Below, piece by piece: positions 1-64,000 of a stretch of 64,000 nt of DNA (positions within the stretch are counted from its first letter, which is position 1; the number at the start of each line of letters is the position of its first letter). The DNA is taken from positions 124,001 through 188,000 of the forward strand of contig NZ_RSAA01000020.1 in the NCBI RefSeq assembly GCF_003931915.1, written 5' to 3'. This DNA is from Saccharopolyspora rhizosphaerae (lineage in GTDB: Bacteria > Actinomycetota > Actinomycetes > Mycobacteriales > Pseudonocardiaceae). The position numbers and the translations under genes were made by a program. The notes below the pieces were generated by a model. The model made no database searches and had not been told where the DNA came from. It saw nothing but the letters and a program-made list of their open reading frames with translations.

Positions 1-690
1 CGGGTGCAGCGCAGGCTCATCGAGGTGCTGCTGCACCTCTCGCGCGGACGCATCGCCGACTACGGCCTGCCGGAACCCGATCACCGGGTGATGGAGGCTC
101 CCATCACCATCTCCGACGAACTGCTCAGCCGCCTCGCGCACGGCGCGATCGCCGTCAAGCCGGCTGTCGAGGAGCTCACGGCCGGTGGTGTCGCGTTCCG
201 CGACGGCAGCGCGGAGGACGCTGACGCGGTCATCTTCTGCACCGGCTACGACATGGAGCTTCCGCTGCCCGAGGACGTCGCCCTCGACGCGGAGGGGCGC
301 CTCGCGCTGTACCAGCGGATCGTGCCGCTCGGCCACCAGGGCTTGTACTTGGCCGGATTCCTGCGCCCGGTCGGCGCGCTCACCCGGCTCGCCGAGCTCC
401 AGGCCGAGTGGATCGGCGACCTCGTCTGCGGGGACGCCACGCTGCCCGCGGAGCACGAGATGGCCGCCGAGGTGAACCGCCACCTCGAGCGGACCGCCCA
501 GCGCTTCGGCGTCGAACGGCCCGAGGACGCGCTCAACATCGACGTCCCCGTGTACGTGCGGTCGCTCCAGCGAGAACGCCGACGCGGCCGGAACCGGCCG
601 GCCGCGACCTCCCGAAGCCATGTCGAGAACGTGGGCAACGGCATCACCGGGCTGCGCAGACCACCCGCCGAGTGGCCGTCCGCGTCGTGA
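1..690 (+). CDS. flavin-containing monooxygenase, 3' part only
   Basis: The reading frame is open from the window edge to a TGA at 688-690, so the N-terminal FAD and NADPH Rossmann domains lie outside the window. What is seen is about 229 residues with the CTGYD motif typical of class B flavin monooxygenases (the C-terminal ATG/CTGY signature) followed by LYLAGF. This part of the family closes the FAD site. The last 50 residues are basic and low in complexity. The gene converges on the conservon GTPase gene with a 19-bp gap. Family assignment rests on the motif and overall character; the substrate cannot be told. A GTG at 4-6 is an internal codon, not a start. Confidence 0.75.
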   Translation, partial: RVQRRLIEVLLHLSRGRIADYGLPEPDHRVMEAPITISDELLSRLAHGAIAVKPAVEELTAGGVAFRDGSAEDADAVIFCTGYDMELPLPEDVALDAEGRLALYQRIVPLGHQGLYLAGFLRPVGALTRLAELQAEWIGDLVCGDATLPAEHEMAAEVNRHLERTAQRFGVERPEDALNIDVPVYVRSLQRERRRGRNRPAATSRSHVENVGNGITGLRRPPAEWPSAS

Positions 691-709
691 CCGGGCGGCG
701 GGCGGCCGC

Positions 710-1318
710 TCACACGCCGGAGGTGGCCCGCCCTCGCCCGGCCGCCGCGTCCGCGGCGGCGGTGCCGATGACGTGCTCCAGCAGCCGGGCCAGGACGTCC
801 TTGACGTCGGCTCGGCGCCGGGCGTCGAAGTTCATCACCGGCACCTTGGCGGTGTCGAGCTGCAGGGCGTTGGCGACGTCCTCCGGCGCGTAGCGCTGCG
901 TGCCGTCGAACTCGTTGACCGCGACCACGTAGGGGATCCTGCGGTCCTCGTAGAAGTCCAGGCTGGAGAAGCAGTCGTCGAGACGGCGGGTGTCGGCCAC
1001 GACCACGGCTCCGAACGCGCCGTGGGTGTGGTCGTCCCACACCGACCAGAACCGGGACTGGCCGGGCATCCCGAACAGGAACAGCGGCGTGCCGTTGCTC
1101 AGGTTGATCCGGCCGAAGTCGATGCTGACCGTGGTGGTCGTCTTCTCCGGGACACCGGTGAGGGCGTCCACCCCGGCGCTGGCGCCGGTGATGGGCTCGT
1201 CGGTCAGCCGCACGTACCGGTCCGGGTCGGCCACGCTCTTGATCAGGGTGGTCTTGCCGCAGCCGTACCCGCCCGCGATGACGAGCTTGACCGGCGGCCG
1301 CTCAAAGCTGCTTGACAC
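710..1318 (-). CDS. conservon GTP-binding protein (CvnD/MglA-like)
   Basis: Small Ras/MglA-like ATP/GTP-binding protein of about 202 residues, the last member of an actinobacterial conservon. A Walker A loop (AGGYGCGKTTL) lies near residue 12-22, followed by a switch region with DFG and a FGMPGQ motif (G3) near residue 80 and NEFD (G4, N-K/E-x-D type) near 130. The GTG at 1318 is chosen because it starts just before the conserved VKLVIAGG strand and overlaps the end of the DUF742 gene by 17 bp; the upstream ATG at 1420 would add a non-conserved tail. In the family the GTPase is thought to work in a membrane complex with the sensor kinase, roadblock and DUF742 proteins, like a bacterial G-protein-coupled receptor system. 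Fourth gene of the minus-strand operon 4381-710. Confidence 0.9.
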   Translation of the reverse strand: MSSSFERPPVKLVIAGGYGCGKTTLIKSVADPDRYVRLTDEPITGASAGVDALTGVPEKTTTTVSIDFGRINLSNGTPLFLFGMPGQSRFWSVWDDHTHGAFGAVVVADTRRLDDCFSSLDFYEDRRIPYVVAVNEFDGTQRYAPEDVANALQLDTAKVPVMNFDARRRADVKDVLARLLEHVIGTAAADAAAGRGRATSGV

Positions 1319-1676
1319 TGTCCAGAACCCCCTGCAGGTATTCCAGTGTTGCGTCGGAAACGGTGTCCCCCGAGGCGCTCGCGCCGTCGAGGGTGAGGAC
1401 TCCCCGCCGCAGCAACGCACCCACCAGAGCGCGAGCCGTCAGCACCGGGGTTCCTAGGCTCCCCGCGACCTCTGCTATGGCCACCGGGTTCTTCGCCAGC
1501 TCCAGAGCGGCGCTGTCGGCCATCGAGAGGTCGTCGGCGGACGCGCTCCCCGGCTTGGCGACCACCTGCGTGGCCAGGTCCAGGTCCAGGTCGGACTTCT
1601 CCGGGGCGCCGGCGACGACGAAGGGGCGGACACCTGCTCCGGGGTCTTCCGCGTGGACGTTCTGCTGGTCTGCCAT
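1302..1676 (-). CDS. DUF742 conservon protein (CvnC-like)
   Basis: Protein of 124 residues with the winged-helix-like DUF742 fold: a segment ALELAKNPVAIAEVAG followed by LTARALVGALLRRGVLTL near residues 57-97. The acidic N-terminal 35 residues contain the VRPFVVAG stretch usual for the family. It is the third conservon component and is thought to bridge roadblock protein and GTPase. It follows the roadblock gene with a 3-bp gap and overlaps the GTPase start, so translational coupling is likely. No transmembrane segment. ATG at 1676. Confidence 0.9.
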   Translation of the reverse strand: MADQQNVHAEDPGAGVRPFVVAGAPEKSDLDLDLATQVVAKPGSASADDLSMADSAALELAKNPVAIAEVAGSLGTPVLTARALVGALLRRGVLTLDGASASGDTVSDATLEYLQGVLDSVKQL

Positions 1677-1679
1677 CGG

Positions 1680-2111
1680 TTACGGCCTCGTCCCCGTCAG
1701 CGGATCGGCTGAGCCACCGCGGCCCTCGGTCACCAGGTGCTCGCCGACCTGGGCGAGCAGGCGGTCGAGCTCGACGTTGACGATCAAGGGGTCGGCGGCG
1801 GTGTCGACCACCACCGTGATCCCGGTGCGCTCGGCGGCCAGGGCGAGGACCACGAACCGGTTCGCGCCCTCGATGACCGTCTTGGCGAGCTCACCGCCCC
1901 CGCCGATCACGCTCACCCGCTTCGAGGAGCTGAACGCCGAGGCCGACATGGCGGCGAGGTCCTCCGCCTGCTCCTCCGGCACGCCCTCGGACGCGGCTCT
2001 GGGGAACCCGTCCGACGACCACAACACGGCGCAGTCCACGTCCGCGACGCGCTGCGCGAAGTCGGTCAGCACCCAGCTCAGGTCGTCACGACCACCGCTC
2101 ACTGCGTTCAC
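1680..2111 (-). CDS. roadblock/LC7 domain protein (CvnB-like)
   Basis: A 143-residue roadblock/LC7 protein, the second conservon component. It starts LSWVLTDFAQRVADVDCAVLWSSDG, the usual beginning of this family in actinomycetes, and continues with the five-strand core including FVVLALAAERTGITVVVDTAAD near residues 88-108. Roadblock proteins dimerise and act as GTPase-activating or scaffold partners of MglA-type GTPases. The GTG start at 2111 overlaps the stop of the sensor kinase gene (GTGA), so the two are translationally coupled. Confidence 0.9.
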   Translation of the reverse strand: MNAVSGGRDDLSWVLTDFAQRVADVDCAVLWSSDGFPRAASEGVPEEQAEDLAAMSASAFSSSKRVSVIGGGGELAKTVIEGANRFVVLALAAERTGITVVVDTAADPLIVNVELDRLLAQVGEHLVTEGRGGSADPLTGTRP

Positions 2112-4381
2112 CCCTCACCCTGCTCGCTCCCGTGGTTCTGCCGGCCGGACACGAAACCCATCGCTCCGCCGCCCGCGCTGCGACGCCCCCGGGCGTCCTC
2201 ATCGGACGGACCCGCTCCCTGTGCCTTCTTCTCCTCGTCGAGCGCGCGGCCGACCGCCGAAGCACCCCGGCGCCGCACCGGCAACCCGACCGGCGAGGTC
2301 TCCAGCGGCTCGTCCGCGGCCGGTTCGGCGCGCGGCTTCGGCGGTTCCGGACGGCTCTCGGTGCGCGCCTCCACCGGGTCGGCCAGCACGGCCGTGCCGC
2401 CACCGAGCGTGCCGCGAGCGGTGGAGAGGACCATCGGCGACGACCTCTCGACCTCCAGCTCGCGCAGCAGGTCGGCGGGGATGGTCACCTCGGCGCGGAT
2501 GCCGCCCGCCTCGCCCGCGGCCAGCGACACCTCGACCTGCCACTGCTGCGTGATCCGGGCGACCACCGGCAGGCCCAGCTGCAGGTGCCGCTGGACGTCG
2601 CTGAGCGCGAAGTCGGTGTCGCTGCCGAGGACCGCGTTGGCTTCGCTCAGCTTCTCGGGCAGCATGCCCAGACCGCGGTCTTCGATGACGACCGCCAGCG
2701 CACCACCGCGCTCCTCGGTCCACACCCGGGCCTTGCCCTGCGGCGAGCTGTAGTTCGCGGCGTTGTCCATCAGCTCGGCGAGCACGCGGATCAGGTACGG
2801 GGCGGCCTGGCCGTCGACGGCGACCGCACCCGGGTGGCGGGTGTGGATCCGGTCGTAGTGCTCGATCTCGGCGCGAGCGGACTCGAGGATGACCTCCATC
2901 GGAGTCGGACCCCGGTGGTAGCGGGCGAGCCGGTTCCCCGACAGCAGCCGCAGGTTCTCCGCGAGCCGGCGGGCCCGCAGCAGGAGGCTGTCGAGCACCA
3001 GCAGCGCGCGGTAGCGGGGTGCGGCCTCGCCGGCTTCGCGCTCCTCGGTGTCGACGATCTGCATGGCGTTCTGCACGATCTGCTGGACCCGCGCGGCCAT
3101 GCCGACCACGACGCGGGTGAACGCGTCGCCCGTCCGCTTCTGCTTGATGCGCTCCTGGACGGCGACCTGGTAGGCGCCGGCGAAGGCGTCGGCCACGTCG
3201 CCGATCTCGTCCTTGCCGAAGTCCAGCGAGCGCAGCGGCGCGGAGACGTCGACCTCTTCACCGCGCTCGACCTTGCGGAACAGCTCGGGGACGTCCTCGT
3301 CGGCGATCGTGCGGACGGCGTCGCGCAGTTCGACCAGCCGCTGCGGCACCAGGGCCACGAGGTGGCGGCCGGCGAACCACCACATCAGCACCGCGGCCCC
3401 GGCGGTGGCCAGCAGCACCAGCCCGGCCAGCACCGCGGTCCGCAGCAGTGCGTTGGTCCCGTTGGCGAGCCCGAGGTCGGCGCCGTAGCGGGCCTGCTCG
3501 ACGGCCAGGTCGGTGATCTCGGCCCCGACCTGGTCGCTGATCTGGTGCCACTGCTCGGGAGTCACGCCCTCCGCGTGGCCGCGGGTGATCAGCTGCTGCT
3601 CGACGGCCCGCAACTGCTGCCAGTTCGCCGAGCGGGTGAGCTCCTGGTACCGCTCCTCCACCCGCGGCGAGGCGTGCGGCGTCTGCTCGTCGAGCTCGCC
3701 GTGGTAGGAGCCGACGAGCACGGCGAACTCGACCTGCTCGGCCGGCAGCATCTGGCCTTCCACGCCACGGCTGCCCAGCATCGCCGTCTGCGCCATCTGG
3801 TCGCCCGCGCGGAAGATCTCGGTGGCGGTGACACCGGCGTGCCCGGCCTGGGCGTCCTCGACGGACCGCGCCTGACCGTCGAACAGGTCGGCGCCGGCTT
3901 CGAGGACCTCGTTGTACTCGCGCAGCGTCGCGTCCCTGCGCGCCGGGTCGGACGGCGTCGTCGGGCGGACGCGCGGCAGCTGCGCGACGAGGCCGCGCAG
4001 CCGGTTGATCTTGGCCTGCATGTCCGCCGGGACGGCCGGGTTCGACACGAGGTCGGTGAGCTTGCCGGAGAGCTCCGCGACGGCGCGGTCGGTGGCGGCG
4101 TAGCGCTGGGCGAGCGCGTCCTGGCGGGCCTCACCGGCGAAAGCGCGTGAGACCAGCTGACGTTCGGCCTGGACGGCGGTGAAGGCGCGCACCGCGGGGA
4201 TCGAGGTGTCCTGCACGGTGACGGCGACGTAGCGGACGATGAGGCCGTCGACGAAGGAGGGGGCGAAACCGGCGAGCACGACGACGAAGAAGAGCGCGAC
4301 GATGGTGATCAGGATGTTCCGGATCCGCCGCCGGAGGCTCGTCTTGTCCGGCTCGCGCGTTCTGCTCCTGGTCAACTGCAC
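2108..4381 (-). CDS. conservon sensor histidine kinase-like protein (CvnA-like)
   Basis: First gene of the conservon, about 757 residues. A cytoplasmic basic N-terminus is followed by a membrane segment near residues 20-43, a long extracytoplasmic sensor region of nitrate/nitrite-sensing type (about 45-305), a second membrane segment near 310-335 and a HAMP-like linker. After that come the dimerisation region and an HATPase_c domain with N-box (LMDNAANYSS) near 537 and EDRGLGM G1 box near 565. The C-terminal 100 residues are a proline/charge-rich tail. GTG at 4381 is preferred to the upstream ATG at 4633 because a GAAGGAG ribosome site lies 9 bases before it and the extra 84 residues look non-coding. 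No obvious phospho-acceptor H-box was confirmed, as is common for CvnA proteins. Confidence 0.88.
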   Translation of the reverse strand: MQLTRSRTREPDKTSLRRRIRNILITIVALFFVVVLAGFAPSFVDGLIVRYVAVTVQDTSIPAVRAFTAVQAERQLVSRAFAGEARQDALAQRYAATDRAVAELSGKLTDLVSNPAVPADMQAKINRLRGLVAQLPRVRPTTPSDPARRDATLREYNEVLEAGADLFDGQARSVEDAQAGHAGVTATEIFRAGDQMAQTAMLGSRGVEGQMLPAEQVEFAVLVGSYHGELDEQTPHASPRVEERYQELTRSANWQQLRAVEQQLITRGHAEGVTPEQWHQISDQVGAEITDLAVEQARYGADLGLANGTNALLRTAVLAGLVLLATAGAAVLMWWFAGRHLVALVPQRLVELRDAVRTIADEDVPELFRKVERGEEVDVSAPLRSLDFGKDEIGDVADAFAGAYQVAVQERIKQKRTGDAFTRVVVGMAARVQQIVQNAMQIVDTEEREAGEAAPRYRALLVLDSLLLRARRLAENLRLLSGNRLARYHRGPTPMEVILESARAEIEHYDRIHTRHPGAVAVDGQAAPYLIRVLAELMDNAANYSSPQGKARVWTEERGGALAVVIEDRGLGMLPEKLSEANAVLGSDTDFALSDVQRHLQLGLPVVARITQQWQVEVSLAAGEAGGIRAEVTIPADLLRELEVERSSPMVLSTARGTLGGGTAVLADPVEARTESRPEPPKPRAEPAADEPLETSPVGLPVRRRGASAVGRALDEEKKAQGAGPSDEDARGRRSAGGGAMGFVSGRQNHGSEQGEG

Positions 4382-4937
4382 GTCGACGGCACTCCTTCGG
4401 TTGTGCTCGGGCGAGGCATGCCCCCAGCCGGCCTTCGCGCGGAACGACGCGAAGCGTGCGCTTCGCCGGGAGTCCACGACGTCCGAGGACCGCGACCGGG
4501 GCGAGTGGGTGTGCAGCGCCTCGGTTTCCTTGATCATCCGCGCGGCCCGGACAGTACCAGCACGGTTCCCGGCGCCGATCACCGATCTGACGACGGCCTT
4601 CCGCTTCAGCCGGAGGTGAACGGCGCCACCCACCTCCGGTCACGTTCTCCTCTCGATCACCGCGCACCTCCCCGCGTCACCGGCGTCCGAGTTCTGAAGT
4701 GGAGCGTGCCGTCCGCGGCGACGAAGCCCCCACCCCACCCACGGCTCGGAGAGCCGTCGACCTCCCCACCTGGAACTGGTGGAAGGATGCGCGTTCTCGT
4801 CCAGCAGTGCCTGGAGCACTGGCCCGCCGCGGGTTCTGAGCGCCTTCGTGGCGAGCACGCCGGGACGGCGTTGTGCTGGCCACACATCAGGATCGGCGCA
4901 CGGAGTCCACGGAGGCGCTGTGCTCTCCCGTTCGGGC
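4382..4937. other. gene-free leader region upstream of the conservon
   Basis: About 550 bp between the conservon start and the tandem duplication. Open frames on both strands look like high-GC shadows with no family resemblance. It presumably holds the conservon promoter, but no convincing -10/-35 pair was found. Confidence 0.5.
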
Positions 4938-5153
4938 ATTTCCGCCACCCGCACCGCCAAGCGGAGTGATCCTTCACCAGTTCCTGGGCAGCGAACCATC
5001 GGTGAACGCGCCGTGCTGCGCGGCCGGACAGGCCCAGGACGCCGCGCGACGAGCACGGACGTCGCTGTTCGCGTCCACACCGGACGGTGCGGTTCGCAGC
5101 GAACGATGTCCTGGGGCAGCGCGGTCCCCGTCCCTCGGCGTCCGGGCTGAGCT
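4938..5153. repeat. tandem 220-bp repeat, copy 1
   Basis: First of two direct copies with a period of 220 bp. It begins at the words atttccgccacccgcaccgc and ends at gggctgagct. It contains a short perfect inverted repeat (GTTCGC-a-GCGAAC, 5092-5104). Both copies are almost identical, so the duplication is recent. No gene is recognised in the unit. Confidence 0.9.
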
Positions 5154-5157
5154 GGGG

Positions 5158-5374
5158 ATTTCCGCCACCCGCACCGCCAAGCGGAGCGATCCTTCACCAG
5201 TTCCTGGGCAGCGAACCATCGGTGAACGCGCCGTGCTGCGCGGCCGGACAGGCCCAGGACGCCGCGCGACGAGCACGGACGTCGCTGTTCGCGTCCACAC
5301 CGGACGGTGCGGTTCGCAGCGAACGATGTCCTGGGGCAGCGCGGTCCCCGTCCTTCGGTGTCCCGGGCTGAGCT
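5158..5374. repeat. tandem 220-bp repeat, copy 2
   Basis: Second copy of the unit, differing from copy 1 by about three substitutions and one inserted C. Its last base touches the stop codon of the PucR gene (5374-5376), so the duplicated block is the 3' flank of that gene. The inverted repeat recurs at 5312-5324. Confidence 0.9.
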
Positions 5375-6612
5375 CAGGAGTCGGCGCCGCGCCAGCGCAG
5401 CACCTCCAGCGCAGCGCCGACCCCGACGACGTCCTCGGACAGCGGGCGCGGGAGCAGCTCGTCTGCCTTGGCCAGCCGCCGCAGCACGGTGTTGCGGTGG
5501 GTGTAGAGCCGTTCGGCGGTGCGGGAGGCGTTGCACTGCTCGCGGACGTAAGTGCGCACCACCTGCTGCAACTCGGGGTCGGCGTGGCGCAGCGCGCCGA
5601 GCGCCTCGGAGACGAACTCGTCGGCGTGGGTGGGATCGGCGGTCATCAGGGCGACCAGTTGCACGTCTTCGTAGCGGGCGACCTGGCGCGAGGAGCTGAG
5701 CCGGGCGAGCATTCGCTGAGCGGTCAGCGCGTCGAGGTGGCTGCGGCGGAACCCGTCCACGTCCCGGCCGGGCCGGCCGATCGACACGCGCACGTGCGGT
5801 CGCGAGCTCAGCACCTCCGCGAGCTCCTCGGTGCACACCGTGTTCGCCACCGGCAGCCAGATCCACAGGGTTCCGGCGGTGGCGACCACGGTGAGCCGGC
5901 GACGGGCACCGGTGAGGCGCACCAGTTCCTCGGCCGCGGCCTCCAGCTCCTCCAGGCCCCCGCGCGCGGTGCTCCACACGACGGCGGCCGTGTGCGGGCC
6001 GGTCAGCCCGTAGCCCAACTTCAGCTCGGCGCGTCGGGCGCTGATCGGCGACCCCTCGAGGATGAGCGCGACGGCGGCGCGGCGGTCGGCGTTGGTGCCG
6101 TGGACGAGGGTGTCGAGCTCCTCCTGCATCCGCCGGCTGATGCCGGCGATGGTGTCGTTGACGTAGGTCGAGATGGACAGCGCTGTGACGTCGAGGAGTT
6201 CGCGCAGTTCGTCGGGGTCGGAGGTCAGCGAGAAGCAGATCTCCATCCAGAACCGCCAGGCGACGTTCTGCCCGGCCCGGTAGGTGTCGAGGGCGTTGGT
6301 GTCGAGCCCGCGCCGGACCAGGTCGCGGGCGGTGTCGAGGGCTTGGGTGCCCAGGTGCGGGGGAACGCGGCAGCCGGGGTCCTGGATGTTGGCGGCGGCC
6401 CAGTGCACGACGTTGTCGACGTTGGTCTGCCGCAACCCGTCGGCCAGCACGGGATCGGCGGCGATGGCCTGCGTCCGGTCGGCGTCGAGCACGGCGGCGT
6501 GCAACTCCTCCGCCCACATCGCGGGCGGCCGCAGCGCGCTTTCCGCGCCGGCCCGGATCAGCTCCCGAACTCGAGCGGAGGGGCAGGGCCACGATCGAGT
6601 CACGGCAGGCAC
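5374..6612 (-). CDS. PucR-family transcriptional regulator, paralogue 1
   Basis: A 412-residue regulator. The N-terminal 160 residues are an RsbT-antagonist-like helical domain; the middle holds a GGDEF-like degenerate domain (about 200-320). The C-terminal PucR helix-turn-helix contains the signature RTAERLYTHRNTVLRRLAKADELL near 365-390. It is closely similar over its whole length to the regulator at 50600-51835 (shared blocks include HWAAANVQDPG-type and DELRELLDV). It lies 77 bp downstream of mceF on the same strand, so it may be read from the mce operon or have its own promoter. In actinomycetes such proteins often regulate lipid or catabolic genes; the role here is inference. GTG at 6612; a second GTG at 6603 is possible. 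Confidence 0.88.
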   Translation of the reverse strand: MPAVTRSWPCPSARVRELIRAGAESALRPPAMWAEELHAAVLDADRTQAIAADPVLADGLRQTNVDNVVHWAAANIQDPGCRVPPHLGTQALDTARDLVRRGLDTNALDTYRAGQNVAWRFWMEICFSLTSDPDELRELLDVTALSISTYVNDTIAGISRRMQEELDTLVHGTNADRRAAVALILEGSPISARRAELKLGYGLTGPHTAAVVWSTARGGLEELEAAAEELVRLTGARRRLTVVATAGTLWIWLPVANTVCTEELAEVLSSRPHVRVSIGRPGRDVDGFRRSHLDALTAQRMLARLSSSRQVARYEDVQLVALMTADPTHADEFVSEALGALRHADPELQQVVRTYVREQCNASRTAERLYTHRNTVLRRLAKADELLPRPLSEDVVGVGAALEVLRWRGADS

Positions 6613-6689
6613 TATGCCCCACGACGCCCGATTCCGGGAAGTCCCCTGCCGCTGAACGGTTCTGACCGCGCAGCACGGCTCCGCCCGGA

Positions 6690-7799
6690 TCAGCCCGGCT
6701 CGCGCGCTCGCTCGGCACCGCGGACGTTGGTGGGGCTGCCGGGCGGTTCGGCGCAGTGGGCCTGGAGGTTGGCCGGGACGTCGGTGAGGTCGGTGCCGGC
6801 GCGCTGCTGGGTGCTCTCGTAGCCGCGGGTGCAGACGAACGGGTCGAAGCTGTTGAGCACGAGGCCGAACCGGGCGCGGCCGTCGCCGGGAACGGTGGTC
6901 CTGGTGCCCTGCGCGATGCTGGGGTAGGTGACCAGCAGCTGCTCGACCCCGTCGAGGCGGGTGCGGTAGACGTTGGCGGTGGTCAGCAGGTTGCCGAGCA
7001 GTGTGCCGAGCTGCGGCCCGGACTCCCGCAGCAGTCCGCTGACCTGCTCGGCCGCCGGCGGTGCCGCGCCGATGACGCGCCGCAGGTCCTGGTCGGAGGA
7101 ACGCAACTGGCTCGCGAACAGGTGCAGGTCACGGCTGAAGGAGGCGATCTCAGCGCCCTGCTCGCGCTGCGTCTCCAGCACCCGGCGGCCGCTGGTGATC
7201 AGGTCCAGCGTCTGCGGCAGGTGCTCGGTGGCCTCCCGGGTGTAGGCGCGGGAGGTGTCGAGCAGCGTGCCGAGCGGTCCGTTGAGGCCGGTGAACGCCA
7301 GGTCCAGTTCGGTGACCACCGTCTGGAGCGACCCGATCGGGATGCTGTCGACCGTGCGGTCCACGTTGGCCAGCAGCTCCTCCGGCGGCACCGGGATCGA
7401 GGTGCGGTCGCTGGTGATCACCGAACCCTCGGCCAGGTGCGGGCCACCGTCGGAGCGGGGCCGGAGGTCGACGTACTGCTCGCCCACCGCGGAGCGGTTG
7501 GCGACCACGGCTTCGGTGTCGGCCGGGACCGGAGGCGCGCTGTCCTCGATGTCCAGGTGCACGTCGACGCCCGAGGGCGTGAGCCGCAGCGGCCCGACCC
7601 GCCCGACCGGCAGTCCGCGGTAAGTGACCTCGGCGTTGGTGAAGATGCCGCCGGAGTCGCGGAACCGGGCCACCACGGTGTAGCCGCGTGAGGACACCAG
7701 CCGGTCCAGCCCGGCGTAGGTGGCACCGACGTAGGTGATGCCCACCAGGGCGATCAGCAGGAACGCCCCGATCTGCAGCTTGGTGCGCTGGGAGATCAC
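6690..7799 (-). CDS. mceF: MceF, substrate-binding protein of mce lipid importer
   Basis: Last of six mce genes, 369 residues. An N-terminal signal-anchor (LQIGAFLLIALVGITYVGATYAGL, about residues 8-30) precedes the MCE/MlaD domain (about 37-115, with YRGLPVGRVGPLRL), then a long helical region and a C-terminus with a Cys-containing YESTQ segment. Mce proteins assemble into a heteromeric tube that carries lipids or sterols from the outer envelope to the YrbE permease. GTG at 7799 overlaps the stop of mceE. Confidence 0.92.
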   Translation of the reverse strand: MISQRTKLQIGAFLLIALVGITYVGATYAGLDRLVSSRGYTVVARFRDSGGIFTNAEVTYRGLPVGRVGPLRLTPSGVDVHLDIEDSAPPVPADTEAVVANRSAVGEQYVDLRPRSDGGPHLAEGSVITSDRTSIPVPPEELLANVDRTVDSIPIGSLQTVVTELDLAFTGLNGPLGTLLDTSRAYTREATEHLPQTLDLITSGRRVLETQREQGAEIASFSRDLHLFASQLRSSDQDLRRVIGAAPPAAEQVSGLLRESGPQLGTLLGNLLTTANVYRTRLDGVEQLLVTYPSIAQGTRTTVPGDGRARFGLVLNSFDPFVCTRGYESTQQRAGTDLTDVPANLQAHCAEPPGSPTNVRGAERAREPG

Positions 7800-8947
7800 C
7801 GGGCACCTCCGAGCACGACGTCGAACGGTCCGCCCGGTCTCGGTGGCGGCGGCAGTGCTGGCGGGGCCGGAGCGGGCCCGGGCTGGGCCGGAGCGGGGAT
7901 CGGCAGCGGCAGTTCGCTGGGCCCGGCGCCGCCGGTGGGCGGCGGGCGTCCCTGCAGCACGTTGTCCACGAAGGTGGACAGGTCGATGTCCAGTTGCAGG
8001 TCCAAGTTGGTGTAGTCGCCCTTGATGGCGTTCACCGTGTAGTCGGTGAACGGGAAGGTGACGAGGACTTCCAGCGACCTCGGCAGGTCTTCGCCGGCTT
8101 GGGCGAGCTTCTGCAGGATCGGGCTCAGCGACCGGAGGTTCTCGAGGGTGTCCTGCTCGCTGCGTTCGGTGGTCTCCACGGCGACCTCGGAGAGCCGGTC
8201 CACCTGCTGCAGCATGCCGACCAGCTGGCCGCGCTGCTCGTTGATGACCCGCAACCCGGGCCCGAGGTTGTCCAGCGCGTACGCGATGTTCTGCTTCTGC
8301 CCCACCAGCGAGGCGGCGAGCCGGTTGAGCCCGTCGATGGCGCGGGTGATCTCGTCGCGCTGGCCGTCGAGTTCGCGGGTGAAGACCTCCACGTTGCGGT
8401 GCAGCGACCGGATGTCGGTCTCGTTGCCCGACAGCGCGGCACCGAGCTCCTGGTTGATCTGCTGCAGCTGGCCGATGCCGCCGCCGTTGAGCAGCATCGA
8501 CAGCGCGCCCAGCACTTCCTCGACCTGCGGGTGGCGCTGGGTGCGGGACAACGGGATCCGGTCGCCGTCGGACAGCAGCGGAGCACCCGGTTCGGCGGAA
8601 CCGTCGAGCTGCACGTACTTCTCGCCGAGCAGGCTGGACTGGCGCAACTGCGCGTGGGCGCCCGCGGGCAGTCGCACGTCGCGGTTGATCTCCATGGTGA
8701 CCTCGGCGGTCCAGCCGTCCTCGGCCAGCTGGATGCCGGAGACCCGGCCGACCGCGACGTCGTTGACCTTGACGCTGGCCTGCGGCACCAGGTCGAGCAC
8801 GTCGGCCAGCTGCGCGGTCACCCGGTACGGGTCGTCGCCGAGGTCGGCGCCGCCGGGCAGCGGCGCGTTGTGGATGCCGGTGAAGCCCTGCTGGCCGCAC
8901 CCGGCGAGCAGCAGCAGGCTCAGCAGCAGCGGGAGGGCGACCCGCAT
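7796..8947 (-). CDS. mceE: MceE, lipoprotein component of mce importer
   Basis: A 383-residue Mce protein with a lipoprotein signal peptide: LPLLLSLLLLAGC, lipobox Cys near residue 17, as in LprK-type MceE proteins that cap the complex. The MCE domain follows (about 40-118) and then long helices. The last 50 residues are a proline-rich tail (PAPAQPGPAPAPPALPPPP). ATG at 8947 overlaps the mceD stop (TGATG), indicating translational coupling. Confidence 0.93.
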   Translation of the reverse strand: MRVALPLLLSLLLLAGCGQQGFTGIHNAPLPGGADLGDDPYRVTAQLADVLDLVPQASVKVNDVAVGRVSGIQLAEDGWTAEVTMEINRDVRLPAGAHAQLRQSSLLGEKYVQLDGSAEPGAPLLSDGDRIPLSRTQRHPQVEEVLGALSMLLNGGGIGQLQQINQELGAALSGNETDIRSLHRNVEVFTRELDGQRDEITRAIDGLNRLAASLVGQKQNIAYALDNLGPGLRVINEQRGQLVGMLQQVDRLSEVAVETTERSEQDTLENLRSLSPILQKLAQAGEDLPRSLEVLVTFPFTDYTVNAIKGDYTNLDLQLDIDLSTFVDNVLQGRPPPTGGAGPSELPLPIPAPAQPGPAPAPPALPPPPRPGGPFDVVLGGAR

Positions 8948-10131
8948 CAGCGCCCACCTCCCGGGTGCGGTGAGCCGGTGTCGCGCAGGGCGTCGACCAG
9001 CGGGAGCGGGAGGTCCGGCGCACGGCCGTGCCGCAGCGAGTCGACCGCGTCGGCCGGGGACGGCAGCGGGACCGCGCCGGAGACGATCGGTTCGACGCGC
9101 TTGCAGGCGTCGGCGAGCACGGGCGGGACCGGGCGCTGCGGCGGCGCCTCGCGCAGCAGCTTGCACACCAGGACGATCGGCGGGTGGGTGAGCTCGTTGA
9201 TGTTGCCCCGGGTGCGGGTGACCCGGGCGGAGTCGTCGTAGGTGTTGGCCAGGTTCGACATGCCCAGCGGTGCCAGGTCGGTGACCTCCTCCAGCGCCGC
9301 CCGCTGGTCGACGAGCACCTGCGTCACCGCGCTCAGGTGGTCCACGTTGGACTGCAGGACCGCGCGGTTGTCGCGGATGAAGGCCGCGGTCTCCGACAGC
9401 GCGGGGCCGAGTTCCCGCAGCGCGGCACCGAGTTCGCCGCGCTCGGCGGCCAGGATCCCGGCGGTGTCGGCGAGTTGCGCGTTGAACCGCCGCACCTCGT
9501 GGTCGCTGTCGGCGAGGGTGCGGTGGAACAGCTGCAGGTTGTCGACGGTGGCGAAGAGGTCTTCCTTGGACCCCGCCAACGTGCTGGTGGCCTCGCCGAG
9601 CTGCCGCAGCATGTCGTTGAGCTGGGCGCCGTTGCCGCCCAGGTTCGCGGCCTGCACGTCGAGGAAGTCCGACAACGCGCCGTCGCGGTTGGCACCTTCC
9701 GGACCGAGCATCCGCATCGTGCGGTCGGTGTTGCGGTTGATCTCGTCGAGCTCCAGCGGTGTGGCGGTGCGCTCGCGCGGGACCACCGCGCCGTCCTCGA
9801 GGACGGGCCCGCCCTCGTAGGCGGGGGTGAACTGCACGTAGCGGTCGCTGACCAGGCTCGGCGCGACCGCAACAGCTTTCGCGTCGGCCGGGATCGGGGT
9901 GCCGTCCTCGACGCGCATCTCGACCCGCACCCGGGTTCCTTCCGGCACGACCTCGGTCACCGAACCGACCCGCATGCCCAGCACCCGCACGTCGGTGCCG
10001 GGGAACAACCCGACGGCGGCGCTGAAGTAGGCGGTCACCGAGGTGCGTTCGGCCAGCGCCACGGCCCACCAGGCACCTCCGGTGAGCAGCAGCGCTGCGG
10101 CGAGCACCATCGCCATCACCCGGCGGTTCAT
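8947..10131 (-). CDS. mceD: MceD, substrate-binding protein of mce importer
   Basis: A 394-residue Mce protein. N-terminal membrane anchor (VMAMVLAAALLLTGGAWWAV) is followed by the MCE domain (GLFPGTDVRVLGMRVGSV near 40-60) and a long helical needle region; the C-terminus is a proline-containing tail ending PHPGGGR. ATG at 10131 overlaps the mceC stop (ATGA). Fourth mce gene in the fixed A-F order, which is the reason for the letter. Confidence 0.92.
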   Translation of the reverse strand: MNRRVMAMVLAAALLLTGGAWWAVALAERTSVTAYFSAAVGLFPGTDVRVLGMRVGSVTEVVPEGTRVRVEMRVEDGTPIPADAKAVAVAPSLVSDRYVQFTPAYEGGPVLEDGAVVPRERTATPLELDEINRNTDRTMRMLGPEGANRDGALSDFLDVQAANLGGNGAQLNDMLRQLGEATSTLAGSKEDLFATVDNLQLFHRTLADSDHEVRRFNAQLADTAGILAAERGELGAALRELGPALSETAAFIRDNRAVLQSNVDHLSAVTQVLVDQRAALEEVTDLAPLGMSNLANTYDDSARVTRTRGNINELTHPPIVLVCKLLREAPPQRPVPPVLADACKRVEPIVSGAVPLPSPADAVDSLRHGRAPDLPLPLVDALRDTGSPHPGGGR

Positions 10132-11159
10132 CGCGGACCTCCTCGACCGGACCCGCCCTCGATCGGCGGGGCACAGCCCTGCTCGTTGGCCGTCACCGGG
10201 CCGAGCTGCAGCACGGGCGGGACCTGACCGCACACGTAGCTGTCGAACCAGCGCCCGTTGGCAACGGTGTTGCTGAAGTAGCGCGCGAACGGGGCCAGGT
10301 TCTGCAGGCCGCGGTTGAGGTTGTCCTGGTTGCGGTGCAGCACCTCGGTGACCCGTTGCAGCGTGGCCAGCGCGGGTTGGAGCTGCGCGCGGTTGTCGGC
10401 GACGAGCCCGCGCAGCTGCTCGGAGAGCTCCCGCGTGCTGCGCAACAGGGTGGCGATCGCGTCTCGGCGGAAGCGGATCTCCTCCATGAGCAGGTTGCCG
10501 TCGGCGATCAGCTTGGCGAAGACCTGGTCCCGGTCGGCCAGCACCTGGCTGACCTGGCGGGTGCCGCTGAGCAGCTGGTCGAGCTGCTCGTCCCGCCGCG
10601 AGATGACCTGGGAGAACGCCGTAAGCCCGCGCAGCGCCTCACCGACGTGCGCGGGAGTGCCGCGGAAGGTGTCGGCCATGGTCTGGAAGCTCTGCGCCAG
10701 CGCGGCGGTGTCGACCTCGCCGGAGGTGCGCCCGAGGTCCTGGAACGCCTCGGTGACGTCGTAGGGCGAGCGGGTGCGCTCGGCGGTGATCGGCTCGGAC
10801 GGGTCCTGCTCGCGCTCTCCCCGCGGGTCCAGCGACAGGAACTTCTGGCCCAACAGGGTCTTGATCTCGATGGAGGCCGTGGTGCGGTCGCCGACCCAGG
10901 CGTCGTCGACGCGGAAGGCGACCTCGACGTGCTTGCCGCGCAACGACATCGACGTCACCGTGCCGGCCTTGACGCCGGCGATGCGGACCTCGTCGTCGGG
11001 CTTGAGCCCGGCGGCCTCGGTGAACTGCGCGCGGTAGGTGGTGCCGCCGACCACCGGCAGGTCCTCGAAGTAGAACGCCAGCAATGACACGACGGTGATC
11101 AGCACCAGTCCCACCACCCCGGCGGCGGCCGGGTCGCGCTGCTTGAGCCGGCGGATCAT
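10128..11159 (-). CDS. mceC: MceC, substrate-binding protein of mce importer
   Basis: A 343-residue Mce protein. Anchor AAGVVGLVLITVVSLLAFYF near residues 11-30, MCE domain with FTEAAGLKPDDEVRIAGVKAGTV, then helices and a C-terminal conserved segment with YFSNTVANGRWFDSYVC, a block shared with mceB and typical of MceB/C. ATG at 11159 overlaps the mceB stop (ATGA). A much longer frame upstream of this start is out-of-frame shadow of mceB. Confidence 0.92.
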   Translation of the reverse strand: MIRRLKQRDPAAAGVVGLVLITVVSLLAFYFEDLPVVGGTTYRAQFTEAAGLKPDDEVRIAGVKAGTVTSMSLRGKHVEVAFRVDDAWVGDRTTASIEIKTLLGQKFLSLDPRGEREQDPSEPITAERTRSPYDVTEAFQDLGRTSGEVDTAALAQSFQTMADTFRGTPAHVGEALRGLTAFSQVISRRDEQLDQLLSGTRQVSQVLADRDQVFAKLIADGNLLMEEIRFRRDAIATLLRSTRELSEQLRGLVADNRAQLQPALATLQRVTEVLHRNQDNLNRGLQNLAPFARYFSNTVANGRWFDSYVCGQVPPVLQLGPVTANEQGCAPPIEGGSGRGGPR

Positions 11160-12184
11160 CGGCACCTCCCCGGCATCTGCTCCGGAGGCGTGGTCGGCAG
11201 CGGCACCGCCACGCCGAGGCTGGAGATGCGCACCTGCCCGGAGCTCCGGCACAAGAAGTAGTTGAACCAGGACCCGTAGCTGGCGGTGCGGTTGATGGTG
11301 TTGAGCTTGTCGGGCAGTCCACTGGCGAAGCGCTCCACCAGCGGGCGGTGGTCGTCGAGGTTGCGCGAGAGCACGCCGAGGTGGTGGATGCTCTCCCGCA
11401 GCGGCTTCCGGCCTTCGGCGAGCAGCCCCGCGGTGGCCTCGTTGACCTCCCCGATGCCCTCGACGGCGGAGCCGATCTGCTCGCGGTCGGCGGCCAGACC
11501 GGACACCACCTGCTGGGTCTGCACCAGCACCTCGTCGAGCTCGGCGTTGCGGCTGCTGATGGTGCCGAGCACCTCGTTGAGGTTCGTGACGACCTCGCCG
11601 ATCACCTGGTCGCGGGAGGCCAGCGTCTGGGTCAGCGAGGCGATGTGGGACAGCAAGCTCTGCACGGTGCCGCCTTCGCCCTGCAGGGTTTGGATGATCG
11701 CGTGCGAGAGCTTGTTGACGTCCTCCGGCGCGAGGGCCTGCAGCAGCGGCTTGAACCCGTTGAACAGCACGGTCAGGTTCAACGCGGGTCTGCTGCGATC
11801 GATCGGGATCGTCGAGCCCTCCGGCATCGCCTCGGGGGAACCCTCCCCTCCTTCGACGGCGAGGTAGCGCTGGCCGATGAGGTTGCGGTACTTGATCGAG
11901 GCGGTCGTCGAGGCGGGCAGGGAGCGGTCGCCGAAGAGCGTGAACCGCACGTGCGCCTGCCGCCTCTCGGCGATCTCGATGGAGTCGACCTGGCCGACCT
12001 TGACCCCGGCGATGCGCACGTCGTCGCCCTCGTTGAGCCCGGTGACGTCGGTGAACCGCGCCGAGTACTCGGTGGTCGGGCCGAAGCTCGTGTTGGCGAT
12101 GGTGATCCCGAGAAGGCCGGTGGCCAGCAAGGTCACCGCCACGAACACCACGAGCTTGGTCAGCGACGGCCTGATCGCTCTCAT
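11156..12184 (-). CDS. mceB: MceB, substrate-binding protein of mce importer
   Basis: A 342-residue Mce protein with anchor LTKLVVFVAVTLLATGLLGITIA, MCE domain (FTDVTGLNEGDDVRIAGVKVGQV), helical needle and C-terminal ASYGSWFNYFLC block. Its start overlaps the stop of mceA. It is the closest relative of MceC in the operon. Confidence 0.92.
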   Translation of the reverse strand: MRAIRPSLTKLVVFVAVTLLATGLLGITIANTSFGPTTEYSARFTDVTGLNEGDDVRIAGVKVGQVDSIEIAERRQAHVRFTLFGDRSLPASTTASIKYRNLIGQRYLAVEGGEGSPEAMPEGSTIPIDRSRPALNLTVLFNGFKPLLQALAPEDVNKLSHAIIQTLQGEGGTVQSLLSHIASLTQTLASRDQVIGEVVTNLNEVLGTISSRNAELDEVLVQTQQVVSGLAADREQIGSAVEGIGEVNEATAGLLAEGRKPLRESIHHLGVLSRNLDDHRPLVERFASGLPDKLNTINRTASYGSWFNYFLCRSSGQVRISSLGVAVPLPTTPPEQMPGRCR

Positions 12185-13503
12185 CGCACCTCCACCTGCG
12201 CTCCCCGGTACAGCGGGCCGACCAGCAGGCTGCTCCAGCCCGGGACCTCCTCCGGGCGCAACCGGGTCGAGGGGGCAAGCAGCGCGGCGATGAGGCGCCG
12301 CTCGGCCGTCGAGTGCTGGATCGAACCCGACGGTCCGGTGGCCGAGCTCGGACTGGTCGACGCCGGCGGCGTGTGCTGCTCGCGCCGCGGCGGGTGGGTC
12401 GAGCCGTCACGCGGTGGTCCGCCACCCGGCAGGTCGGCGGGCATCGGGACCTGGTCGTAGCAGCGGGGTCCGCGCCGGTCCTCCCAGCGGGGTTCGTCGT
12501 GGCCGGGCAGGTACTTGTCGCCGTCATCGCTGATCTCCACCCGCAGCCGGACCACCCCCGGTGTGTCGGTCCCCTTGCCGGCGACCTGGTCGAAGCGCGG
12601 CACGGCGTCGGCGAGGTCCTCGAACAGGCAGGGGTATTCGGGTGAGTAGCGGGCGAGCAGGCGGAGCTGCTCGCGGCTGGCCGCGTTGAGCTCGATGATG
12701 TTGTTCTGGTTGGCCCGCAGGAACCCGTCCAGGTCCCCTGCTCCGGTGGTGACCGTGCGGTAGAGGCGTTCCAGCCCTGCGCGGTTCTCGGCCACGGTCC
12801 GGTGGTTGACCGCCAGGTCGCGCAGCGCCCCCACCAGGTCGGGGGCGGTGTCGGCGTAGAGGTGGGCGACGTCGCCCAGCGCCCGGATGTTGGCCTGGAG
12901 CTCGGGCAGCGCGGGGTTGAACTGCTCCAGGAGCCGGTTGGTCTCCGCCAGCGTCTCGCCGAGCTGCTCGCCGCGTCCGTCCAGCGCCATCGAGACGGTG
13001 TTGAGCGTGCTGGCGAGCTTGTCCGGCTTGACCGCTCGCAAGACCGGCATCAGGTCGCTGAGCACCTCCTCCAGCTCGATCGAGGCCGTGCTGCGGTCCT
13101 GCTCGATGACGTCGTCGTCGCGCAGCGGCTCCGGGGACGGCGTCGCCGGCGGGACGAGGCTGACGTAGCGCTCGCCGAACAAGGTCTTCGGCAGCAGGCG
13201 CGCGGTGACCTCGGCCGGGATGAGGGCGACCTTGTCCGGGTGCAGCGCCAGGTCGAGCTCGGCTCCGCTCGCGGTGGCCCGCACCTCCCGCACCTCGCCG
13301 ACGACCAGTCCGCGGACCTTGACGTCGGCGGGCGGTTGCAACTGATTGCCGACCCGGTCGGTGCGCAGCAGCACGTGCACCACCGGCGTGAACGCCTTCT
13401 GGTACACCGCGACCGTCGAGGCCAGGAACAGCACGATCACGCTGATGAACACCGCGCCGACCACCCGTCGGCGCAGCACTCCCACCTGCTCCCCCGCGCT
13501 CAT
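12181..13503 (-). CDS. mceA: MceA, substrate-binding protein of mce importer
   Basis: First and longest Mce protein here, 440 residues. An N-terminal membrane segment (VVGAVFISVIVLFLASTVAVY) precedes the MCE domain (LLRTDRVGNQLQPPADVKVRGLVVGEV). Helical and FLRANQNNIIELNAASREQL segments follow. The final 90 residues are a Pro/Ser/Thr-rich, probably disordered tail, unlike the shorter B-D proteins. It overlaps yrbEB by 4 bp, so permease and binding proteins are co-expressed. Confidence 0.92.
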   Translation of the reverse strand: MSAGEQVGVLRRRVVGAVFISVIVLFLASTVAVYQKAFTPVVHVLLRTDRVGNQLQPPADVKVRGLVVGEVREVRATASGAELDLALHPDKVALIPAEVTARLLPKTLFGERYVSLVPPATPSPEPLRDDDVIEQDRSTASIELEEVLSDLMPVLRAVKPDKLASTLNTVSMALDGRGEQLGETLAETNRLLEQFNPALPELQANIRALGDVAHLYADTAPDLVGALRDLAVNHRTVAENRAGLERLYRTVTTGAGDLDGFLRANQNNIIELNAASREQLRLLARYSPEYPCLFEDLADAVPRFDQVAGKGTDTPGVVRLRVEISDDGDKYLPGHDEPRWEDRRGPRCYDQVPMPADLPGGGPPRDGSTHPPRREQHTPPASTSPSSATGPSGSIQHSTAERRLIAALLAPSTRLRPEEVPGWSSLLVGPLYRGAQVEVR

Positions 13504-14339
13504 CCGGCGATCCGCACCGTCGTGGTCGCGCCCCAGATGGCGAGGCTGAGGAAGAAGTCGAGGACGTTGAGCGAGATGATCGCGGTGCGCACCGCCCGGC
13601 CCACCGCGCTGCCGACTCCGGCCGGGCCACCGGCGGCGCGGAAGCCGTAGTAGCAGTGCACCAGGATGATCACCAGGCTGAACAGCAGCACCTTACCGAA
13701 GGAGAACAGCACGTCCTGCGGCGGCAGGAACAGGTGGAAGTAGTGGTCGTAGGTGCCCGCCGACTGGCCGTAGAAGTACACCGTGATCACGCGGGAGGCC
13801 AGGTAGGACGACATCAGCCCGATCACGTACAGCGGGACCACCGCGCCGAGCCCGGCCAGCACGCGCGTGGTGACCAGGAACGGGACGCTGCGCACCGCCA
13901 TGACTTCCAGCGCATCGATCTCCTCGGAGATGCGCATCGCGCCGAGCTGCGCGGTGAACCCGCAGCCCACGGTCGCCGACAGCGCCAGCCCCGCCACCAA
14001 GGGGGCGACCTCCCGGGTGTTGAAGTAGGCGCTGACGAACCCGGTGAAGCTGGCCGTGCCGAGCTGGTTGAGCGCGGTGTAGCCCTGCATCCCGACGACG
14101 GTGCCGGTGAACAGGGTCATGCCCACCATCACGCCGATCGTGCCGCCGAGCACGGCCAGCGCCCCGCTGCCGAAGGTCACCTCGGCCAGCAGCCGCACGA
14201 CCTCCTTGGAGTAGCGGCGCAGCGTCCGGGGCGCCCACGCGAGCGCGCGCAGGTAGAACAGCGCTTGGTCGCCGGAGGTGTCGAGCACCTGCAGCGGCCG
14301 GTTGAGCAGCCGCCGGACGCGGCCCGTCGCCATGACCAC
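13500..14339 (-). CDS. yrbEB: YrbEB/MlaE-family permease of mce importer
   Basis: A 279-residue integral membrane permease of the MlaE (DUF140) family with five or six membrane segments. The conserved core near residues 125-170 reads GCGFTAQLGAMRISEEIDALEVMAV, containing the EExDAxxVM motif thought to contact the ATPase. No MceG/Mkl ATPase gene is in the window, so the ATPase is presumably encoded elsewhere, as in mycobacteria. GTG at 14339, alternative ATG at 14333, 3 bp after yrbEA. Confidence 0.93.
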   Translation of the reverse strand: MVMATGRVRRLLNRPLQVLDTSGDQALFYLRALAWAPRTLRRYSKEVVRLLAEVTFGSGALAVLGGTIGVMVGMTLFTGTVVGMQGYTALNQLGTASFTGFVSAYFNTREVAPLVAGLALSATVGCGFTAQLGAMRISEEIDALEVMAVRSVPFLVTTRVLAGLGAVVPLYVIGLMSSYLASRVITVYFYGQSAGTYDHYFHLFLPPQDVLFSFGKVLLFSLVIILVHCYYGFRAAGGPAGVGSAVGRAVRTAIISLNVLDFFLSLAIWGATTTVRIAG

Positions 14340-14342
14340 GGC

Positions 14343-15131
14343 TCACATCCCCTTCGGCGGGACGAGCTGCAGGTAGATCGCGGTGAGCACCACGTTGACC
14401 AGGAACAGCAGCATGAACGAGATGACCACCGCCTGGTTCACCGCGTCGCCCACGCCCTTCGGGCCGGGCGCCGGGTTGAGCCCGCGGTGCGCGGCGACCA
14501 CGCCGGCGATGAACCCGAAGATCACCGCCTTGATCTCGCCGATCCACAGGTCGGGCAGCTGGGCGAGGCCGTTGAAGCTGGCCATGTAGGCGCCGGGCGT
14601 GCCGCCCTGCATGATCACGTTGAAGAAGTAGCCGCCGAGCACGCCGACGACGCTGACCACGCCGTTGAGCAAGGTCGCGACCAGCATCGCCGCGAGCACC
14701 CGTGGCACGACCAACCGGTGGACCGGTGAGACGCCCAGGGTCTCCATCGCCGCGATCTCGTCGCGGATGGTGCGCGCGCCCAGGTCCGCGCAGATCGCCG
14801 AACCGCCGGCACCGGCGATGAGCAGCGCGGTGATCAGCGGGCTGGCCTGCTGGATGATGGCCAGCACGCTGGAGGCGCCGGTGAACGACTGGGCCCCGAT
14901 CTGCTTGGTCAGCGACCCGAGCTGCAGCGCGATCACCGCCCCGAACGGGATGGACACCAGGGCGGTGGGCAGGATGGTCACGCTGGCGACGAACCAGGAC
15001 TGCTGGACGAACTCGCGCCACTGGAAGGGCCGGACGAACAACGCCCTGGCCACGTCCACGGCGTGCAGGAACAGCCGTCCCGTCTCGCTGAGCGGACCGG
15101 TACCGCCCGGTCGCGCCACACCCACACCCAT
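14343..15131 (-). CDS. yrbEA: YrbEA/MlaE-family permease of mce importer
   Basis: First gene of the mce operon, 262 residues, MlaE-family permease. The conserved segment GGSAICADLGARTIRDEIAAMETLGVSP lies near 118-145, parallel to the motif in YrbEB; hydrophobic segments flank it. ATG at 15131 is chosen because GGGGAG stands 5 bases upstream; the frame stays open to 15230 but the added 33 residues are Cys/Pro-rich and not family-like. Confidence 0.93.
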   Translation of the reverse strand: MGVGVARPGGTGPLSETGRLFLHAVDVARALFVRPFQWREFVQQSWFVASVTILPTALVSIPFGAVIALQLGSLTKQIGAQSFTGASSVLAIIQQASPLITALLIAGAGGSAICADLGARTIRDEIAAMETLGVSPVHRLVVPRVLAAMLVATLLNGVVSVVGVLGGYFFNVIMQGGTPGAYMASFNGLAQLPDLWIGEIKAVIFGFIAGVVAAHRGLNPAPGPKGVGDAVNQAVVISFMLLFLVNVVLTAIYLQLVPPKGM

Positions 15132-15355
15132 CGCCGCTCCCCGGTGATCTCGGCAGGGCATCCAGGGTGATCCAGGGCACTCGGCGCTTCCAGGGGCACG
15201 TTGCCCCACGATTCCTCCAGCCTGGTGCACATCACCCGTAACCCAGCGCGGAGCGACGACGATGTGACCAGTTCAGCTGGCACGAAAACGACTGCGACTC
15301 AACAGGATCCGGCGGTCCCAAGTGGAACCGGGGCGTCCGCTCGACCGCCCCGGAC
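15132..15355. other. divergent region between mce operon and hydrolase gene
   Basis: Gene-free spacer that must hold the mce promoter on the minus strand and the hydrolase promoter on the plus strand. Apart from the SigB-type site at 15356-15380 no clear operator was seen. Confidence 0.4.
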
Positions 15356-15380
15356 GGTTCACGGCGCGCTGCGCGGGTAC
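15356..15380 (+). promoter_or_regulatory. SigB/SigF-type promoter for hydrolase gene
   Basis: GGTT, 15-base spacer, GGGTAC. It fits the GNNT-N14-16-GGGTA pattern and ends 47 bp before the GTG at 15428. One of nine such sites in the window. Confidence 0.5.
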
Positions 15381-15427
15381 TCCTCCGAGCGGAGTCCGGG
15401 GTTCGACGGGAACGGAGGTTTCGCGGC

Positions 15428-16318
15428 GTGGTGAGCTGGCAGGCACGACTGGTCCTCGCCCAGTACTGGCTGACTCGACGCAAGCAGGTCTTCGCCGACC
15501 CGGAGAAGCTGCGGGAGAGCGCCGAGAGCCACCAGGCGGAGAGCGTGCAGGTGCCGAACTGGGTGCACCGGCGCTTCCGCGTCGAGGCGTCCGACGTGCA
15601 CGGGCACCGCTGCTACACGCTGCACCCGCGCCGGCCGGAGAACACCCAGCACATCCTCTACCTGCACGGAGGCGCCTACGTGCACCAAGTGGAGACCGCG
15701 CACTGGCGGTTCCTGGCGCGGCTGATCGAGGCGACCGGGTCGGTGGTGACGGTGCCGATCTACCCGTTGGCACCCACCTCGGCCTACGACGAGACGCTGG
15801 CGATGGTGTGGCAGACCTACCAGCAGGTCTTGAGCCGGCTGCCCCCGCAGGACCAGGTGGTCATGGGTGATTCGGCGGGCGGCGGCCTGGCGCTGTTCGT
15901 GGCGCAGCGCATCAAGCAGCACGGCGGGCCCCAGCCGCGCCGCTTGGTGCTGTTCGCGCCGTGGCTCGACCTCACCACGAGCGATCCGCGGATCGACGAG
16001 CTCGAGCCGCACGACCCGTTCCTGAGCGCCCCGGGGCTGCGCGAGGCCGCCCGCCTCTACACCCGCGACCTCGACCTGCGCGACCACCGGATCAGCCCGC
16101 TGTTCGGCGACCTGTCCGGCCTGGCGCCGATGAGCGTGTTCACCGGCACCCGGGACGTGCTGCTCGCCGACTCGCGGCGGTTGCGCGACCGGCTCCGCGA
16201 GAGCGGCTCCGAGATCGACTACGAGGAGTACACCGGGATGTTCCACGGGTGGGTCCTGCAGTCGCTCCCGGAAGCCGAGCACGCGAGGAACCGCGTTTCC
16301 GCGCTCGTCGGTGATTGA
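15428..16318 (+). CDS. alpha/beta hydrolase, HSL/esterase family
   Basis: A 296-residue carboxylesterase/lipase of the hormone-sensitive-lipase group. The oxyanion motif HGGAY is near residue 80, the nucleophile elbow GDSAGG near 143-148, the acid in GTRDVLLAD near 240 and the His in MFHGW near 270, so the triad is complete. No signal peptide. GTG at 15428 or the next codon GTG at 15431. Its position beside the mce operon suggests a role in lipid or ester use, which is inference. Likely SigB-type promoter 15356-15380. Confidence 0.9.
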   Translation: MVSWQARLVLAQYWLTRRKQVFADPEKLRESAESHQAESVQVPNWVHRRFRVEASDVHGHRCYTLHPRRPENTQHILYLHGGAYVHQVETAHWRFLARLIEATGSVVTVPIYPLAPTSAYDETLAMVWQTYQQVLSRLPPQDQVVMGDSAGGGLALFVAQRIKQHGGPQPRRLVLFAPWLDLTTSDPRIDELEPHDPFLSAPGLREAARLYTRDLDLRDHRISPLFGDLSGLAPMSVFTGTRDVLLADSRRLRDRLRESGSEIDYEEYTGMFHGWVLQSLPEAEHARNRVSALVGD

Positions 16319-16382
16319 ACCCGGGCGAACCGGGGAAACCGTCCTTGAAGTGATCCCCGACATGCCGAAGAGGTGAGCGGCG

Positions 16383-16580
16383 ATGACGCATCCGCCCAAT
16401 CCCGACCGCGTGCAGCCGTTCCTCAAGGAGGTGCACTACCCGGTCAGCAAGGCCGAACTCGTGCACATCGCCGAGGAGCAGGACGTCGACACCGAGGTGC
16501 TGCGAGCCGTGCGGCTGGTTCCGGACCGCACCTACGAAACGCAGGAAGAGGTGCGCGACGAGGTCGCGTTCGGAAGTTGA
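16383..16580 (+). CDS. small DUF2795-type protein
   Basis: A 65-residue soluble protein. The body VHYPVSKAELVHIAEEQDVDTEVLRAVRLVPDRTYETQEEVRDEV matches the pattern of DUF2795 proteins, which end in a DRxYxxxxEVxxEV-like motif. An AGGTGAGCGGCG leader provides the ribosome site. Function unknown. It converges with the phosphatase gene at 16585, a 4-bp gap. Confidence 0.75.
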   Translation: MTHPPNPDRVQPFLKEVHYPVSKAELVHIAEEQDVDTEVLRAVRLVPDRTYETQEEVRDEVAFGS

Positions 16581-16584
16581 CCCG

Positions 16585-17808
16585 CTAGACGGCGGCGGTC
16601 GCCCTGCTCAGGACGAGCAAGGTCACATCGTCGTTCGACGATTCCGTGACCAGCTCGTTCATCACCGTGGCGCACACCGCGCCGGCCGGTGCGCAGGTGA
16701 CCGCCCCGCACAGGTTCTTCAGGCCGATGTCGATCGGCTGCTTGCCGCGTTCGACCAGCCCGTCGGTGTAGAAGCACACCACGGAGTCGGGCGCGACCTC
16801 GATCTCGGTCGTGCGCCGCGGCTTCTTCGAGACCTCGACGCCGACGGGCGGGTCGACGGGGGCGTCGACGAGTTCTCCACACCCGCCGGACTTGGCCACC
16901 ACCGGTGGGAGGTGGCCGGCTAGCGAGAACACCATGCGGGCCGTCGCCGGCTCGTAGATGGCGTAGGACACGGTGGCCATGGCGTCGGACTCGAAGTGCG
17001 TGACCTTGCGGTCGAGCTTGTGCAGCACGTGAGCCGGGTTGTCGTCGTCGAGCGCGTACGCGCGCAGAGCGCTGCGGAGCCGTCCCATCACCACGGCCGC
17101 CGACAACCCGTGGCCGACGACGTCGCCCACCACGATGCCGGTGCGGTCCCCCGGCAGGGCGAAGACGTCATACCAGTCACCGCCGATGCCGTGGTCGGCT
17201 CCGCCGACGTAGCGGCCGTCCATGGTCGCCGACGGGATCTCGGGCAGCTTGCCGGGCAGCAGGCTGTGCTGCAGGACTGTGGCCGCGATGCGTTCGGCCC
17301 GGGAGGAGCTCACCTGCGACACCGACGCGATGCGGTCGGCGGCGACCTGCACCAGGCGGGCGTCGTGATCGGTGAACGCGTGTTCTGTGAAAGCGCCTAC
17401 GCACAGCACTCCGATGGTCACCCCACTGCTGGTCACCATCGGGGCACCCGCTAGCGAACTGATCCCCCGCTCGCGCAGCGCACGGCTGACGAGGAGGTCA
17501 TCGGTCACCTGGTCGAACACGGAGGCTTGGCGATCTGCCAGGACCGTGCCGGCGAAACCGTGTCCCACCGGCATCCGCACGCCTTGTTTGACGGCGTCGT
17601 CGAGGCCCACCGCCGCGGTGGCGATCAGTTCTTCGCCGGCGGGGTCGAGCAACATCACGGTTGCCATGTCGACACCCAGCACCTCTCTGACCCGAGCGAG
17701 TATGTCCCGCAGCAGTCCGTTGACGTCGAGGTTGGCGAGAGAGGTGTCCGTGACCCGTTCAATGCGTCGCAAACGCTCCTCTGCGGATAGCTCCGCGGAA
17801 GCATGCAT
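16585..17808 (-). CDS. GAF-SpoIIE (PP2C) serine phosphatase
   Basis: About 407 residues: a GAF sensor domain (about 20-165, DMATVMLLDPAGEELIATAAVG) and a C-terminal SpoIIE/RsbU PP2C phosphatase (about 180-405). Metal-binding landmarks are GGDWYDVF near 222, GDVVGHG near 245 and NDDVTLLVL at the end. Such enzymes dephosphorylate STAS anti-anti-sigma factors, freeing a SigB/SigF-type sigma factor. The STAS and kinase genes lie just across a divergent 82-bp gap, which supports that role. ATG at 17808; a GTG at 17817 would add three residues. Confidence 0.92.
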   Translation of the reverse strand: MHASAELSAEERLRRIERVTDTSLANLDVNGLLRDILARVREVLGVDMATVMLLDPAGEELIATAAVGLDDAVKQGVRMPVGHGFAGTVLADRQASVFDQVTDDLLVSRALRERGISSLAGAPMVTSSGVTIGVLCVGAFTEHAFTDHDARLVQVAADRIASVSQVSSSRAERIAATVLQHSLLPGKLPEIPSATMDGRYVGGADHGIGGDWYDVFALPGDRTGIVVGDVVGHGLSAAVVMGRLRSALRAYALDDDNPAHVLHKLDRKVTHFESDAMATVSYAIYEPATARMVFSLAGHLPPVVAKSGGCGELVDAPVDPPVGVEVSKKPRRTTEIEVAPDSVVCFYTDGLVERGKQPIDIGLKNLCGAVTCAPAGAVCATVMNELVTESSNDDVTLLVLSRATAAV

Positions 17809-17889
17809 GTCCGTCACCGTACCCCGTGAGGGCTTCACGGAGCTGCGGCCGGGAGCCAATCTTTGCCAGGATCGGCCTGAACCATCATC

Positions 17890-18273
17890 ATGGAGACCAT
17901 GGAGCCCGACAACACCGAACACCAGACCCCCTTCAGCGCGGAGACCGAATGGTCGGGGCGTACGCTGCTCGTCACCGCGACGGGTGAAGTCGAACTGGTC
18001 AACGCGCCCAAGCTCGCGTCGGTGCTCGAGCAGGCGATCGAGGACCGCCCCGAGGTCTTGGTGCTCGACATCACGGGTGTGACGTTCCTGTCCTCGGCCG
18101 GGCTCGCCGTGCTCGTCCGCACTCACCGCAACGCCGAGGCGGCGAGCATCCGGTTCGGCGTCGTCGCAGACAACCCGGCCACCAGGAGGCCGATCCAGCT
18201 CATGGGGTTGGACCAGGAGTTCGAGCTCTTCGCCGACCGGGAAGGGGCGCTCGCCGGCGCCGCAGGTTTGTGA
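17890..18273 (+). CDS. STAS anti-sigma factor antagonist
   Basis: A 127-residue STAS-domain protein (RsbV/SpoIIAA class). The phosphorylatable serine is in LDITGVTFLSSAGLAVLV near residue 69, the family signature. It is expected to bind the anti-sigma kinase when unphosphorylated and be reset by the SpoIIE phosphatase next door. Start ATG 17890; a second ATG at 17899 has a GGAG close upstream and is possible. Confidence 0.92.
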   Translation: METMEPDNTEHQTPFSAETEWSGRTLLVTATGEVELVNAPKLASVLEQAIEDRPEVLVLDITGVTFLSSAGLAVLVRTHRNAEAASIRFGVVADNPATRRPIQLMGLDQEFELFADREGALAGAAGL

Positions 18274-18331
18274 ACGCCCGATCCGGCCGACCCTGAGAGC
18301 TGGGAGAGCCCCGAACCGTGAGGACGCACCT

Positions 18332-18787
18332 ATGGCACCCGCTCAGCCAGGCGGGCCGGAGTCGAACTCCGACGGCGTTGAAGAACTCCACCGGCACGAC
18401 GTGCCGGCCTCGGTCTCGAGCTTGCCGAGGTTGCGCAACGAGGTGAACGAGTGGGCCCGCGCCGCCGGGCTCGGCGACGACATCGCCGAGCCCTTGGCGC
18501 TGGCCGCCTACGAGGCGATGGCCAACGCGATCGAGCACGCCTACGCGGACGGGGATGGGGTTCTCGACGTCGACGCCGTCCGCGACGAGTCGGGCATAGA
18601 GGTCACGGTCACCGACCACGGCACGTGGCGTCCGCCGCAGAACAGCGACCCGATGCGCAAGCGGGGCCTGCCGTTGATCGAGCGGCTCGCCGACGAGGCC
18701 GTGGTGACCTCCGGTCAGCACGGCACGCGGGTGCAGATGCGCTGGACGCTGCCGGTTCGCCACCGCGAACCGAGCGTCTGCCGCTAA
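18332..18787 (+). CDS. anti-sigma factor serine kinase (RsbW-like ATPase)
   Basis: A 151-residue GHKL ATPase (HATPase_c_2). N-box YEAMANAIEHAYADG near 70-84, G1-type DHGTW near 108 and MRKRGLPLIERLAD near 122-135. RsbW/SpoIIAB-type proteins both hold a sigma factor and phosphorylate the STAS partner. It lies 58 bp after the STAS gene with a GAGGA ribosome site. No sigma factor gene is found in the window, so the client is encoded elsewhere. Confidence 0.9.
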   Translation: MAPAQPGGPESNSDGVEELHRHDVPASVSSLPRLRNEVNEWARAAGLGDDIAEPLALAAYEAMANAIEHAYADGDGVLDVDAVRDESGIEVTVTDHGTWRPPQNSDPMRKRGLPLIERLADEAVVTSGQHGTRVQMRWTLPVRHREPSVCR

Positions 18788-18808
18788 GGCTCCCGGACGC
18801 AGTTCCCT

Positions 18809-18848
18809 CACCTCGGGCTCGGCGCCGCGTGGCGCCGAGCCCGAGGTG
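18809..18848 (+). terminator. strong hairpin terminator after the kinase gene
   Basis: Perfect 18-bp stem with a GCGT loop, 22 bp after the kinase stop. No U-tract follows, as is usual in high-GC actinomycetes. Confidence 0.8.
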
Positions 18849-19336
18849 CATCGCGGGTAGTCCGCACCCGGCGCGATCCCGACATCGCGCCCCTCTTCTG
18901 ATCACGTGACTTCCAGCATCGAGCTCACGGGCGCAGTCCCCAGTGGAGCGCCGAGTTCCTGATCCACCCACGGGTTTCGGCAACCCCGTGATCGTTCGTC
19001 GAGCGGCCCACTCCCCCAGGCGGTGTCCGCGGAGGTCTTCCGCTGCGGCCCTCTGGTTCGTCGCTCGTCCGGCCCCAGCTCGCCCACGCCGACCCTCTCG
19101 CGCACCGGCTCCTCCGGCGCAAGCCGGTTTGTGCCCACCACCCCTTTCGTCCTGAACGGTTCCCGAAAGGGCCGTCGCCGCCCGGCTGGACCGAACGCCG
19201 GCGACGACTCTCGCCGCATTTCGCACATCCTGCACATCGCGGGTGCGAGCACGCCCCTCAGGGCCGGACGTGCACACATGCCGCCTGGACCACACCAGGG
19301 CGCACAAGATTATTCCTCGATTCATGCACCCCAGAT
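18849..19336. other. gene-free stretch upstream of whiB
   Basis: About 490 bp without a supported gene. It contains a loose inverted repeat (CCCTTTCG at 19142-19149 and CGAAAGGG at 19164-19171). Long leaders are common before whiB-type genes. A GGGTAG at about 18853 has no matching -35 element. Confidence 0.4.
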
Positions 19337-19362
19337 GTGTGAACGAGGGATCTTCCGGGTAG
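19337..19362 (+). promoter_or_regulatory. SigB/SigF-type promoter for whiB-family gene
   Basis: GTGT, 16-base spacer, GGGTAG. The pattern TGAA-N13-GGGTAGTCGAG within it is repeated exactly in the promoter of the DUF6131 gene at 50065. It ends 47 bp before the whiB ATG. Confidence 0.6.
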
Positions 19363-19409
19363 TCGAGCAGAGACGGACTGATCAACGCTTCTCGCTGATG
19401 GGGTGAACA

Positions 19410-19715
19410 ATGACAGCCACGACTCGACTTCCCAAGCCCACCAGTGAAGCGTGGCACTGGCAACTGCGGGCGGCCTGCCGCGACCTCCGCACCAGCCACT
19501 TCTTCCACCCGGACAACGAACGCGGCGAACGGCGCGCCGAGCGCGAGCGCAACGCCAAGGCCGTGTGCCGGACCTGCCCGGTCATCGCACAGTGCCGGGA
19601 GCACGCGCTCCAGGCGCAGGAGCCCTACGGCGTGTGGGGCGGGCTCGGCGAGCAGGAACGCCGCGTGCTGCTCGGCCACACCCGCAAGTCGGCGGGGGCA
19701 GGCACGGCTGCATGA
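19410..19715 (+). CDS. WhiB-family iron-sulfur transcription factor
   Basis: A 101-residue Wbl protein. Four cysteines at about 23, 53, 56 and 62 (C-x29-C-x2-C-x5-C) would hold a [4Fe-4S] cluster; the GVWGGLGEQER turn is near 73-83 and a basic C-terminal tail follows. The FFHPDNERG segment resembles the WhiB4/WblA group, but subgroup assignment is from memory only. Wbl proteins work with sigma factors and sense redox signals. The SigB-type promoter upstream suggests stress-linked expression. Confidence 0.93.
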   Translation: MTATTRLPKPTSEAWHWQLRAACRDLRTSHFFHPDNERGERRAERERNAKAVCRTCPVIAQCREHALQAQEPYGVWGGLGEQERRVLLGHTRKSAGAGTAA

Positions 19716-19836
19716 CCCCCTTCCCACGGCGTCGCACCCGTTCCGGGTGACGCGGGTGCGACGGCGGGCGGATCCTGGCCCCTCCACCACCACGGGCATC
19801 TCCGACGGTCAGCACCGTTGGCCATCGGGGAGGCGA

Positions 19837-20025
19837 GGAGCACCGAGGACGACCGCGCACACCGCCCCACGACGACGAGGCCGCCGCATCTCCCACGACG
19901 TCCGGCAGGCAGCGGCGGGAGCAGCTCGACGAGGAGACCGACGACCTGCTGGACGAGATCGACGACGTCCTGAGGAGTCTCCTGAGGACTTGGTCCGGGG
20001 CTACGTGCACAAGGGCGGTCGGTGA
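19837..20025 (+). pseudogene. pup: degenerate pup (prokaryotic ubiquitin-like protein) gene
   Basis: Two frames together spell a Pup protein. The first gives SGRQRREQLDEETDDLLDEI then DDVL (19892-19972). After a missing G near 19973 the next frame gives EESPEDLVRGYVHKGGR and a TGA at 20023. The match to the Pup core (EETDDLLDEIDDVLEEN...FVRxYVQKGGQ/E) is clear. It is judged broken for three reasons. There is a one-base frameshift. No in-frame ATG or GTG was found between the core and an upstream stop (19748-19750). The last residue is Arg, where Pup must end in Gln or Glu to be ligated. No dop gene is adjacent, unlike the usual dop-pup arrangement. A sequencing error could explain only the frameshift. 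Confidence 0.75.
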
Positions 20026-20034
20026 AGGACGAAG

Positions 20035-20071
20035 CAGGGGCGGCGCCGGGATCTTCCCGGCGCCGCCCCTG
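20035..20071. terminator. bidirectional hairpin terminator
   Basis: Perfect 17-bp stem with a three-base loop between the pup remnant and the convergent CocE gene; it can serve both. Confidence 0.8.
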
Positions 20072-20082
20072 TTCTCGCGGCG

Positions 20083-22104
20083 TCACACGTGGTCGCGCGG
20101 GATGCGGCGGTCCCAGTTCTTGGAGAACACCCGCTGCTCACCGATGTAACCGTCCAGCTCGGCGTGCAGCACGAACTCGTGCGGTGTCGAGGTGAGCGTG
20201 GTGCGCGTCTTCGCGGTCGCCGACCAATCTCCGCGGCTGAAGCCCATCGTCCAGTCGGTCTCGCCGCGCACCGAGTTGAAGTCCTCACCGACCCAGCTGT
20301 AGCGCTCCACCGCTCTCCTGCGGCAGTCGAGTTCGTTCTCCTCGAAGTGCACCAGGCCCAGGTCCTTGACGACTTCCAGCGACGACCGGTAGTCGGCCAG
20401 GTCGCGGCTCACCTGCCAGCGCTGCTCCCCCGGGGTGATCTGCTTCGCCGAGATCGGCGGTGCGCCTTCGGGTTCGCCGAACAGGGGCGTCGGCAGCTCG
20501 TCGGCCTCCTCCGGCGGGCGCAGCGGCAGTTCCAGCTGGCTCTGGGACGGGTGCACCGTCAACCGCACCGGCTCGGGCGGTGGCCACGCCAGCGGCCAGT
20601 ACGAGGTGGACAGTGCCAGCCGGATCCGGTGTCCTTCCGGGAAGGCCTGCGCGGCACCGTTGAGCCGCAGCTGGACCTGGTACCGCTTGCCGGGTTCCAG
20701 GGGTTCCGGCTCACCGTGCCCGTCGCGGTGGGTGAGGTTGAGCAGCCCGTAGGTCACGCGCGTGGCCTGGCCCTCCGGGCTGACGTCGGACAACCGCGCG
20801 GCCAGCATCGCCACCGGGCGGTCGACCTCGACGCAGACGTCCAGCAGCGGACCGCCGAGGATCTCGGAGCGCTCGCGCAGCGGCTCGGTGTCGAAGACCA
20901 GCGAGCCGCCGTCCTCCTCGCGCTGGTCGTAGGGCAGGTCCGGCGGTGCGTTGTAGGAGCACCACTTGCCGCCGTACTGGCCGACCGACAGCGGTGAGCA
21001 CAACGTCAGCGGCGGGCTCGGGTGCTCCTCCCCCGGCCGCCCGATCGTGTTCTGCGCCAACGGGAACCGGGTGCGGTGGACGTGCGGGGAGGGCCAGGAC
21101 GGTTCACCCACCCAGCGACCGGGCCGGTCCTCGTAGCTCGTGGAGGGCGGCATGCTCTCCTGCATCCAGGTGCACAGCATCGGCCCGTCCATCACGCCGT
21201 TGTCGACGTCCTTGAGCCAACGGTCCCACCAGCGCACGAGCTCCTGCAGGAACCCGATGGCCGGCCCCGGTTTGCCCAGGTGCGGGTACTTGTGCGACCA
21301 CGGCCCGATCAGGCCGCGGCGCGGCACGTCGAGGTTCTCCATCAGGCGGTACACCGCGTTGGAGTAGCCGTCCGCCCAGCCGCTCACCGCGAGCACCGGG
21401 CAGGTGACGTCGGAGAAGTCCTCGCAGATCGACCCGTGCCGCCAGTAGTCGTCCCGACGCTGGTGCTGCAACCAGGTGTCCAGCCACAGACCGCTCTCGT
21501 CCAGGCGCTGACGCCACATCTCCTCCCAGCGGTCACCGACCACGGCCGGGTCGGGCGGGCAGGAGTTGTAGGCGAACATCGTGCTCGCCCACGACAGGTT
21601 GTCGCTGAGCAGGCAGCCGCCCATGTAGTGGACGTCGTCGGCGTAGCGGTCGTCGGCGCTGCACACCGCGGCGATCGCGCCGAGGCTCTCCGGCCGCCGG
21701 GCGGCGACCTGCAGGGCGTTGAAACCGCCCCAGGAGATGCCCATCATGCCGGTGCTGCCGCTGCACCACGGTTGCGCGGCCAGCCAGGCCAGCACGTCTT
21801 CGGCGTCGCAGAACTCCTGTTCCAGGTACTCGTCGGTGAGCACTCCGTCGGATTCACCACTGCCCCGCAGGTCCACCCGGGCGCAGGCGTAACCGTGCCC
21901 GGCCATGTAGGGGTGGTGGATCGAGTCGCGGATGGAGGTGAGATCGCGCAGCCGGTACGGGATGAGCTCCAGCACCGCCGGAACCGGCTCGGTGTCCGAG
22001 CTCACCGGCCGCCACAGGCGACCGGACAGCCGCGTCCCGTCGGACAGCGGGATCCAGATCTCCTCCTGCTTGGTCTCGAGCGGTAGTTCGCTCACCTCGC
22101 GCAC
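20083..22104 (-). CDS. CocE/NonD family hydrolase
   Basis: A 673-residue serine hydrolase of the X-Pro dipeptidyl peptidase/cocaine esterase family. It has the usual three parts: alpha/beta hydrolase core (about 15-140 and 225-310), inserted helical domain, and C-terminal jelly-roll (about 350-560). The nucleophile is in GISWGG near 122; the acid is probably in AVSGWADGYSN near 245 and the His in GPWSHKYP near 272. There is no signal peptide, so it is cytoplasmic. These enzymes split esters or N-acyl/peptide bonds; the substrate is unknown. A SigB-type site lies at 22154-22179. Confidence 0.88.
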   Translation of the reverse strand: MREVSELPLETKQEEIWIPLSDGTRLSGRLWRPVSSDTEPVPAVLELIPYRLRDLTSIRDSIHHPYMAGHGYACARVDLRGSGESDGVLTDEYLEQEFCDAEDVLAWLAAQPWCSGSTGMMGISWGGFNALQVAARRPESLGAIAAVCSADDRYADDVHYMGGCLLSDNLSWASTMFAYNSCPPDPAVVGDRWEEMWRQRLDESGLWLDTWLQHQRRDDYWRHGSICEDFSDVTCPVLAVSGWADGYSNAVYRLMENLDVPRRGLIGPWSHKYPHLGKPGPAIGFLQELVRWWDRWLKDVDNGVMDGPMLCTWMQESMPPSTSYEDRPGRWVGEPSWPSPHVHRTRFPLAQNTIGRPGEEHPSPPLTLCSPLSVGQYGGKWCSYNAPPDLPYDQREEDGGSLVFDTEPLRERSEILGGPLLDVCVEVDRPVAMLAARLSDVSPEGQATRVTYGLLNLTHRDGHGEPEPLEPGKRYQVQLRLNGAAQAFPEGHRIRLALSTSYWPLAWPPPEPVRLTVHPSQSQLELPLRPPEEADELPTPLFGEPEGAPPISAKQITPGEQRWQVSRDLADYRSSLEVVKDLGLVHFEENELDCRRRAVERYSWVGEDFNSVRGETDWTMGFSRGDWSATAKTRTTLTSTPHEFVLHAELDGYIGEQRVFSKNWDRRIPRDHV

Positions 22105-22153
22105 ATGTCCTCCTCGCTGTTGTCACGGCGGGTCCCAGGCGCCACCCGTTGCA

Positions 22154-22179
22154 CTACCCGTCCACCGTTCCGGCCATGC
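22154..22179 (-). promoter_or_regulatory. SigB/SigF-type promoter for CocE-family gene
   Basis: On the minus strand GCAT, 16-base spacer, GGGTAG, ending 50 bp before the start at 22104. The -35 half is only a GNNT match, so it is among the weaker sites. Confidence 0.4.
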
Positions 22180-22266
22180 ACGATCAGCGCACGTTTCGCT
22201 TCGTGACCCAGCGGCTACTCGCCGAACAGGGATTTCCCACGAACGACTGCGGTGGAGGTGCGCAGC

Positions 22267-23244
22267 ATGGTGCGGTTCGGCTACACGCTGATGACGGAGC
22301 AGTCGGGTCCCCGCGAGCTCGTCAAGCAGGCGTGCGCGGCCGAGCGGGCCGGTTTCGACTTCGCGGTGATGAGCGACCACTACTCGCCGTGGCTGGACGC
22401 GCAGGGGCACTCCCCCTACGCGTGGAGCGTGCTGGGCGCGGTCGCCCAGGCCACCGAGCGCATGGACCTGATGAGCTTCGTGACCGCCCCGATCATGCGG
22501 TACCACCCGGCGGTCGTCGCGCAGAAGGCCGCCACGGTGGACCTGCTGTCCGACAACCGGTTCACGCTCGGCGTCGGCGCCGGGGAGAACCTCAACGAGC
22601 ACGTCGTCGGCCGCGGCTGGCCCCCGGTGAACGTGCGGCACGAGATGCTGGGTGAGGCGCTGCGGATCATCTCGGCGCTGTTCGAGGGGGGCTACGTCAA
22701 CTTCGCCGGAGACCACTACCGCGTGGACTCGGCCACGTTGTGGGACCTGCCGGAGCAGCGGGTGCCGATCGCCACCGCGGTCTCGGGCGAGCAGTCGATC
22801 GAGGAGTGCGCACCGCTGGCGGACGCGATGATCGCGGTCCAGCCGGAGGCCCGGCTGTGCCAGAGCTGGGACTCCGCGACCGGTGGTGGTCAGCGCAAGT
22901 ACGGTCAGCAGCCGATCAGCTGGGACCCCTCCGCGGAGGCCGGCGCGCAGCGCGCGTGGTCGAAGATGCGCTGGTTCGCCGGCGGGTGGAAGGTCAACGC
23001 CGAACTGCCCGGCACGGCCGCGTTCGCCGCGGCGACCCAGCACGTGCGCGTCGAGGACGTCAGCGCGGGCATCCCCTGCGGACCGGACGTGGAGCCGATC
23101 GTGAAGTCGATGTCGGCGTACTGGGAAGCCGGTTTCACCGACATCGCGCTGGTGCAGGTCGGCGTCGACGAGAACCCCAACGGCTTCTTCGGCTTCGCAC
23201 GCGAGAGGCTGCTCCCGGCGTTGCGCGAGGCGGCCGAGAGCTGA
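22267..23244 (+). CDS. F420-dependent LLM-class oxidoreductase (TIGR03557-like)
   Basis: A 325-residue luciferase-like TIM-barrel protein. It begins MVRFGYTLMTEQSGP and has the MSDHYSPW, TAPIMRYHP and FTLGVGAGENLNEHV blocks typical of the F420-dependent glucose-6-phosphate dehydrogenase relatives grouped as TIGR03557. The C-terminal VQVGVDENPNGFFGF segment is also characteristic. The reaction is unknown. ATG 22267 follows GGAGG by 8 bases; an earlier GTG at 22252 overlaps that site and is rejected. Convergent with the next gene, 4-bp gap. Confidence 0.9.
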   Translation: MVRFGYTLMTEQSGPRELVKQACAAERAGFDFAVMSDHYSPWLDAQGHSPYAWSVLGAVAQATERMDLMSFVTAPIMRYHPAVVAQKAATVDLLSDNRFTLGVGAGENLNEHVVGRGWPPVNVRHEMLGEALRIISALFEGGYVNFAGDHYRVDSATLWDLPEQRVPIATAVSGEQSIEECAPLADAMIAVQPEARLCQSWDSATGGGQRKYGQQPISWDPSAEAGAQRAWSKMRWFAGGWKVNAELPGTAAFAAATQHVRVEDVSAGIPCGPDVEPIVKSMSAYWEAGFTDIALVQVGVDENPNGFFGFARERLLPALREAAES

Positions 23245-23248
23245 GCGC

Positions 23249-24538
23249 TCACCGCAGGCTGCGGCCGGTCCCCCGCCAGGCGAACCCCGCGCGGGCGACC
23301 TCGCGCGGGTCGACCTGGTTGCGGGCGTCGACGAGCACCGGCGTCCGAATCACCGCGGCGACCTGCTCCCAGTCCAGCTCCGCGAACTCCGGCCAGTCGG
23401 TCAGCAGCACCAGGACGTCGGCGTTCTCGGCGGCCAGGCGGGGATCGGCGACGCAGCGCACCCCCTCCACCGCCACCCTCTCCGCGCAGGCGGGGTCGTA
23501 TCCGCGCAGCTGCGCGCCCCGCTCGGCGAGCAGGCGGGCGACCGCGAGCGCGGGCGAGTCGCGCAGGTCGCCGGTGTGCGCCTTGAACGTCAACCCCAGC
23601 AAGCCCACCCGAGCTCCGGAGACGTCACCGCCGCAGCACTCGACGACCTTGTCGGCGACGCGGGCCTGGTGGTGCCCGTTCGCCCGGATCGCCGCGCGCA
23701 GCAGCGGCATCTCCACCCCGTGGGAGGCGGCGGTGTGCAGCAGGGCCGCGGTGTCCTTGGGCAGGCACGAGCCGCCCCAGCCCGGCCCAGCGCTCAAGAA
23801 CGACGGCGCCACGCGGTGGTCGCGCTTCATGCCTTCGGTGACGGCCTCGACGTCCGCGCCGGTGTGCTCGCAGAGCTCGGCGAGGTCGTTGACGTAGGAG
23901 AGCTTGGTGGCCAGGTAGCCGTTGGAGGCGTACTTGACGACCTCGGCGCTGACCGAGTCGACCAGCTCAGCCCGAGCCTGGACCGAAGCGTAGAGGCCGG
24001 CGACGCGCTCGGCGGCCCGCTGGTCGTCGGCCCCGACGACGATGCGGTCGGGGTGGAGGAAGTCCTCGACGGCCCGTCCCTCGCGCAGGAACTCGGGGTT
24101 GCTGACCACCGCGACGTCCTCGCGCGCCAACGACCGGGCGAGCCGTCTCGCGGTGCCCACCGGCACGGTCGACTTGGCGACGACCACCGCCCCGGGCGGC
24201 AGCAGGGCACGGATGTCACCGACGACCGAGTCGACGGCGCTGAGGTCGGCCTCGCCTTCGACCCCCCTCGGCGTGGGCAGGCACAGGAAGACGAACTCGG
24301 CACCGGTGACCGGCTGGGCGCTGTCCTCGGTGAACCGCAACCGGCCCGCCGCAACGCCTTCCGCGAGCAGCTCGCCGAGACCGGGCTCGCGGAGGTCCAC
24401 CTCACCGCGGCGCAGCCGGGAGATCTTCTCGCCGTCGACGTCACCGCAGGTCACGTCGTGGCCCAGCCGCGCGAGGCAGGCACCCGTGGTGAGGCCGACG
24501 TAACCGCAGCCGACCACGACGATCCGTGCCGAGTCCAT
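23249..24538 (-). CDS. UDP-glucose 6-dehydrogenase family protein
   Basis: A 429-residue nucleotide-sugar dehydrogenase. N-terminal Rossmann motif GCGYVGLTTG (about 9-18), the VVSNPEFLREGRAVEDF block near 155-172, catalytic cysteine in GWGGSCLPKD near 258, and the C-terminal UDP-binding domain with GLTFKAHTGDLRDSPA near 320. It would oxidise UDP-glucose to UDP-glucuronate (or a related sugar), feeding the UDP-xylose-synthase-like enzyme at 49021. Last gene of the minus-strand glycan operon. GGAGG precedes the ATG at 24538. Confidence 0.92.
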   Translation of the reverse strand: MDSARIVVVGCGYVGLTTGACLARLGHDVTCGDVDGEKISRLRRGEVDLREPGLGELLAEGVAAGRLRFTEDSAQPVTGAEFVFLCLPTPRGVEGEADLSAVDSVVGDIRALLPPGAVVVAKSTVPVGTARRLARSLAREDVAVVSNPEFLREGRAVEDFLHPDRIVVGADDQRAAERVAGLYASVQARAELVDSVSAEVVKYASNGYLATKLSYVNDLAELCEHTGADVEAVTEGMKRDHRVAPSFLSAGPGWGGSCLPKDTAALLHTAASHGVEMPLLRAAIRANGHHQARVADKVVECCGGDVSGARVGLLGLTFKAHTGDLRDSPALAVARLLAERGAQLRGYDPACAERVAVEGVRCVADPRLAAENADVLVLLTDWPEFAELDWEQVAAVIRTPVLVDARNQVDPREVARAGFAWRGTGRSLR

Positions 24539-24560
24539 CGGGCCTCCTCGACAACGCTGC

Positions 24561-25301
24561 TCAGCGCAAGGTTCCGAGCTCCGCGAGCACCGGCGGCGGG
24601 TGCGCTTCGAACAGCCGCGCGGGATCGCGCCACCGCGGCTGCGGGTGCTGTTCGGCGTCACGGGCCGGGTCCGGGCCGATCCGCGGGTCGGCGCGGACGC
24701 ACTCGACCACCCGGGCCTCGTCCGCCCCGACCGCGCGGCACAGCTCGGTGAGCTCGTCGAAGAACTCGCGCTCCACGGCGAGCAGTCCGTCGATCGCGTG
24801 CGGCACCAGGTCGGCGCTGTCGACGTCGCAGTGCAGCGGCGGGACGGGAACCCAGGAGAGGACCACGTCGGCGGGCACCAGCGACTCGGCGTCGTCGGCG
24901 CCGAGCACCTGGCAGCCCGCGCCCAGGAAGTCCTCCAGCGCCGACCCTTCCCGGAGCTGCTGCGGGTTGCTCACCACCGGTCTGCCCAGCGCCTTCTGGA
25001 GGTCCCGGGTGGATTCCCACGGTGGCAGCACGCAGTTGATCACCGCGCTGCCCGCCGGGGCCCTGACCTGATCTGCGCCGCAGACGAACACGGCGTCCGG
25101 GGCGGCGAGCTCGCCGTAGCTCAACGTGCCGCTGCGGTGCAGGCACCGCAGCACCTCCGGCAGCCACGGTTCGTGCTCCACCACAGCCCGGTCCGGGCGC
25201 GCGCAGCTCACCCGGACCCCGCACCAGGCCAGTCCGGTGGCGACCGCGACCGCCGTCAGACCCTCGCCGAACACCCTCGCGCGCGGCTGCCTCACGGCCA
25301 T
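24561..25301 (-). CDS. truncated UDP-glucose dehydrogenase-like protein
   Basis: A 246-residue paralogue of its downstream neighbour that keeps only the NAD-binding half. It shows GEGLTAVAVATGL (a changed dinucleotide loop) and VVSNPQQLREGSALEDFLGA, clearly parallel to the full enzyme. It stops after the central helix region, so the catalytic GGSC cysteine and the UDP-binding domain are missing. A GAGGAG ribosome site and 10-bp overlap with the SDR gene indicate it is translated. It may be a regulatory subunit or a decaying duplicate; catalysis is not expected. Confidence 0.7.
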   Translation of the reverse strand: MAVRQPRARVFGEGLTAVAVATGLAWCGVRVSCARPDRAVVEHEPWLPEVLRCLHRSGTLSYGELAAPDAVFVCGADQVRAPAGSAVINCVLPPWESTRDLQKALGRPVVSNPQQLREGSALEDFLGAGCQVLGADDAESLVPADVVLSWVPVPPLHCDVDSADLVPHAIDGLLAVEREFFDELTELCRAVGADEARVVECVRADPRIGPDPARDAEQHPQPRWRDPARLFEAHPPPVLAELGTLR

Positions 25302-25978
25302 GACGACTCCTCGGAGTGGCAGACGACGAGCTCCCGGACCTCGCAGCCGGCCGGTTGCCGCAGCGCGAACAGCACCGCCTCGGCAACGTGCTCGGGCCGG
25401 TTGAGCTTGGCGTCCTGCGGGGGCCGGTACTGCTCGGGCCTGCCGTCGAAGAAGGAGGTCCACATCCCGCCGGGCACCAGCGTCGTCACGCCGACGCGAC
25501 CGCTGAGCTCGGCGGCCAGAGCGCGGGAGAAACCGACGACGCCGAACTTCGAGGCGCAGTAGGCGGTCGCGTCCGGCACGCCCTTGAGCCCCAGCGTGGA
25601 CGAGCAGGTGACCACCGTGCCGCGGCTCCGCTCCAGGTAGGGCAGCGCGGCGCGCACGACGGCGGCGGTGCCCAGCAGGTTGACCTCCACCACGCGTTCC
25701 CAGTCCTCGGCCGGGACCGAACCCAGGGAACCGCAGGAGTCGACGCCCGCAGCGGTGAACACCCCGTCGAGGCCTCCTGCGGTGTCGGCCACCTCGCGCA
25801 CCGCCTGCTCGGCCTCCCGGCGGTTCGCCAGGTCGACCTGGACGTGCTTCACCGGCGCCGAGGGCGCCTCCCGGTCGAGCACCAGCGCCGTCCCGCCTGC
25901 CGCGGTCACCGCGTCGACGACCGCCGCACCGAGACCCGAAGCGCCTCCGGTGATCACCACATTACCCGGCTCGTTCAT
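25292..25978 (-). CDS. short-chain dehydrogenase/reductase in glycan operon
   Basis: A 228-residue classical SDR: cofactor loop GGASGLG near residues 11-17, catalytic Ser in CSSTLG and the YCASK motif near 147, with NLLG between. It overlaps the HldE-like gene by 17 bp and the truncated dehydrogenase by 10 bp, so it belongs to the same operon. A sugar-modifying role is inferred from location only. GGAGG lies six bases before ATG 25978. Confidence 0.9.
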   Translation of the reverse strand: MNEPGNVVITGGASGLGAAVVDAVTAAGGTALVLDREAPSAPVKHVQVDLANRREAEQAVREVADTAGGLDGVFTAAGVDSCGSLGSVPAEDWERVVEVNLLGTAAVVRAALPYLERSRGTVVTCSSTLGLKGVPDATAYCASKFGVVGFSRALAAELSGRVGVTTLVPGGMWTSFFDGRPEQYRPPQDAKLNRPEHVAEAVLFALRQPAGCEVRELVVCHSEESSWP

Positions 25979-27323
25979 GGAGGTCCTCCCGATTCACGTC
26001 CAGTTCCAGCATTTTTCGCAACATCCGCGTGGTCGAGTAGCCGTCGGTGAGCGGCACCCGGACGACCTCGCCGCCGAACTGCTCGACGATGCGCGCCTCG
26101 GGCATCCGGGACGGTTCGTAGTCGCCGCCCTTGACCCACACGTCGGGCCGCAGCTCGGCCAGCAACCTGCACGGCGTCGTCTCCTCGAAGACCGCGACGG
26201 CGTCGACGGACCCGAGCGCTTCCAGCAGGCACTTGCGGTCCTCGACGCCCACCAGCGGTCTCGGCGGACCCTTGAGCCTGCGCACCGAGGCGTCGGAGTT
26301 GAGGCACACGACCAGCGCGTCACCGAGGCCCCGGGCTTGGTTGAGCAGGTTGACGTGGCCCGGGTGCAGCAGGTCGAAACAGCCGCCCGCGGCGACGAGC
26401 CTGCCGCCGCGCTCTCGCACGCGGTGGACGACGTCCAGACCGGTCGCGGCGGCGGGTTGTTCGCTCGCGGTCCAGGCACCGGCACCCCCGGAGGCGACGA
26501 AGCGGGTGGCCGCCAGGACAGCGTCGGTGACCGCGTCCGACGTGGACTCCCCGCGCGCCAGCGCCAGGACGACGGCCACGGCGAAACCGTCTCCCGCGCC
26601 GCAGGTGTCGACCGCCCCGTCGAGCGCCGGTGCGGCGATCAGCTCGCCGCTGGGCGCCAGCGCGGCTCCGCGCTCCCCTCTGGTCACCGCCACCGCGCCG
26701 CACTCCCACTCCCGCCACAGGGCCATCGCGCCCGCCGGTTGCGCGGTGATGCCGCTGAAGAGGGTCGCTTCGGACTCGTTGGGCACCACCAGGTCCGCCC
26801 GGGCCACCGGCGGGGCTCCGCGCGGGTGCGGGTCCCACACCAGCGGGGTGCCGGGAGGCAAGCGGGACAGCTCGTGGCGCAGCCGGGAGTTGGCGGTCGC
26901 GCCGCGCCCGTAGTCGGCGACGAGCACGGCGTCGGCGCTGCGCAGCTCCCGCACGACCGACGGGCCCGGGGCCACGTCGGGCACGAAACCCGCGCCGGAG
27001 TCCAGGCGCACCACCGACTGGCCGCCCGCCCGCACCCGGGTCTTGCTGGGCGTGCCTCCGGTGAAGGGCAGGTCGACCGCGCGGATCCCCGCCGGCAGCA
27101 GGCGGTCGAGCTCGTAGCCCGCGGGATCGGCGCCGCGACCGCTGATCAGGGTCACCTCGACGCCCTGGCCGGCGGCGAGCACGGCGGCCAGCGCGGCTCC
27201 ACCGGGCCTGCCCCGTCGCGCCTCGACGTCGACCACCGGCACCGGGGCGTCCGGGCACAGCCGCGTCGCGCTCCCGGTCAGGTCCAGGTCCAGCAGGGCG
27301 TCACCCACGATGACGAGCTTCAC
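25962..27323 (-). CDS. hldE: bifunctional heptose-7-phosphate kinase / heptose-1-phosphate adenylyltransferase
   Basis: A 453-residue fusion of HldE (RfaE) type. Residues 1-300 are a PfkB/ribokinase fold with the GDALLD start and the DTCGAGDGFA anion-hole/catalytic motif near 238-247. Residues 310-450 are a cytidylyltransferase-fold nucleotidyltransferase with GGCFDLLHPGHVNLL (HxGH) near 317-330, VKGGDY and YSTTRML. In Gram-negatives this enzyme phosphorylates heptose-7-phosphate at C1 and later adenylylates heptose-1-phosphate. The presence of GmhA- and GmhB-like proteins at 43936-47281 supports the same pathway. GAGGAGG precedes the GTG at 27323. Confidence 0.9.
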   Translation of the reverse strand: MKLVIVGDALLDLDLTGSATRLCPDAPVPVVDVEARRGRPGGAALAAVLAAGQGVEVTLISGRGADPAGYELDRLLPAGIRAVDLPFTGGTPSKTRVRAGGQSVVRLDSGAGFVPDVAPGPSVVRELRSADAVLVADYGRGATANSRLRHELSRLPPGTPLVWDPHPRGAPPVARADLVVPNESEATLFSGITAQPAGAMALWREWECGAVAVTRGERGAALAPSGELIAAPALDGAVDTCGAGDGFAVAVVLALARGESTSDAVTDAVLAATRFVASGGAGAWTASEQPAAATGLDVVHRVRERGGRLVAAGGCFDLLHPGHVNLLNQARGLGDALVVCLNSDASVRRLKGPPRPLVGVEDRKCLLEALGSVDAVAVFEETTPCRLLAELRPDVWVKGGDYEPSRMPEARIVEQFGGEVVRVPLTDGYSTTRMLRKMLELDVNREDLHERAG

Positions 27324-27338
27324 GTCGACCTCCTCGGT

Positions 27339-28328
27339 TCACCGGTCCACTTCGGACAGGAGCGCGTTCCAGTCGGCCAGGAACCTGTCCAGCGAGTACC
27401 TCCGCAGCACCGCTTCGCGGGCCGCGTCACCCGCCGCCCGCGCCCGGTCCGGGTCGGCGGTGAAGGTCCTGACCGCGTCGACGAGCGTGTCGACCCGGGT
27501 CGAGATGACCCCGGCCTCCGGCGGCACGGCCTCTCCGACTTCGGTGGCCGCGACGGCCACGACCGGCATGCCCAGGTGCATGGCTTCCAGCAGCGCCAAC
27601 CCGAGCGAGGTCCACCGGTAGGGGTGCAGGTAGACGCGGCGCGCGGCCAGTTCGGCGTGCATCTTCGGTTGCGGCAGGTCTTCGTGCGGGGTGATCCGGT
27701 CGCAGCCCAGGCGGTCCGGGAGTGCGGCGACCTGCATGCCGAACACGTCCAGCGGCGCCCCCCGGCTCAGCCGGGGCAGCAGGTCGGTCCCGGCGATGTG
27801 GCTGCGCCGCACCGGTTCGTTCACCACGACTCCGGCGTGCGGCACGGTTCCGGTCCAGCGGTGGCCGGGGTCGACGACGCCGTGTTCGACGACGGTGTTC
27901 GGGGCGCGCCCGTTGTCCCACCACACCTGGTTGAAGTGGGTGACGTGGGCGATCGGGATGTCCTCGCGGTCGGCCACCGGGTGCCGGTCGGGCCAGGCGG
28001 GTCCGCGCGGTGCGTCGTGCTCGACGTAGACGGCCGGCACGTCGATCCCGGGCCGGCGGCCGGTCCACGCGTGGGTGAGTTCGAGCTCGTGGGGGCGTTG
28101 CAGCACCACGACGTCGATCTGCTCGTCGCGCAACGTGGCCGGGTCGACCTCCACGGCGTTGTCCGGCCACGGGACGGTCTGCGAGCGGCCCCGCCCGTCC
28201 GGGCCCCGGTCGTCGGTCACCGGGAGCAGGTAGGTGTGCGGGCCGTGCACGAACGACGTGGTCCACGACCCGTGCCGGTGCCACACCAGGATCCGCAGGC
28301 CCTCACGGGCGTTGCCGGGACCGCTCAC
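27339..28328 (-). CDS. glycosyltransferase, GT4-like
   Basis: A 329-residue glycosyltransferase with GT-B character. The C-terminal half has PHEDLPQPKMHAELAARRVYLHPYRWTSLGLALLEAMHLGMPVVA-type sequence near 215-260, the sugar-nucleotide-binding E-x7-E region of GT4 enzymes. The N-terminal half contains TVPWPDNAVEVDPATLRDEQIDVVVLQRP. Start is the GTG at 28328, overlapping the stop of the GT9 gene (GTGA). Donor and acceptor unknown. Confidence 0.82.
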   Translation of the reverse strand: MSGPGNAREGLRILVWHRHGSWTTSFVHGPHTYLLPVTDDRGPDGRGRSQTVPWPDNAVEVDPATLRDEQIDVVVLQRPHELELTHAWTGRRPGIDVPAVYVEHDAPRGPAWPDRHPVADREDIPIAHVTHFNQVWWDNGRAPNTVVEHGVVDPGHRWTGTVPHAGVVVNEPVRRSHIAGTDLLPRLSRGAPLDVFGMQVAALPDRLGCDRITPHEDLPQPKMHAELAARRVYLHPYRWTSLGLALLEAMHLGMPVVAVAATEVGEAVPPEAGVISTRVDTLVDAVRTFTADPDRARAAGDAAREAVLRRYSLDRFLADWNALLSEVDR

Positions 28329-29332
28329 GACGTCACCTCCCCGACCGCGGCGACGACCTCCTGCGGCGTCACCAACGTCAGGCACGGGTGCCCGGGAACC
28401 GGGCAGGTCCGCGCGCGGGTGCCGCGGCACGGGGCGAGCTGTTCGCCCAGCACCACGCGCGGCACCCCGTAGGGCGCCCAGCGGGCCGCGCTGACCACGG
28501 GCGCGAACAGCGAGACCACGGGCGTGCCCACCGCGGCGGCCAGGTGCGCGGGCCCGGTGTTGGGCGCGACGACGGCGGACGCGCCGTCGAGGACCGCGGC
28601 CAGCTCCGGCAGGGTCGTGCGCCCTCCCAGGTCGATCCCGTCGTGCCCGGCCACGTGGGCGGTCAGCTCCTTCTCGGCCGGTGCGCCGGTGACCACGACC
28701 CGGCGCCCGGAGGCGGCCAGCTCCGCCACCGCCTCGCGGCAGCGGAACATCGGCCACTCGCGGGCGGGGACCGAGGCCGCCGGGTGCACCACGACGTAGC
28801 CCGGTTCGCCGACGAGGGCGGTGACGTCGGGCAGCGGGCGGCGCACCGCGAGCCGCCCGTCGTCGCCGGCGGGCAGGTGGAAACCGGCGGCGCGGGCCAG
28901 CGACAGCGCGCGTTCGGGTTCAGGCGGGTCACCCTCGACCCGGTGCCGGACGTCGAGCAGGGACCCCGGGTAGTCGTCGCTGATCGCCGCGATCCGCTCC
29001 ACGCCGGCCATCCGCAGCAGCAGCGCCAGCGGCAGCGCGGACTGGTGGAACGAGGTGAACACCACCGCCGTCCCGGCGCCGATCCCGCGGAAGGTCTGGA
29101 CAAGTTCGTGCATCGCCGCTTCGCGGACCGGTGGCGGTTCGGGGTCGATCCAGGGCGCGCACCGGGTGACGACGCGGTCCACCCCGGGCAGCAGGTCGGC
29201 CGCGGCCGCACCGCGCGGGCCGGCCAGCATGACGACGGAGTCGGCGTGCGCGGCCACGGCGCGCACGGCCGGACCGGCCAGCAGCACGTCGCCGAGGTTG
29301 TCCTGGCGCACCACGAGCACCCGCCCGTTCAC
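28325..29332 (-). CDS. GT9 family heptosyltransferase-like glycosyltransferase
   Basis: A 335-residue GT9 enzyme resembling ADP-heptose:LPS heptosyltransferases. It starts RVLVVRQDNLGDVLLAGPAVRA (the D-x-L/I-GD-x-L motif), has YVVVHPAASVPAREWP near 180-195 and the APNTGPAHLAAAVGTPVVSLFAP donor-binding loop near 252-275. First gene of the operon that also carries the HldE-like enzyme, which fits an ADP-heptose donor. AGGAG precedes GTG 29332. A second GT9 enzyme is at 43010. Confidence 0.88.
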   Translation of the reverse strand: MNGRVLVVRQDNLGDVLLAGPAVRAVAAHADSVVMLAGPRGAAAADLLPGVDRVVTRCAPWIDPEPPPVREAAMHELVQTFRGIGAGTAVVFTSFHQSALPLALLLRMAGVERIAAISDDYPGSLLDVRHRVEGDPPEPERALSLARAAGFHLPAGDDGRLAVRRPLPDVTALVGEPGYVVVHPAASVPAREWPMFRCREAVAELAASGRRVVVTGAPAEKELTAHVAGHDGIDLGGRTTLPELAAVLDGASAVVAPNTGPAHLAAAVGTPVVSLFAPVVSAARWAPYGVPRVVLGEQLAPCRGTRARTCPVPGHPCLTLVTPQEVVAAVGEVTS

Positions 29333-29570
29333 GACGCACTCCTGGCACGAACTCGCGAGCGGCGGGCGAGAACGGGTGTCGCGTGTGGTCCTGGAACGAG
29401 CACAGCTACGCCTCCCGCGCTTCGTGCTGCTGTTCGGAGCGCTCGCCGTTCGCGAGGAACTCCCTTCACACCGCTACCCAGCGAAGCGGCTCTCCTACAC
29501 CTGCGCTCCCGGAAGTCCTGCGCACAGCGCCGTTCGGCACCAGTCCTTGACTCTGAGCGAGCGACTGCGG
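29333..29570. other. divergent control region between two glycan operons
   Basis: Spacer between the GT9 and GT2 genes. On the minus strand a GGGTAG at 29473-29478 has GTGT at a 17-base distance (29496-29499), a borderline SigB-type site for the GT9 operon, about 140 bp from its start. Nothing else stands out. Confidence 0.35.
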
Positions 29571-29594
29571 GTTTTCCCCGCAGGTTGCGGGTAT
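29571..29594 (+). promoter_or_regulatory. SigB/SigF-type promoter for GT2-GAF-GT2 operon
   Basis: GTTT, 14-base spacer, GGGTAT: the classical form of the motif. It ends 38 bp before the GT2 ATG at 29633. Confidence 0.65.
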
Positions 29595-29632
29595 CCGCAG
29601 GAACGTGAACGCCGGTCCCCGGGGAGTGCCGA

Positions 29633-30490
29633 ATGGACGGTCGAATCAACACCGACGTGGTGATCGCGACGCGCAACCGGCGCGACGAACTGCTCCGCAC
29701 CGCGCAGAACCTGCTCGCGCTGCGCCCGCGTCCCCGCGTCGTGGTGGTCGACAACGCCTCCACCGACGGCACCGCCGAGGCGGTCGAACGGCTCCACCCG
29801 CAGGTGGAGCTGATCCGCGCCCCGCACAACCTCGGGGCCGCGGCGCGCAACCTCGGCGTGCTGAGCAGCCGGGCGGAGTACGTGGCCTTCAGCGACGACG
29901 ACTCGTGGTGGGAGCAGGACGCCTTGCCACGCGCCGAACACCTCTTCGCCACGCACCCCGGCATCGGGCTCATCGCCGCGAAGACCTTGGTCGGGACGCA
30001 GGACAGGCTCGACCCGGTCAACGACCTCATGGCGCGCTCACCGCTGCTCGGTTCACCCGGGCTGCCCGGTCCGCGCGTGCTGGGCTTCACCGCGTGCGCG
30101 GCCGTCGTCCGGCGTCGCGCGTTCCAGGAGGCCGGCGGGTTCGACCCGGTGCTGTTCTTCGGAGCGGAGGAGAAGCTGCTCGCGTGCGACCTGGCGGCCG
30201 CGGGCTGGGACCTCGTCTACGCTGACGACGTCGTCGCGCACCACCACCCGTCCCCCGCGCGGATGAGCCGTGCGGAGCGGGAAGCGCTGGAGCTGCGCAA
30301 CAACGTCATCATCGCGTGGATGCGCCGGTCTCCCCCGGCCGCGGTGACCGAGACGCTGCACGCCCTGCGGCGGTCCCGCCGTGCCACGGCCGGGGCGCTG
30401 CGGCGCCTGCCGGTCGCGCTGCGACGCCGCCGGCGCCTCCCCGAACAGGTGGAACGAGAACTGACCACTGTGGAGTCCCAGACGTCATGA
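29633..30490 (+). CDS. glycosyltransferase family 2
   Basis: A 285-residue GT-A enzyme. VVIATRNRRDELLRT opens the fold, VVVDNASTDGTAEAV is near 40-55 and the metal-binding acidic motif in FSDDDSWW near 90. The C-terminal part has HHHPSPARMSRAEREALELRNN, a block shared with the neighbouring GT2 at 30900, so the two are paralogues. A GGGGAG ribosome site precedes ATG 29633. Soluble; basic C-terminus. Confidence 0.88.
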   Translation: MDGRINTDVVIATRNRRDELLRTAQNLLALRPRPRVVVVDNASTDGTAEAVERLHPQVELIRAPHNLGAAARNLGVLSSRAEYVAFSDDDSWWEQDALPRAEHLFATHPGIGLIAAKTLVGTQDRLDPVNDLMARSPLLGSPGLPGPRVLGFTACAAVVRRRAFQEAGGFDPVLFFGAEEKLLACDLAAAGWDLVYADDVVAHHHPSPARMSRAEREALELRNNVIIAWMRRSPPAAVTETLHALRRSRRATAGALRRLPVALRRRRRLPEQVERELTTVESQTS

Positions 30491-30903
30491 CGACCTCCCG
30501 GACCTCGCCGGCGATCACGCGGCTCTCCGAACTGCTGCGACGCGTCCCGCGCGCGGACATGGCGGTGCTCGGCACGACCGCGCCGGTGGCGGCGGTGCTG
30601 GCCCACACCGACGAGCGGGCTCGGGCGTTGGAGGCCGAGCAGCTGCTGCTCGGCCGAGGGCCGAGCGTGGAGGTCGCGGCTTCGCAGCGGGCGGTGCTCG
30701 CCGACCTCCACGAGATCCGGACCTACTGGACCGACTTCGCCCGCCGCGCCCGGGAACTGCGGCTGCACAGCCTGCTGATCGTGCCGCTCGAACCGGCGTT
30801 CCCGTCCGGGGCGCTGAGCCTCTACGCGCACCGCTCGCGCGCGTTCGACGAGGCCGACGAGGACGTGGTGCGGCGCAACCTGCACGCCTTGGCGAGGAGG
30901 TGA
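30487..30903 (+). CDS. small GAF-like protein between two glycosyltransferases
   Basis: A 138-residue protein overlapping both neighbours (ATGA upstream, GTGA downstream). It has the late GAF-domain pattern: RELRLHSLLIVPLEPAFPSGALSLYAHRSRAFDEADEDVVRR resembles the end of GAF domains that precede ANTAR or PAS parts, but no output domain follows. Tight coupling to two GT2 genes suggests a regulatory or sensory role in glycosylation. Ligand unknown. Confidence 0.7.
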   Translation: MTTSRTSPAITRLSELLRRVPRADMAVLGTTAPVAAVLAHTDERARALEAEQLLLGRGPSVEVAASQRAVLADLHEIRTYWTDFARRARELRLHSLLIVPLEPAFPSGALSLYAHRSRAFDEADEDVVRRNLHALARR

Positions 30904-31796
30904 CCGTGTTCGGGACCACAGTGGTCATCGCGACGCACGAACGCCGCGAGGAGTTGCTGCGCACCCTCGACCACATGACCGCGTTGCCCGACGCGGCGCC
31001 GGTCATCGTGGTCGACAACGCCTCCCGCGACGGAACGGCCTCGGCCGTGCGGGAGCACTTCCCGCAGGTCGAGCTCCTGGTGCAGGAGCGCAACCTCGGG
31101 GCTTCCGCCCGCAACGCCGCCGTGGAGCGGGTCCGCACGCAGCACGTGAGCTTCTGCGACGACGACACCCGGTGGCAGCCGGGTTCGCTGCTGCGGGCCA
31201 GCGAGCTGCTCGACCGCCACCCCGACATCGGGGCGGTGATGGGCCGCTGCCTGGTCGAGCCCGACCTGGTCGAGGACCCGCTCACCCCGGAGCTGCGCAC
31301 CTCGCCGGTGCCCGCGCCGCACTGGCTGCCCGGCCCCGCGCTGCTGAGCGTGATGGCGGGGCTCACCACGTTCCGCGTCAGCGCCTTCCGCGAGGTCGGC
31401 GGGTTCTCCGAGCGGTTGTGGCTGGGCGGGGAGGAGGAGTTGCTGGCGCTGGACCTGGTCGCCCGGGGGTGGTGGTTGTGCTGGGCGCAGGACGTGGTGA
31501 TCCACCACGCGCCGTCCCGGGCGAGGGACGCGCGCAGGCGCAGGGCCCTCGGCATCCGCAACACGCTGCTCACGACGTGGCTGCGGCGGCCGGTGGGCAG
31601 CGCTCTGCGCCGCAGCGGCCAGGTGCTGGGGTCGGCTCCGAAGGACCGGTGCACGGCCGCTGCGGCGCTGGAGGCCGCGCGCATGTGGCCTTGGGTGCTG
31701 CGGGAGCGCCGCGTCGTGCCCGCCGAGGTCGAACGCGGGCTGCGGCTCCTCGAGGAACCGCAGCGCCGCTCCCCCGCCCGCCGTTACGTGGGCTGA
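30900..31796 (+). CDS. glycosyltransferase family 2
   Basis: A 298-residue GT-A enzyme paralogous to the one at 29633: VVIATHERREELLRT, VVDNASRDGTASAV and CDDDTRW acidic motif near 85. The C-terminal region contains VIHHAPSRARDARRRRALGIRNTLL. GTG at 30900 overlaps the GAF gene stop; GTG 30906 is an alternative. Its 3' end overlaps the convergent MFS gene by 13 bp. Confidence 0.88.
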   Translation: MTVFGTTVVIATHERREELLRTLDHMTALPDAAPVIVVDNASRDGTASAVREHFPQVELLVQERNLGASARNAAVERVRTQHVSFCDDDTRWQPGSLLRASELLDRHPDIGAVMGRCLVEPDLVEDPLTPELRTSPVPAPHWLPGPALLSVMAGLTTFRVSAFREVGGFSERLWLGGEEELLALDLVARGWWLCWAQDVVIHHAPSRARDARRRRALGIRNTLLTTWLRRPVGSALRRSGQVLGSAPKDRCTAAAALEAARMWPWVLRERRVVPAEVERGLRLLEEPQRRSPARRYVG

Positions 31797-33184
31797 GGCT
31801 CGCGCTCGCGCACGGCCCGGCGACGGCCGCCGGTGAGCCGCTGACCCGGCCTCGTCCACCTCGTCCCCCGGTCCGGGCGCGTGGTGGCCCTGGCAGGCAC
31901 CCGCGGGTGCGTCGGCTGCGGGGTCGCGGGGTGCACCCCGGCCAGCCGCGCCCAGCGCTGCTCGGCGGGCATGGCGCGGCGCTGCGGGGAGCGGGCGAAC
32001 AGCCACCAGGTCACGGCGGTGGCCACGACCGTGGCCACACCGGCGATCTCCAGCGCGGGCCCGGGTCCGGCGAACTCCGACAGCCAGCCCAGCAGCGGGC
32101 CGCCCACGGCGCCGGACGCGGCGGTCACGATGCCCTTGGCGGCCAGGACCCGGCCGCGCATGTCCTCGTCGGTGTCGAGCTGGATCCGGGTGCTGGTGGC
32201 GGTGTCGAGGACGACCGCACCAATGGCGATCGGGATCAGCAGTGCCGCGAAGCTCCACAGGGTGGGCGTGGCGCCGCTGAAGAACTGCAGGACGCTGGTG
32301 CCCAGCGCCGTCCACAGGATCAGCCGCAACGTGAGGTTCTTGCAGGCGGCGGCCACGAACCCGCCGAGCACGGTGCCCGCCGAGAACAGGACCGACAGCA
32401 GGCCGTAGCCCTCGGGACCGGCCGCGAGCGGGCCGTTGCTCATCGCCGCCATCGTGACCTGGTAGTTGCGGCCCAGGCAGGACAGCACGAAGCCGAGCAG
32501 GAACATCAGCACCAGGGGCCGGTGGCCGAGCACGTACCGGATGCCCGCCTTGACACCGGTGCGCTCCGCCGTGCTCTTGGCGAGTTCGAACATGCCCTTG
32601 CGGCGCACCTTGCTGATCGCCACGAGCACCGCGCCGAAGCTGAGCGCGTTGATCGCGAGCAGCAGCGGCACGCCGGTGACGGCCACCATCGCCCCGGCCA
32701 GACCCATGCCGAGGATCCGTCCGCCCGAGCTCAGGATCGAACCCAGGCCCAGCGCGTTGCTCAGGTCTTCGCGTGGCACCAGCTGCGACCCGAACCGGCC
32801 GAGCGCGGGGGCGTCGAACACGGTGACGACCCCGCCGATGAGCGCCAGCGCGTAGACCGCGGGCAGCGGGCCGTCGACCCAGGCCACGCCGGCGAGCACC
32901 AGTGCGATCACCCCGTGCAGCGCCTGGGTGATCAGGAGCACGCGCTTGGTGGGGAACCGGTCGGCCACCGCTCCGGCCACCGAACCCAGCAGCACACCGG
33001 GGAGCAGTTGGAAGAGCAGGGAGAGCCCGAGCAGTCCGGGAGAACCGGTCTTGGTGAGCACGAACCAGTTCAGCGCGAGGTTCTGCATCCACGCCCCGGT
33101 GACGGAGACGAAGTCGGCCACCGCCCAGCGGCGGTAGTTGGGATGCCGGAGCGCGCGGAACATCGGGGCCACGGCTTCGCGCAC
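31784..33184 (-). CDS. MFS transporter, DHA3/EntS-like
   Basis: A 466-residue major facilitator with about 12 membrane segments in the first 400 residues and a basic Pro/Arg/Thr-rich cytoplasmic tail. VADRFPTKRVLLI near residue 72-84 is the loop 2-3 motif A, and RGRVLA near 345 is its counterpart in the second half. It resembles EntS/DHA3 exporters. Substrate unknown; export of a sugar-containing product is only a guess from the neighbouring glycan genes. AAGGAA precedes the GTG at 33184. Confidence 0.88.
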   Translation of the reverse strand: MREAVAPMFRALRHPNYRRWAVADFVSVTGAWMQNLALNWFVLTKTGSPGLLGLSLLFQLLPGVLLGSVAGAVADRFPTKRVLLITQALHGVIALVLAGVAWVDGPLPAVYALALIGGVVTVFDAPALGRFGSQLVPREDLSNALGLGSILSSGGRILGMGLAGAMVAVTGVPLLLAINALSFGAVLVAISKVRRKGMFELAKSTAERTGVKAGIRYVLGHRPLVLMFLLGFVLSCLGRNYQVTMAAMSNGPLAAGPEGYGLLSVLFSAGTVLGGFVAAACKNLTLRLILWTALGTSVLQFFSGATPTLWSFAALLIPIAIGAVVLDTATSTRIQLDTDEDMRGRVLAAKGIVTAASGAVGGPLLGWLSEFAGPGPALEIAGVATVVATAVTWWLFARSPQRRAMPAEQRWARLAGVHPATPQPTHPRVPARATTRPDRGTRWTRPGQRLTGGRRRAVREREPQPT

Positions 33185-33235
33185 GTGGATTTCCTTTCGG
33201 CGAGGGCGAACGGTCGATCTCCGGACGGTCGGGAG

Positions 33236-33260
33236 CCGTCGTGGGAAACCGTCACGACGG
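33236..33260. promoter_or_regulatory. inverted repeat upstream of MFS gene
   Basis: CCGTCGTG and CACGACGG separated by 9 bases, about 52 bp upstream of the transporter start: a possible operator. No regulator gene is adjacent. The rest of 33185-33489 shows no gene. Confidence 0.3.
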
Positions 33261-33489
33261 TGCCAGCCGGTTCGCCGAGATCGACACGTTTTGTGCCCGG
33301 CCTCTCAAGAAGTACGTCCCTCTACCAGGTGATTCGCACGTACAAGCCCCATACTGACCACGAAGCGTGAGCGCCGGGTGGTCGCTCGACCGCGTGGGAA
33401 ATCCACCCGCTGCAGCGAGTTTGACCATGGTCGTGGCTGCCAACCCCAGTGGTGCGAACGGAAACATCCGTGACGACGGGAGGAACTCC

Positions 33490-33717
33490 ATGGCCGGCGA
33501 ACCCGACAGCCCGGTGAAGGACAAGAACTACAACCTCATCACCGTGTTGCAGTTGTCGTTGCACCACGCCTGGATGCTGGACCAGTACGTCAAGGATGCC
33601 GAAGCGCAGGGCGACGAGGAGCTCGCCAAGTGGCTGCACCGGATCCAGGAGAACAACGTCAAGGCCGGGGAGCAGGGCAAGCAGATGCTGCTCCAGCGGC
33701 TGCAGGAGAGCGGCTGA
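33490..33717 (+). CDS. small conserved hypothetical protein
   Basis: A 75-residue soluble helical protein. It starts MAGEPDSPVKDKNYNLITVL and continues with HHAWMLDQYVKDAEAQGDEELAKWLHRIQENN. GGGAGG stands six bases before ATG 33490; upstream codons in frame have no ribosome site. Family not recognised. It precedes another small gene by 15 bp, probably one transcript. The length and charge pattern suggest a small stress-type or scaffold protein, but no function is claimed. Confidence 0.75.
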   Translation: MAGEPDSPVKDKNYNLITVLQLSLHHAWMLDQYVKDAEAQGDEELAKWLHRIQENNVKAGEQGKQMLLQRLQESG

Positions 33718-33732
33718 GAGGAGCTGATCACC

Positions 33733-33912
33733 ATGGCCGGTGACCGGATCCGCCAACTGACCAAGCGCGTGCGCGACGGCATCGCGCAGCACAACCCGGT
33801 GAAGCCGAAGAACGAGGCGAACGCCCACGAGGAGTCTTCCGGCAGGGCGAACTCCCTGCTGGACACGGGTCCGCGCGTGCCGCCCCAGTCAGGCAACCAC
33901 CAGAAGGATTGA
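33733..33912 (+). CDS. very small basic hypothetical protein
   Basis: A 59-residue frame from ATG 33733 to TGA 33912. It begins MAGDRIRQLTKRVRDGIAQH and ends PPQSGNHQKD, highly polar and probably disordered. A GAGAGGAG site lies about 10 bases upstream. It shares the MAG opening with its neighbour and is closed by a good terminator, which supports a real gene. Not recognised. Confidence 0.55.
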   Translation: MAGDRIRQLTKRVRDGIAQHNPVKPKNEANAHEESSGRANSLLDTGPRVPPQSGNHQKD

Positions 33913-33916
33913 GCGT

Positions 33917-33945
33917 GGCGCCCCGGGATGACCACCCGGGGCGCC
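33917..33945 (+). terminator. hairpin terminator after small-gene pair
   Basis: Perfect 11-bp GC stem with a 7-base loop, starting 5 bp after the stop at 33912. It also sits just before the ribosome site of the next gene. Confidence 0.7.
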
Positions 33946-33966
33946 CTCTTCTGCCCGGGGGGTTCG

Positions 33967-34863
33967 ATGCGGGTGGTGGTGACCGGCTGGGCGAGCTTCC
34001 TGCACGGGGAAGCCACCGCGGGAGACGTGGCGAGCCTGCAGCGGGTCGCCGCCCGGCTCGCCGACGACGGCATCGAGCACGACGTCGTCTGGAGCCCCGG
34101 TTTCGCCCCCGGCTCCACGCACTTCGACGACGTCGACCCGTCCGACTACACGCACCTGCTCTTCTGCTGCGGTCCGGTGCACGGCTGGCAGGTGGAGGAC
34201 CTGCACCACCGGTTCTTCGAGTGCACGCGCATCGCCGTCGGTGTCTCGGTCGTCGATCCGGAATCGCCCGCTGCCAGATGTTTTCACCGCCTCCTGCCCC
34301 GAGACGGCCCGGGCCTGCGGAGTTCCCGAGACCTCGCGGCGGGCCTGCGGCACCGCGAAGTGCCGGTCCTGGGCGCGGTTCTCGCACCAGACCAACCCGA
34401 GTACGGCGACAGCGCCCGGCACGAGCAGGCGCACGACCTCCTGCAGCACTGGCTGTCCGGCCTGGACGCCGCTCGCGTCCCGCTGGACACCCGACTCGCC
34501 CACGACGACTGGCGCCACTGCGCCACACCCGAAGCGTTCGCGTCTCTCATCGCGCGCACCGACCTCGTCGTCACCACGCGACTGCACGGCTTGGTGTTCG
34601 CCCTGTCCGAAGGAGTGCCGGCGATCGCGGTGGACCCGGTCACCGGTGGCGGCAAGGTCACCGCGCAGGCGCAGGCGCACGACTGGCCCGCGGTGCTCGG
34701 CCCCGGCTCGCTGTCGCGCGAGGAACTGGACCACTGGTGGGACTGGTGCCGTTCCGACGCCGGTGCCCGCCGAGCCGCGGAGGTCCGCGACGCGGCGGGC
34801 ACCGGCCCAGCCCTGCTCGACGCCGTGGCGCGCGAGCTGCACGCTTCGCTGCTGGATCAGTGA
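33967..34863 (+). CDS. polysaccharide pyruvyl transferase family protein
   Basis: A 298-residue protein. The diagnostic C-terminal block TRLHGLVFALSEGVPAIAVDP lies near 203-223, as in CsaB/WcaK-type pyruvyl transferases, which add ketal pyruvate to sugars from PEP. The N-terminal half is a GT-B-like fold with LLFCCGPVHGWQVEDLHHRF. ATG 33967 has GGGGGG six bases upstream; an earlier ATG at 33928 lies inside the terminator. It may decorate the glycan built by the flanking clusters. Overlaps the convergent TPP enzyme gene by 7 bp. Confidence 0.8.
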   Translation: MRVVVTGWASFLHGEATAGDVASLQRVAARLADDGIEHDVVWSPGFAPGSTHFDDVDPSDYTHLLFCCGPVHGWQVEDLHHRFFECTRIAVGVSVVDPESPAARCFHRLLPRDGPGLRSSRDLAAGLRHREVPVLGAVLAPDQPEYGDSARHEQAHDLLQHWLSGLDAARVPLDTRLAHDDWRHCATPEAFASLIARTDLVVTTRLHGLVFALSEGVPAIAVDPVTGGGKVTAQAQAHDWPAVLGPGSLSREELDHWWDWCRSDAGARRAAEVRDAAGTGPALLDAVARELHASLLDQ

Positions 34864-36641
34864 CGCTTGGGCATGAAGTCCTGGGCCTTGGCCTTCACAC
34901 CTTCCTTGACCACCGACCACGCCTCCGGATCGCCCTTGAGCATCGCCGACGCCATCGACTCCACCTGGCTCCAGTCGGCCTGCGGCGGGATCGGCGGCAC
35001 GGTCGGGTCGGTGACGAACTCCACCAGGCACGGCTGCCGGCTCTCCAACGCCTCGCGCCAGGCATCGGCGACGTCGCCCGGGTCTTCGACCTTGATGCCG
35101 CGCATCCCCGTGCTGCGCGCGAAGGCCGCGTAGTCGAAGTCCGGAAGCCGTTGCGAGGGGACGAATTGCGGCGCACCACCCATCGCCCGCAGCTCCCAGG
35201 TCACCTGGTTGAGGTCGCGGTTGTTGAGCACACCGACGACCAGCCGCGGATCCGACCACTCCCGCCAGTGCTCACCGATCGTGATCAGCTCGTTGATGCC
35301 GTTCATCTGCATCGCGCCGTCCCCGACCACCGCGATCACCGGGCGGTCCGGGTGCGCGAACTTCGCGCCGGTGGCGTAGGGCGCACCGGGGCCCATGGTG
35401 GCCAGCGTGCCCGACAGCGAGCAGCGCATCCCCTCCCGCACCTTCAGGTGCCGCGCGTACCAGTTGGCCGCCGAACCGGAGTCGGCGGTGATGATGGCGT
35501 CCTCGGGCAGCTGCGGCGAGAGCTCGTGGAACACCCGCTCGGGGTTGACCGGGTCGGCGTCGACGTGGGCGCGGCGATCCATCAGCTCCCACCAGTCCCG
35601 CACGCCGGATTCGACCTTCTCCCGCCAGCTCCGGTCGTCCTTGCGCTGCAACCGCGGCAGCAGCGTCTGCAGGGTGGCCTTGGCGTCACCGAGCAGGTTC
35701 ACCTCGAACGGGTAGCGCATGCCGATCATCATCGGGTCGATGTCGATCTGCACCGCTCTGGCCTGGTCGTACTCGGGCAGGTACTGGCTGTAGGGGAAGC
35801 TCGCGCCGATCATGAGCAGCGTGTCGCAGTCGCGCATCAGCTCCCACGACGGTCTCGTGCCCAGCAGCCCGGACGCACCGGTCACCCACGGCAGGTCGTC
35901 GGGCAGCACGTCCTTGCCCAGCAAGGCCTTCGCCACACCGGCGCCGAGCGCGTCGGCCACCTCGGTGACCTCGCGTGCGGCGCTGCGCGCGCCCTGGCCG
36001 ACCATGATGGCGACCCGCTCGCCGGAGTTGAGCACCTCCGCGGCGTGCTCGAGGTCCTCCTCGGCCGGCACGGTCACGGCCTCGGAGATGCCCACGCTGG
36101 AGGGCACCATCTTGAAGTCGTGCGTCGGGGGCGAGTACTCCGCCTCCTGCACGTCACCGGGCACGATCAGCGCCGCGACCGTCCGCCGCGCGTAGGCGGT
36201 GCGCATCGCGCGATCGAGCGCGTTGGGCAGCTGCTGCGGCGTGGTGACCACCTGCAGGTACTCGGCCACGTCCTTGTACAGCGAGGACAGGTCGACCTCT
36301 TGCTGGTAGGACCCGCCGAGCGAGGTGCTGGCCTGCTGCCCGACGATCGCCACCACGGGCACGTGGTCGAGCTTGGCGTCGTAGAGCCCGTTGAGCAGGT
36401 GGATCGCGCCCGGTCCCCCGGTCGCCGCGCACACCCCGACCTGGCCGGAGAACTTCGCGTACCCCACGGCTTCGAACGCCGAGAGCTCCTCGTGCCGCGC
36501 CTGGATGAACCGCGGGTTGTCGTCGGCGCGCTCCCACGCCGCGAGGATGCCGTTGATGCCGTCACCCGGGTAGGCGAAGACGTGGTCCACTCCCCACGTC
36601 CGCAGGCGTCGCAGCAAGTAGTCGGCCACCGTCTCGGCCAT
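34857..36641 (-). CDS. TPP-dependent enzyme, pyruvate oxidase/PoxB-like
   Basis: A 594-residue thiamine-diphosphate enzyme with the three domains of the acetolactate synthase/pyruvate oxidase family. The PYR domain has RHEELSAFEAVGYAK with the catalytic Glu near 51; the central domain has GASFPYSQYLPE. The PP domain holds GDGAMQMNGINELITIGEHW to NNRDLN (about 430-465), the TPP/Mg motif. It resembles the stress-induced YdaP/PoxB enzymes that convert pyruvate to acetate and CO2. A SigB-type site lies 47 bp upstream. ATG at 36641. Confidence 0.88.
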   Translation of the reverse strand: MAETVADYLLRRLRTWGVDHVFAYPGDGINGILAAWERADDNPRFIQARHEELSAFEAVGYAKFSGQVGVCAATGGPGAIHLLNGLYDAKLDHVPVVAIVGQQASTSLGGSYQQEVDLSSLYKDVAEYLQVVTTPQQLPNALDRAMRTAYARRTVAALIVPGDVQEAEYSPPTHDFKMVPSSVGISEAVTVPAEEDLEHAAEVLNSGERVAIMVGQGARSAAREVTEVADALGAGVAKALLGKDVLPDDLPWVTGASGLLGTRPSWELMRDCDTLLMIGASFPYSQYLPEYDQARAVQIDIDPMMIGMRYPFEVNLLGDAKATLQTLLPRLQRKDDRSWREKVESGVRDWWELMDRRAHVDADPVNPERVFHELSPQLPEDAIITADSGSAANWYARHLKVREGMRCSLSGTLATMGPGAPYATGAKFAHPDRPVIAVVGDGAMQMNGINELITIGEHWREWSDPRLVVGVLNNRDLNQVTWELRAMGGAPQFVPSQRLPDFDYAAFARSTGMRGIKVEDPGDVADAWREALESRQPCLVEFVTDPTVPPIPPQADWSQVESMASAMLKGDPEAWSVVKEGVKAKAQDFMPKRH

Positions 36642-36687
36642 GCCGCACTCTCCGATCCTCGGATTGGGTGCCGTTCACGCCGTTGAT

Positions 36688-36713
36688 CTACCCGCTGCGG
36701 CGCCCGCTCAACC
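36688..36713 (-). promoter_or_regulatory. SigB/SigF-type promoter for PoxB-like gene
   Basis: On the minus strand GGTT, 16-base spacer, GGGTAG, 47 bp before the ATG at 36641. Confidence 0.55.
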
Positions 36714-36716
36714 TCG

Positions 36717-37580
36717 TCAGCCCGGATGCGTTTCGCCGCCGACCGGGGCCAGCACCTCGCCGGTGTAGAAGCTCGACAAGCGGTCGGAGGCGAAGAAGAC
36801 GTAGGACGGCGCGATCTCGTCCGGATGCCCCATCCGCCCCATCGGGGTCTGCTCGCCGAAGCCCTCCACCTTCTCCTCGCCGAAGGTGGACGGGATCAGC
36901 GGCGTCCACACCGGACCGGGCGCGACGCAGTTGATCCGGATGCCCTTGGTCGCCAGCGCCTGCGCGAAGGACTGCGTCAGCACGTGCACGGCGCCCTTGC
37001 TGGCGGAGTAGTCCATCAGCGACTTGTTGCCGCGCAAACCATTGACCGACCCGGTGTTGATGATCGCGCCGCCTTCCGGCAGGTGCCGCAGCGCGGCCTT
37101 GCACAACCAGAACACGGCGTAGACGTTGACCTCGAAGGTCCGGGTGAACTGCTCGGTGCTGATGTCCTGGATCGCGTCCTGGGGGAACTGGGTCCCGGCG
37201 TGGTTGACCAGCACGTCCAGGCCGCCCAGCCGGGCGGCGGCGTCGTCGACCAGGCGGTTGCAGTAGTCCTCGTCGGCGACGTCGCCGCGGAACAGGTGGC
37301 ACTGCCGGCCCTGCTCGCGCACCAGCTCGGCGGTGCGCTCGGCGTCGGCGTCCTCGCTCTGGTCGAGGTAGGCGACGGCGACGTCGGCGCCTTCCTTGGC
37401 GAAGGCGACGCTCACCGCGCGCCCGATGCCGGAATCGCCACCGACCACCAGGGCTCGCTTGCCCGACAGGTGCCCGGCTCCGACGTAGCCGCGCATCTCG
37501 TCGTGCGGGTCGGGCTCCATCGGCTCCGTGGCGCCGGGCGGTTGCTGCTGCTGGGCAGGTGCGCTCTGGGGTTCGGCCAT
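36717..37580 (-). CDS. SDR family oxidoreductase, general-stress type
   Basis: A 287-residue SDR with a 40-residue Gln/Pro-rich extension, cofactor motif GGDSGIG near 47-53, NHAG near 127, Ser in NTGSVNG and YSASK near 195. The MEPDPHDEMRGYVGAGHLSGKRAL start and FFASDRLSSFYTGEVL end are like the YhdF/YhxC/glucose-dehydrogenase-like stress SDRs. GGAGG stands five bases before the ATG at 37580. SigB-type promoter at 37620-37645. Confidence 0.9.
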   Translation of the reverse strand: MAEPQSAPAQQQQPPGATEPMEPDPHDEMRGYVGAGHLSGKRALVVGGDSGIGRAVSVAFAKEGADVAVAYLDQSEDADAERTAELVREQGRQCHLFRGDVADEDYCNRLVDDAAARLGGLDVLVNHAGTQFPQDAIQDISTEQFTRTFEVNVYAVFWLCKAALRHLPEGGAIINTGSVNGLRGNKSLMDYSASKGAVHVLTQSFAQALATKGIRINCVAPGPVWTPLIPSTFGEEKVEGFGEQTPMGRMGHPDEIAPSYVFFASDRLSSFYTGEVLAPVGGETHPG

Positions 37581-37619
37581 GACGTCCTCCACGTCGACAC
37601 ATCACTCTCGTCGAGGCAG

Positions 37620-37645
37620 GTACCCCGTGCCCGTGCGGCTCACAC
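37620..37645 (-). promoter_or_regulatory. SigB/SigF-type promoter for stress SDR
   Basis: On the minus strand GTGT, 16-base spacer, GGGTAC, 40 bp before the ATG. The -35 GTGTGA is like the one before the whiB gene. Confidence 0.6.
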
Positions 37646-38066
37646 CACCCGACCGTGCGTCAGGTCAGCTCCGGGCACCCGGCAGCAGCCGCCGAAGCCG
37701 CTGGGCAGCTGGCTGCGCAGGTCGAGCTCGCCGCCGGCGGGCGCAGGCCACCAAAGGAACGACGCCGACCGCAAGCAGGTCGGGCCGTGACCGCGCCGGT
37801 GAGCTCCTCCGGCTCCGACACCGCCGAGCGCGGACCCCTGCCAGCTCACCGGGCGCTGCGAGATCACCGGCCGCGGCGTCTGCGCGCCCCGCGCCCACGG
37901 GCACGCAGCAGGTGCCCTGCTCGGCGCCCTGGGTCGTCCCGTGCTCGCCGAGGCGGAGCCCCAAAGCGATGGGGGTCGTCGTACCCCGTGGTGCCCCCTC
38001 CGTGCGCGCGTGCGTGATCGCTTCTCGGTGAGCGGCACGCAAGCCGTGTGAGGAAACGAACGACCT
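37646..38066. other. gene-free stretch upstream of ATP-grasp gene
   Basis: About 420 bp without a supported gene; frames on both strands are low-complexity Arg/Ala/Pro shadows. A GGGTAC on the minus strand at 37981-37986 lacks a -35 partner. Confidence 0.4.
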
Positions 38067-38091
38067 GATTAGCCCGGCACGATCCGGGTAC
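38067..38091 (+). promoter_or_regulatory. SigB/SigF-type promoter for ATP-grasp gene
   Basis: GATT, 15-base spacer, GGGTAC. The -10 ends only 10 bp before the GTG start, so the mRNA would be almost leaderless. Confidence 0.5.
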
Positions 38092-38101
38092 GCGAGGTGG
38101 T

Positions 38102-39385
38102 GTGACTGAGAAGCAGAAGCCGAAGAACGTGTTCCTGCTGGGACCTGACGAACGCAACCTCGCGCTGATGCGCGAGCTGACCCACTTGGAGCCCTACCGC
38201 TTCCACCCGTTGCTGGACAAGGAAACGCTGATGTTCAGCGACACCGGGTTGGACGAGCTGCTGGAGCAGGCGCGGCAGCGGCTCAACGACTTCTCCGAAC
38301 CGATCGACGCGATCGTCGGGTACTGGGACTTCCCCGTGAGCTCCATGGTCCCGGTGCTGGCCACCGAGTACGGCCTGCCGGGGCCGAGTCTGGAATCCGT
38401 GGTCAAGTGCGAGCACAAGTACTGGAGCAGGCTGGTGCAGCGCGAGGTCACCGACGCGCACCCCGGGTTCGCGATCGTCGACCTCGAGGACCCGCAGACG
38501 CCTCCCGGGCTGCGCTTCCCGATGTGGCTCAAGCCCGTGAAGTCCTACTCCTCGGCGCTGGCGTTCAAGGTCAGCGACGAGGACGAGCTGCGCGAAGCGG
38601 TGGCTGAGATCCGCGACGGCATCGGCCGGACCGGTGAGGCCTTCGACTTCCTGCTGTCCATGCTGGAGCTCCCGCCCGCCGTCGAGGAGGCCGGCGGCAT
38701 GGCCTGCTTGGCCGAGGAAGCGGTGCAGGGCGAGCAGATCACCGCCGAGGGCTACTGCTACGGCGGCAAGGCCCACGTCCACGGCATCATCGACTCGCTG
38801 TGCTACTCGGGGTCGTCGAGCTTCCTGCGGTTCCAGTACCCCTCCCGCATCCCCGAGGACGTGCAGGAGCGGGTCACCCGGATCAGCACCGACGTCATGG
38901 AGCACATCGGGCTGGACGCCTCGACGTTCAACATCGAGTTCTTCTGGGAGCCCGACACCGGTGCGCTGAACATCCTGGAGATCAACCCGCGGTTGTCGCA
39001 GTCGCACGCCCCGCTCTTCGAGCTGGTCGACGGCATGCCCAACCACCAGGCGCTGGTGCAGCTCGCGGTCGGTGAGGAACCGACCATGCCCAGCCGCGAA
39101 GGTGATCACCAGGTGGCCGCCAAGTGGTTCCACCGCGTGTTCCGGGACGCGCACGTCAAGAGCACGCCCTCCGAGGAGGACATCGCGCGGGTGCGCGAGG
39201 AGTTCCCCGGCGCCATGGTCGACATCGTCGCGGAGGAGGGCAAGCGGCTCTCCGAGCTGCCCGCCCAGGACAGCTACAGCTTCGAGCTGTTCGCCGTCTA
39301 CCTGGGTGCCGCCGACGAAGACGATCTGCAGGCGAAGTTCGACCGCTGCGTGGAGCTCCTCCCCTTCGAGCTCGACAAGTCCTGA
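38102..39385 (+). CDS. ATP-grasp domain protein
   Basis: A 427-residue ATP-grasp ligase-like protein. N-terminal preATP-grasp domain (FLLGPDERNLALMREL); ATP-binding lysines probably in KYWSRLV near 104 and WLKPVKSYSS near 143. The Mg-binding segment is FNIEFFWEPDTGALNILEINPRLSQSH near 280-305 (E...N-P-R signature). Such enzymes ligate a carboxylate to an amine or thiol; the substrate is unknown. It stands among stress-type genes, with its own SigB-type promoter and a strong terminator, so it is a single-gene unit. GTG at 38102. Confidence 0.85.
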   Translation: MTEKQKPKNVFLLGPDERNLALMRELTHLEPYRFHPLLDKETLMFSDTGLDELLEQARQRLNDFSEPIDAIVGYWDFPVSSMVPVLATEYGLPGPSLESVVKCEHKYWSRLVQREVTDAHPGFAIVDLEDPQTPPGLRFPMWLKPVKSYSSALAFKVSDEDELREAVAEIRDGIGRTGEAFDFLLSMLELPPAVEEAGGMACLAEEAVQGEQITAEGYCYGGKAHVHGIIDSLCYSGSSSFLRFQYPSRIPEDVQERVTRISTDVMEHIGLDASTFNIEFFWEPDTGALNILEINPRLSQSHAPLFELVDGMPNHQALVQLAVGEEPTMPSREGDHQVAAKWFHRVFRDAHVKSTPSEEDIARVREEFPGAMVDIVAEEGKRLSELPAQDSYSFELFAVYLGAADEDDLQAKFDRCVELLPFELDKS

Positions 39386-39406
39386 ACCACCACCGGGGAG
39401 GAACGG

Positions 39407-39447
39407 CGAACGCCGGGGCGAAGAAGAGGTCTTCGCCCCGGCGTTCG
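39407..39447. terminator. strong bidirectional hairpin terminator
   Basis: Perfect 17-bp stem with a 7-base loop between the convergent ATP-grasp and alcohol dehydrogenase genes. Confidence 0.85.
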
Positions 39448-39460
39448 TCGTCGCGGCCGG

Positions 39461-40648
39461 TCAGCGACCCGGTTCGAGGACGACCTTGATGGCGCCGTCC
39501 TCCTTGCGCTGGAAGATGTCGTAGCCGTGCGGGGCGTCGTCGAGCTTCACGCGGTGCGTGGCGAGGTCGCGCACGCCCAGCGGGTCGGACTCGTCGGACA
39601 CCAGCGGCATCAGGTCCGGGATCCAGCGCTTCACGTGGGCCTGCCCCATGGCGATCCGCACGCCCTTGTCGAACAGGGTCAGCATCGGCATCGGGTCGGC
39701 CATGCCGCCGTAGACGCCGCTGAGCGAGATCGTGCCGCCGCGCCGCACGCACTCGATGCACAGGTACAGCGCGGAGAGCCGGTCCACCCCGGCGGTCGAC
39801 ATCAAGCGGGAGGAGATCGACTCGGGCAGCACGGTGGCGACCTTCTGCCCCAGTTCGGCCACCGGCGATCCGTGCGCCTCCATGCCGACGGCGTCGATCA
39901 CCGAATCGGTGCCGCGACCGTCGGTGAGCTCGCGCACCGCCTCGGGGACGTCGTCGTTCGCGCGGGCGTCGATGGTGCGGACACCGTGGCGTTCGGCCAT
40001 CTGCAACCGCTCCGGCACGAGGTCCACGCCGATCGGGCGGAAGCCGCGGTGGCGTGCGATGCGGGCGCACATCTGCCCGATGGGGCCCAGCCCGACCACC
40101 AGGACGCTGCCGTCCCTGGGGACGTCGGCGTACTCCACGGCCTGCCAGGCGGTGGGCAGCACGTCGGAAAGGTAGAGGAACTGCTCGTCCGGCGGCCCTT
40201 CGGGCACCTTGACGGGCCCGAAGTGCGCCTGCGGCACCCGCAGGTACTCGGCCTGGCCGCCGGGGACGCTGCCGTAGAGCCGGGTGTAGCCGAACAACGC
40301 CGCGCCGCTGCCCTGTTCGCGGACCTGCGTGGTCTCGCACTGCGCGAACAGGCCGCGGTCGCACATCCAGCACTGGCCGCAGGAGATGTTGAACGGGACC
40401 ACCACTCGGTCGCCGGGCGCGATGTGCGTGACCGAGGAACCGGTCTCCTCCACCACGCCCATCGGTTCGTGCCCGAGCACGTCACCGGCGTCGAGGAACG
40501 GCGCCAGCACCTCGTAGAGGTGCAGGTCCGATCCGCAGATCGCGCTGCTGGTGACGCGGATGATCGCGTCGGTGTCGTCCGCCAACTTCGGATCGGGGAC
40601 GTCCTCGACTCGAACGTCCCGGGGACCGTGCCAGGTCAACGCTCTCAC
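39461..40648 (-). CDS. zinc-dependent alcohol dehydrogenase
   Basis: A 395-residue medium-chain dehydrogenase of the glutathione-independent formaldehyde/threonine dehydrogenase branch. Catalytic zinc ligands are in AICGSDLH near 38 and GHEPMG near 60; the structural zinc set is in CGQCWMCDRGLFAQC near 90-104; the NAD motif is GLGPIGQM near 187. GGAGG lies nine bases before the GTG at 40648; the ATG at 40687 would overlap that site. Likely detoxifies an aldehyde or alcohol; substrate unknown. Confidence 0.9.
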   Translation of the reverse strand: MRALTWHGPRDVRVEDVPDPKLADDTDAIIRVTSSAICGSDLHLYEVLAPFLDAGDVLGHEPMGVVEETGSSVTHIAPGDRVVVPFNISCGQCWMCDRGLFAQCETTQVREQGSGAALFGYTRLYGSVPGGQAEYLRVPQAHFGPVKVPEGPPDEQFLYLSDVLPTAWQAVEYADVPRDGSVLVVGLGPIGQMCARIARHRGFRPIGVDLVPERLQMAERHGVRTIDARANDDVPEAVRELTDGRGTDSVIDAVGMEAHGSPVAELGQKVATVLPESISSRLMSTAGVDRLSALYLCIECVRRGGTISLSGVYGGMADPMPMLTLFDKGVRIAMGQAHVKRWIPDLMPLVSDESDPLGVRDLATHRVKLDDAPHGYDIFQRKEDGAIKVVLEPGR

Positions 40649-40705
40649 CAGCGACCTCCTCCATCGGCTCGTCGTCCCCGACGGCATAGCCGCGCGTGGC
40701 CGAGG

Positions 40706-41818
40706 TCAAACCTGACGTGACTCCTGCTGCTCACGACGGCGACGTTCGCGACGCTCCCGCTCCCGCCTGCTGTAGGTGGCCCGCCGCACCGCGGCTTCGG
40801 TCTCCAGGCTCGACCCGAGCGCACCGGCGACGGTGCCCATCGAACTCGCCAGCCAGGACAGCCCCAAGTAGTCCAGCGCACCGGCCGGGTGGCCGAGCTG
40901 GGTGCCGAGGTACTCGGGGCTGATGACGATCGCCGCGCCCAGCGTGGTCACCGCGAACAGCAAGGCGTACATGCAGATCACGCCCACGGTCACCGTCAGC
41001 GCGGTCGCCGCGTTGTAGATCCGCGTCTTGTGCACGCCGGCGCTCCTGCCCGGCCGCTCCCACAGGCTGTTGTGCACGACGAGCCAGCCGGCCATCACCG
41101 CCACCGCGAAGAAGTTGATCAGCACCAGGCGTGGCGCGGCGAGGCTGTCGGAGAGGGTCCAGATGCTGGGGAAGAAAACGCCGAACGCCGCCGTGCCCGC
41201 TGCTGCCGCGACCGCTCGCGACAAGCCGAGCACCAGCCGCCACGGCCGGTTGTCCCGCACCATGCCGAACAGCAGGCGCATCCGGCCGAGCCTGCCGGGC
41301 AGCACCAGGTTCGCGTCGATGTCCTCGTGGTGGGACGGGACCTGCCGCACGCGGGTGCCGAACACGCCCCACGCCCCGGCGTGGTAGTCACCCTTGGTCG
41401 TCAGCCGCAGCGACTCCCGCGCGAGCAGACCGACCAGGTGCACCACGACCCGGCGCGCGTAGGGCAGCAGCCGGATCGAGCCGATCGCCGGCACCGAGGC
41501 CAGCGCGGCACCACTGCTCGCGTCGGCTTCGGCGACCACCGTCCCCGCCGGATCGATGCGCGGGAGGTCGGTCAGGCAGATCAGCAGGTCCCAGCGGTCG
41601 CTGCGCCCCATCTCGGACGCCTTCGCGGCGATCTCGATCGTGCCCTCCTCGCTCAGCGGCAGCCCCTCCGAACTCGCCCGCACCTGCCAGTCGACGTCCG
41701 CGACCTTGTCCCGGAGTTCGTCCGGCAGCTCCTCCGCGAGCCGTTCTGCGATCTCCGTGGGCACACCGGGATCGGCCACCAGCCCGACCCTGATGGACCC
41801 GCCTTCCCACGCGGTCAT
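40706..41818 (-). CDS. hypothetical membrane protein
   Basis: A 370-residue protein not recognised as a named family. Residues 1-135 are soluble and begin with RVGLVADPGVPTEIAERLAEEL, then SDRWDLLICLTDLPR. Hydrophobic stretches near 203-222, 230-250 and 275-300 indicate three or four membrane segments. The last 30 residues are extremely Arg/Glu-rich (RRERERRERRRREQQ). It is 57 bp upstream of the alcohol dehydrogenase on the same strand and may share its transcript. Confidence 0.7.
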   Translation of the reverse strand: MTAWEGGSIRVGLVADPGVPTEIAERLAEELPDELRDKVADVDWQVRASSEGLPLSEEGTIEIAAKASEMGRSDRWDLLICLTDLPRIDPAGTVVAEADASSGAALASVPAIGSIRLLPYARRVVVHLVGLLARESLRLTTKGDYHAGAWGVFGTRVRQVPSHHEDIDANLVLPGRLGRMRLLFGMVRDNRPWRLVLGLSRAVAAAAGTAAFGVFFPSIWTLSDSLAAPRLVLINFFAVAVMAGWLVVHNSLWERPGRSAGVHKTRIYNAATALTVTVGVICMYALLFAVTTLGAAIVISPEYLGTQLGHPAGALDYLGLSWLASSMGTVAGALGSSLETEAAVRRATYSRRERERRERRRREQQESRQV

Positions 41819-41850
41819 CTCACCTCCTCAGGCACGGCCCTGTCTTTTCC

Positions 41851-41880
41851 ACGCGCGGGGTGCGGTGAAACCCCGCGCGT
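41851..41880. other. hairpin in divergent intergenic region
   Basis: ACGCGCGGGG and its exact complement flank a 10-base loop. It lies between two divergent gene starts (41818 and 41944), so it cannot be an ordinary 3' terminator; it may act as operator or leader structure. Confidence 0.5.
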
Positions 41881-41943
41881 TTGCGCTGCGCCGTGCGGGG
41901 AAGCCAGTGAGGGCGGTCCGTCCGAAGAGCACGGGAGGTGGGC

Positions 41944-43008
41944 ATGGCTTCAACCGGAGACACCCGGCGAGTCGCGATCGTCGGTGCGACCGGCAACGTC
42001 GGCACCAGCGTCATGGGTGCGCTGCGCCAGGACCCCGACGTCGAGATCACCGCGATGTCCCGGCGGCAACCACCCCCGCTCGGCACGGACGTGCGCTGGG
42101 AACGCACCGACATCTGCCAGGACGACCTCGTGGGCCGCTTCGCCGACGTGGACACCGTCGTCCACCTCGCGTGGTTGTTCCAGCCCACGCACGACCCGGT
42201 GACGACCTGGCGCAACAACGCGCTCGGGTCGATCCGGGTGTTCGAAGCCGCGGCCGCCGCCGGGGTGCGCTCGGTCGTCTACGCCTCCTCGATCGGCGCC
42301 TACTCGCCCGGCCGCGGCAGGCAGCCGGTCAACGAGTCCTGGCCGACCCACGGCTACCCCACGTCGGCGTACAGCCGCGAGAAGGCCTACCTGGAGCGCT
42401 ACCTGGACGCCTTTGAGCGCAGGCACCCCGACATCCGGGTCGTCCGGATGCGCATGGCGTTCTGCTTCAAGCCGCAGTCGGCCGAGGAGCAGCGGCGCCT
42501 GTTCATCGGCCCGTTCCTGCCGAACCGGTTGGCACGCCCGGAACTGCTGTCGGCGTTCCCGCTGCCGGCCGGTCTGCGCTTCCAAGCCGTGCACAGCGAG
42601 GACGTCGGCGAGGCCTACCGGCTGGCGGTGCGCTCGGAGCTCAGCGGCGCGTTCAACATCGCCGCCGAACCGCTCATCGACGCCTCGGTGCTCGGCGAAC
42701 TCCTCGGCGCCCGCCCGGTCCCCGTGCCGCCGCGCCTGGTGCGCGGGGCGTTGTCGGCCGCGTGGCACCTGCACCTGGTCCCGGCCTCGCCGCAGCTGTT
42801 CGACACCTTCATGCGGCTGCCGGTGATGGACACCAGCAGGGCGCAGGTCGAACTCGCGTGGAACCCGAAGCGCAGTTCCACCACGGCGATCGCGGAGTTC
42901 CTGCTCGGCCTGCGTGCGGCCACCGGTCACGACACCCCGCCGCTGCAGTCGCCGATCCCGGGCGGCAGGCTGCAGGAACTGCGCACCGGCGTCGGCGAAC
43001 GGCCCTGA
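41944..43008 (+). CDS. NAD-dependent epimerase/dehydratase family protein
   Basis: A 354-residue extended SDR. VAIVGATGNVG near 10-20, VVHLAW near 70, and catalytic YASSIG with YSREK near 140-144. The C-terminal part resembles NmrA/epimerase-like enzymes acting on sugar nucleotides, but no substrate is clear. ATG 41944 follows GGGAGG by five bases. It ends 1 bp before the convergent GT9 gene, on the edge of the second glycan cluster. A role as heptose epimerase (HldD-like) is possible but unsupported. Confidence 0.82.
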   Translation: MASTGDTRRVAIVGATGNVGTSVMGALRQDPDVEITAMSRRQPPPLGTDVRWERTDICQDDLVGRFADVDTVVHLAWLFQPTHDPVTTWRNNALGSIRVFEAAAAAGVRSVVYASSIGAYSPGRGRQPVNESWPTHGYPTSAYSREKAYLERYLDAFERRHPDIRVVRMRMAFCFKPQSAEEQRRLFIGPFLPNRLARPELLSAFPLPAGLRFQAVHSEDVGEAYRLAVRSELSGAFNIAAEPLIDASVLGELLGARPVPVPPRLVRGALSAAWHLHLVPASPQLFDTFMRLPVMDTSRAQVELAWNPKRSSTTAIAEFLLGLRAATGHDTPPLQSPIPGGRLQELRTGVGERP

Positions 43009-43009
43009 T

Positions 43010-43939
43010 TCACGCGGCGCGCAAGACCTCCCGCGCGGCACCGAGCACCTGCTCGGTGGTCAGGGCCAGCAGGCCGGGGTCGGGTTCGGAGGCGAAGGTG
43101 TCGCCGTGGCGCCCGTGCCACAGCGCCGCGTGGCGGGCGCTGACCGGTGGGCCCCAGAGGCGGGGTGCCACCGGCCCGAACAGCACCACCGACGGGGTGT
43201 GGAACGCGCTGGCCAGGTGGGCGATCCCGGTGTCGCCGCAGACGAGCAGGCGGGCGTGGGCGACCAGCGCGGCGAGCTCGCACAGCCCCGTCCGCCCGGC
43301 CAGCACGGACTCCGGGTCGAGCCCGGCGAGCTCGGCCACGCGGGAGGCGCGGGCGCGCTCGGGCCCGGAACCGGTGACCACCACGTCGAGACCGGCGTCC
43401 GAGGCCCAGCGCGCCACTTCCGCGTAGCGCTCGACCGGCCAGCGGCGCGCACCGTGGCTGGCACCCGGGTGCACGAGCACTGCGCCCGGCCGGGCGGGCG
43501 GTTCCGGTGGCACGGGCAGCAGCAGGTCGTCCGGGTCGGCCTCCAGGCCGTGGTGGCGCAGCAGCCGGCACCAGCGCTGCCGTTCGTGCTGCTCGGCGTC
43601 CCACGCCGGGCCATGCACCTCCGGCACCGCCGGGTGGGGGTGGCTCACGATCCGGCGGGCCCCGGTCGAGCGCACCGCGCGCACCGACTCCGGACCACTG
43701 CCGTGCAGGTTCACCGCGACGTCGGGTGCTCGCCGCTCCCAGCGGAACCCGGCGAGCCCGGACGTCGGAGCGAGCTCGTCGACCTCCGGGAGCAGGCCGA
43801 GCAGGGCGCCCAGCGGTGCCGGCGCGGCCAGCAGCACCCGGTGCCGCGGGTAGGCCCTGCGCAGACCGCGCAGCGCGGGCACCGCGGTGAGCAGGTCACC
43901 CAGCCCGAGCGCCCGGAGCACGAGGACCGTTGCGGTCAC
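43010..43939 (-). CDS. GT9 family heptosyltransferase-like glycosyltransferase
   Basis: A 309-residue GT9 enzyme: VLVLRALGLGDLLTAVPALRGLRR at the start, VLVHPGASHGARRWP near 155-170 and VCGDTGIAHLASAFHTPSVVLFGP near 235-258. It is the second GT9 protein in the window, last gene of the operon that includes the GmhA-like isomerase, so ADP-heptose is the likely donor. GTG at 43939 overlaps the isomerase stop (GTGA). Confidence 0.88.
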   Translation of the reverse strand: MTATVLVLRALGLGDLLTAVPALRGLRRAYPRHRVLLAAPAPLGALLGLLPEVDELAPTSGLAGFRWERRAPDVAVNLHGSGPESVRAVRSTGARRIVSHPHPAVPEVHGPAWDAEQHERQRWCRLLRHHGLEADPDDLLLPVPPEPPARPGAVLVHPGASHGARRWPVERYAEVARWASDAGLDVVVTGSGPERARASRVAELAGLDPESVLAGRTGLCELAALVAHARLLVCGDTGIAHLASAFHTPSVVLFGPVAPRLWGPPVSARHAALWHGRHGDTFASEPDPGLLALTTEQVLGAAREVLRAA

Positions 43940-44511
43940 TGGTGTTCCGACACCTCGCCGGCGATCAGCGCGTCGAACTCGCCGCACAGGGCGTGGATCA
44001 GCGCCAGGTGGATCTCCTGGACCGTGGCCACGCCAGCGGCTTGCACGGCCACCGCGTCGTCGCAGACGGCGGCGAGGTCGTTGGGGGTGGGTCCGGTCAT
44101 CGCCCAGGTCAGCACACCCATCTCCCGGGCGGTCTTGGCGGCGGCGAGCACGTTCTGGCTGCGGCCGCTCGTCGACAGCGCGACGAGCACGTCACCCGGT
44201 CTGCCGTGCGCGCGCACCGCGCGGGCGAAGACCTCCTGCTCGCCGTAGTCGTTGAGCGTCGCGGTGAACGCCGACGTGTCGGCGTGCAGCGCGATCGCCG
44301 AGTACGGCTTGCGGTCGCGCAGGAACCGGCCGGTCAGCTCACCCGACAAGTGCTGGGCCTCCGCGGCGCTGCCGCCGTTGCCGCAGGTCAGCAGGCGCGC
44401 TCCGGCACCGAGCCGCTCCGCCAGCACGGTCGCCCACGCGCGCAACGTCGGCGCCGCAGCGCCGGCGTGCCGCGCGGCGGTGCCCAGGTCGCGGAAGTGC
44501 TCTTCGATCAC
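43936..44511 (-). CDS. gmhA: SIS-domain phosphoheptose isomerase (GmhA-like)
   Basis: A 191-residue SIS protein. The signature blocks LLTCGNGGSAAEAQHLSGELTGRF (about 40-63), ALSTSGRSQNVLAAAK near 110-125 and a C-terminal QEIHLALIHALC near 167-178 match GmhA. This enzyme turns sedoheptulose-7-phosphate into heptose-7-phosphate, the first step to ADP-heptose; DiaA is the main alternative, but the operon context favours GmhA. GTG at 44511 overlaps the GT4 stop. Confidence 0.9.
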   Translation of the reverse strand: MIEEHFRDLGTAARHAGAAAPTLRAWATVLAERLGAGARLLTCGNGGSAAEAQHLSGELTGRFLRDRKPYSAIALHADTSAFTATLNDYGEQEVFARAVRAHGRPGDVLVALSTSGRSQNVLAAAKTAREMGVLTWAMTGPTPNDLAAVCDDAVAVQAAGVATVQEIHLALIHALCGEFDALIAGEVSEHQ

Positions 44512-45740
44512 GGTGCTTCCCCTCCCGGCGCGGCGGCCACCGCGGCCCGCTCGGCCCGCGCCGAACGCACCTGGTGGTAGATGTCCTCGGCCTCGGCGAC
44601 CAACCGGTCCCAGCCGTAGCGGGACCGCACCCGGTGCGCGCCTGCGGTTCCGAGCTCCGCGCGCAGCCCTGGCCCTTCCAGCAGTTCCCGCACCGCCCGC
44701 GCGAGCGCGGCCGGGTCGTGCGGCGGCACGTGCAGCCCGGTCCGCCGGTCCACGACGGTGTCGAGGTGGCCCCCGACCGCGCTGACCACGACCGGCACGC
44801 CGCAGGCCATCGCCTCCAGCGGCACGGTCCCGAACGGCTCGTACCAGGGGACGCTGGCGACCACGTCGACCGACCGGTAGAGGTCGGGCGCTTCGTCGTG
44901 CGGGACCTGGCCGAGGAACGCGGTGCGCTCGGCGACGCCGGCCTGCCGGGCCACCGCCTGCAGCCGGTTCACCTCCGGGTCGTCGGCCCACTCCGACTCC
45001 GGCGGCCCACCCGCGATGAGCAGCTGCGCGTCGGGGATGTCGCGCATCGCGCGGATCATCACGTCCACGCCCTTGCGCTCGACGAGCCTGCCGATGCTGA
45101 GGACCCGCGCGGGACCGGACCGGGGCCGGCGCGGTGCGGCCGGGAGGAACCGGTCGAGGTCGATGCCGCACGGCAGGATCGCGGTGCGCTCCGGTGGCAC
45201 GCCCATCTCGGCGAGCTCGCCGACCTCGTCGGTGCAGGTGGCGATCACCCGGTCGGCACCGCAAGCGATCTGGGCCTCCAGCTCGACGCGCTGCGGTGGG
45301 CTGGTGTCCTTGGCGCCCTGCTCGCGGCGCTTGACCCGACCGAGCGCGTGGAAGGTCTGCACCACGGGGACGTCGAGGCGCGCCGCACCCAACTGGGCGG
45401 CCAGCCCGCTCATCCAGAAGTGCGCGTGCACCAGGTCCGGTGGCGCACCAGCCCAGGTCTCGGCGAGCTGTGCGGCGAAGGCGTCCACGTGAGGCAGCAG
45501 GTCGTCCTTGGGGATCGGTTCGGCCGGTCCCGCCGTCACGTGGTGCACCGTGAAGCCCTCGCCGGTGCGCACCCGTGCGGGCAGGGTCGGCGAGTCGCGG
45601 CGGGTGTGCACGACGACGTCGTGGCCGCGCCGGGCCAGCCCGGTGGCTAGTTCCGCGACCTGCACGTTCTGCCCGCCCGCGTCGGCACCGCCGAGGGCGG
45701 CCAGCGGACTGGCGTGCTCGGACACCATGTCGATCCTCAT
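44508..45740 (-). CDS. glycosyltransferase family 4
   Basis: A 410-residue GT-B enzyme. ASPLAALGGADAGGQNV near 10-26 is the acceptor-side signature of sucrose-synthase/MshA-like GT4 proteins. Donor motifs are SIGRLVERKGVDVMIRAM near 222-240 and EPFGTVPLEAMACGVPVV near 305-322 (E-x7-E). ATG at 45740 overlaps the upstream gene (4 bp). Donor sugar unknown; it is part of the carbamoyltransferase-GT2/HAD-GT4-GmhA-GT9 operon. Confidence 0.9.
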   Translation of the reverse strand: MRIDMVSEHASPLAALGGADAGGQNVQVAELATGLARRGHDVVVHTRRDSPTLPARVRTGEGFTVHHVTAGPAEPIPKDDLLPHVDAFAAQLAETWAGAPPDLVHAHFWMSGLAAQLGAARLDVPVVQTFHALGRVKRREQGAKDTSPPQRVELEAQIACGADRVIATCTDEVGELAEMGVPPERTAILPCGIDLDRFLPAAPRRPRSGPARVLSIGRLVERKGVDVMIRAMRDIPDAQLLIAGGPPESEWADDPEVNRLQAVARQAGVAERTAFLGQVPHDEAPDLYRSVDVVASVPWYEPFGTVPLEAMACGVPVVVSAVGGHLDTVVDRRTGLHVPPHDPAALARAVRELLEGPGLRAELGTAGAHRVRSRYGWDRLVAEAEDIYHQVRSARAERAAVAAAPGGEAP

Positions 45741-47281
45741 CGCGGCACCTCCTGCCGGACGGGACGCCGCGTCGCCGCCCACACCCGGCCGCCCCGCAGC
45801 ACACGGGCGACCGCCGCCTCGATGGTCGGTGCGACTTCGGCTTCCACGAGCGCCCTGGTCGTCTCCTCGGTCCTGGTCCGCTCGGTGGGCACCAGGATCG
45901 CCCTGGCCCCGGCGGCCAGCGCTGCCGCGACGTCGGCCCCGGTGTCGCCGATGACCACGCACGCCCCCGGCGGCACGCCCAACCGGGCTGCGGCACGTTC
46001 GATGAGCCCGGCCTTCGGCTTGCGGCAAGCACATCCGTCGTCCTCGTCGTGCGGGCACCACTGCCAGGTGTCGATCGGACCGAGCGCGCGCTGCACGGCC
46101 CCGTTGACGGCGGCGACGTCCTCCTGGCTCAGCAGCCCGCGCGCCACACCGGACTGGTTGCTCACCACGCCGATCGGGATCCCGGCCACGCGCAACCGGT
46201 CCAGCGCTTCCCGCGCACCGCGGACCGGGCGGACGCGGCCGGGGTCGCCGTTGTGGGGAACGTCGCGGATGAGCGTGTCGTCCCGGTCGAAGAGCACCGC
46301 CGCGGGCCGCCGGGGTCGCCGCGTCCGGACGGCCAGTTCCCCGCGCGCCCGGTGCCAGCACGCCACCGGCGGGATCAGCACGCTGGTCACCAGCATCCGC
46401 GCGATCTCGGCCGGCGTCCCGGGACCGGGGACGACGCGGCGAGCGGCGAACTCGGCGGTCAGCGCCAACCAGGTCGCGGCACCGCAGACCGCTGTCCGGC
46501 GGGCGCCCAGGGCCCAGGCGACGAGCGCGGCCGCTCCGGCGACCGTGGTCGCCACGTGCCGCCGGATGCGCCCGGGACCCTCGCCGATCCGGCTGCGCCA
46601 CCGCCTGCCGTACTTGCGGCGCATGACGGCGTTGTCGGCGTTGCCGCGCTGCGCGCGGACACTGGCGAAGAAACCGGACGGACGCGCGGGATGACTGGTC
46701 ACCCGCGCGCCGCTGACCAGCCGCCACCCCGCGGCCTGCACCCGCAGCGCCAGGTCGGCGTCCTCCCGGAAGGCGCGGCGGAACTCCTCGTCGAAACCAC
46801 CGCAGGCGGACAGCACTTCGCGCCGGTACGCCATGTCCGCGGTGATCCACAGCGCGCCGGCCAGCGCGGCCGTGTCGCGCTCGGCGTCGGTGGGACGCCG
46901 GTCGCCCGGCAGCGGGACGACGAGGCGACCCTGGCAGGCCGCCACGTCCGGGCCGACGTCGAGGTCGTCCTCGACCTGCTCGCGCCACTCGGCGGAGGGC
47001 ACCACGTCGTCGTCGAGGAACACCACCCACTCCGCACCGGCTTCCCGCCAGCCGATGTTGCGCGCGGCGGCGGGACCGCGCCCGCCGGACCGCACCACGC
47101 GGATCGGGAGGTCGTTCTCCGGCAACGGCAACGGTTCTGCGGGCGAAGGCCGGTCGTCGACCAGGAGGACCTCCCGCGGTCCCGGTCCGCGTCCGGTGTC
47201 GAGCGCGGCGAGCGTGCCCGAGAGGCTGGCGCGGCCCGTGGTCGGGATGACCACGGTGTACTCGCCGTGGCGCCCGCTCAC
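45737..47281 (-). CDS. fusion of GT2 glycosyltransferase and GmhB-type heptose bisphosphate phosphatase
   Basis: A 514-residue two-domain protein. Residues 1-300 are a GT2 enzyme (YTVVIPTTGRASL, FLDDDVVP near 90, FREDADLALRV near 166) with a hydrophobic segment near 243-275. Residues 325-490 are a HAD phosphatase of GmhB/HisB type: DRDDT (DxD nucleophile) near 331, SNQSGVARG near 370, and a zinc-binding set CPHDEDDGCACRKPK near 410-425. GmhB removes the C7 phosphate from heptose-1,7-bisphosphate. The fusion joins a precursor-forming step to a transferase. Start overlaps the carbamoyltransferase stop (4 bp). Confidence 0.88.
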   Translation of the reverse strand: MSGRHGEYTVVIPTTGRASLSGTLAALDTGRGPGPREVLLVDDRPSPAEPLPLPENDLPIRVVRSGGRGPAAARNIGWREAGAEWVVFLDDDVVPSAEWREQVEDDLDVGPDVAACQGRLVVPLPGDRRPTDAERDTAALAGALWITADMAYRREVLSACGGFDEEFRRAFREDADLALRVQAAGWRLVSGARVTSHPARPSGFFASVRAQRGNADNAVMRRKYGRRWRSRIGEGPGRIRRHVATTVAGAAALVAWALGARRTAVCGAATWLALTAEFAARRVVPGPGTPAEIARMLVTSVLIPPVACWHRARGELAVRTRRPRRPAAVLFDRDDTLIRDVPHNGDPGRVRPVRGAREALDRLRVAGIPIGVVSNQSGVARGLLSQEDVAAVNGAVQRALGPIDTWQWCPHDEDDGCACRKPKAGLIERAAARLGVPPGACVVIGDTGADVAAALAAGARAILVPTERTRTEETTRALVEAEVAPTIEAAVARVLRGGRVWAATRRPVRQEVPR

Positions 47282-48912
47282 GCGCGCTCACCCCCGCGGC
47301 GGACCACGAACGGACCGAGCACCAGCAGGTCGATCGGCGAGGCCCCGAAGCACTCCAAGGCGTCGACCGGGCTGTCGACGATGGGGCGGCCCGCGGTGTT
47401 GAAGCTCGTGTTGATCAGCGCCGGCAAGCCGGTGCGCGCCGCGAAGGCCTCGAGCAACCGGGCCAGCAGCGGTTCTCGATCCCGCTCCACGGTCTGTGGA
47501 CGCGCGGTGCCGTCGACGTGCACGGCGGCCGGGATGCGGTCGCGCCACTCCGGCGTCACGTCGTGCACGAACAGCATGTGCGGACTGCGCTCAGGGCCTC
47601 GGGTGAACAGCTCGCGAGCGCGTTCGGCCAGGACCACCGGCGCGACCGGGCGGAACTGCTCACGGCCCTTGATGTCGTTGAGGCGCTCGACGTTGTCGGC
47701 GTTGCCGGGGTGCGCGAGCAGCGACCGGTGGCCCAGTGCGCGGGGCCCGAACTCGCTGCGGCCCTGGAACCAGCCCACCGATGCGTCGCGCGACAGCGCC
47801 TCGGCGGCGACCTCGGCGACGTCGTGCGGACGTTCGTAGCGGAGGTTCGCGGTGCGCAGGACGGCTTCGACCTCCTGGTCGCTCCACTCCCGACCGAGGT
47901 CGGCGCCGGGCATCGGCGCGATCGGTTCGCCGTGCTGGGCGGCGAGTTGCAGAGCGGCGCCGAGCGCGGTGCCCGCGTCACCGGCGGCGGGTTGCACCCA
48001 CACCTCGTCGAACGGGCCTTCGCAGGCGATCCGGGTGTTGGCCACGCAGTTCAGCGCGACGCCCCCGGCCATCGCCAGCCGCCGTTCGCCGGTCTGGTCG
48101 TGCAGCCACCGCGCGAGGTCGAGCAGCACCTCTTCGAGCCGCTCCTGCACGCTCGAAGCGAGCTGGGCGTGCTTGTCCCCCAGCGGTTCTCGCCCGGTCC
48201 GGCGCGGCGCCCAGCGTTGCCAGTCGATCGGATCGATGGTGTAGTGGCCGTCGCCGGTGCGGATGAGCTCCCGGAAGTCCGCCAGGAACGCGGGTTCGGC
48301 GTAGGAGGCCAGCGCCATCACCTTGTACTCGTCGCTGGAGCGGCGGAAGCCCAGGTGCTCGGTCAGCTCCTCGTACATCAGGCCGAGCGAGTGCGGGAGC
48401 CGTTGCTCCGCCAGAGTCGTGAGCCGACCGCCGGAGTAGGACCCGGCCAGTCCGGAGGTGCTCTCCCCGCGGCCGTCGGCGGTGAGCACGGCGCAGTCGC
48501 CGAACGGCGCGGCCAGGGCCGCGGAAGCGGCGTGCGCGACGTGGTGCGGCACGCACACCACGACATCGGTGTCCAACCCGGGCAGCGCGGTGGCCAAGAA
48601 GTGCGGTGCTCGCTCGGCGTAGGTCGTGCGCAACCACTCCCACCCGGGGTCGAGGCCGTCCAGCGCCTCGTCCACCAGCGCCGGGTCGTAGGAGCAGCCG
48701 ACCACGTCCAGTTCGGACGGCTCGACGCCGGCCTGGCGCAGGCACCACGCCGCAGCCTGCTCGGGCTGTTCCCACGCGGCGAACGGGACCGGTGTCTTGC
48801 CGTGCTTGCGCCGGGAGAAGCGTTCTTCCTCAGCGGCGGCCACGGTCCGGCCGTCGACCACGAGGGCGGCCGCCGGATCGTGGAACACGGCGTTGATCCC
48901 CAGGATTCGCAC
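47278..48912 (-). CDS. carbamoyltransferase (NodU/TobZ family)
   Basis: A 544-residue carbamoyltransferase. MRILGINAVFHDPAAALVVDG starts the Kae1-like domain; EEERFSRRKHGK, VPHHVAHAASA (metal His near 122-126) and MAGGVALNCVANTRI near 290-304 are family landmarks. The C-terminal YrdC-like-associated domain has GRSEFGPRALGHRSLLAHP and NTSFNTAGRPIVDSP. It would transfer carbamoyl from carbamoyl phosphate to a sugar or small-molecule hydroxyl. First gene of a five-gene operon, with SigB-type promoter 48959-48983. Confidence 0.92.
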   Translation of the reverse strand: MRILGINAVFHDPAAALVVDGRTVAAAEEERFSRRKHGKTPVPFAAWEQPEQAAAWCLRQAGVEPSELDVVGCSYDPALVDEALDGLDPGWEWLRTTYAERAPHFLATALPGLDTDVVVCVPHHVAHAASAALAAPFGDCAVLTADGRGESTSGLAGSYSGGRLTTLAEQRLPHSLGLMYEELTEHLGFRRSSDEYKVMALASYAEPAFLADFRELIRTGDGHYTIDPIDWQRWAPRRTGREPLGDKHAQLASSVQERLEEVLLDLARWLHDQTGERRLAMAGGVALNCVANTRIACEGPFDEVWVQPAAGDAGTALGAALQLAAQHGEPIAPMPGADLGREWSDQEVEAVLRTANLRYERPHDVAEVAAEALSRDASVGWFQGRSEFGPRALGHRSLLAHPGNADNVERLNDIKGREQFRPVAPVVLAERARELFTRGPERSPHMLFVHDVTPEWRDRIPAAVHVDGTARPQTVERDREPLLARLLEAFAARTGLPALINTSFNTAGRPIVDSPVDALECFGASPIDLLVLGPFVVRRGGERA

Positions 48913-48958
48913 GGTCGTTCTCCCGTCGTGGGCGAGCGCACACTTCCTGCCTATACCG

Positions 48959-48983
48959 CTACCCTCTGCATCGACTCGTAAAC
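48959..48983 (-). promoter_or_regulatory. SigB/SigF-type promoter for the heptose-glycan operon
   Basis: On the minus strand GTTT, 15-base spacer, GGGTAG: a near-classical site 47 bp before the carbamoyltransferase GTG. It would drive all five genes to 43010. Confidence 0.65.
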
Positions 48984-49020
48984 ACCGGGCGGCTGACCTG
49001 CGCCGATGCGGAGGTGGAGA

Positions 49021-49983
49021 TCAACCGGTCGCGGTGGCGGCAGGCCGCGCGGCGAACCAGTCGATGGTGCGGCGCAGCCCCTCCACGACGTCGACTTCCG
49101 GCCGCCAGCCGAGCACCTGCTCGGCGACGGTGATGTCCGGGCAGCGGCGGGCGGGTTCGTCGACCACGGCGGCGACGTGGGTGATCGGCGAGCCGGTCCC
49201 GGTCAGTGAGCGCACCAGCTCAGCGATCTCCAGCACGGTCATCTCGTCGGGCCGGCCGATGTTGACGGGGTCGACGTGATCTCCGGCGGCCACCGCGAGC
49301 AGCCCGCGCACGGTGTCGTCCACATAGCACGGTGAACGCGTCTGGCTCCCATCCCCGTTGACGGTGATGGGGTCTCCGGCCAGCGCCTGGGAGACGAAGG
49401 TGGAGACCACGCGGCCGTCGCCGGGCCGCATCCCCGGGCCGTAGCTGTTGAACAACCGGACGATCCGGGTGTCGACGCTCCGGTGCGCGCGGTAGCAGGA
49501 GGTCAGCGCCTCGGCGTAGCGCTTGGCCTCGTCGTAGACCGCGCGCGGGCCGACGGGGTTGACGTTGCCCCAGTAGTCCTCGCGCTGCGGGTGCTGCAAC
49601 GGGTCTCCGTAGACCTCGCTGGTGGACGCCAGCAGGAACCGCGCTCCGGTGCGCTCGGCCAGCTCCAGCGCGTGCGCGGTGCCGTGACTCCCGGCCTGCA
49701 GAGTTTCCACCGGCATCCGCAGGTAGTCCACCGGCGAGGCGGGCGAGGCCAAGTGCAGGACGAGGTCGACGTCCTCGGCCGGGAACGGCTCCCGGGCGAT
49801 GTCGTGTTCGACGAGCTCAAACCGCGGGTCCAGGAGCAGTGCTCGGACGTTGTCGACCGCGCTGGTGGCGAAGTTGTCCAGGCAGCGCACCGACGTCCCT
49901 CGACGCAGCAGTTCCGCGCACACCGGCGCCCCGAGGAAACCGGCACCGCCGGTCACCACGGCGCGGTCGAACGACCACGACAC
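49021..49983 (-). CDS. UDP-glucuronate decarboxylase (UDP-xylose synthase)-like protein
   Basis: A 320-residue extended SDR. VTGGAGFLGAPV near 11-22, HLASPASPVDYLRMPVET near 78-95, STSEVYGDPLQHPQ near 123-136 and YDEAK catalytic pair near 152 match UXS-type enzymes that make UDP-xylose from UDP-glucuronate. RSPCYVDD and DITVA complete the pattern. The UDP-glucose dehydrogenase at 23249 could supply the substrate. GTG at 49983 is chosen because GGGGAG lies eight bases upstream; earlier in-frame starts overlap this site. Confidence 0.87.
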   Translation of the reverse strand: MSWSFDRAVVTGGAGFLGAPVCAELLRRGTSVRCLDNFATSAVDNVRALLLDPRFELVEHDIAREPFPAEDVDLVLHLASPASPVDYLRMPVETLQAGSHGTAHALELAERTGARFLLASTSEVYGDPLQHPQREDYWGNVNPVGPRAVYDEAKRYAEALTSCYRAHRSVDTRIVRLFNSYGPGMRPGDGRVVSTFVSQALAGDPITVNGDGSQTRSPCYVDDTVRGLLAVAAGDHVDPVNIGRPDEMTVLEIAELVRSLTGTGSPITHVAAVVDEPARRCPDITVAEQVLGWRPEVDVVEGLRRTIDWFAARPAATATG

Positions 49984-50064
49984 CGCGACCACTCCCCTCG
50001 CCCCGATCGGGACCGTGCGAGGAGTTCCCGCGAGTACTCGGCTGAAAACGTTCACAACCGGGAA

Positions 50065-50090
50065 GAGTGAAGATCGGCGGAAGCGGGTAG
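50065..50090 (+). promoter_or_regulatory. SigB/SigF-type promoter for DUF6131 gene
   Basis: GAGT, 16-base spacer, GGGTAG, followed by TCGAG as in the whiB-family promoter. 39 bp before the ATG at 50130. Confidence 0.6.
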
Positions 50091-50129
50091 TCGAGGCGGG
50101 AAGATCACCCGGACGGAAGGACGCACATC

Positions 50130-50285
50130 ATGATCACGTTGGGAATCGTGCTGCTCATCGTCGGATATCTGACCGGCGTCCAGATCATCTGGGTCCTCGG
50201 CATCGTGGCTGTCGTGCTCGGCGCCGTGCTCGCCATCGCCGGCTCCGCGGGCCACGCCATCGGCGGGCGTTCCCACTGGTTCTGA
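50130..50285 (+). CDS. small DUF6131-like membrane protein
   Basis: A 51-residue protein made of two hydrophobic helices (LGIVLLIVGYLTGVQIIWVL and GIVAVVLGAVLAIAG) and a short tail ending GGRSHWF. This is the pattern of the DUF6131 proteins of actinomycetes, with a G(G)R-x-HW(Y/F) end. GGAAGGACG provides the ribosome site. Function unknown; such small membrane proteins are often stress induced, in line with the SigB-type promoter. Confidence 0.8.
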   Translation: MITLGIVLLIVGYLTGVQIIWVLGIVAVVLGAVLAIAGSAGHAIGGRSHWF

Positions 50286-50343
50286 CACCGGACGCTCCCA
50301 GCCGGGGCGGCCGCCCACTCCCACCAGGCCGCCCTCTTCGAGT

Positions 50344-50379
50344 GAGGGGCGGACATGTCGCGCGACATGTCCGCCCCTC
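50344..50379. terminator. 36-bp perfect palindrome (terminator or operator)
   Basis: Two 18-base arms with no spacer, centred on GTCGCGCGAC. It lies downstream of the DUF6131 gene and beyond the 3' end of the convergent PucR gene. A close relative is at 62561-62590. The remaining 220 bp to the PucR stop show nothing. Confidence 0.65.
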
Positions 50380-50599
50380 GCCTGTCCGGGTGACGCCACC
50401 CCGAACGTCGGCGCTGGTGACGGCGAGGGCGGCGTCCCGGTGTCGACCGTTCGAGCTACGTCCAGGGCGCTTCGCGCGTGACGGACGGCTCGCGAGCAGG
50501 GCCTCTCGCGTCGAGGGATCTCGCCCTTCCCGGGGTCGCTCGCGGTTGCCAGATCCCCCGCGATCGCGGAGCTTCTCGCGCCCCCGATCTCGCCGTGGG

Positions 50600-51835
50600 T
50601 CAGGCTGTGCCGCGCCAGTGGAGGGCTTCCAGGGCGGCGGCGACGGCGAGGGCGTTCTCGGCGAGCGGGCGGGGGAGGAGTTCGTCGGCCCGGGCCAGGC
50701 GGCGCACGACCGTGTTGCGGTGCGTGTAGAGCCGTGCGGCGGTGCGGGTGGTGCTGCCCAGTTCGCGGACGTAGGTGAGCACCGTGGTGCGCGTGTCGGC
50801 GTCCGCGTGCTGGAGGTCGCCGAGGGTGTCGGCGAGGAACTCCTCGGTCTGCGTCGGTTCGCTCGTCAGCAACGACACCAGCTGCACGTCCTGGTACCGC
50901 GCGACCTGCTGCGGCGAGGTGAGCCGGGCGACCATGCGCTGCGTGGTGGCCGCGTCGAGGTGGCTGCGGCGGAACCCCTCCAGGTCGGTGCCGGGCCGGC
51001 CGACGGCGACCCGCACGTCGGGGTACTCGGCCAGCCGCGACGCGAGCTCGTCCGCAGCCGGCGCGGTGGCGACCGGCAGCCAGACCCAGATCGCGGCGGC
51101 GCTGGCGATGACCGTGAGCCGCTGGTCGGCCCCGGCCGCCCGCATCACCGACTCGGCCGCGGCCTCGAGCTGCTCGGCCCCTGCCGGGCCGCTCCAGACG
51201 ATCGCGGCGGTGTGCGCTCCGGCGAGCCGGTAGCCGAGTTGACTCTCCGCCCGCGCCCGCCCGATCGGCGCGCCCTCCAGCAGCAGCGTCACGGCCGCGC
51301 GGCGCTCGGCGTGCGCGCCCCGGGTGAGCTCGTCGCGCTCCTGCTGCATCCGCTCGCTCACCGCGGCCACGGTGTCGTCGATGAACGTCGCGATGGACAC
51401 CGCGGAGACGTCGAGCAGTTCGCGCAGCTCGTCGGGGTCCTCGGTGAGGCTGAAGGCGATGTCGATCCAGCGCCGCCAGGCCACGTTCTGCGCAGTTCGG
51501 TAGGAGTCCAGCGCAGTCTCGTCGAGACCTCGGCGCACCAGGTCGCGCGCGGCTTCGAGCAGCTCGGAGCCGGTGTTGGGCGGCACCCGCCGTCCGGGGT
51601 CCTGAACGTTGGCGGCCGCCCAGTGCAGCAGGTTGGCCAGGTTCGCCCGACGGGTGGCGGCGGCCAGCGCCGGGTCCTCGGCGACCAGCCGCACCCGCGC
51701 CCCGCCGAGGGCGGCGGCGTGCAGCTCCTCGACCCACTCCGCGTGCGGGTTGAGGGCGATCTCGGCTCCCCGCCGGAACAGCTCCCGCACGCGCGGGGAC
51801 GGCCTCGGCCACTCCGACGCAGCGTTCTGCACCAC
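50600..51835 (-). CDS. PucR-family transcriptional regulator, paralogue 2
   Basis: A regulator of about 411 residues, similar along its whole length to the one at 5374. N-terminal helical domain, GGDEF-like middle and C-terminal helix-turn-helix RTAARLYTHRNTVVRRLARADELL near 363-386. Alignment with the paralogue places the start at GTG 51835 or 51832 rather than the ATG at 51871. It is divergent from the monooxygenase operon (95-bp gap), so it probably controls that operon and itself. Confidence 0.88.
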   Translation of the reverse strand: MVQNAASEWPRPSPRVRELFRRGAEIALNPHAEWVEELHAAALGGARVRLVAEDPALAAATRRANLANLLHWAAANVQDPGRRVPPNTGSELLEAARDLVRRGLDETALDSYRTAQNVAWRRWIDIAFSLTEDPDELRELLDVSAVSIATFIDDTVAAVSERMQQERDELTRGAHAERRAAVTLLLEGAPIGRARAESQLGYRLAGAHTAAIVWSGPAGAEQLEAAAESVMRAAGADQRLTVIASAAAIWVWLPVATAPAADELASRLAEYPDVRVAVGRPGTDLEGFRRSHLDAATTQRMVARLTSPQQVARYQDVQLVSLLTSEPTQTEEFLADTLGDLQHADADTRTTVLTYVRELGSTTRTAARLYTHRNTVVRRLARADELLPRPLAENALAVAAALEALHWRGTA

Positions 51836-51896
51836 CGCCGCATGATCCTGGTGCACCCCGCTGTGGCGCAAGTCGACCGGTCCCGGGCATGCTCGT

Positions 51897-51913
51897 ACGG
51901 ACCAGCAGTCCGT
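51897..51913. promoter_or_regulatory. inverted repeat between PucR and monooxygenase genes
   Basis: ACGGAC and GTCCGT separated by five bases, 18 bp before the monooxygenase GTG. A candidate operator or leader hairpin; no similar site was found next to the first PucR gene. Confidence 0.3.
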
Positions 51914-51930
51914 CCGCGCGGGAGCAGCAC

Positions 51931-53427
51931 GTGACCCACCCCGAACCTCCGGTCGAGCACCTCGACGTCCTCGTCGTGGGTGCAGGCATCTCCGGTATCG
52001 GCGCAGGCCGCTACCTCAAGACCTCGCACCCGGCGAAGACCTTCGCGATCCTGGAAGCGCGCGGTGCCTCGGGCGGCACGTGGGACCTGTTCCGCTACCC
52101 CGGCATCCGCTCCGACTCCGACCTGCACACCTTCGGCTACGAGTTCAAGCCGTGGCGGGACGAGGAGTCCATCGCCTCGGCGCCGCGGATCTTGAACTAC
52201 CTGCGCGAGGCGATCGCCGAGAACGACCTCGAACCCCACATCCGGTTCCACCACGAGCTGGCCGGCGCGGAGTGGTCGACGGAGCAGGCGCGCTGGCTCG
52301 TCGACGTCAAGAACCCGCAGACCGGGGAGCACCACCAGCTCAGCGCGAACTGGATCTTCAGCGCGGGCGGTTACTACCGCTACGACGAGGGCTACACGCC
52401 GCACTTCGAGGGCCGCGAGCGCTTCACCGGCCCCATCATCCACCCGCAGCACTGGCCGGAGGACCTGGACCACACCGGCAAGCGCGTGCTGGTCATCGGC
52501 AGCGGCGCCACGGCGGTGACGCTGGTCCCGGCGATGGCCGACGAAGCGGCGCACGTGACGATGCTGCAGCGCACGCCGACCTACATCATGCCGGTGCCGA
52601 AGAAGGACGCCCTCGCCAACCTCGCGGGCAGGCTGTTCGGCCCCGACCGCGGTTACGCCATCGCGCGGCGGAAGAACATCCTGCAGCAGCGGTTCATCTG
52701 GAGCTTCTGCCAGCGGTTCCCGAAGGCGGCGCGCAAGCTGATCCGCTTCATCAACGCCAAGGCGCTGCCGGCGGGGTATCCGGTCGACACCCACTTCAAC
52801 CCGCCGTACGACCCGTGGGACCAGCGGTTGTGCGCGGTGCCCGACGGCGACCTGTTCAAGGCGATCCGGCGCGGCCATGCGTCGGTGGTCACCGATCACG
52901 TCGAGACCTTCACCGAACGCGGTGTGCGGCTGCGCTCCGGCGAGGAGCTCGAGGCGGACGTCATCATCACCGCCACCGGCCTTTACGTGCAGCCCTTCGG
53001 CGGTGTCCCGCTGGTCGTGGACGGCGAGCGGGTGAACCTGCCGGACACGGTGGCCTACAAGGGCATGATGCTCTCCGGCGTGCCCAACTTCGCCTTCGCG
53101 ATCGGCTACACCAACTCCTCGTGGACGCTGAAGATCGGGTTGCTGTGCGAGCACTTCTGCCGCCTGCTGTCCCACATGGACCACTACGGGCTCGACATCT
53201 GCCGCCCTGAGCCGAGCGATCCGGCGATGCCCAAGCGACCGTTCCTCGACTTCGGCGCCGGTTACATCCAGCGCGCGGTGGACCAGCTGCCCAAGCAGGG
53301 TGACCGGATGCCGTGGCTGACGTCGTTGAGCTACCACTCCGACGTCACGCTGCTGCGCTCGGAGAGCGTCGCCGACCCGGAACTGCGCTTCTCCCGCGCC
53401 GCGGCACGATCGGTGGTGGCGAGGTGA
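51931..53427 (+). CDS. Baeyer-Villiger-type flavin monooxygenase (EthA/MymA-like)
   Basis: A 498-residue class B flavin monooxygenase. FAD motif GAGISGIGAG near 18-27, GGTWDLFRYPGIRSDSDLHT near 47-66, the Baeyer-Villiger fingerprint FTGPIIHPQHWPE near 164-176 and the NADPH motif GSGATAV near 189. ITATGLY lies near 347. The pattern is that of mycobacterial EthA and MymA, which act on ketones and aromatic or fatty substrates. GTG 51931 has GGGAG six bases upstream. First gene of an operon with a hydrolase and an SDR. Confidence 0.92.
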   Translation: MTHPEPPVEHLDVLVVGAGISGIGAGRYLKTSHPAKTFAILEARGASGGTWDLFRYPGIRSDSDLHTFGYEFKPWRDEESIASAPRILNYLREAIAENDLEPHIRFHHELAGAEWSTEQARWLVDVKNPQTGEHHQLSANWIFSAGGYYRYDEGYTPHFEGRERFTGPIIHPQHWPEDLDHTGKRVLVIGSGATAVTLVPAMADEAAHVTMLQRTPTYIMPVPKKDALANLAGRLFGPDRGYAIARRKNILQQRFIWSFCQRFPKAARKLIRFINAKALPAGYPVDTHFNPPYDPWDQRLCAVPDGDLFKAIRRGHASVVTDHVETFTERGVRLRSGEELEADVIITATGLYVQPFGGVPLVVDGERVNLPDTVAYKGMMLSGVPNFAFAIGYTNSSWTLKIGLLCEHFCRLLSHMDHYGLDICRPEPSDPAMPKRPFLDFGAGYIQRAVDQLPKQGDRMPWLTSLSYHSDVTLLRSESVADPELRFSRAAARSVVAR

Positions 53428-54329
53428 GCGAGGACCGCTTCGTCGACCTGCCCGCCGGACCGCGGATCTGCTACCGCCTCGACGGTCCGTCGGACGGGAC
53501 TCCGCTGGTGCTCATCGCCGGGCTGGGCCTGGACCTGACCTCGTGGCCGCACCGCCTCGTCGACGGGTTCACCGAGCGCGGGTTCCGCGTGCTGCGCCTG
53601 GACAACCGGGACGCGGGACGCTCCTCGCGCATCGACGCTCCCCCGCCGGGACGGCTGCGGCAGCTGTTCGCCCGGCCGAGGCCCGACGCCTACGACCTGG
53701 GCGACATGGCCGCCGACACGATCGGCCTGCTCGACCACCTCGCCGTGGAGCGGGCCGAGCTGGTCGGGATGTCGATGGGCGGCATGATCGCCCAGACGGT
53801 CGCTGCCCGGCACCCTGATCGGGTCGGCTCGCTGACCTCGATCTTCTCCACCACGGGTGCCCGCAAGGTCGGCCAGCCCGCGCGCTCGACGCTGGTGCGG
53901 ATGGCCAAGGGCCCGGCGCGCACGCTCGAGGAGTCGGTGGAACGGCACCTGTGGATGCTGCGGCACATCGGGTCGGCGTCGTTCCCGCCCGACGACGACC
54001 TGGAGCGCGCCTGGGCGGCGGGCCTGTGGGAGCGCGGCGGCGGTGCCCGTTCCAAGGAGGGCCGTCCGCGCCAGATCGGCGCGATCCACGCCAGCGGTGA
54101 CCGCACCGCGGAGCTGCGGCGGATCACCGCACCGACGCTGGTGGTGCACGGCGACACCGACCGCATGGTGCACGTCAGCGGTGGTCGGGCCACGGCTGCG
54201 GCGATCCCGGGCGCCCGCTACGTCGAGATCGACGGGATGGGGCACCACCTCGCACCCGGGCTGATCGACCGGCTGGTGGAGCTGACCACCGACCACGTCC
54301 GGAAGAACGCGGAGGAGAAGACCGGATGA
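53424..54329 (+). CDS. alpha/beta hydrolase
   Basis: A 301-residue alpha/beta hydrolase: nucleophile elbow GMSMGG near 113-118, acid in VHGDTDRMV near 250 and His in GMGHHLAP near 277. It would cleave the ester produced by the neighbouring Baeyer-Villiger enzyme, which is inference from context. GTGA overlap with the monooxygenase gene and ATGA with the SDR gene show tight coupling. Confidence 0.9.
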   Translation: MSEDRFVDLPAGPRICYRLDGPSDGTPLVLIAGLGLDLTSWPHRLVDGFTERGFRVLRLDNRDAGRSSRIDAPPPGRLRQLFARPRPDAYDLGDMAADTIGLLDHLAVERAELVGMSMGGMIAQTVAARHPDRVGSLTSIFSTTGARKVGQPARSTLVRMAKGPARTLEESVERHLWMLRHIGSASFPPDDDLERAWAAGLWERGGGARSKEGRPRQIGAIHASGDRTAELRRITAPTLVVHGDTDRMVHVSGGRATAAAIPGARYVEIDGMGHHLAPGLIDRLVELTTDHVRKNAEEKTG

Positions 54330-55171
54330 GCGCGGTTCGCGGCAAGGTCGCCGTCGTCACCGGAGCGGGTTCGGGGATCGGGCGCGAGCTGGCGTTCGAG
54401 CTGGCCCGTCGCGGCGCGCGGCTCGCGGTGTCCGATGTGGACGAGACCGGGTTGTCCGCCACGGCCGAACCCGTCGCCGCCCTGGGCGCGGAGGTGCGCT
54501 CGGCGCGGCTGGACGTCAGCGACCGGCAGGCGGTGGAAGATCACGCGGCGTCGGTGGCCGCGGACTTCGGCGTGGTGCACCAGGTCTACAACAACGCCGG
54601 TATCGCCTCGGGTGGTGCGGTCGTCGACAACGACTGGGAGACCTACGAGCGCGTGCTCGGGGTCAACCTGTTCGGCGTGATCCACGGCAGCAAGGCCTTC
54701 CTGCCGCACCTGATCGCCTCCGGCGACGGTCACCTGGTGAACCTCTCGAGCCTCAACGGGATCATGGGCCAGCCGCGCAGCACCGCCTACTGCGCCAGCA
54801 AGTTCGGCGTGCGCGGGTTCACCGAGAGCCTGCGCGGCGAAGTGCTGCTGGCGGGTCACCCGGTGACGGTCACGGTGGTGCACCCGGGCGGGGTGCGCAC
54901 CGGCATCGCCTCGGCCGCGCTGGAGGACGCGCGGCGGCGCGGCGAGGTCTCCCCCGAGGAGGAGGCACGGGTGCGCACCTACAACGAGAAGCTGCTGAAG
55001 ATGCCTCCGCAGCAGGCCGCGCGCATCGTCGTCGACGGCGTCGAGGCGGGCCGGGAGCGGGTGCTGGTCGGCGCCGACGCGAAGCTGGTGGACCTGCTGG
55101 TCAGACTGCTGCCGCGGCTCTACCCGGCGTTGGCGGCGAGGTTCGAGCGGCGCCGTTTCGCGCGGAGTTGA
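54326..55171 (+). CDS. SDR family oxidoreductase (SadH-like)
   Basis: A 281-residue classical SDR: GAGSGIG near 12-18, NNAG near 91, Ser in LSSLNG and YCASK near 153. Third gene of the monooxygenase-hydrolase-SDR operon, the same order as mymA, lipR, sadH in mycobacteria. It may oxidise an alcohol before the monooxygenase step. Its last 71 bp overlap the convergent opine-dehydrogenase-like gene. Confidence 0.9.
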   Translation: MSAVRGKVAVVTGAGSGIGRELAFELARRGARLAVSDVDETGLSATAEPVAALGAEVRSARLDVSDRQAVEDHAASVAADFGVVHQVYNNAGIASGGAVVDNDWETYERVLGVNLFGVIHGSKAFLPHLIASGDGHLVNLSSLNGIMGQPRSTAYCASKFGVRGFTESLRGEVLLAGHPVTVTVVHPGGVRTGIASAALEDARRRGEVSPEEEARVRTYNEKLLKMPPQQAARIVVDGVEAGRERVLVGADAKLVDLLVRLLPRLYPALAARFERRRFARS

Positions 55172-56228
55172 GCTCGCAGCGGATCTCCTCGGAGGTCAGC
55201 TCGGCCCAGCCGAGCCCGTCCAGGGTCCGCCCGCTGCGGCGGAAGGACGTCCCGGACAGCGTGGACATCACGGTGATGATCGAGCCGACCATCGGCGTGG
55301 CCACGCCGGCCTTGGCGGCGAGGGCTTCCAGCGGGACGAGCGTCGAGGCGATGTCCTCGCGCAGGAAGCGGTGGTCCAGCGATTCCGGCGCGAGGATCGT
55401 CCGGTACGGCTCGGCGCTGCGCATCGCCGCCAGCAGGTCGGTGGGGGTGCAGCCGTAGTAGCGGTCGAGGACCTCGGGCATGGGCGTCAACGCGGCGCCG
55501 TACGCGGCGGCGACGGCGCGGAACTCCTGCTCGACCTCGTGGAGCAGCGCCACCGTCCGGTCGGACACGCCGTCGAGGTAGAACAGCAGCTCCTCGCCCC
55601 GGTCGATGGTGCCGAGGTTCGCCAGCGCGATCGGCGCGTGCGCGACGGCGCCGAAGTCCGTGAGTCCTCTGTGGACGAGGTTGGCGGCTTCTTCCAGGTG
55701 CGGGAACCACGTCCGCAGCACCGGAGCGCGGCGGGCGACCGCCTCAGGGGTGGCACCGGAGACGAGGTTCCAGCGCTTCACGCCGAGCACCCGCACCCCG
55801 TCGTCACCCTCGGGACGGGCGGCGAACAGCGCGTCGGTCTCCACCACGTCCACCTCCGGCGCCCCGGCCCGGCGCAGCGCGGTGGCGAACTCCGCGCTGC
55901 CGCACAGCTTCCCGGAGAACAGCACGACGACGTGATCAGCCGTGAGGTGCGGGGCGAGGGAGCGGGCGATTTCCGGGTAGGCGGTGGTGATCGCCGCGAC
56001 CACGAGCACCGGGCAGCGCGCCGCCAGCTCCCCCGGGTCGGCGGTGACCTCGGCGATCGGGAAGCGCCCACGCCGCTCCCCGGTCACCCGCAGCTCCCCC
56101 GAGTCGCGGATGCCCGCGACGCGGTCCGGGTCGCGGGTGCACAGCCGCACCCGCTGCCCTTCCGAAGCCAGGTGGGCGGCCACCGCCAAGCCCTCACCAC
56201 CGGCTCCGATCACGCCGATCTCGTCCAC
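55101..56228 (-). CDS. NAD/NADP octopine/nopaline dehydrogenase family protein
   Basis: A 375-residue protein with Rossmann loop GAGGEGLAVAAHL near 6-18, then VVLFSGKLCGSAEFA near 98 and a C-terminal octopine-dehydrogenase-like helical domain with DRYYGCTPTDLLAAM and HRFLREDIASTLVPLEALA near 265-300. Members reduce imines of amino acids and keto acids or act in related steps. GAGGGGA nine bases upstream selects the GTG at 56228. The unusually long 3' overlap with the SDR gene is notable. Confidence 0.85.
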   Translation of the reverse strand: MDEIGVIGAGGEGLAVAAHLASEGQRVRLCTRDPDRVAGIRDSGELRVTGERRGRFPIAEVTADPGELAARCPVLVVAAITTAYPEIARSLAPHLTADHVVVLFSGKLCGSAEFATALRRAGAPEVDVVETDALFAARPEGDDGVRVLGVKRWNLVSGATPEAVARRAPVLRTWFPHLEEAANLVHRGLTDFGAVAHAPIALANLGTIDRGEELLFYLDGVSDRTVALLHEVEQEFRAVAAAYGAALTPMPEVLDRYYGCTPTDLLAAMRSAEPYRTILAPESLDHRFLREDIASTLVPLEALAAKAGVATPMVGSIITVMSTLSGTSFRRSGRTLDGLGWAELTSEEIRCELNSARNGAARTSPPTPGRAAAAV

Positions 56229-56332
56229 CGCAGCAGTTCCCCTCGCGATCGATCCCACGTCCAGGTGGTCGGACGGAGCTCGCGGGCAGTTCCCACCCGC
56301 GCTATGACCCGAGCCACACCTCCGAACGGCGC

Positions 56333-56640
56333 TCACCGGTGGGCACGGCGTCCTGCGGTGTGCGCGCCCTGGCGCGGGTGGTCGACCGGTTCTCCGAGCG
56401 CCCGCTCGAGGATCGCGCTGACCTGGTCGGTCTCGACCAGGAAACCGTCGTGCCCGCGTGCCGAGGTGGCGACGCTCGGTCAGCTCCCGGGCGTCAGCGG
56501 GGTGCACGCCGTGGTCGGCGGCGAACGCCGGAGTTCGGCGCTGGTGGCCAGGCGCGTCTCGTCGGTCGGACTGACCAAGTGGGCGAACACCGCGGCCGGA
56601 GCCCACGTCGCGAGCTTCGAGTTCGGTATCGCGGACGATG
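56333..56640 (-). pseudogene. remnant of a homoserine O-acetyltransferase (MetX)-like gene
   Basis: On the minus strand one frame ends SARGHDGFLVETDQVSAIL with about 24 more residues and a TGA at 56333. GHDGFL(V/I)E carries the catalytic His of MetX-type acyltransferases. About 16 codons upstream the frame has a TGA (56481-56483 region), and beyond it only a weak match continues. No start or nucleophile motif is seen. Judged a C-terminal relic; the rest of 56641-56806 holds nothing recognisable. Confidence 0.55.
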
Positions 56641-56806
56641 ACGCACGAACCGGACGCTGTCTCCTCGAGACATGTCGGTCCCTCGCGTCACGTCGACGTT
56701 CTCGCGAGGTTCGAAGGGGAACGCCAGCGCTTGACATTCGCGGGAAGTTCGACGTCCCTGCGCAGCGCTGGCCCTGGAACAGCTCCGCCTCGTGCTCCCG
56801 CAGTTC

Positions 56807-57850
56807 CTAGCTCAGCAGGGTCATCGTGGTGGTGGCCAGAGCGGTCACGAGGAGGGTGGAGCAGGTTCCGAGGGCGAAGGCGCGGGGGCTGGTGCGCATC
56901 AGCGCCTCGAGGCGCACCGTGGTGCCGAGCGCGAACAGCGCGGCGGTCAGCAGCACCGTGGTGACCGGCTTGGCCAGGTCCAGCAGGAAGTCCGGCAGCT
57001 CGCCGCTGCTGCGCAGCGCCACCGCGGCGAGGAAGCCGACGACGAACAGCGGAACCAGCGGCGGTCGCCGCGTGGTCACCGCCCGCCGCTGCACGGCGCT
57101 GACGACCGTCACCAGCGGAGCCAGCAGCACGACGCGGCTGAGCTTGACCACCACCGCGACCGCCACCGCCGAGGCGCCCAGCGGCGACGCGGCCGCCACC
57201 ACCTGCGCGACCTCCTGGACACCGGCACCCGCGATGCGGCCCGCGAGCTCGCCGCCCACGCCCGTCTGCGCGAATGCCACCGGCAGCGCGACCATCGCGA
57301 CGGTGCCGAAGACCGTCACCATCGCCACGCTGGTGGCCACGTCCTCCTCCTCGCGGTCCACGACGCCCTCCACCGCCGCCACCGCGGAGGCACCGCAGAC
57401 CGAGAACCCCGTCGCCACCAGGATCGACAGCCCGCGCGGCACACCCAGCAGCCGACCGAACCACACCGTTCCGGCGAAGGTCAGCACGACGGTGATGAGC
57501 ACCGCCAGGACCACGCCCCAGCCCATCCCGAGCAGCTGCCCGAGGCTCAGCTGCAGACCCAGCAGCACCAGGCCCGCGCGCAGCGGTGTGCGCGACACCC
57601 ACGCCAGTCCCGGGCGCACGTCGGCGGGCAGCCTAGGCAGGTTCCCGACCACGACACCCAGCGCGACCGCGACGGTCAGCGCGCTCAGCGCGGGCACCTG
57701 CGAGGACACCGCCATCGCCACCGCGACAACCGCCCCGGTGAGCACGAGTCCCGGCAGGAGGGCGGAATCGGTGCTGGTCAGCGTCTTCACACCGATCAGG
57801 TTCGCCGACCGCGCCGCGTCCCGGTAGCCGTTGCCCGCGCAGGTCGTCAT
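56807..57850 (-). CDS. YeiH/UPF0324 family membrane protein
   Basis: A 347-residue integral membrane protein with about ten segments. The core GLVLLGLQLSLGQLL near 92-106 and SVCGASAVAAVEGVV near 150-164 match YeiH (UPF0324), often named a putative sulfate exporter. Divergent pairing with a LysR regulator is the usual arrangement (YeiE-YeiH). GTG/ATG at 57850; the next ATG-like start further in is less likely because the N-terminal 25 residues precede the first helix normally. Confidence 0.88.
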   Translation of the reverse strand: MTTCAGNGYRDAARSANLIGVKTLTSTDSALLPGLVLTGAVVAVAMAVSSQVPALSALTVAVALGVVVGNLPRLPADVRPGLAWVSRTPLRAGLVLLGLQLSLGQLLGMGWGVVLAVLITVVLTFAGTVWFGRLLGVPRGLSILVATGFSVCGASAVAAVEGVVDREEEDVATSVAMVTVFGTVAMVALPVAFAQTGVGGELAGRIAGAGVQEVAQVVAAASPLGASAVAVAVVVKLSRVVLLAPLVTVVSAVQRRAVTTRRPPLVPLFVVGFLAAVALRSSGELPDFLLDLAKPVTTVLLTAALFALGTTVRLEALMRTSPRAFALGTCSTLLVTALATTTMTLLS

Positions 57851-57856
57851 AGCCGT

Positions 57857-57869
57857 GCGGAATGTCCGC
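57857..57869. promoter_or_regulatory. inverted repeat in YeiH-LysR spacer
   Basis: GCGGA-atg-TCCGC in the 55-bp divergent gap; a candidate LysR operator. Evidence is symmetry and position only. Confidence 0.3.
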
Positions 57870-57905
57870 CACCCGGCGGTACCACGCAGGTCCTACCCTT
57901 CGAGC

Positions 57906-58805
57906 ATGACCGCCCCTGACACGGAATCGCTGCGGCTGCTGGTGCTGGTCGGCGAGTTGGGCAGCATCGGCGCCGCGGCCGCCGAGATGCACATCAGCCA
58001 GCCGTCGGCGAGCAAGCGCCTCAACCGGCTCGAACGGCAGCTGGGGCTGGCGCTGCTGGAACGCACCCGGCAGGGCTGCACCACCACCCCGGCCGGGGAG
58101 ATGGTGCGCGGCTGGGCCCGCGAAGTCCTCGCGCAGGTCGACGGTCTGATGAACGGGGTCCGGGCGCTGCGTGCCCAGCAGGAGTCGAAGTTGCGGATCT
58201 CGGCGAGCATGACCGTCGCCGAGTACCTCGTGCCGCGGTGGATCAGCCGGTTGCGCGAAGCGCTGCCGGAGGTGCACCTCGAGCTCGACGTCACCAACTC
58301 GGCCGCCGTCGCGGAAGCCGTCCGGCACGGGCAGGCCGACCTCGGCTTCATCGAGACACCCGACCCGCCCGAAGGCGTCTCGGTGCGCTACGTGACCCGC
58401 GACCGCATGGTGGTCATCGTGCCGCCCGGCCACCCCTGGTCCCGGCTGCGGCGACCGCTGACACCCAGCGAACTGGCCGCGACACCGCTGATCGTGCGCG
58501 AACACGGCTCGGGCACCCGCGAGAAGCTCTACCGCGCCCTGTCCGACGTCGGTGCGACACCGGTGGCGCCGCTGCTGGAGCTGCGTTCCACCACCGCCGT
58601 GCGCAACGCCGTGGTCGCCGGTGCCGGACCCGCGGTGCTCAGCGTCCTGGCCGCGGCCACCGACCTCGACGAGGACCGGCTGATCGAGGTCCCGGTCGCG
58701 GACCTGGACCTGCGGCGACCGCTGCACGCGGTGTGGCGCTCAGGCCTGCAGCTCACCGGTCCGGCCGCGGCGCTGCTGGCCACCGCCGTCCGCGCTCCCG
58801 GTTGA
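57906..58805 (+). CDS. LysR-family transcriptional regulator
   Basis: A 299-residue LysR protein. N-terminal winged HTH with GSIGAAAAEMHISQPSASKRLNRLERQLG near 18-46, then a PBP2 effector domain (about 90-290) of CbbR/CysL type (KLRISASMTVAEYLVPRW). It likely controls the divergent YeiH gene. ATG 57906. Its last 66 bp overlap the 3' end of the convergent pabAB gene. Confidence 0.92.
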   Translation: MTAPDTESLRLLVLVGELGSIGAAAAEMHISQPSASKRLNRLERQLGLALLERTRQGCTTTPAGEMVRGWAREVLAQVDGLMNGVRALRAQQESKLRISASMTVAEYLVPRWISRLREALPEVHLELDVTNSAAVAEAVRHGQADLGFIETPDPPEGVSVRYVTRDRMVVIVPPGHPWSRLRRPLTPSELAATPLIVREHGSGTREKLYRALSDVGATPVAPLLELRSTTAVRNAVVAGAGPAVLSVLAAATDLDEDRLIEVPVADLDLRRPLHAVWRSGLQLTGPAAALLATAVRAPG

Positions 58806-60776
58806 GGGCAGCGCGCGCGTCGGGGCCGCGGCCTTGAGCAACATCTCGTCGAACTCGGCCTCCGGGTCCGAGTCGAGCACGATCGCGCCGCCGGCCCCGA
58901 CCTCCCACCGGCCGTCGACCAGCACCATGGTGCGGATGACGATGTTGAGGTCGGCCGCGCCGGAGCAACCCAGGTAGCCGATGGAGCCGGAGTACACCCC
59001 GCGCGCCCGGTCCTCCAGGGCGCCGATGAGCTCCAGCGTGCGGGGTTTGGGCGCGCCCGTCATGGAACCGCCCGGGAAGCAGGCGCGCACGCAGTCGATG
59101 ACGTCCCGGTCGGGGCGCAGCCTTCCCCGGATCGTGGACACCAGCTGGTGCACGGTCTCGTAGGTCTCCACCGCCATCAGCTCAGGCACGTGCACCGAAT
59201 CGACCGCGCACACCCGGCCGAGGTCGTTGCGCATCAGGTCGACGATCATCAGGTTCTCGGCCCGCGTCTTCGGATCGGCCGCCAGCTCGCTCCGCAGGCG
59301 CGCGTCCTCCTCGGCACCGGCGCCGCGCGGCGCGGTGCCCTTGATCGGCTTGGCCTCCACCACCCGGTCCGCACCGACCTCGAGGAACCGCTCCGGCGAG
59401 GAGCAGGCCACCTCCACACCACCGAGGCGCAGGAAGGCCGAGTACGGCGCGGGGTTGCGGCGGCGCAGGCGCCGGTAGGTCTCCAGCGCCGGTTCGACGG
59501 CGGGCAGCTCGGCCGAGGCGGTCAGGCAGATCTCGTAGCTCTCGCCCGCCAGCAGGTGCTCCTTGCACCGCAGCACGTCGCGCACGTACTCGGCCCGGCC
59601 TCGCGTCAGGGCCGGCTCCACCGGCCCGGCCTCGGCCTGCTCGGGTTCGTCGAGCTCGGGCGCGCGGGACAGCCGAGCGGCGGTGTCGGCGAGCCAGTCG
59701 ACCGCGTCCGCGCGGTCCCCCTCGCTGAGCGCGACCAGGTAGGTGCGGTGCTGCAGGTGGTCGATCGCGACGAAGCGGTCGGCGAACAGCCACGCCGCGT
59801 CCGGGGTGGATGCGCGGTGCCGGTTGGGCGAGCCGCAGTCGGCTTTGAGCTCGTAACCGAAGTACCCGACGTAGCCGCCGGTGAAGTCGAAGGGCAGCGG
59901 CGGCGCCTCGACCTCGCGGGTCGCCAGTTCCCGCTGCAACCGGTCGAGCACCGGCTCGTCGCCGGAACCCACGCGGTAGACGAGGGTTTCGCTGAGCGGA
60001 CCGGAACCGTCGCCCAAGAACGAGAAGCGCGACAGGCCGTCCTCAACTCGGGAGCTGTCCAACCAGAACGCGTTGGCGGACTGCGAGAACAGGTGCGCGA
60101 ACGCGGTTTCCGCGTCGACCGCACCCTGCAGCTCCACCACGTTCGCCCGGTACCGGTGCTCGGTGGGTGTCGTGCGCGGCTGGACCAGCGATGGCGCGAC
60201 CTGTCGGCCGCGTGCGAGGTCGCGGAAGTTGGCCAGCAGCCGTTCGCCGTGCTCGGACTCGATCGACTCCGGGTGGAACTGCACGCCCCAGCGCGGCGAG
60301 GACCTGTGCCGCAACGCCATCACGACGCCGTCCTCCGCACGGGCGGTCACCAGCAGCTCCTCGGGAACCGGTTCGGCGACGCACAGCGAGTGGTAGCGCA
60401 CGGCCCGGAACTCGTCGGGGATGCCGGCGAACATCGCGTCCCCGTCGTGCGTGACGCGGGTGAGGTGGCCGTGGCGGGCGGTTGGTGCGGGCTCGACGCG
60501 CGCCCCTTCGGCGGCCGCCAGGCCTTGGTGGCCGAGGCACACGCCCAGCACCGGAACGGTGGTCCGGCGCAGGACGTCGGCGCAGATGCCGAAGTCGCGA
60601 GCGCGCTCCGGGGTGCCGGGGCCGGGCGAGAGGACGACGGCGTCGTAGGCGTCGAGGTGGAGGGGGTCGATCGCGTCGTTGGTGACCACGTGCGGCTCGC
60701 ACCCGTTGACGCGGGCCAGCAGGTGGAACAGGTTGTAGGTGTAGGAGTCGTGGTTGTCGATCAGCAGCGCGCGCAC
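58740..60776 (-). CDS. pabAB: fused aminodeoxychorismate synthase PabA-PabB
   Basis: A 678-residue fusion. Residues 1-190 are a type I glutamine amidotransferase: IDNHDSYTYNL start, nucleophile in GVCLGHQG near 80-87 and HPESIESEHG near 170. Residues 215-650 are a chorismate-using synthase with PIKGTAPRG near 470, whose lysine marks PabB (anthranilate synthases have Ala there), NLMIVDLMRNDLGR near 505 and FPGGSMTGAPK near 560. It makes 4-amino-4-deoxychorismate for folate or for a p-aminobenzoate-derived product. GGGGGAGG precedes the GTG at 60776. No 4-amino-4-deoxychorismate lyase lies beside it. Confidence 0.92.
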   Translation of the reverse strand: MRALLIDNHDSYTYNLFHLLARVNGCEPHVVTNDAIDPLHLDAYDAVVLSPGPGTPERARDFGICADVLRRTTVPVLGVCLGHQGLAAAEGARVEPAPTARHGHLTRVTHDGDAMFAGIPDEFRAVRYHSLCVAEPVPEELLVTARAEDGVVMALRHRSSPRWGVQFHPESIESEHGERLLANFRDLARGRQVAPSLVQPRTTPTEHRYRANVVELQGAVDAETAFAHLFSQSANAFWLDSSRVEDGLSRFSFLGDGSGPLSETLVYRVGSGDEPVLDRLQRELATREVEAPPLPFDFTGGYVGYFGYELKADCGSPNRHRASTPDAAWLFADRFVAIDHLQHRTYLVALSEGDRADAVDWLADTAARLSRAPELDEPEQAEAGPVEPALTRGRAEYVRDVLRCKEHLLAGESYEICLTASAELPAVEPALETYRRLRRRNPAPYSAFLRLGGVEVACSSPERFLEVGADRVVEAKPIKGTAPRGAGAEEDARLRSELAADPKTRAENLMIVDLMRNDLGRVCAVDSVHVPELMAVETYETVHQLVSTIRGRLRPDRDVIDCVRACFPGGSMTGAPKPRTLELIGALEDRARGVYSGSIGYLGCSGAADLNIVIRTMVLVDGRWEVGAGGAIVLDSDPEAEFDEMLLKAAAPTRALPSTGSADGGGQQRRGRTGELQA

Positions 60777-60802
60777 GACTCGGCCTCCCCCTCGGCGACC
60801 GG

Positions 60803-62308
60803 TCAGTTGTCCTCGCCCTTCTTGTCGTCGCCCTTGCGGTCGCCGCCCTTGCGGTCCTCGTCGCCCTTCCGGTGCTCCCTCTTCTCGTCCTTCTCGTCGT
60901 CCTGCGGACGCTCCACGCGTGCCGGCGGAGGAGGCGGAGGAGGCGGCGGGGTGCTGGTCGAGGAGTTCAGGATCGAGTCGGACTCGATCAGCGGTCGCTG
61001 CGCGCCGCGCAACCCGAGCTGGTGGAGCTCGGTGATGCGGGTGCGGTCGGGCAGGACCAGCTCGACGGTCACGCGGACGGCGTCGGGGCCGGTGGCCTTG
61101 GGCGGTTCGACGACGCGCACGTCGGCCACGGTCGACCAGAAGCCCTCGTAGCCCGCGCGGCCCTGCGCCTGCAGACCGGGTCCCAGGCGCGTCCACGCGT
61201 TGCCCGGGTGCTCGGGCAGCAACGCGTAGTAGTCGGAGACGACCCGTTCCAGCTCGCCCGGTGCGGCCAGCTGCTCCTGCGGCTGCTGCTGGTTCCTGAA
61301 GGGCAGCAGGACGGCCAGCACGACGAGCACCACCGCGACGGCGGCCGCGGCGATGTAGAGCCCGCGCCGGGAGCGCCGCGGGGTGCTCACCGGAACGTTG
61401 TCGAGCCGGGTGCCGCTGTCGGCGGGTGCGGGGGCCGCCGCCGCGATCGGGCGGGTCTGGTCGAGGTCGGGCAGCGGAGAGGGTGCCCCGGAGACGACGG
61501 CCTGCAGCGCCTCGCGCGCCTGCGCGGGCGTGGGACGCTGCGCGGGGTCGACCTGCAGCATGTGGGTCAGCACCGGCGCCAGCACGCCCGCCAGCTGCGG
61601 CGGGCGGAAGTCCCCGGCGGCGACCTCGTGCAGCAGGGCGATCGAGTTCGTCGACTCGTCGCCGAAGGGCGGTGCGCCCTCCACCGCCGCGTACAGCGTC
61701 GCGCCCAGCGAGTACACGTCGGAGGCGGGTGTCGGCGCCTGTCCACGGGCGACCTCCGGAGCCAGGTAGGCAGGCGTGCCCGCGATGACCCCGGTCCTGG
61801 TGACCGCGACGTCGTCGGCGGCGTGCGAGATGCCGAAGTCGGTGATCTTGGCGGTGCCGTCGTCACCGAGCAGGATGTTGCCGGGTTTGATGTCGCGGTG
61901 GGTGATGCCGGCCGCGTGCGCCGCCTCGAGTGCCGCGGCGGCCTGCGCCCCCATGCTCGCCACCGCGCCCGGGGTCATGCGGCCCTTCCCCGCCAGCACC
62001 TCGGCGAGGCTGCGGGAGGGCAGGTACTCCATGATCAGCACGGGAAACCCGTCGTGCTGGGTGACGTCGTGCACAGCGACCGCGTTCGGGTGGTGCAGGC
62101 GCGCCGCGATGCGCCCCTCGCGCATCGCCCGCTGCCGAGCCTCCTCGGCGACCTCCGGGCTGGCGCCCTCGGCCGCGTTGAGCTGCTTGACCGCGACCGG
62201 CCGCTGCAGCAGCTCATCGGTGGCCAGCCACACCACGCCCATGCCGCCGCTGCCCAGCTGCCGCTCCAGGCGGTACCGGTCAGCGAGCAGCGCGCCCACC
62301 TCTGTCAC
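60803..62308 (-). CDS. membrane Ser/Thr protein kinase
   Basis: A 501-residue PknB-type kinase. GSGGMGVVW near 19-27, AVKQL near 39, HRDIKPGNILL near 137-147 and DFGIS near 157 give a complete kinase domain (about 10-270). A linker and a membrane segment follow (LYIAAAAVAVVLVVLAVLL near 318-338), then an outer domain of about 110 residues without PASTA repeats. The end is a nine-proline run followed by a highly charged Lys/Glu/Asp/Arg tail to the C-terminus. It is 26 bp upstream of pabAB on the same strand. Confidence 0.92.
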   Translation of the reverse strand: MTEVGALLADRYRLERQLGSGGMGVVWLATDELLQRPVAVKQLNAAEGASPEVAEEARQRAMREGRIAARLHHPNAVAVHDVTQHDGFPVLIMEYLPSRSLAEVLAGKGRMTPGAVASMGAQAAAALEAAHAAGITHRDIKPGNILLGDDGTAKITDFGISHAADDVAVTRTGVIAGTPAYLAPEVARGQAPTPASDVYSLGATLYAAVEGAPPFGDESTNSIALLHEVAAGDFRPPQLAGVLAPVLTHMLQVDPAQRPTPAQAREALQAVVSGAPSPLPDLDQTRPIAAAAPAPADSGTRLDNVPVSTPRRSRRGLYIAAAAVAVVLVVLAVLLPFRNQQQPQEQLAAPGELERVVSDYYALLPEHPGNAWTRLGPGLQAQGRAGYEGFWSTVADVRVVEPPKATGPDAVRVTVELVLPDRTRITELHQLGLRGAQRPLIESDSILNSSTSTPPPPPPPPPARVERPQDDEKDEKREHRKGDEDRKGGDRKGDDKKGEDN

Positions 62309-62741
62309 ACGAAGCCCTTCCGCTCGAATAGCCCCGACCAGGCTAACCCGTCCGGATGAGGCGACCTCGCCCCCCGGCCAGCATGACGCTTGTTGACCAG
62401 CGACAACGGCGTGTACCGGAGGACACCACTCCGGTTGACCGCGGTGACCGGACCCCGCTCCCGGCGGCGCTGAGAAGGGTCACACCGCCCGCGACAGGAA
62501 CGGCGGAGCCGCGTTCCACGCTTCGGCCCCCGACACTGCCGCGCCTCACCCGGTCCGGGAGGGGCGACATGTCGCGCGACATGTCGCCCCCTACCGGAGC
62601 GGCCCGGCGACCGCGGGGCGGAGCAGGTCCCGCCACCGCCGCGCGCACCCCGTGCTCCGCAGTCACCGCGGGCGCGGCGAAGCCTGACGTCGCACGGTCC
62701 GTGCGCGAGACTGTGGTCCGACCAACACGGGAGGGATCTGG
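62309..62741. other. divergent region between kinase and aldo/keto reductase
   Basis: About 430 bp without a gene, holding the palindrome at 62561-62590. No SigB-type site was found here. Confidence 0.4.
62561..62590. repeat. 30-bp perfect palindrome, relative of the one at 50344
   Basis: Two 15-base arms with no spacer, same GTCGCGCGAC centre and the same flanking ACATGT halves as the 50344 copy, lacking one G:C pair in each arm. Here it stands between divergent gene starts, so a terminator role is unlikely; operator or dispersed repeat is possible. Confidence 0.65.
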
Positions 62742-63725
62742 ATGGAGTACCGCACCGTCGGGGCGACCGGTGTTCGGGTGTCGCCCCTGTGCTTGGGGAC
62801 GATGTCGTTCGGGGCCGAAGCCGACGAGCAGACCTCGGCAGCGATGTTCCAGCGGGCGCGAGACCTCGGCCTCAACTTCGTCGACACCGCCGACGTCTAC
62901 GCCGGTGGGCGCTCCGAGGAGATCCTCGGCAAGCTCATCGCCGACTGCCGCGACGAGGTCGTGATCACCTCGAAGGCGTTCTTCCCGACCGGCACCGACA
63001 TCAACGCCCAGGGCTCCTCCCGCCGTCACCTGGTTCGCGCGGTGGAGGACAGCCTGCGGCGCCTGGGCACCGAGTGGATCGACTTCTACTTCGTGCACGC
63101 CTTCGACGTGCACACCCCCGTTGAAGAGACGCTGCGCGTGCTCGACGACCTGCAGCGGCAGGGCAAGATCCGCTACCCGGCGGTGAGCAACTGGGCCGCG
63201 TGGCAGATCGCGAAGGCCCTCGGCATCTCGGCCAAGGACCGGCTCGCACGGTTCGAGCTCGTCCAGCCCATGTACAACCTGGTGCGCAGGCAGGCCGAAG
63301 TGGAGATCCTGCCGCTGGCCGAGTCCGAGCGTCTCGGCGTCATCACCTACAGCCCGCTCGGCGGCGGCCTGCTCACCGGCAAGTACGGCACTGATCGGCG
63401 TCCGCAGACCGGGCGCCTGGTGGACAACGAGCGCTACGCCCGGCGCTACGGCCAGCAGTCCGACTACGTCACGGCCGAGAAGTTCACGCACTTCGCGGCG
63501 CAGCAGGGCGTCTCCCCGGTGACCCTCGCAGTCTCCTGGGCGATGTCCGCGCCGGCCGTCACGGCACCCATCATCGGCGGCCGCGACCTCGACCAGCTGG
63601 AAGAGTCCCTCGCGGCGCTGGACATCGACATGACGCCGGACCTCCGCGAGGAGATCTCCCTGCTCTCCCCCACCCCGCCCCCGGCCACCGACCGCACGGA
63701 AACCCAGGCCACTCCCCTCGCCTGA
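62742..63725 (+). CDS. aldo/keto reductase
   Basis: A 327-residue aldo/keto reductase. MEYRTVGATGVRVSPLCLGTM opens the TIM barrel; the catalytic set is Asp/Tyr in FVDTADVY near 46-53, Lys in TSKAF near 78 and His in YFVHAFD near 112. Cofactor site GGRDLDQLEESLAAL is near the C-terminus. It resembles the YajO/Tas-like group. GGAGGG precedes the ATG. Substrate unknown. Confidence 0.92.
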   Translation: MEYRTVGATGVRVSPLCLGTMSFGAEADEQTSAAMFQRARDLGLNFVDTADVYAGGRSEEILGKLIADCRDEVVITSKAFFPTGTDINAQGSSRRHLVRAVEDSLRRLGTEWIDFYFVHAFDVHTPVEETLRVLDDLQRQGKIRYPAVSNWAAWQIAKALGISAKDRLARFELVQPMYNLVRRQAEVEILPLAESERLGVITYSPLGGGLLTGKYGTDRRPQTGRLVDNERYARRYGQQSDYVTAEKFTHFAAQQGVSPVTLAVSWAMSAPAVTAPIIGGRDLDQLEESLAALDIDMTPDLREEISLLSPTPPPATDRTETQATPLA

Positions 63726-63786
63726 CCCAGGCGCCCGGGGTGCGCGTTTCGCCTCCCGGGGCCGGCGACGCCGACCGCGGACGCTG

Positions 63787-63830
63787 TGCGACTCCCGTCG
63801 AACGTCGCCCGAAGTTCGACGGGAGTCGCA
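63787..63830 (+). terminator. hairpin terminator after aldo/keto reductase
   Basis: Perfect 17-bp stem with a 10-base loop, 62 bp after the stop codon. Nothing else is recognised up to the window end. Confidence 0.8.
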
Positions 63831-64000
63831 GCCAAGCCCACCCGGCGGGAACGGCCCCACGGCACGCGGCCCGCACACCGTCGCCGCGACAGCCACGAGC
63901 CCCCGGGGGATCCGCGCGACCGTCCGCGGCTCCGCGGGTCGGGATCGGTCGCCCGCGGCTGCCGACCGACGAGCGGGCGTCCGCGGGGAGGGCGCGTGAT

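Follow-up and report, generated by a model that had tools for sequence, protein, structure and literature searches.

Heptose is best known from the outer membranes of Gram-negative bacteria, and ADP-heptose is an agonist of innate immunity. What, then, are the enzymes of ADP-heptose synthesis doing in an actinomycete? The question is raised by a stretch of 64,000 nucleotides from Saccharopolyspora rhizosphaerae (contig NZ_RSAA01000020.1, positions 124,001 to 188,000; hereafter the window, whose own numbering is used throughout), in which a first-pass annotation saw a complete heptose pathway, divided over two glycan clusters and making an undescribed surface glycan or secreted glycoside. Our answer, which we regard as likely and as the best explanation of the whole, is that these genes represent the actinobacterial cwg operon as it exists in Saccharopolyspora and make the product proposed below; the corresponding cwg positions are given with each gene. 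A more tentative reading, set out further on, is that bacteria free of lipopolysaccharide (LPS) would hold pools of ADP-heptose.

Putative enzymes of ADP-heptose supply and transfer

The enzyme genes are not chance reading frames, since they show GC3 periodicity and have orthologues at roughly 45-90% identity in relatives, and the five enzymes first named here (GmhA, HldE, a GmhB-type domain and two GT9 proteins) proved to be genuine genes whose expected motifs are intact and which occur together in relatives. A GmhA-like isomerase does begin at 43936, but the open reading frame 43936-46032 runs for the most part in a different frame from the coding signal, and the true gene (43936..44511, reverse strand; cwgH position) encodes 191 aa, with a GTG start and a ribosome-binding site. 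The GmhB-type domain placed at 45737 is present as well, though C-terminally in 45737..47281 (reverse strand), fused behind a GT2 glycosyltransferase domain. The long open reading frames 43936-46032, 25668-28472 (+) and 24600-25562 (+) were ruled out as genes by their GC3 phase.

GmhA, the putative sedoheptulose-7-phosphate isomerase, matches SIS_2 at 7e-23, and its 15 PDB matches at E up to 0.001 (best 3.6e-38) comprise 13 phosphoheptose isomerases and two sequences of the paralogue DiaA; H54, E58, Q165, H168 and H173, which we take to be the metal and catalytic positions, are invariant in 20 aligned sequences. HldE (25962..27323, reverse strand; cwgI position), read as a heptose-7-phosphate kinase joined to a heptose-1-phosphate adenylyltransferase, combines a PfkB domain (1.6e-18) with CTP_transf_like (5.4e-18) and keeps the kinase motif GAGD, the nucleotidyltransferase motif HPGH (HxGH) and GxSTT. 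Its best NCBIfam match is bifunctional HldE (4e-78, 263 bits vs a cut-off of 521), and its adenylyltransferase domain comes nearest to passing of the set (TIGR02199, 178.7 vs 181.5); the NCBIfam equivalog cut-offs lie above the scores of GmhA, both HldE domains and the GmhB domain. The last of these, of HAD type, has heptose-bisphosphate phosphatase 4pnh as its best PDB match (2.2e-18) and holds DRDD and the Cys/His stretch WCPHDEDDGCACRKP (CPH-x5-CAC-RKP), presumably the DxD and zinc motif of GmhB. No HldD epimerase scored above cut-off in the whole genome (best 120.1 of 274.6 bits) and, as HldD is needed for the L,D form only, this predicts the D,D form alone. The epimerase at 41938-43008 was rejected as HldD at 18.6 of 274.6 bits.

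The two GT9 proteins, GT9a (28325..29332, reverse strand; cwgE position; PF01075 2e-24) and GT9b (43010..43939, reverse strand; cwgJ position; PF01075 5.8e-28), are the only PF01075 matches in the genome at E up to 0.001. The heptose reading had been said to fall if these proteins lacked the ADP-heptose site on structural comparison; in structure models with pLDDT 91 (GT9a) and 95 (GT9b), both match E. coli WaaF and WaaC best, the best fold match being WaaF 1psw (4.3e-17 and 5.8e-18, respectively), at a distant 18-24% identity to WaaC/WaaF. The N-terminal GD aspartate, which we assume to be the catalytic residue, is kept as D15 in GT9a and D16 in GT9b. GT9b also keeps the DTGxxH motif, and GT9a carries an invariant NTGPAHLAA in which Asn258 replaces WaaC Asp261, so that the donor of GT9a may differ; save for this change from DTGxxH to NTGPAH, the WaaC/WaaF fold and donor-site motifs are present in both.

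Among 296 genomes of the class, GT9a is found in 70 (one weak match, G171, set aside), HldE in 69 (matches at 1e-40, some genomes perhaps contributing a second paralogue), both in 68, and both together with GmhA in 64. These counts bear on the possibility that the set works on some other sugar phosphate, such as a hexose, and makes no heptose, much as an RfaE-like enzyme and a GT9-like transferase of bleomycin-type clusters are said to serve carbamoyl-mannose/gulose. The sub-threshold scores of all four enzymes and the invariant Asn in the donor motif of GT9a would fit such a role; against it, in 64 of the 65 genomes with a strong GmhA match GT9a and HldE are present as well, GmhA, GmhB and HldE retain their motifs, and the PDB matches of GmhA are phosphoheptose isomerases or DiaA, which together make it very improbable. 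We retain the first-pass reading of a predicted complete enzyme set from sedoheptulose-7-phosphate to ADP-D,D-heptose, with two heptosyltransferase-fold GT9 enzymes, in an actinomycete.

Other parts of the cluster and the proposed product

The glucuronate and xylose additions that had been suggested are borne out by an NDP-sugar dehydrogenase, UGD (UDP-glucuronate; 23249..24538, reverse strand; TIGR03026 1e-123, above cut-off), and by a clear UDP-glucuronate decarboxylase, the UDP-xylose synthase UXS (49021..49983, reverse strand, start codon picked by eye; cwgA position), which matches UDP-glucuronic acid decarboxylase 1 (UXS1) at 4.2e-94 in phmmer and is gene 1 of a 12-gene Streptomyces cluster. 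The carbamoyl addition is equally supported by the O-carbamoyltransferase CARB (47278..48912, reverse strand; cwgB position; Carbam_trans_C 2e-65; PDB carbamoyltransferases 7xb6, GdmN and TobZ). For the pyruvyl addition a match does exist in a pyruvyltransferase-like protein (33928..34863, forward strand; PF04230 9.4e-12), but over 39 residues only. The UDP-xylose synthase belongs to the cluster core, a new point, and heptose, xylose and a carbamoyl group are therefore the predicted components of the glycan.

Further sugars could be handled by a GT4-type enzyme (44508..45740, reverse strand; cwgG position), whose frame was taken from GC3 and whose PDB matches are 6kih (5e-64) and 3c4q/3c48 (4e-48), by the syntenic GT-B enzyme (27339..28328, reverse strand; cwgF position; Glycos_transf_1 4.8e-9), and by GT2a (29633..30490; cwgK position) and GT2b (30900..31796; cwgL position), both on the forward strand and assigned by synteny. 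The reverse strand also carries a syntenic short-chain dehydrogenase, SDR1 (25292..25978; adh_short 9.3e-38), found in most, not all, of the clusters seen outside Streptomyces; a degenerate UDP-glucose-dehydrogenase-like protein, UGD-like (24561..25301; PF00984 8e-5, below cut-off), which adjoins UGD in relatives; and an MFS transporter (31784..33184; MFS_3 5.6e-24), which lies next to the cluster elsewhere in the genus too.

Substrates, product, acceptor and export are proposed here from family-level gene identities, motifs, folds, synteny and co-occurrence. GmhA would convert sedoheptulose-7-phosphate to D-glycero-D-manno-heptose-7-phosphate, the kinase domain of HldE would take this to the 1,7-bisphosphate, and the GT2-fused GmhB-like HAD domain would remove the 7-phosphate. 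UGD and UXS would provide UDP-glucuronate and UDP-xylose, the two GT9 enzymes would transfer heptose, the GT-B, GT4 and GT2 enzymes would add further sugars, and the carbamoyltransferase would cap one sugar, giving a carbamoylated heptose/xylose glycan assembled in the cytoplasm and bound for the envelope. The genes scanned included no recognisable lipid-carrier initiating transferase, polymerase, flippase or ligase, a point against the proposal.

The same enzymes might instead form a secondary-metabolite cassette that, like those for septacidin and hygromycin B, places heptose on a small molecule to be secreted. Gram-positive ADP-heptose has been published for these two (available text of PMC10221265), enzymes of antibiotic pathways (GdmN, TobZ, novobiocin) are among the nearest carbamoyltransferase structures, and an MFS transporter adjoins the cluster. 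The core, however, recurs across many families of the class, as a strain-specific metabolite would not; among the genes scanned around the cluster no NRPS, PKS or aminocyclitol scaffold synthase was seen; and the corresponding S. coelicolor operon is, in the published excerpts consulted, an envelope-stress target. We judge a secreted metabolite improbable. Tying cwg to a complete supply of ADP-heptose and UDP-xylose and to two heptosyltransferase-fold enzymes opens its product to a direct test for heptose, xylose and carbamate.

Origin of the split layout

It had been proposed to search related genomes for both gene groups, and they do occur together there, as one contiguous cluster. The contig scan kept the 80 best-scoring relatives out of 583, a set without Streptomyces. 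The two glycan clusters of the first-pass annotation are accordingly not the native arrangement: a single cluster has been secondarily split. HldE and the carbamoyltransferase are found in the same 9 of 22 genomes of the genus, and only three of these nine, the window species and two sisters, have the split layout, with a start-to-start distance from HldE to the carbamoyltransferase of 15.2-21.6 kb vs 6.8-6.9 kb in the other six.

A tandem duplication of the entire unit in an ancestor of the three species, with reciprocal loss after it, probably produced the split, because the genes are partitioned reciprocally (CARB, the GT2-HAD fusion, GT4, GmhA and GT9b in one half; GT9a, GT-B, HldE, SDR1, UGD-like and UGD in the other), because their order is kept, and because a promoter element precedes both halves. 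In all three split genomes a second copy of this element stands before GT9a (in the window at 29471..29492, reverse strand, the GTTT box having become GTAG), one of the searches that showed it using a pattern built from those very copies; the window's two copies align with each other no better than shuffles do (47 of 300 reach the score). A pyruvyltransferase-like gene out of its expected order runs counter to the duplication model, and in the gaps no prominent coding remnants of lost genes, only weak matches, were among the matches listed. The misplaced gene, and the fact that no gene remains in two copies, would suit several independent transpositions of gene blocks instead. Three blocks would then have had to land together, in the old order and orientation and beside their old neighbours GT2a, GT2b and MFS, and the second promoter copy before GT9a in the three split genomes also speaks against this route, which we hold to be unlikely though of some weight. 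We see in the locus what looks to be a clear instance of duplication and reciprocal loss breaking up an operon. A pyruvate-oxidase-like TPP enzyme, an ADH and SDR2 separate the halves here but not in the two sisters, and were set aside.

A putative SigF-type promoter

The SigF-type motif (published SigF consensus GTTT-N(14-19)-GGGTA, available part of PMC4694148) has two matches in the window vs 0.07 expected: GTTTACGAGTCGATGCAGAGGGTA before CARB (48960..48983, reverse strand), at the same place in relatives, and GTTTTCCCCGCAGGTTGCGGGTA before GT2a (29571..29593, forward strand), a position that the motif shares with the two sister genomes. GTTT-N14-16-GGGTA precedes cluster genes in 45 of 50 loci of the window's taxonomic order vs 2 of 65 others, loci that were collected by similarity and share descent, and so are neither random nor independent. 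The counts started from 113 sequences, merged to 109 genomes or loci, to which L098 (same order), L099, L103, L110, L111 and L115 were added, all motif-free before the tested genes (in L098 before the sole readable gene); L109 has no readable start, and the repeat genomes L116, L117, L121 and L132 were dropped. Taxon labels were assigned by hand, and L142, titled unverified Bacillus, was counted with Geodermatophilaceae by similarity judged by eye. The 250-base stretches examined carry the motif on their opposite strand as well, at CARB in 11/76, PSP in 10/33, UXS in 5/87, GT2b in 5/43, GT2a in 3/43 and GT-B in 2/84, and once each at GT9b and MFS, which we read as divergent neighbours.

The genome has one SigB/F/G-family sigma gene above cut-off, with the motif about 600 bp upstream of it, and on this sequence evidence a SigF-type general-stress sigma factor probably drives transcription of the cluster. 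In S. coelicolor, the published excerpts consulted give sigma-E as the regulator of cwg; a link between cwg and SigF was not among the literature matches listed. The element suggests that, from one order to another, different stress signals have come to control the same glycan. Tentatively, and at somewhat less than even chances, we propose that in the window's order cwg moved from sigma-E control, which answers envelope stress, to general-stress control of SigF type, the operon making a widespread carbamoylated heptose/xylose envelope glycan, with ADP-heptose pools as a consequence.

Comparison with known systems

The Gram-negative LPS pathway (GmhA, HldE, GmhB, WaaC/WaaF) shares enzyme families, motifs and folds with this locus; it differs in that an actinomycete is not expected to offer LPS as acceptor and in that no HldD here passes its cut-off. 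Of the cross-kingdom NDP-heptose enzymes of Tang et al. 2024 (available text of PMC11461863), the HENase motif (F/L)XXGXSTT is kept here as LTDGYSTT, with Tyr at position 5 rather than the Arg that they link to CDP/UDP promiscuity; 21 aligned sequences have Tyr in 12, Arg in 8 and His in 1. The septacidin and hygromycin B pathways of Streptomyces likewise make heptose from sedoheptulose-7-phosphate in a Gram-positive (PMC10221265, as far as available), but these are antibiotics, whereas the core in the window is conserved across the class and lies among many glycosyltransferases.

The closest likeness is to cwg ("cell wall glycan") of S. coelicolor, described in 2002 as 12 genes (SCO6179-6190, cwgA-L), to which the supposedly undescribed pathway corresponds. 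The likeness to S. coelicolor was drawn from the names of 8 of the 12 genes (SCO6180-6183 and 6185-6188, in the accessible list of PMC5839063) and from a Streptomyces plasmid copy. In that list cwgH is already annotated as phosphoheptose isomerase and stands 8th, with a bifunctional synthase/transferase 9th, and published annotation gives cwgE, at the place of GT9a, as a putative heptosyl transferase. The plasmid copy (L114) also has 12 genes (UXS-type, carbamoyltransferase, GT2, HAD, GT9, GT, GT, SIS, RfaE2, GT9, GT, GT), the isomerase and the bifunctional enzyme being again 8th and 9th; GT2 and HAD are separate there and fused in the window, and SCO6182, whose place in the plasmid copy is taken by a HAD hydrolase gene, goes under the name "putative dehydratase", a mismatch of names. 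The cwgA-L gene content is found in the window with its functions near each other; relatives and the plasmid copy have it in a single order. The publications consulted, in the parts available, still term the cwg product a putative or predicted cell wall glycan and give no structure; apart from the papers cited, the matches listed included no relevant title on an actinomycete wall polymer with heptose. Compared with cwg, the window's cluster is split in two, has extra SDR, UGD and UGD-like genes, and carries a SigF-type element in place of the known sigma-E promoter of S. coelicolor cwg; the element is absent from the plasmid copy. While cwg and Gram-positive ADP-heptose were already known, the split in three species, the SigF-type promoter and the UDP-xylose synthase in the core are new here.

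Gene content and predicted sugars

Gene frames in the window (G000:C11:124001-188000, from a genome of 5.8 Mb) were set by GC3 periodicity together with homology, and two coordinates were corrected; GmhA runs, as corrected, from 43936 to 44511, and between GmhA and the GT2-HAD gene the frame 44508-45740 encodes a GT4 glycosyltransferase. Pfam, NCBIfam and PDB searches place the UDP-glucuronate decarboxylase UXS, a carbamoyltransferase (CARB), a GT2 fused to a GmhB-type HAD domain (GT2HAD), GT4, GmhA and GT9b in one half of the set, and GT9a, GT-B, HldE, an SDR (SDR1), a UGD-like protein and UGD in the other; GT2a, GT2b, MFS, a pyruvyltransferase-like gene and a small number of further genes separate the two halves. 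The UGD-like protein (24561-25301, minus strand; 246 aa), which lies beside UGD, has no C-terminal domain, and its match to the central domain of UGD is partial; with 36-49% identity to the relatives' copies and 71-74% in two sister species, it looks like a pseudoenzyme partner that is retained in relatives. Upstream, at 12181-15230 on the minus strand, two MlaE permeases and an Mce protein make up an Mce-type locus for lipid import.

The complete ADP-heptose set proposed by the first-pass annotation is borne out by best matches, motifs and GT9 folds, but not by equivalog cut-offs or by the donor motif of GT9a. None of the heptose-pathway domains (GmhA, the two of HldE, and GmhB) reaches its NCBIfam equivalog cut-off; despite these scores, their best matches are heptose enzymes. 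H54, E58, Q165, H168 and H173 of GmhA, which we take to be functional positions, are invariant in 20 of 20 aligned sequences, the GmhB-type HAD domain carries DRDD and WCPHDEDDGCACRKP, and HldE keeps the kinase GAGD and the nucleotidyltransferase HPGH. The (F/L)XXGXSTT motif (PMC11461863) reads LTDGYSTT in the window's HldE; its fifth position is Tyr in all 11 aligned sequences of the window's order and in one other, the rest having Arg (8) or His (1), which suggests that nucleotide use may differ by lineage. AlphaFold models of GT9a (pLDDT 91, 19 sequences) and GT9b (pLDDT 95, 24 sequences) both have E. coli WaaF (1psw) as top PDB match, followed by the GT9 structure 3tov and WaaC (2gt1/2h1h/6dfe). 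GT9b keeps the DTGxxH donor motif, where GT9a has an invariant NTGPAHLAA.

A search of the whole genome found no HldD above cut-off, so the pathway is predicted to end at ADP-D,D-heptose; the identity of UXS is clear (UXS1 at 4e-94), and UDP-xylose is therefore predicted too. In many genomes of the family there is also another HldE, with about 40% identity to that of the window (for example G092:C1:4445900-4447297); in some it lies no more than a few kb from the first (as on G087:C14), and it perhaps marks a second heptose-type cluster.

Distribution and probable origin of the split

In a sample of 296 genomes from the class, 70 have GT9a (setting aside a weak 71st hit, G171), 69 have HldE and 68 have both. 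GmhA relatives in general are commoner (96 of 296 at 1e-20); strong GmhA, at 160 bits or more, occurs in 65, and in 64 of these it accompanies both GT9a and HldE. The co-occurrence that the first-pass annotation wanted checked is thus nearly complete, and the set is nearly universal among genomes with any member.

The same annotation saw two glycan clusters, which does not fit the relatives. When the window's genes were searched by tblastn in 40 stretches from 36 genomes around HldE or GT9a, most showed one compact cluster, which becomes partial or rearranged at greater distance; in its fullest form it reads CARB, GT2HAD, GT9a, GT-B, GT4, GmhA, HldE, SDR1, GT9b, UGD-like, UGD. Of 22 genomes of the genus, nine have HldE, and the same nine have the carbamoyltransferase; the two starts are 6.8-6.9 kb apart in six of them, and the cluster is divided in the other three, where the distance is 21.6 kb (window's genome), 15.6 kb (G063, a sister genome) and 15.2 kb (G446, another).

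In these three genomes the genes fall into two interleaved sets, each keeping the old order. GT2a, GT2b and MFS, beyond the carbamoyltransferase in contiguous relatives, stand beyond GT9a in the split layout, and the epimerase (EPI), beyond UGD in several contiguous relatives, stands beyond GT9b in the window. This pattern is expected from tandem duplication followed by reciprocal loss, and the gene order suggests that the split arose in this way, being what such events leave. Two observations speak against this model: the pyruvyltransferase-like gene breaks the expected order, and among the matches listed for the gaps none stood out as the remnant of a lost gene. A stretch of about 260 bases without a called gene, at about 30604-30859 in the GT2a/GT2b interval, is 68-71% identical to the stretch after GT2a in contiguous relatives.

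An element of about 40 bases, seen by eye, precedes the carbamoyltransferase in the eight genomes of the genus that were compared; the three split genomes have another copy of it in front of GT9a, which is read as a further trace of duplication. With 300 base shuffles for each comparison, the copy on the GT9a side scores above every shuffle when aligned to the carbamoyltransferase upstream regions in 7 of 8 cases for G063, 6 of 8 for G446 and 5 of 8 for the window; the score between the window's own two copies is reached by 47 of 300 shuffles. A pattern built from the element copies, and so not independent of them, finds both window copies with 0.05 expected.

A probable SigF-type promoter

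The pattern GTTT-N14-16-GGGTA has two matches in the 64-kb window (0.07 expected), one just before the carbamoyltransferase and one just before GT2a; in the element copy before GT9a, GTAG replaces GTTT. The GTTT-N14-16-GGGTA pattern falls inside the range of the Mycobacterium smegmatis SigF consensus, GTTT-N(14-19)-GGGTA (PMC4694148); a word search of that paper found no heptose or carbamoyl genes. Over 250 bases before each gene in 113 sequences, the pattern precedes CARB in 32/76, UXS in 18/87, GT2a in 8/43, GT2HAD in 9/102, GT2b in 3/43, GT-B in 2/84 and EPI in 1/15, dinucleotide shuffles giving at most 0.08 for any gene. Within the same distance it is absent before GT9a (0/109), GT4 (0/89), GmhA (0/76), HldE (0/95), SDR1 (0/74), GT9b (0/83), UGD (0/27), UGD-like (0/5), PSP (0/33), MFS (0/7), ATP-grasp (0/2) and ADH (0/3). 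In total there are 125 matches in 2.23 Mb on both strands, a rate that predicts about 0.5 matches in front of the 76 CARB genes.

Counted before any of UXS, CARB, GT2HAD, GT2a, GT-B and GT2b, in loci that are related by descent and not a random sample, the pattern occurs in Saccharopolyspora 9/9, other Pseudonocardiaceae 24/28, Nocardia with a Nocardia-like genus 9/9 and a genus of another family (f2, g47) 3/3, and in 2/60 from all other lineages, including Streptomycetaceae (0/4) and Geodermatophilaceae (0/20). With six loci added, the totals are 45/50 for the window's order, which we take to be Mycobacteriales in GTDB (NCBI taxonomy places Saccharopolyspora, the window's genus in the family Pseudonocardiaceae, in Pseudonocardiales), and 2/65 for the others. 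In the whole genome the pattern has 26 matches and its reversed form 3, and the motif lies about 600 bases upstream of its one SigB/F/G sigma gene above cut-off. To judge from these sequence matches, the cluster probably belongs to a SigF-type stress regulon in the window's order.

All three split genomes have a GAF and SpoIIE-type PP2C phosphatase (RsbU-like; in the window at 16585-18126, minus strand) close to the cluster; RsbU-like phosphatases usually regulate SigB/F factors. A Frankia gene annotated as ADP-heptose:LPS heptosyltransferase is up-regulated by salt (PMC5563000), which agrees with stress control for heptosyltransferase genes of this kind.

Comparison with the cwg operon

The heptose set is real, and it is already known in outline. 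Gram-positive ADP-heptose is described for septacidin and hygromycin B (PMC10221265, which cites Tang et al. 2018) and at cross-kingdom scale (Tang et al. 2024, via PMC11461863). On a mobilizable linear Streptomyces plasmid lies a complete cluster of 12 genes (L114, 10797-23227), in the order epimerase/dehydratase (UXS by homology), carbamoyltransferase, GT, HAD, GT9, GT, GT, SIS, rfaE2, GT9, GT, GT, flanked by ANTAR, PP2C, STAS, CBS and CsbD genes. These twelve genes fit the order of the cwg operon of Streptomyces coelicolor (SCO6179-6190), as compared by published names for the 8 of 12 that are named (PMC5839063): SCO6186 (cwgH), the eighth, is listed as a phosphoheptose isomerase and SCO6187 (cwgI), the ninth, a bifunctional synthase/transferase, although the 'putative dehydratase' SCO6182 does not fit the plasmid's HAD gene by name. 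cwgE is a putative heptosyl transferase (PMC5882110). The available passages of PMC13011467 and PMC3902916 mention the operon without a glycan structure.

With the operon and Gram-positive ADP-heptose both in print, neither the pathway nor the operon is new to the literature. Three points are new within the literature searched: how the split arose, the SigF-type promoter, and a product explicitly predicted to contain heptose, xylose and carbamate. The cwg operon is a 12-gene, vancomycin-induced sigma-E target with a predicted cell wall glycan product (PMC6767563, citing Hong et al. 2002), whereas SigF-type control is predicted for the cluster in the window's order.
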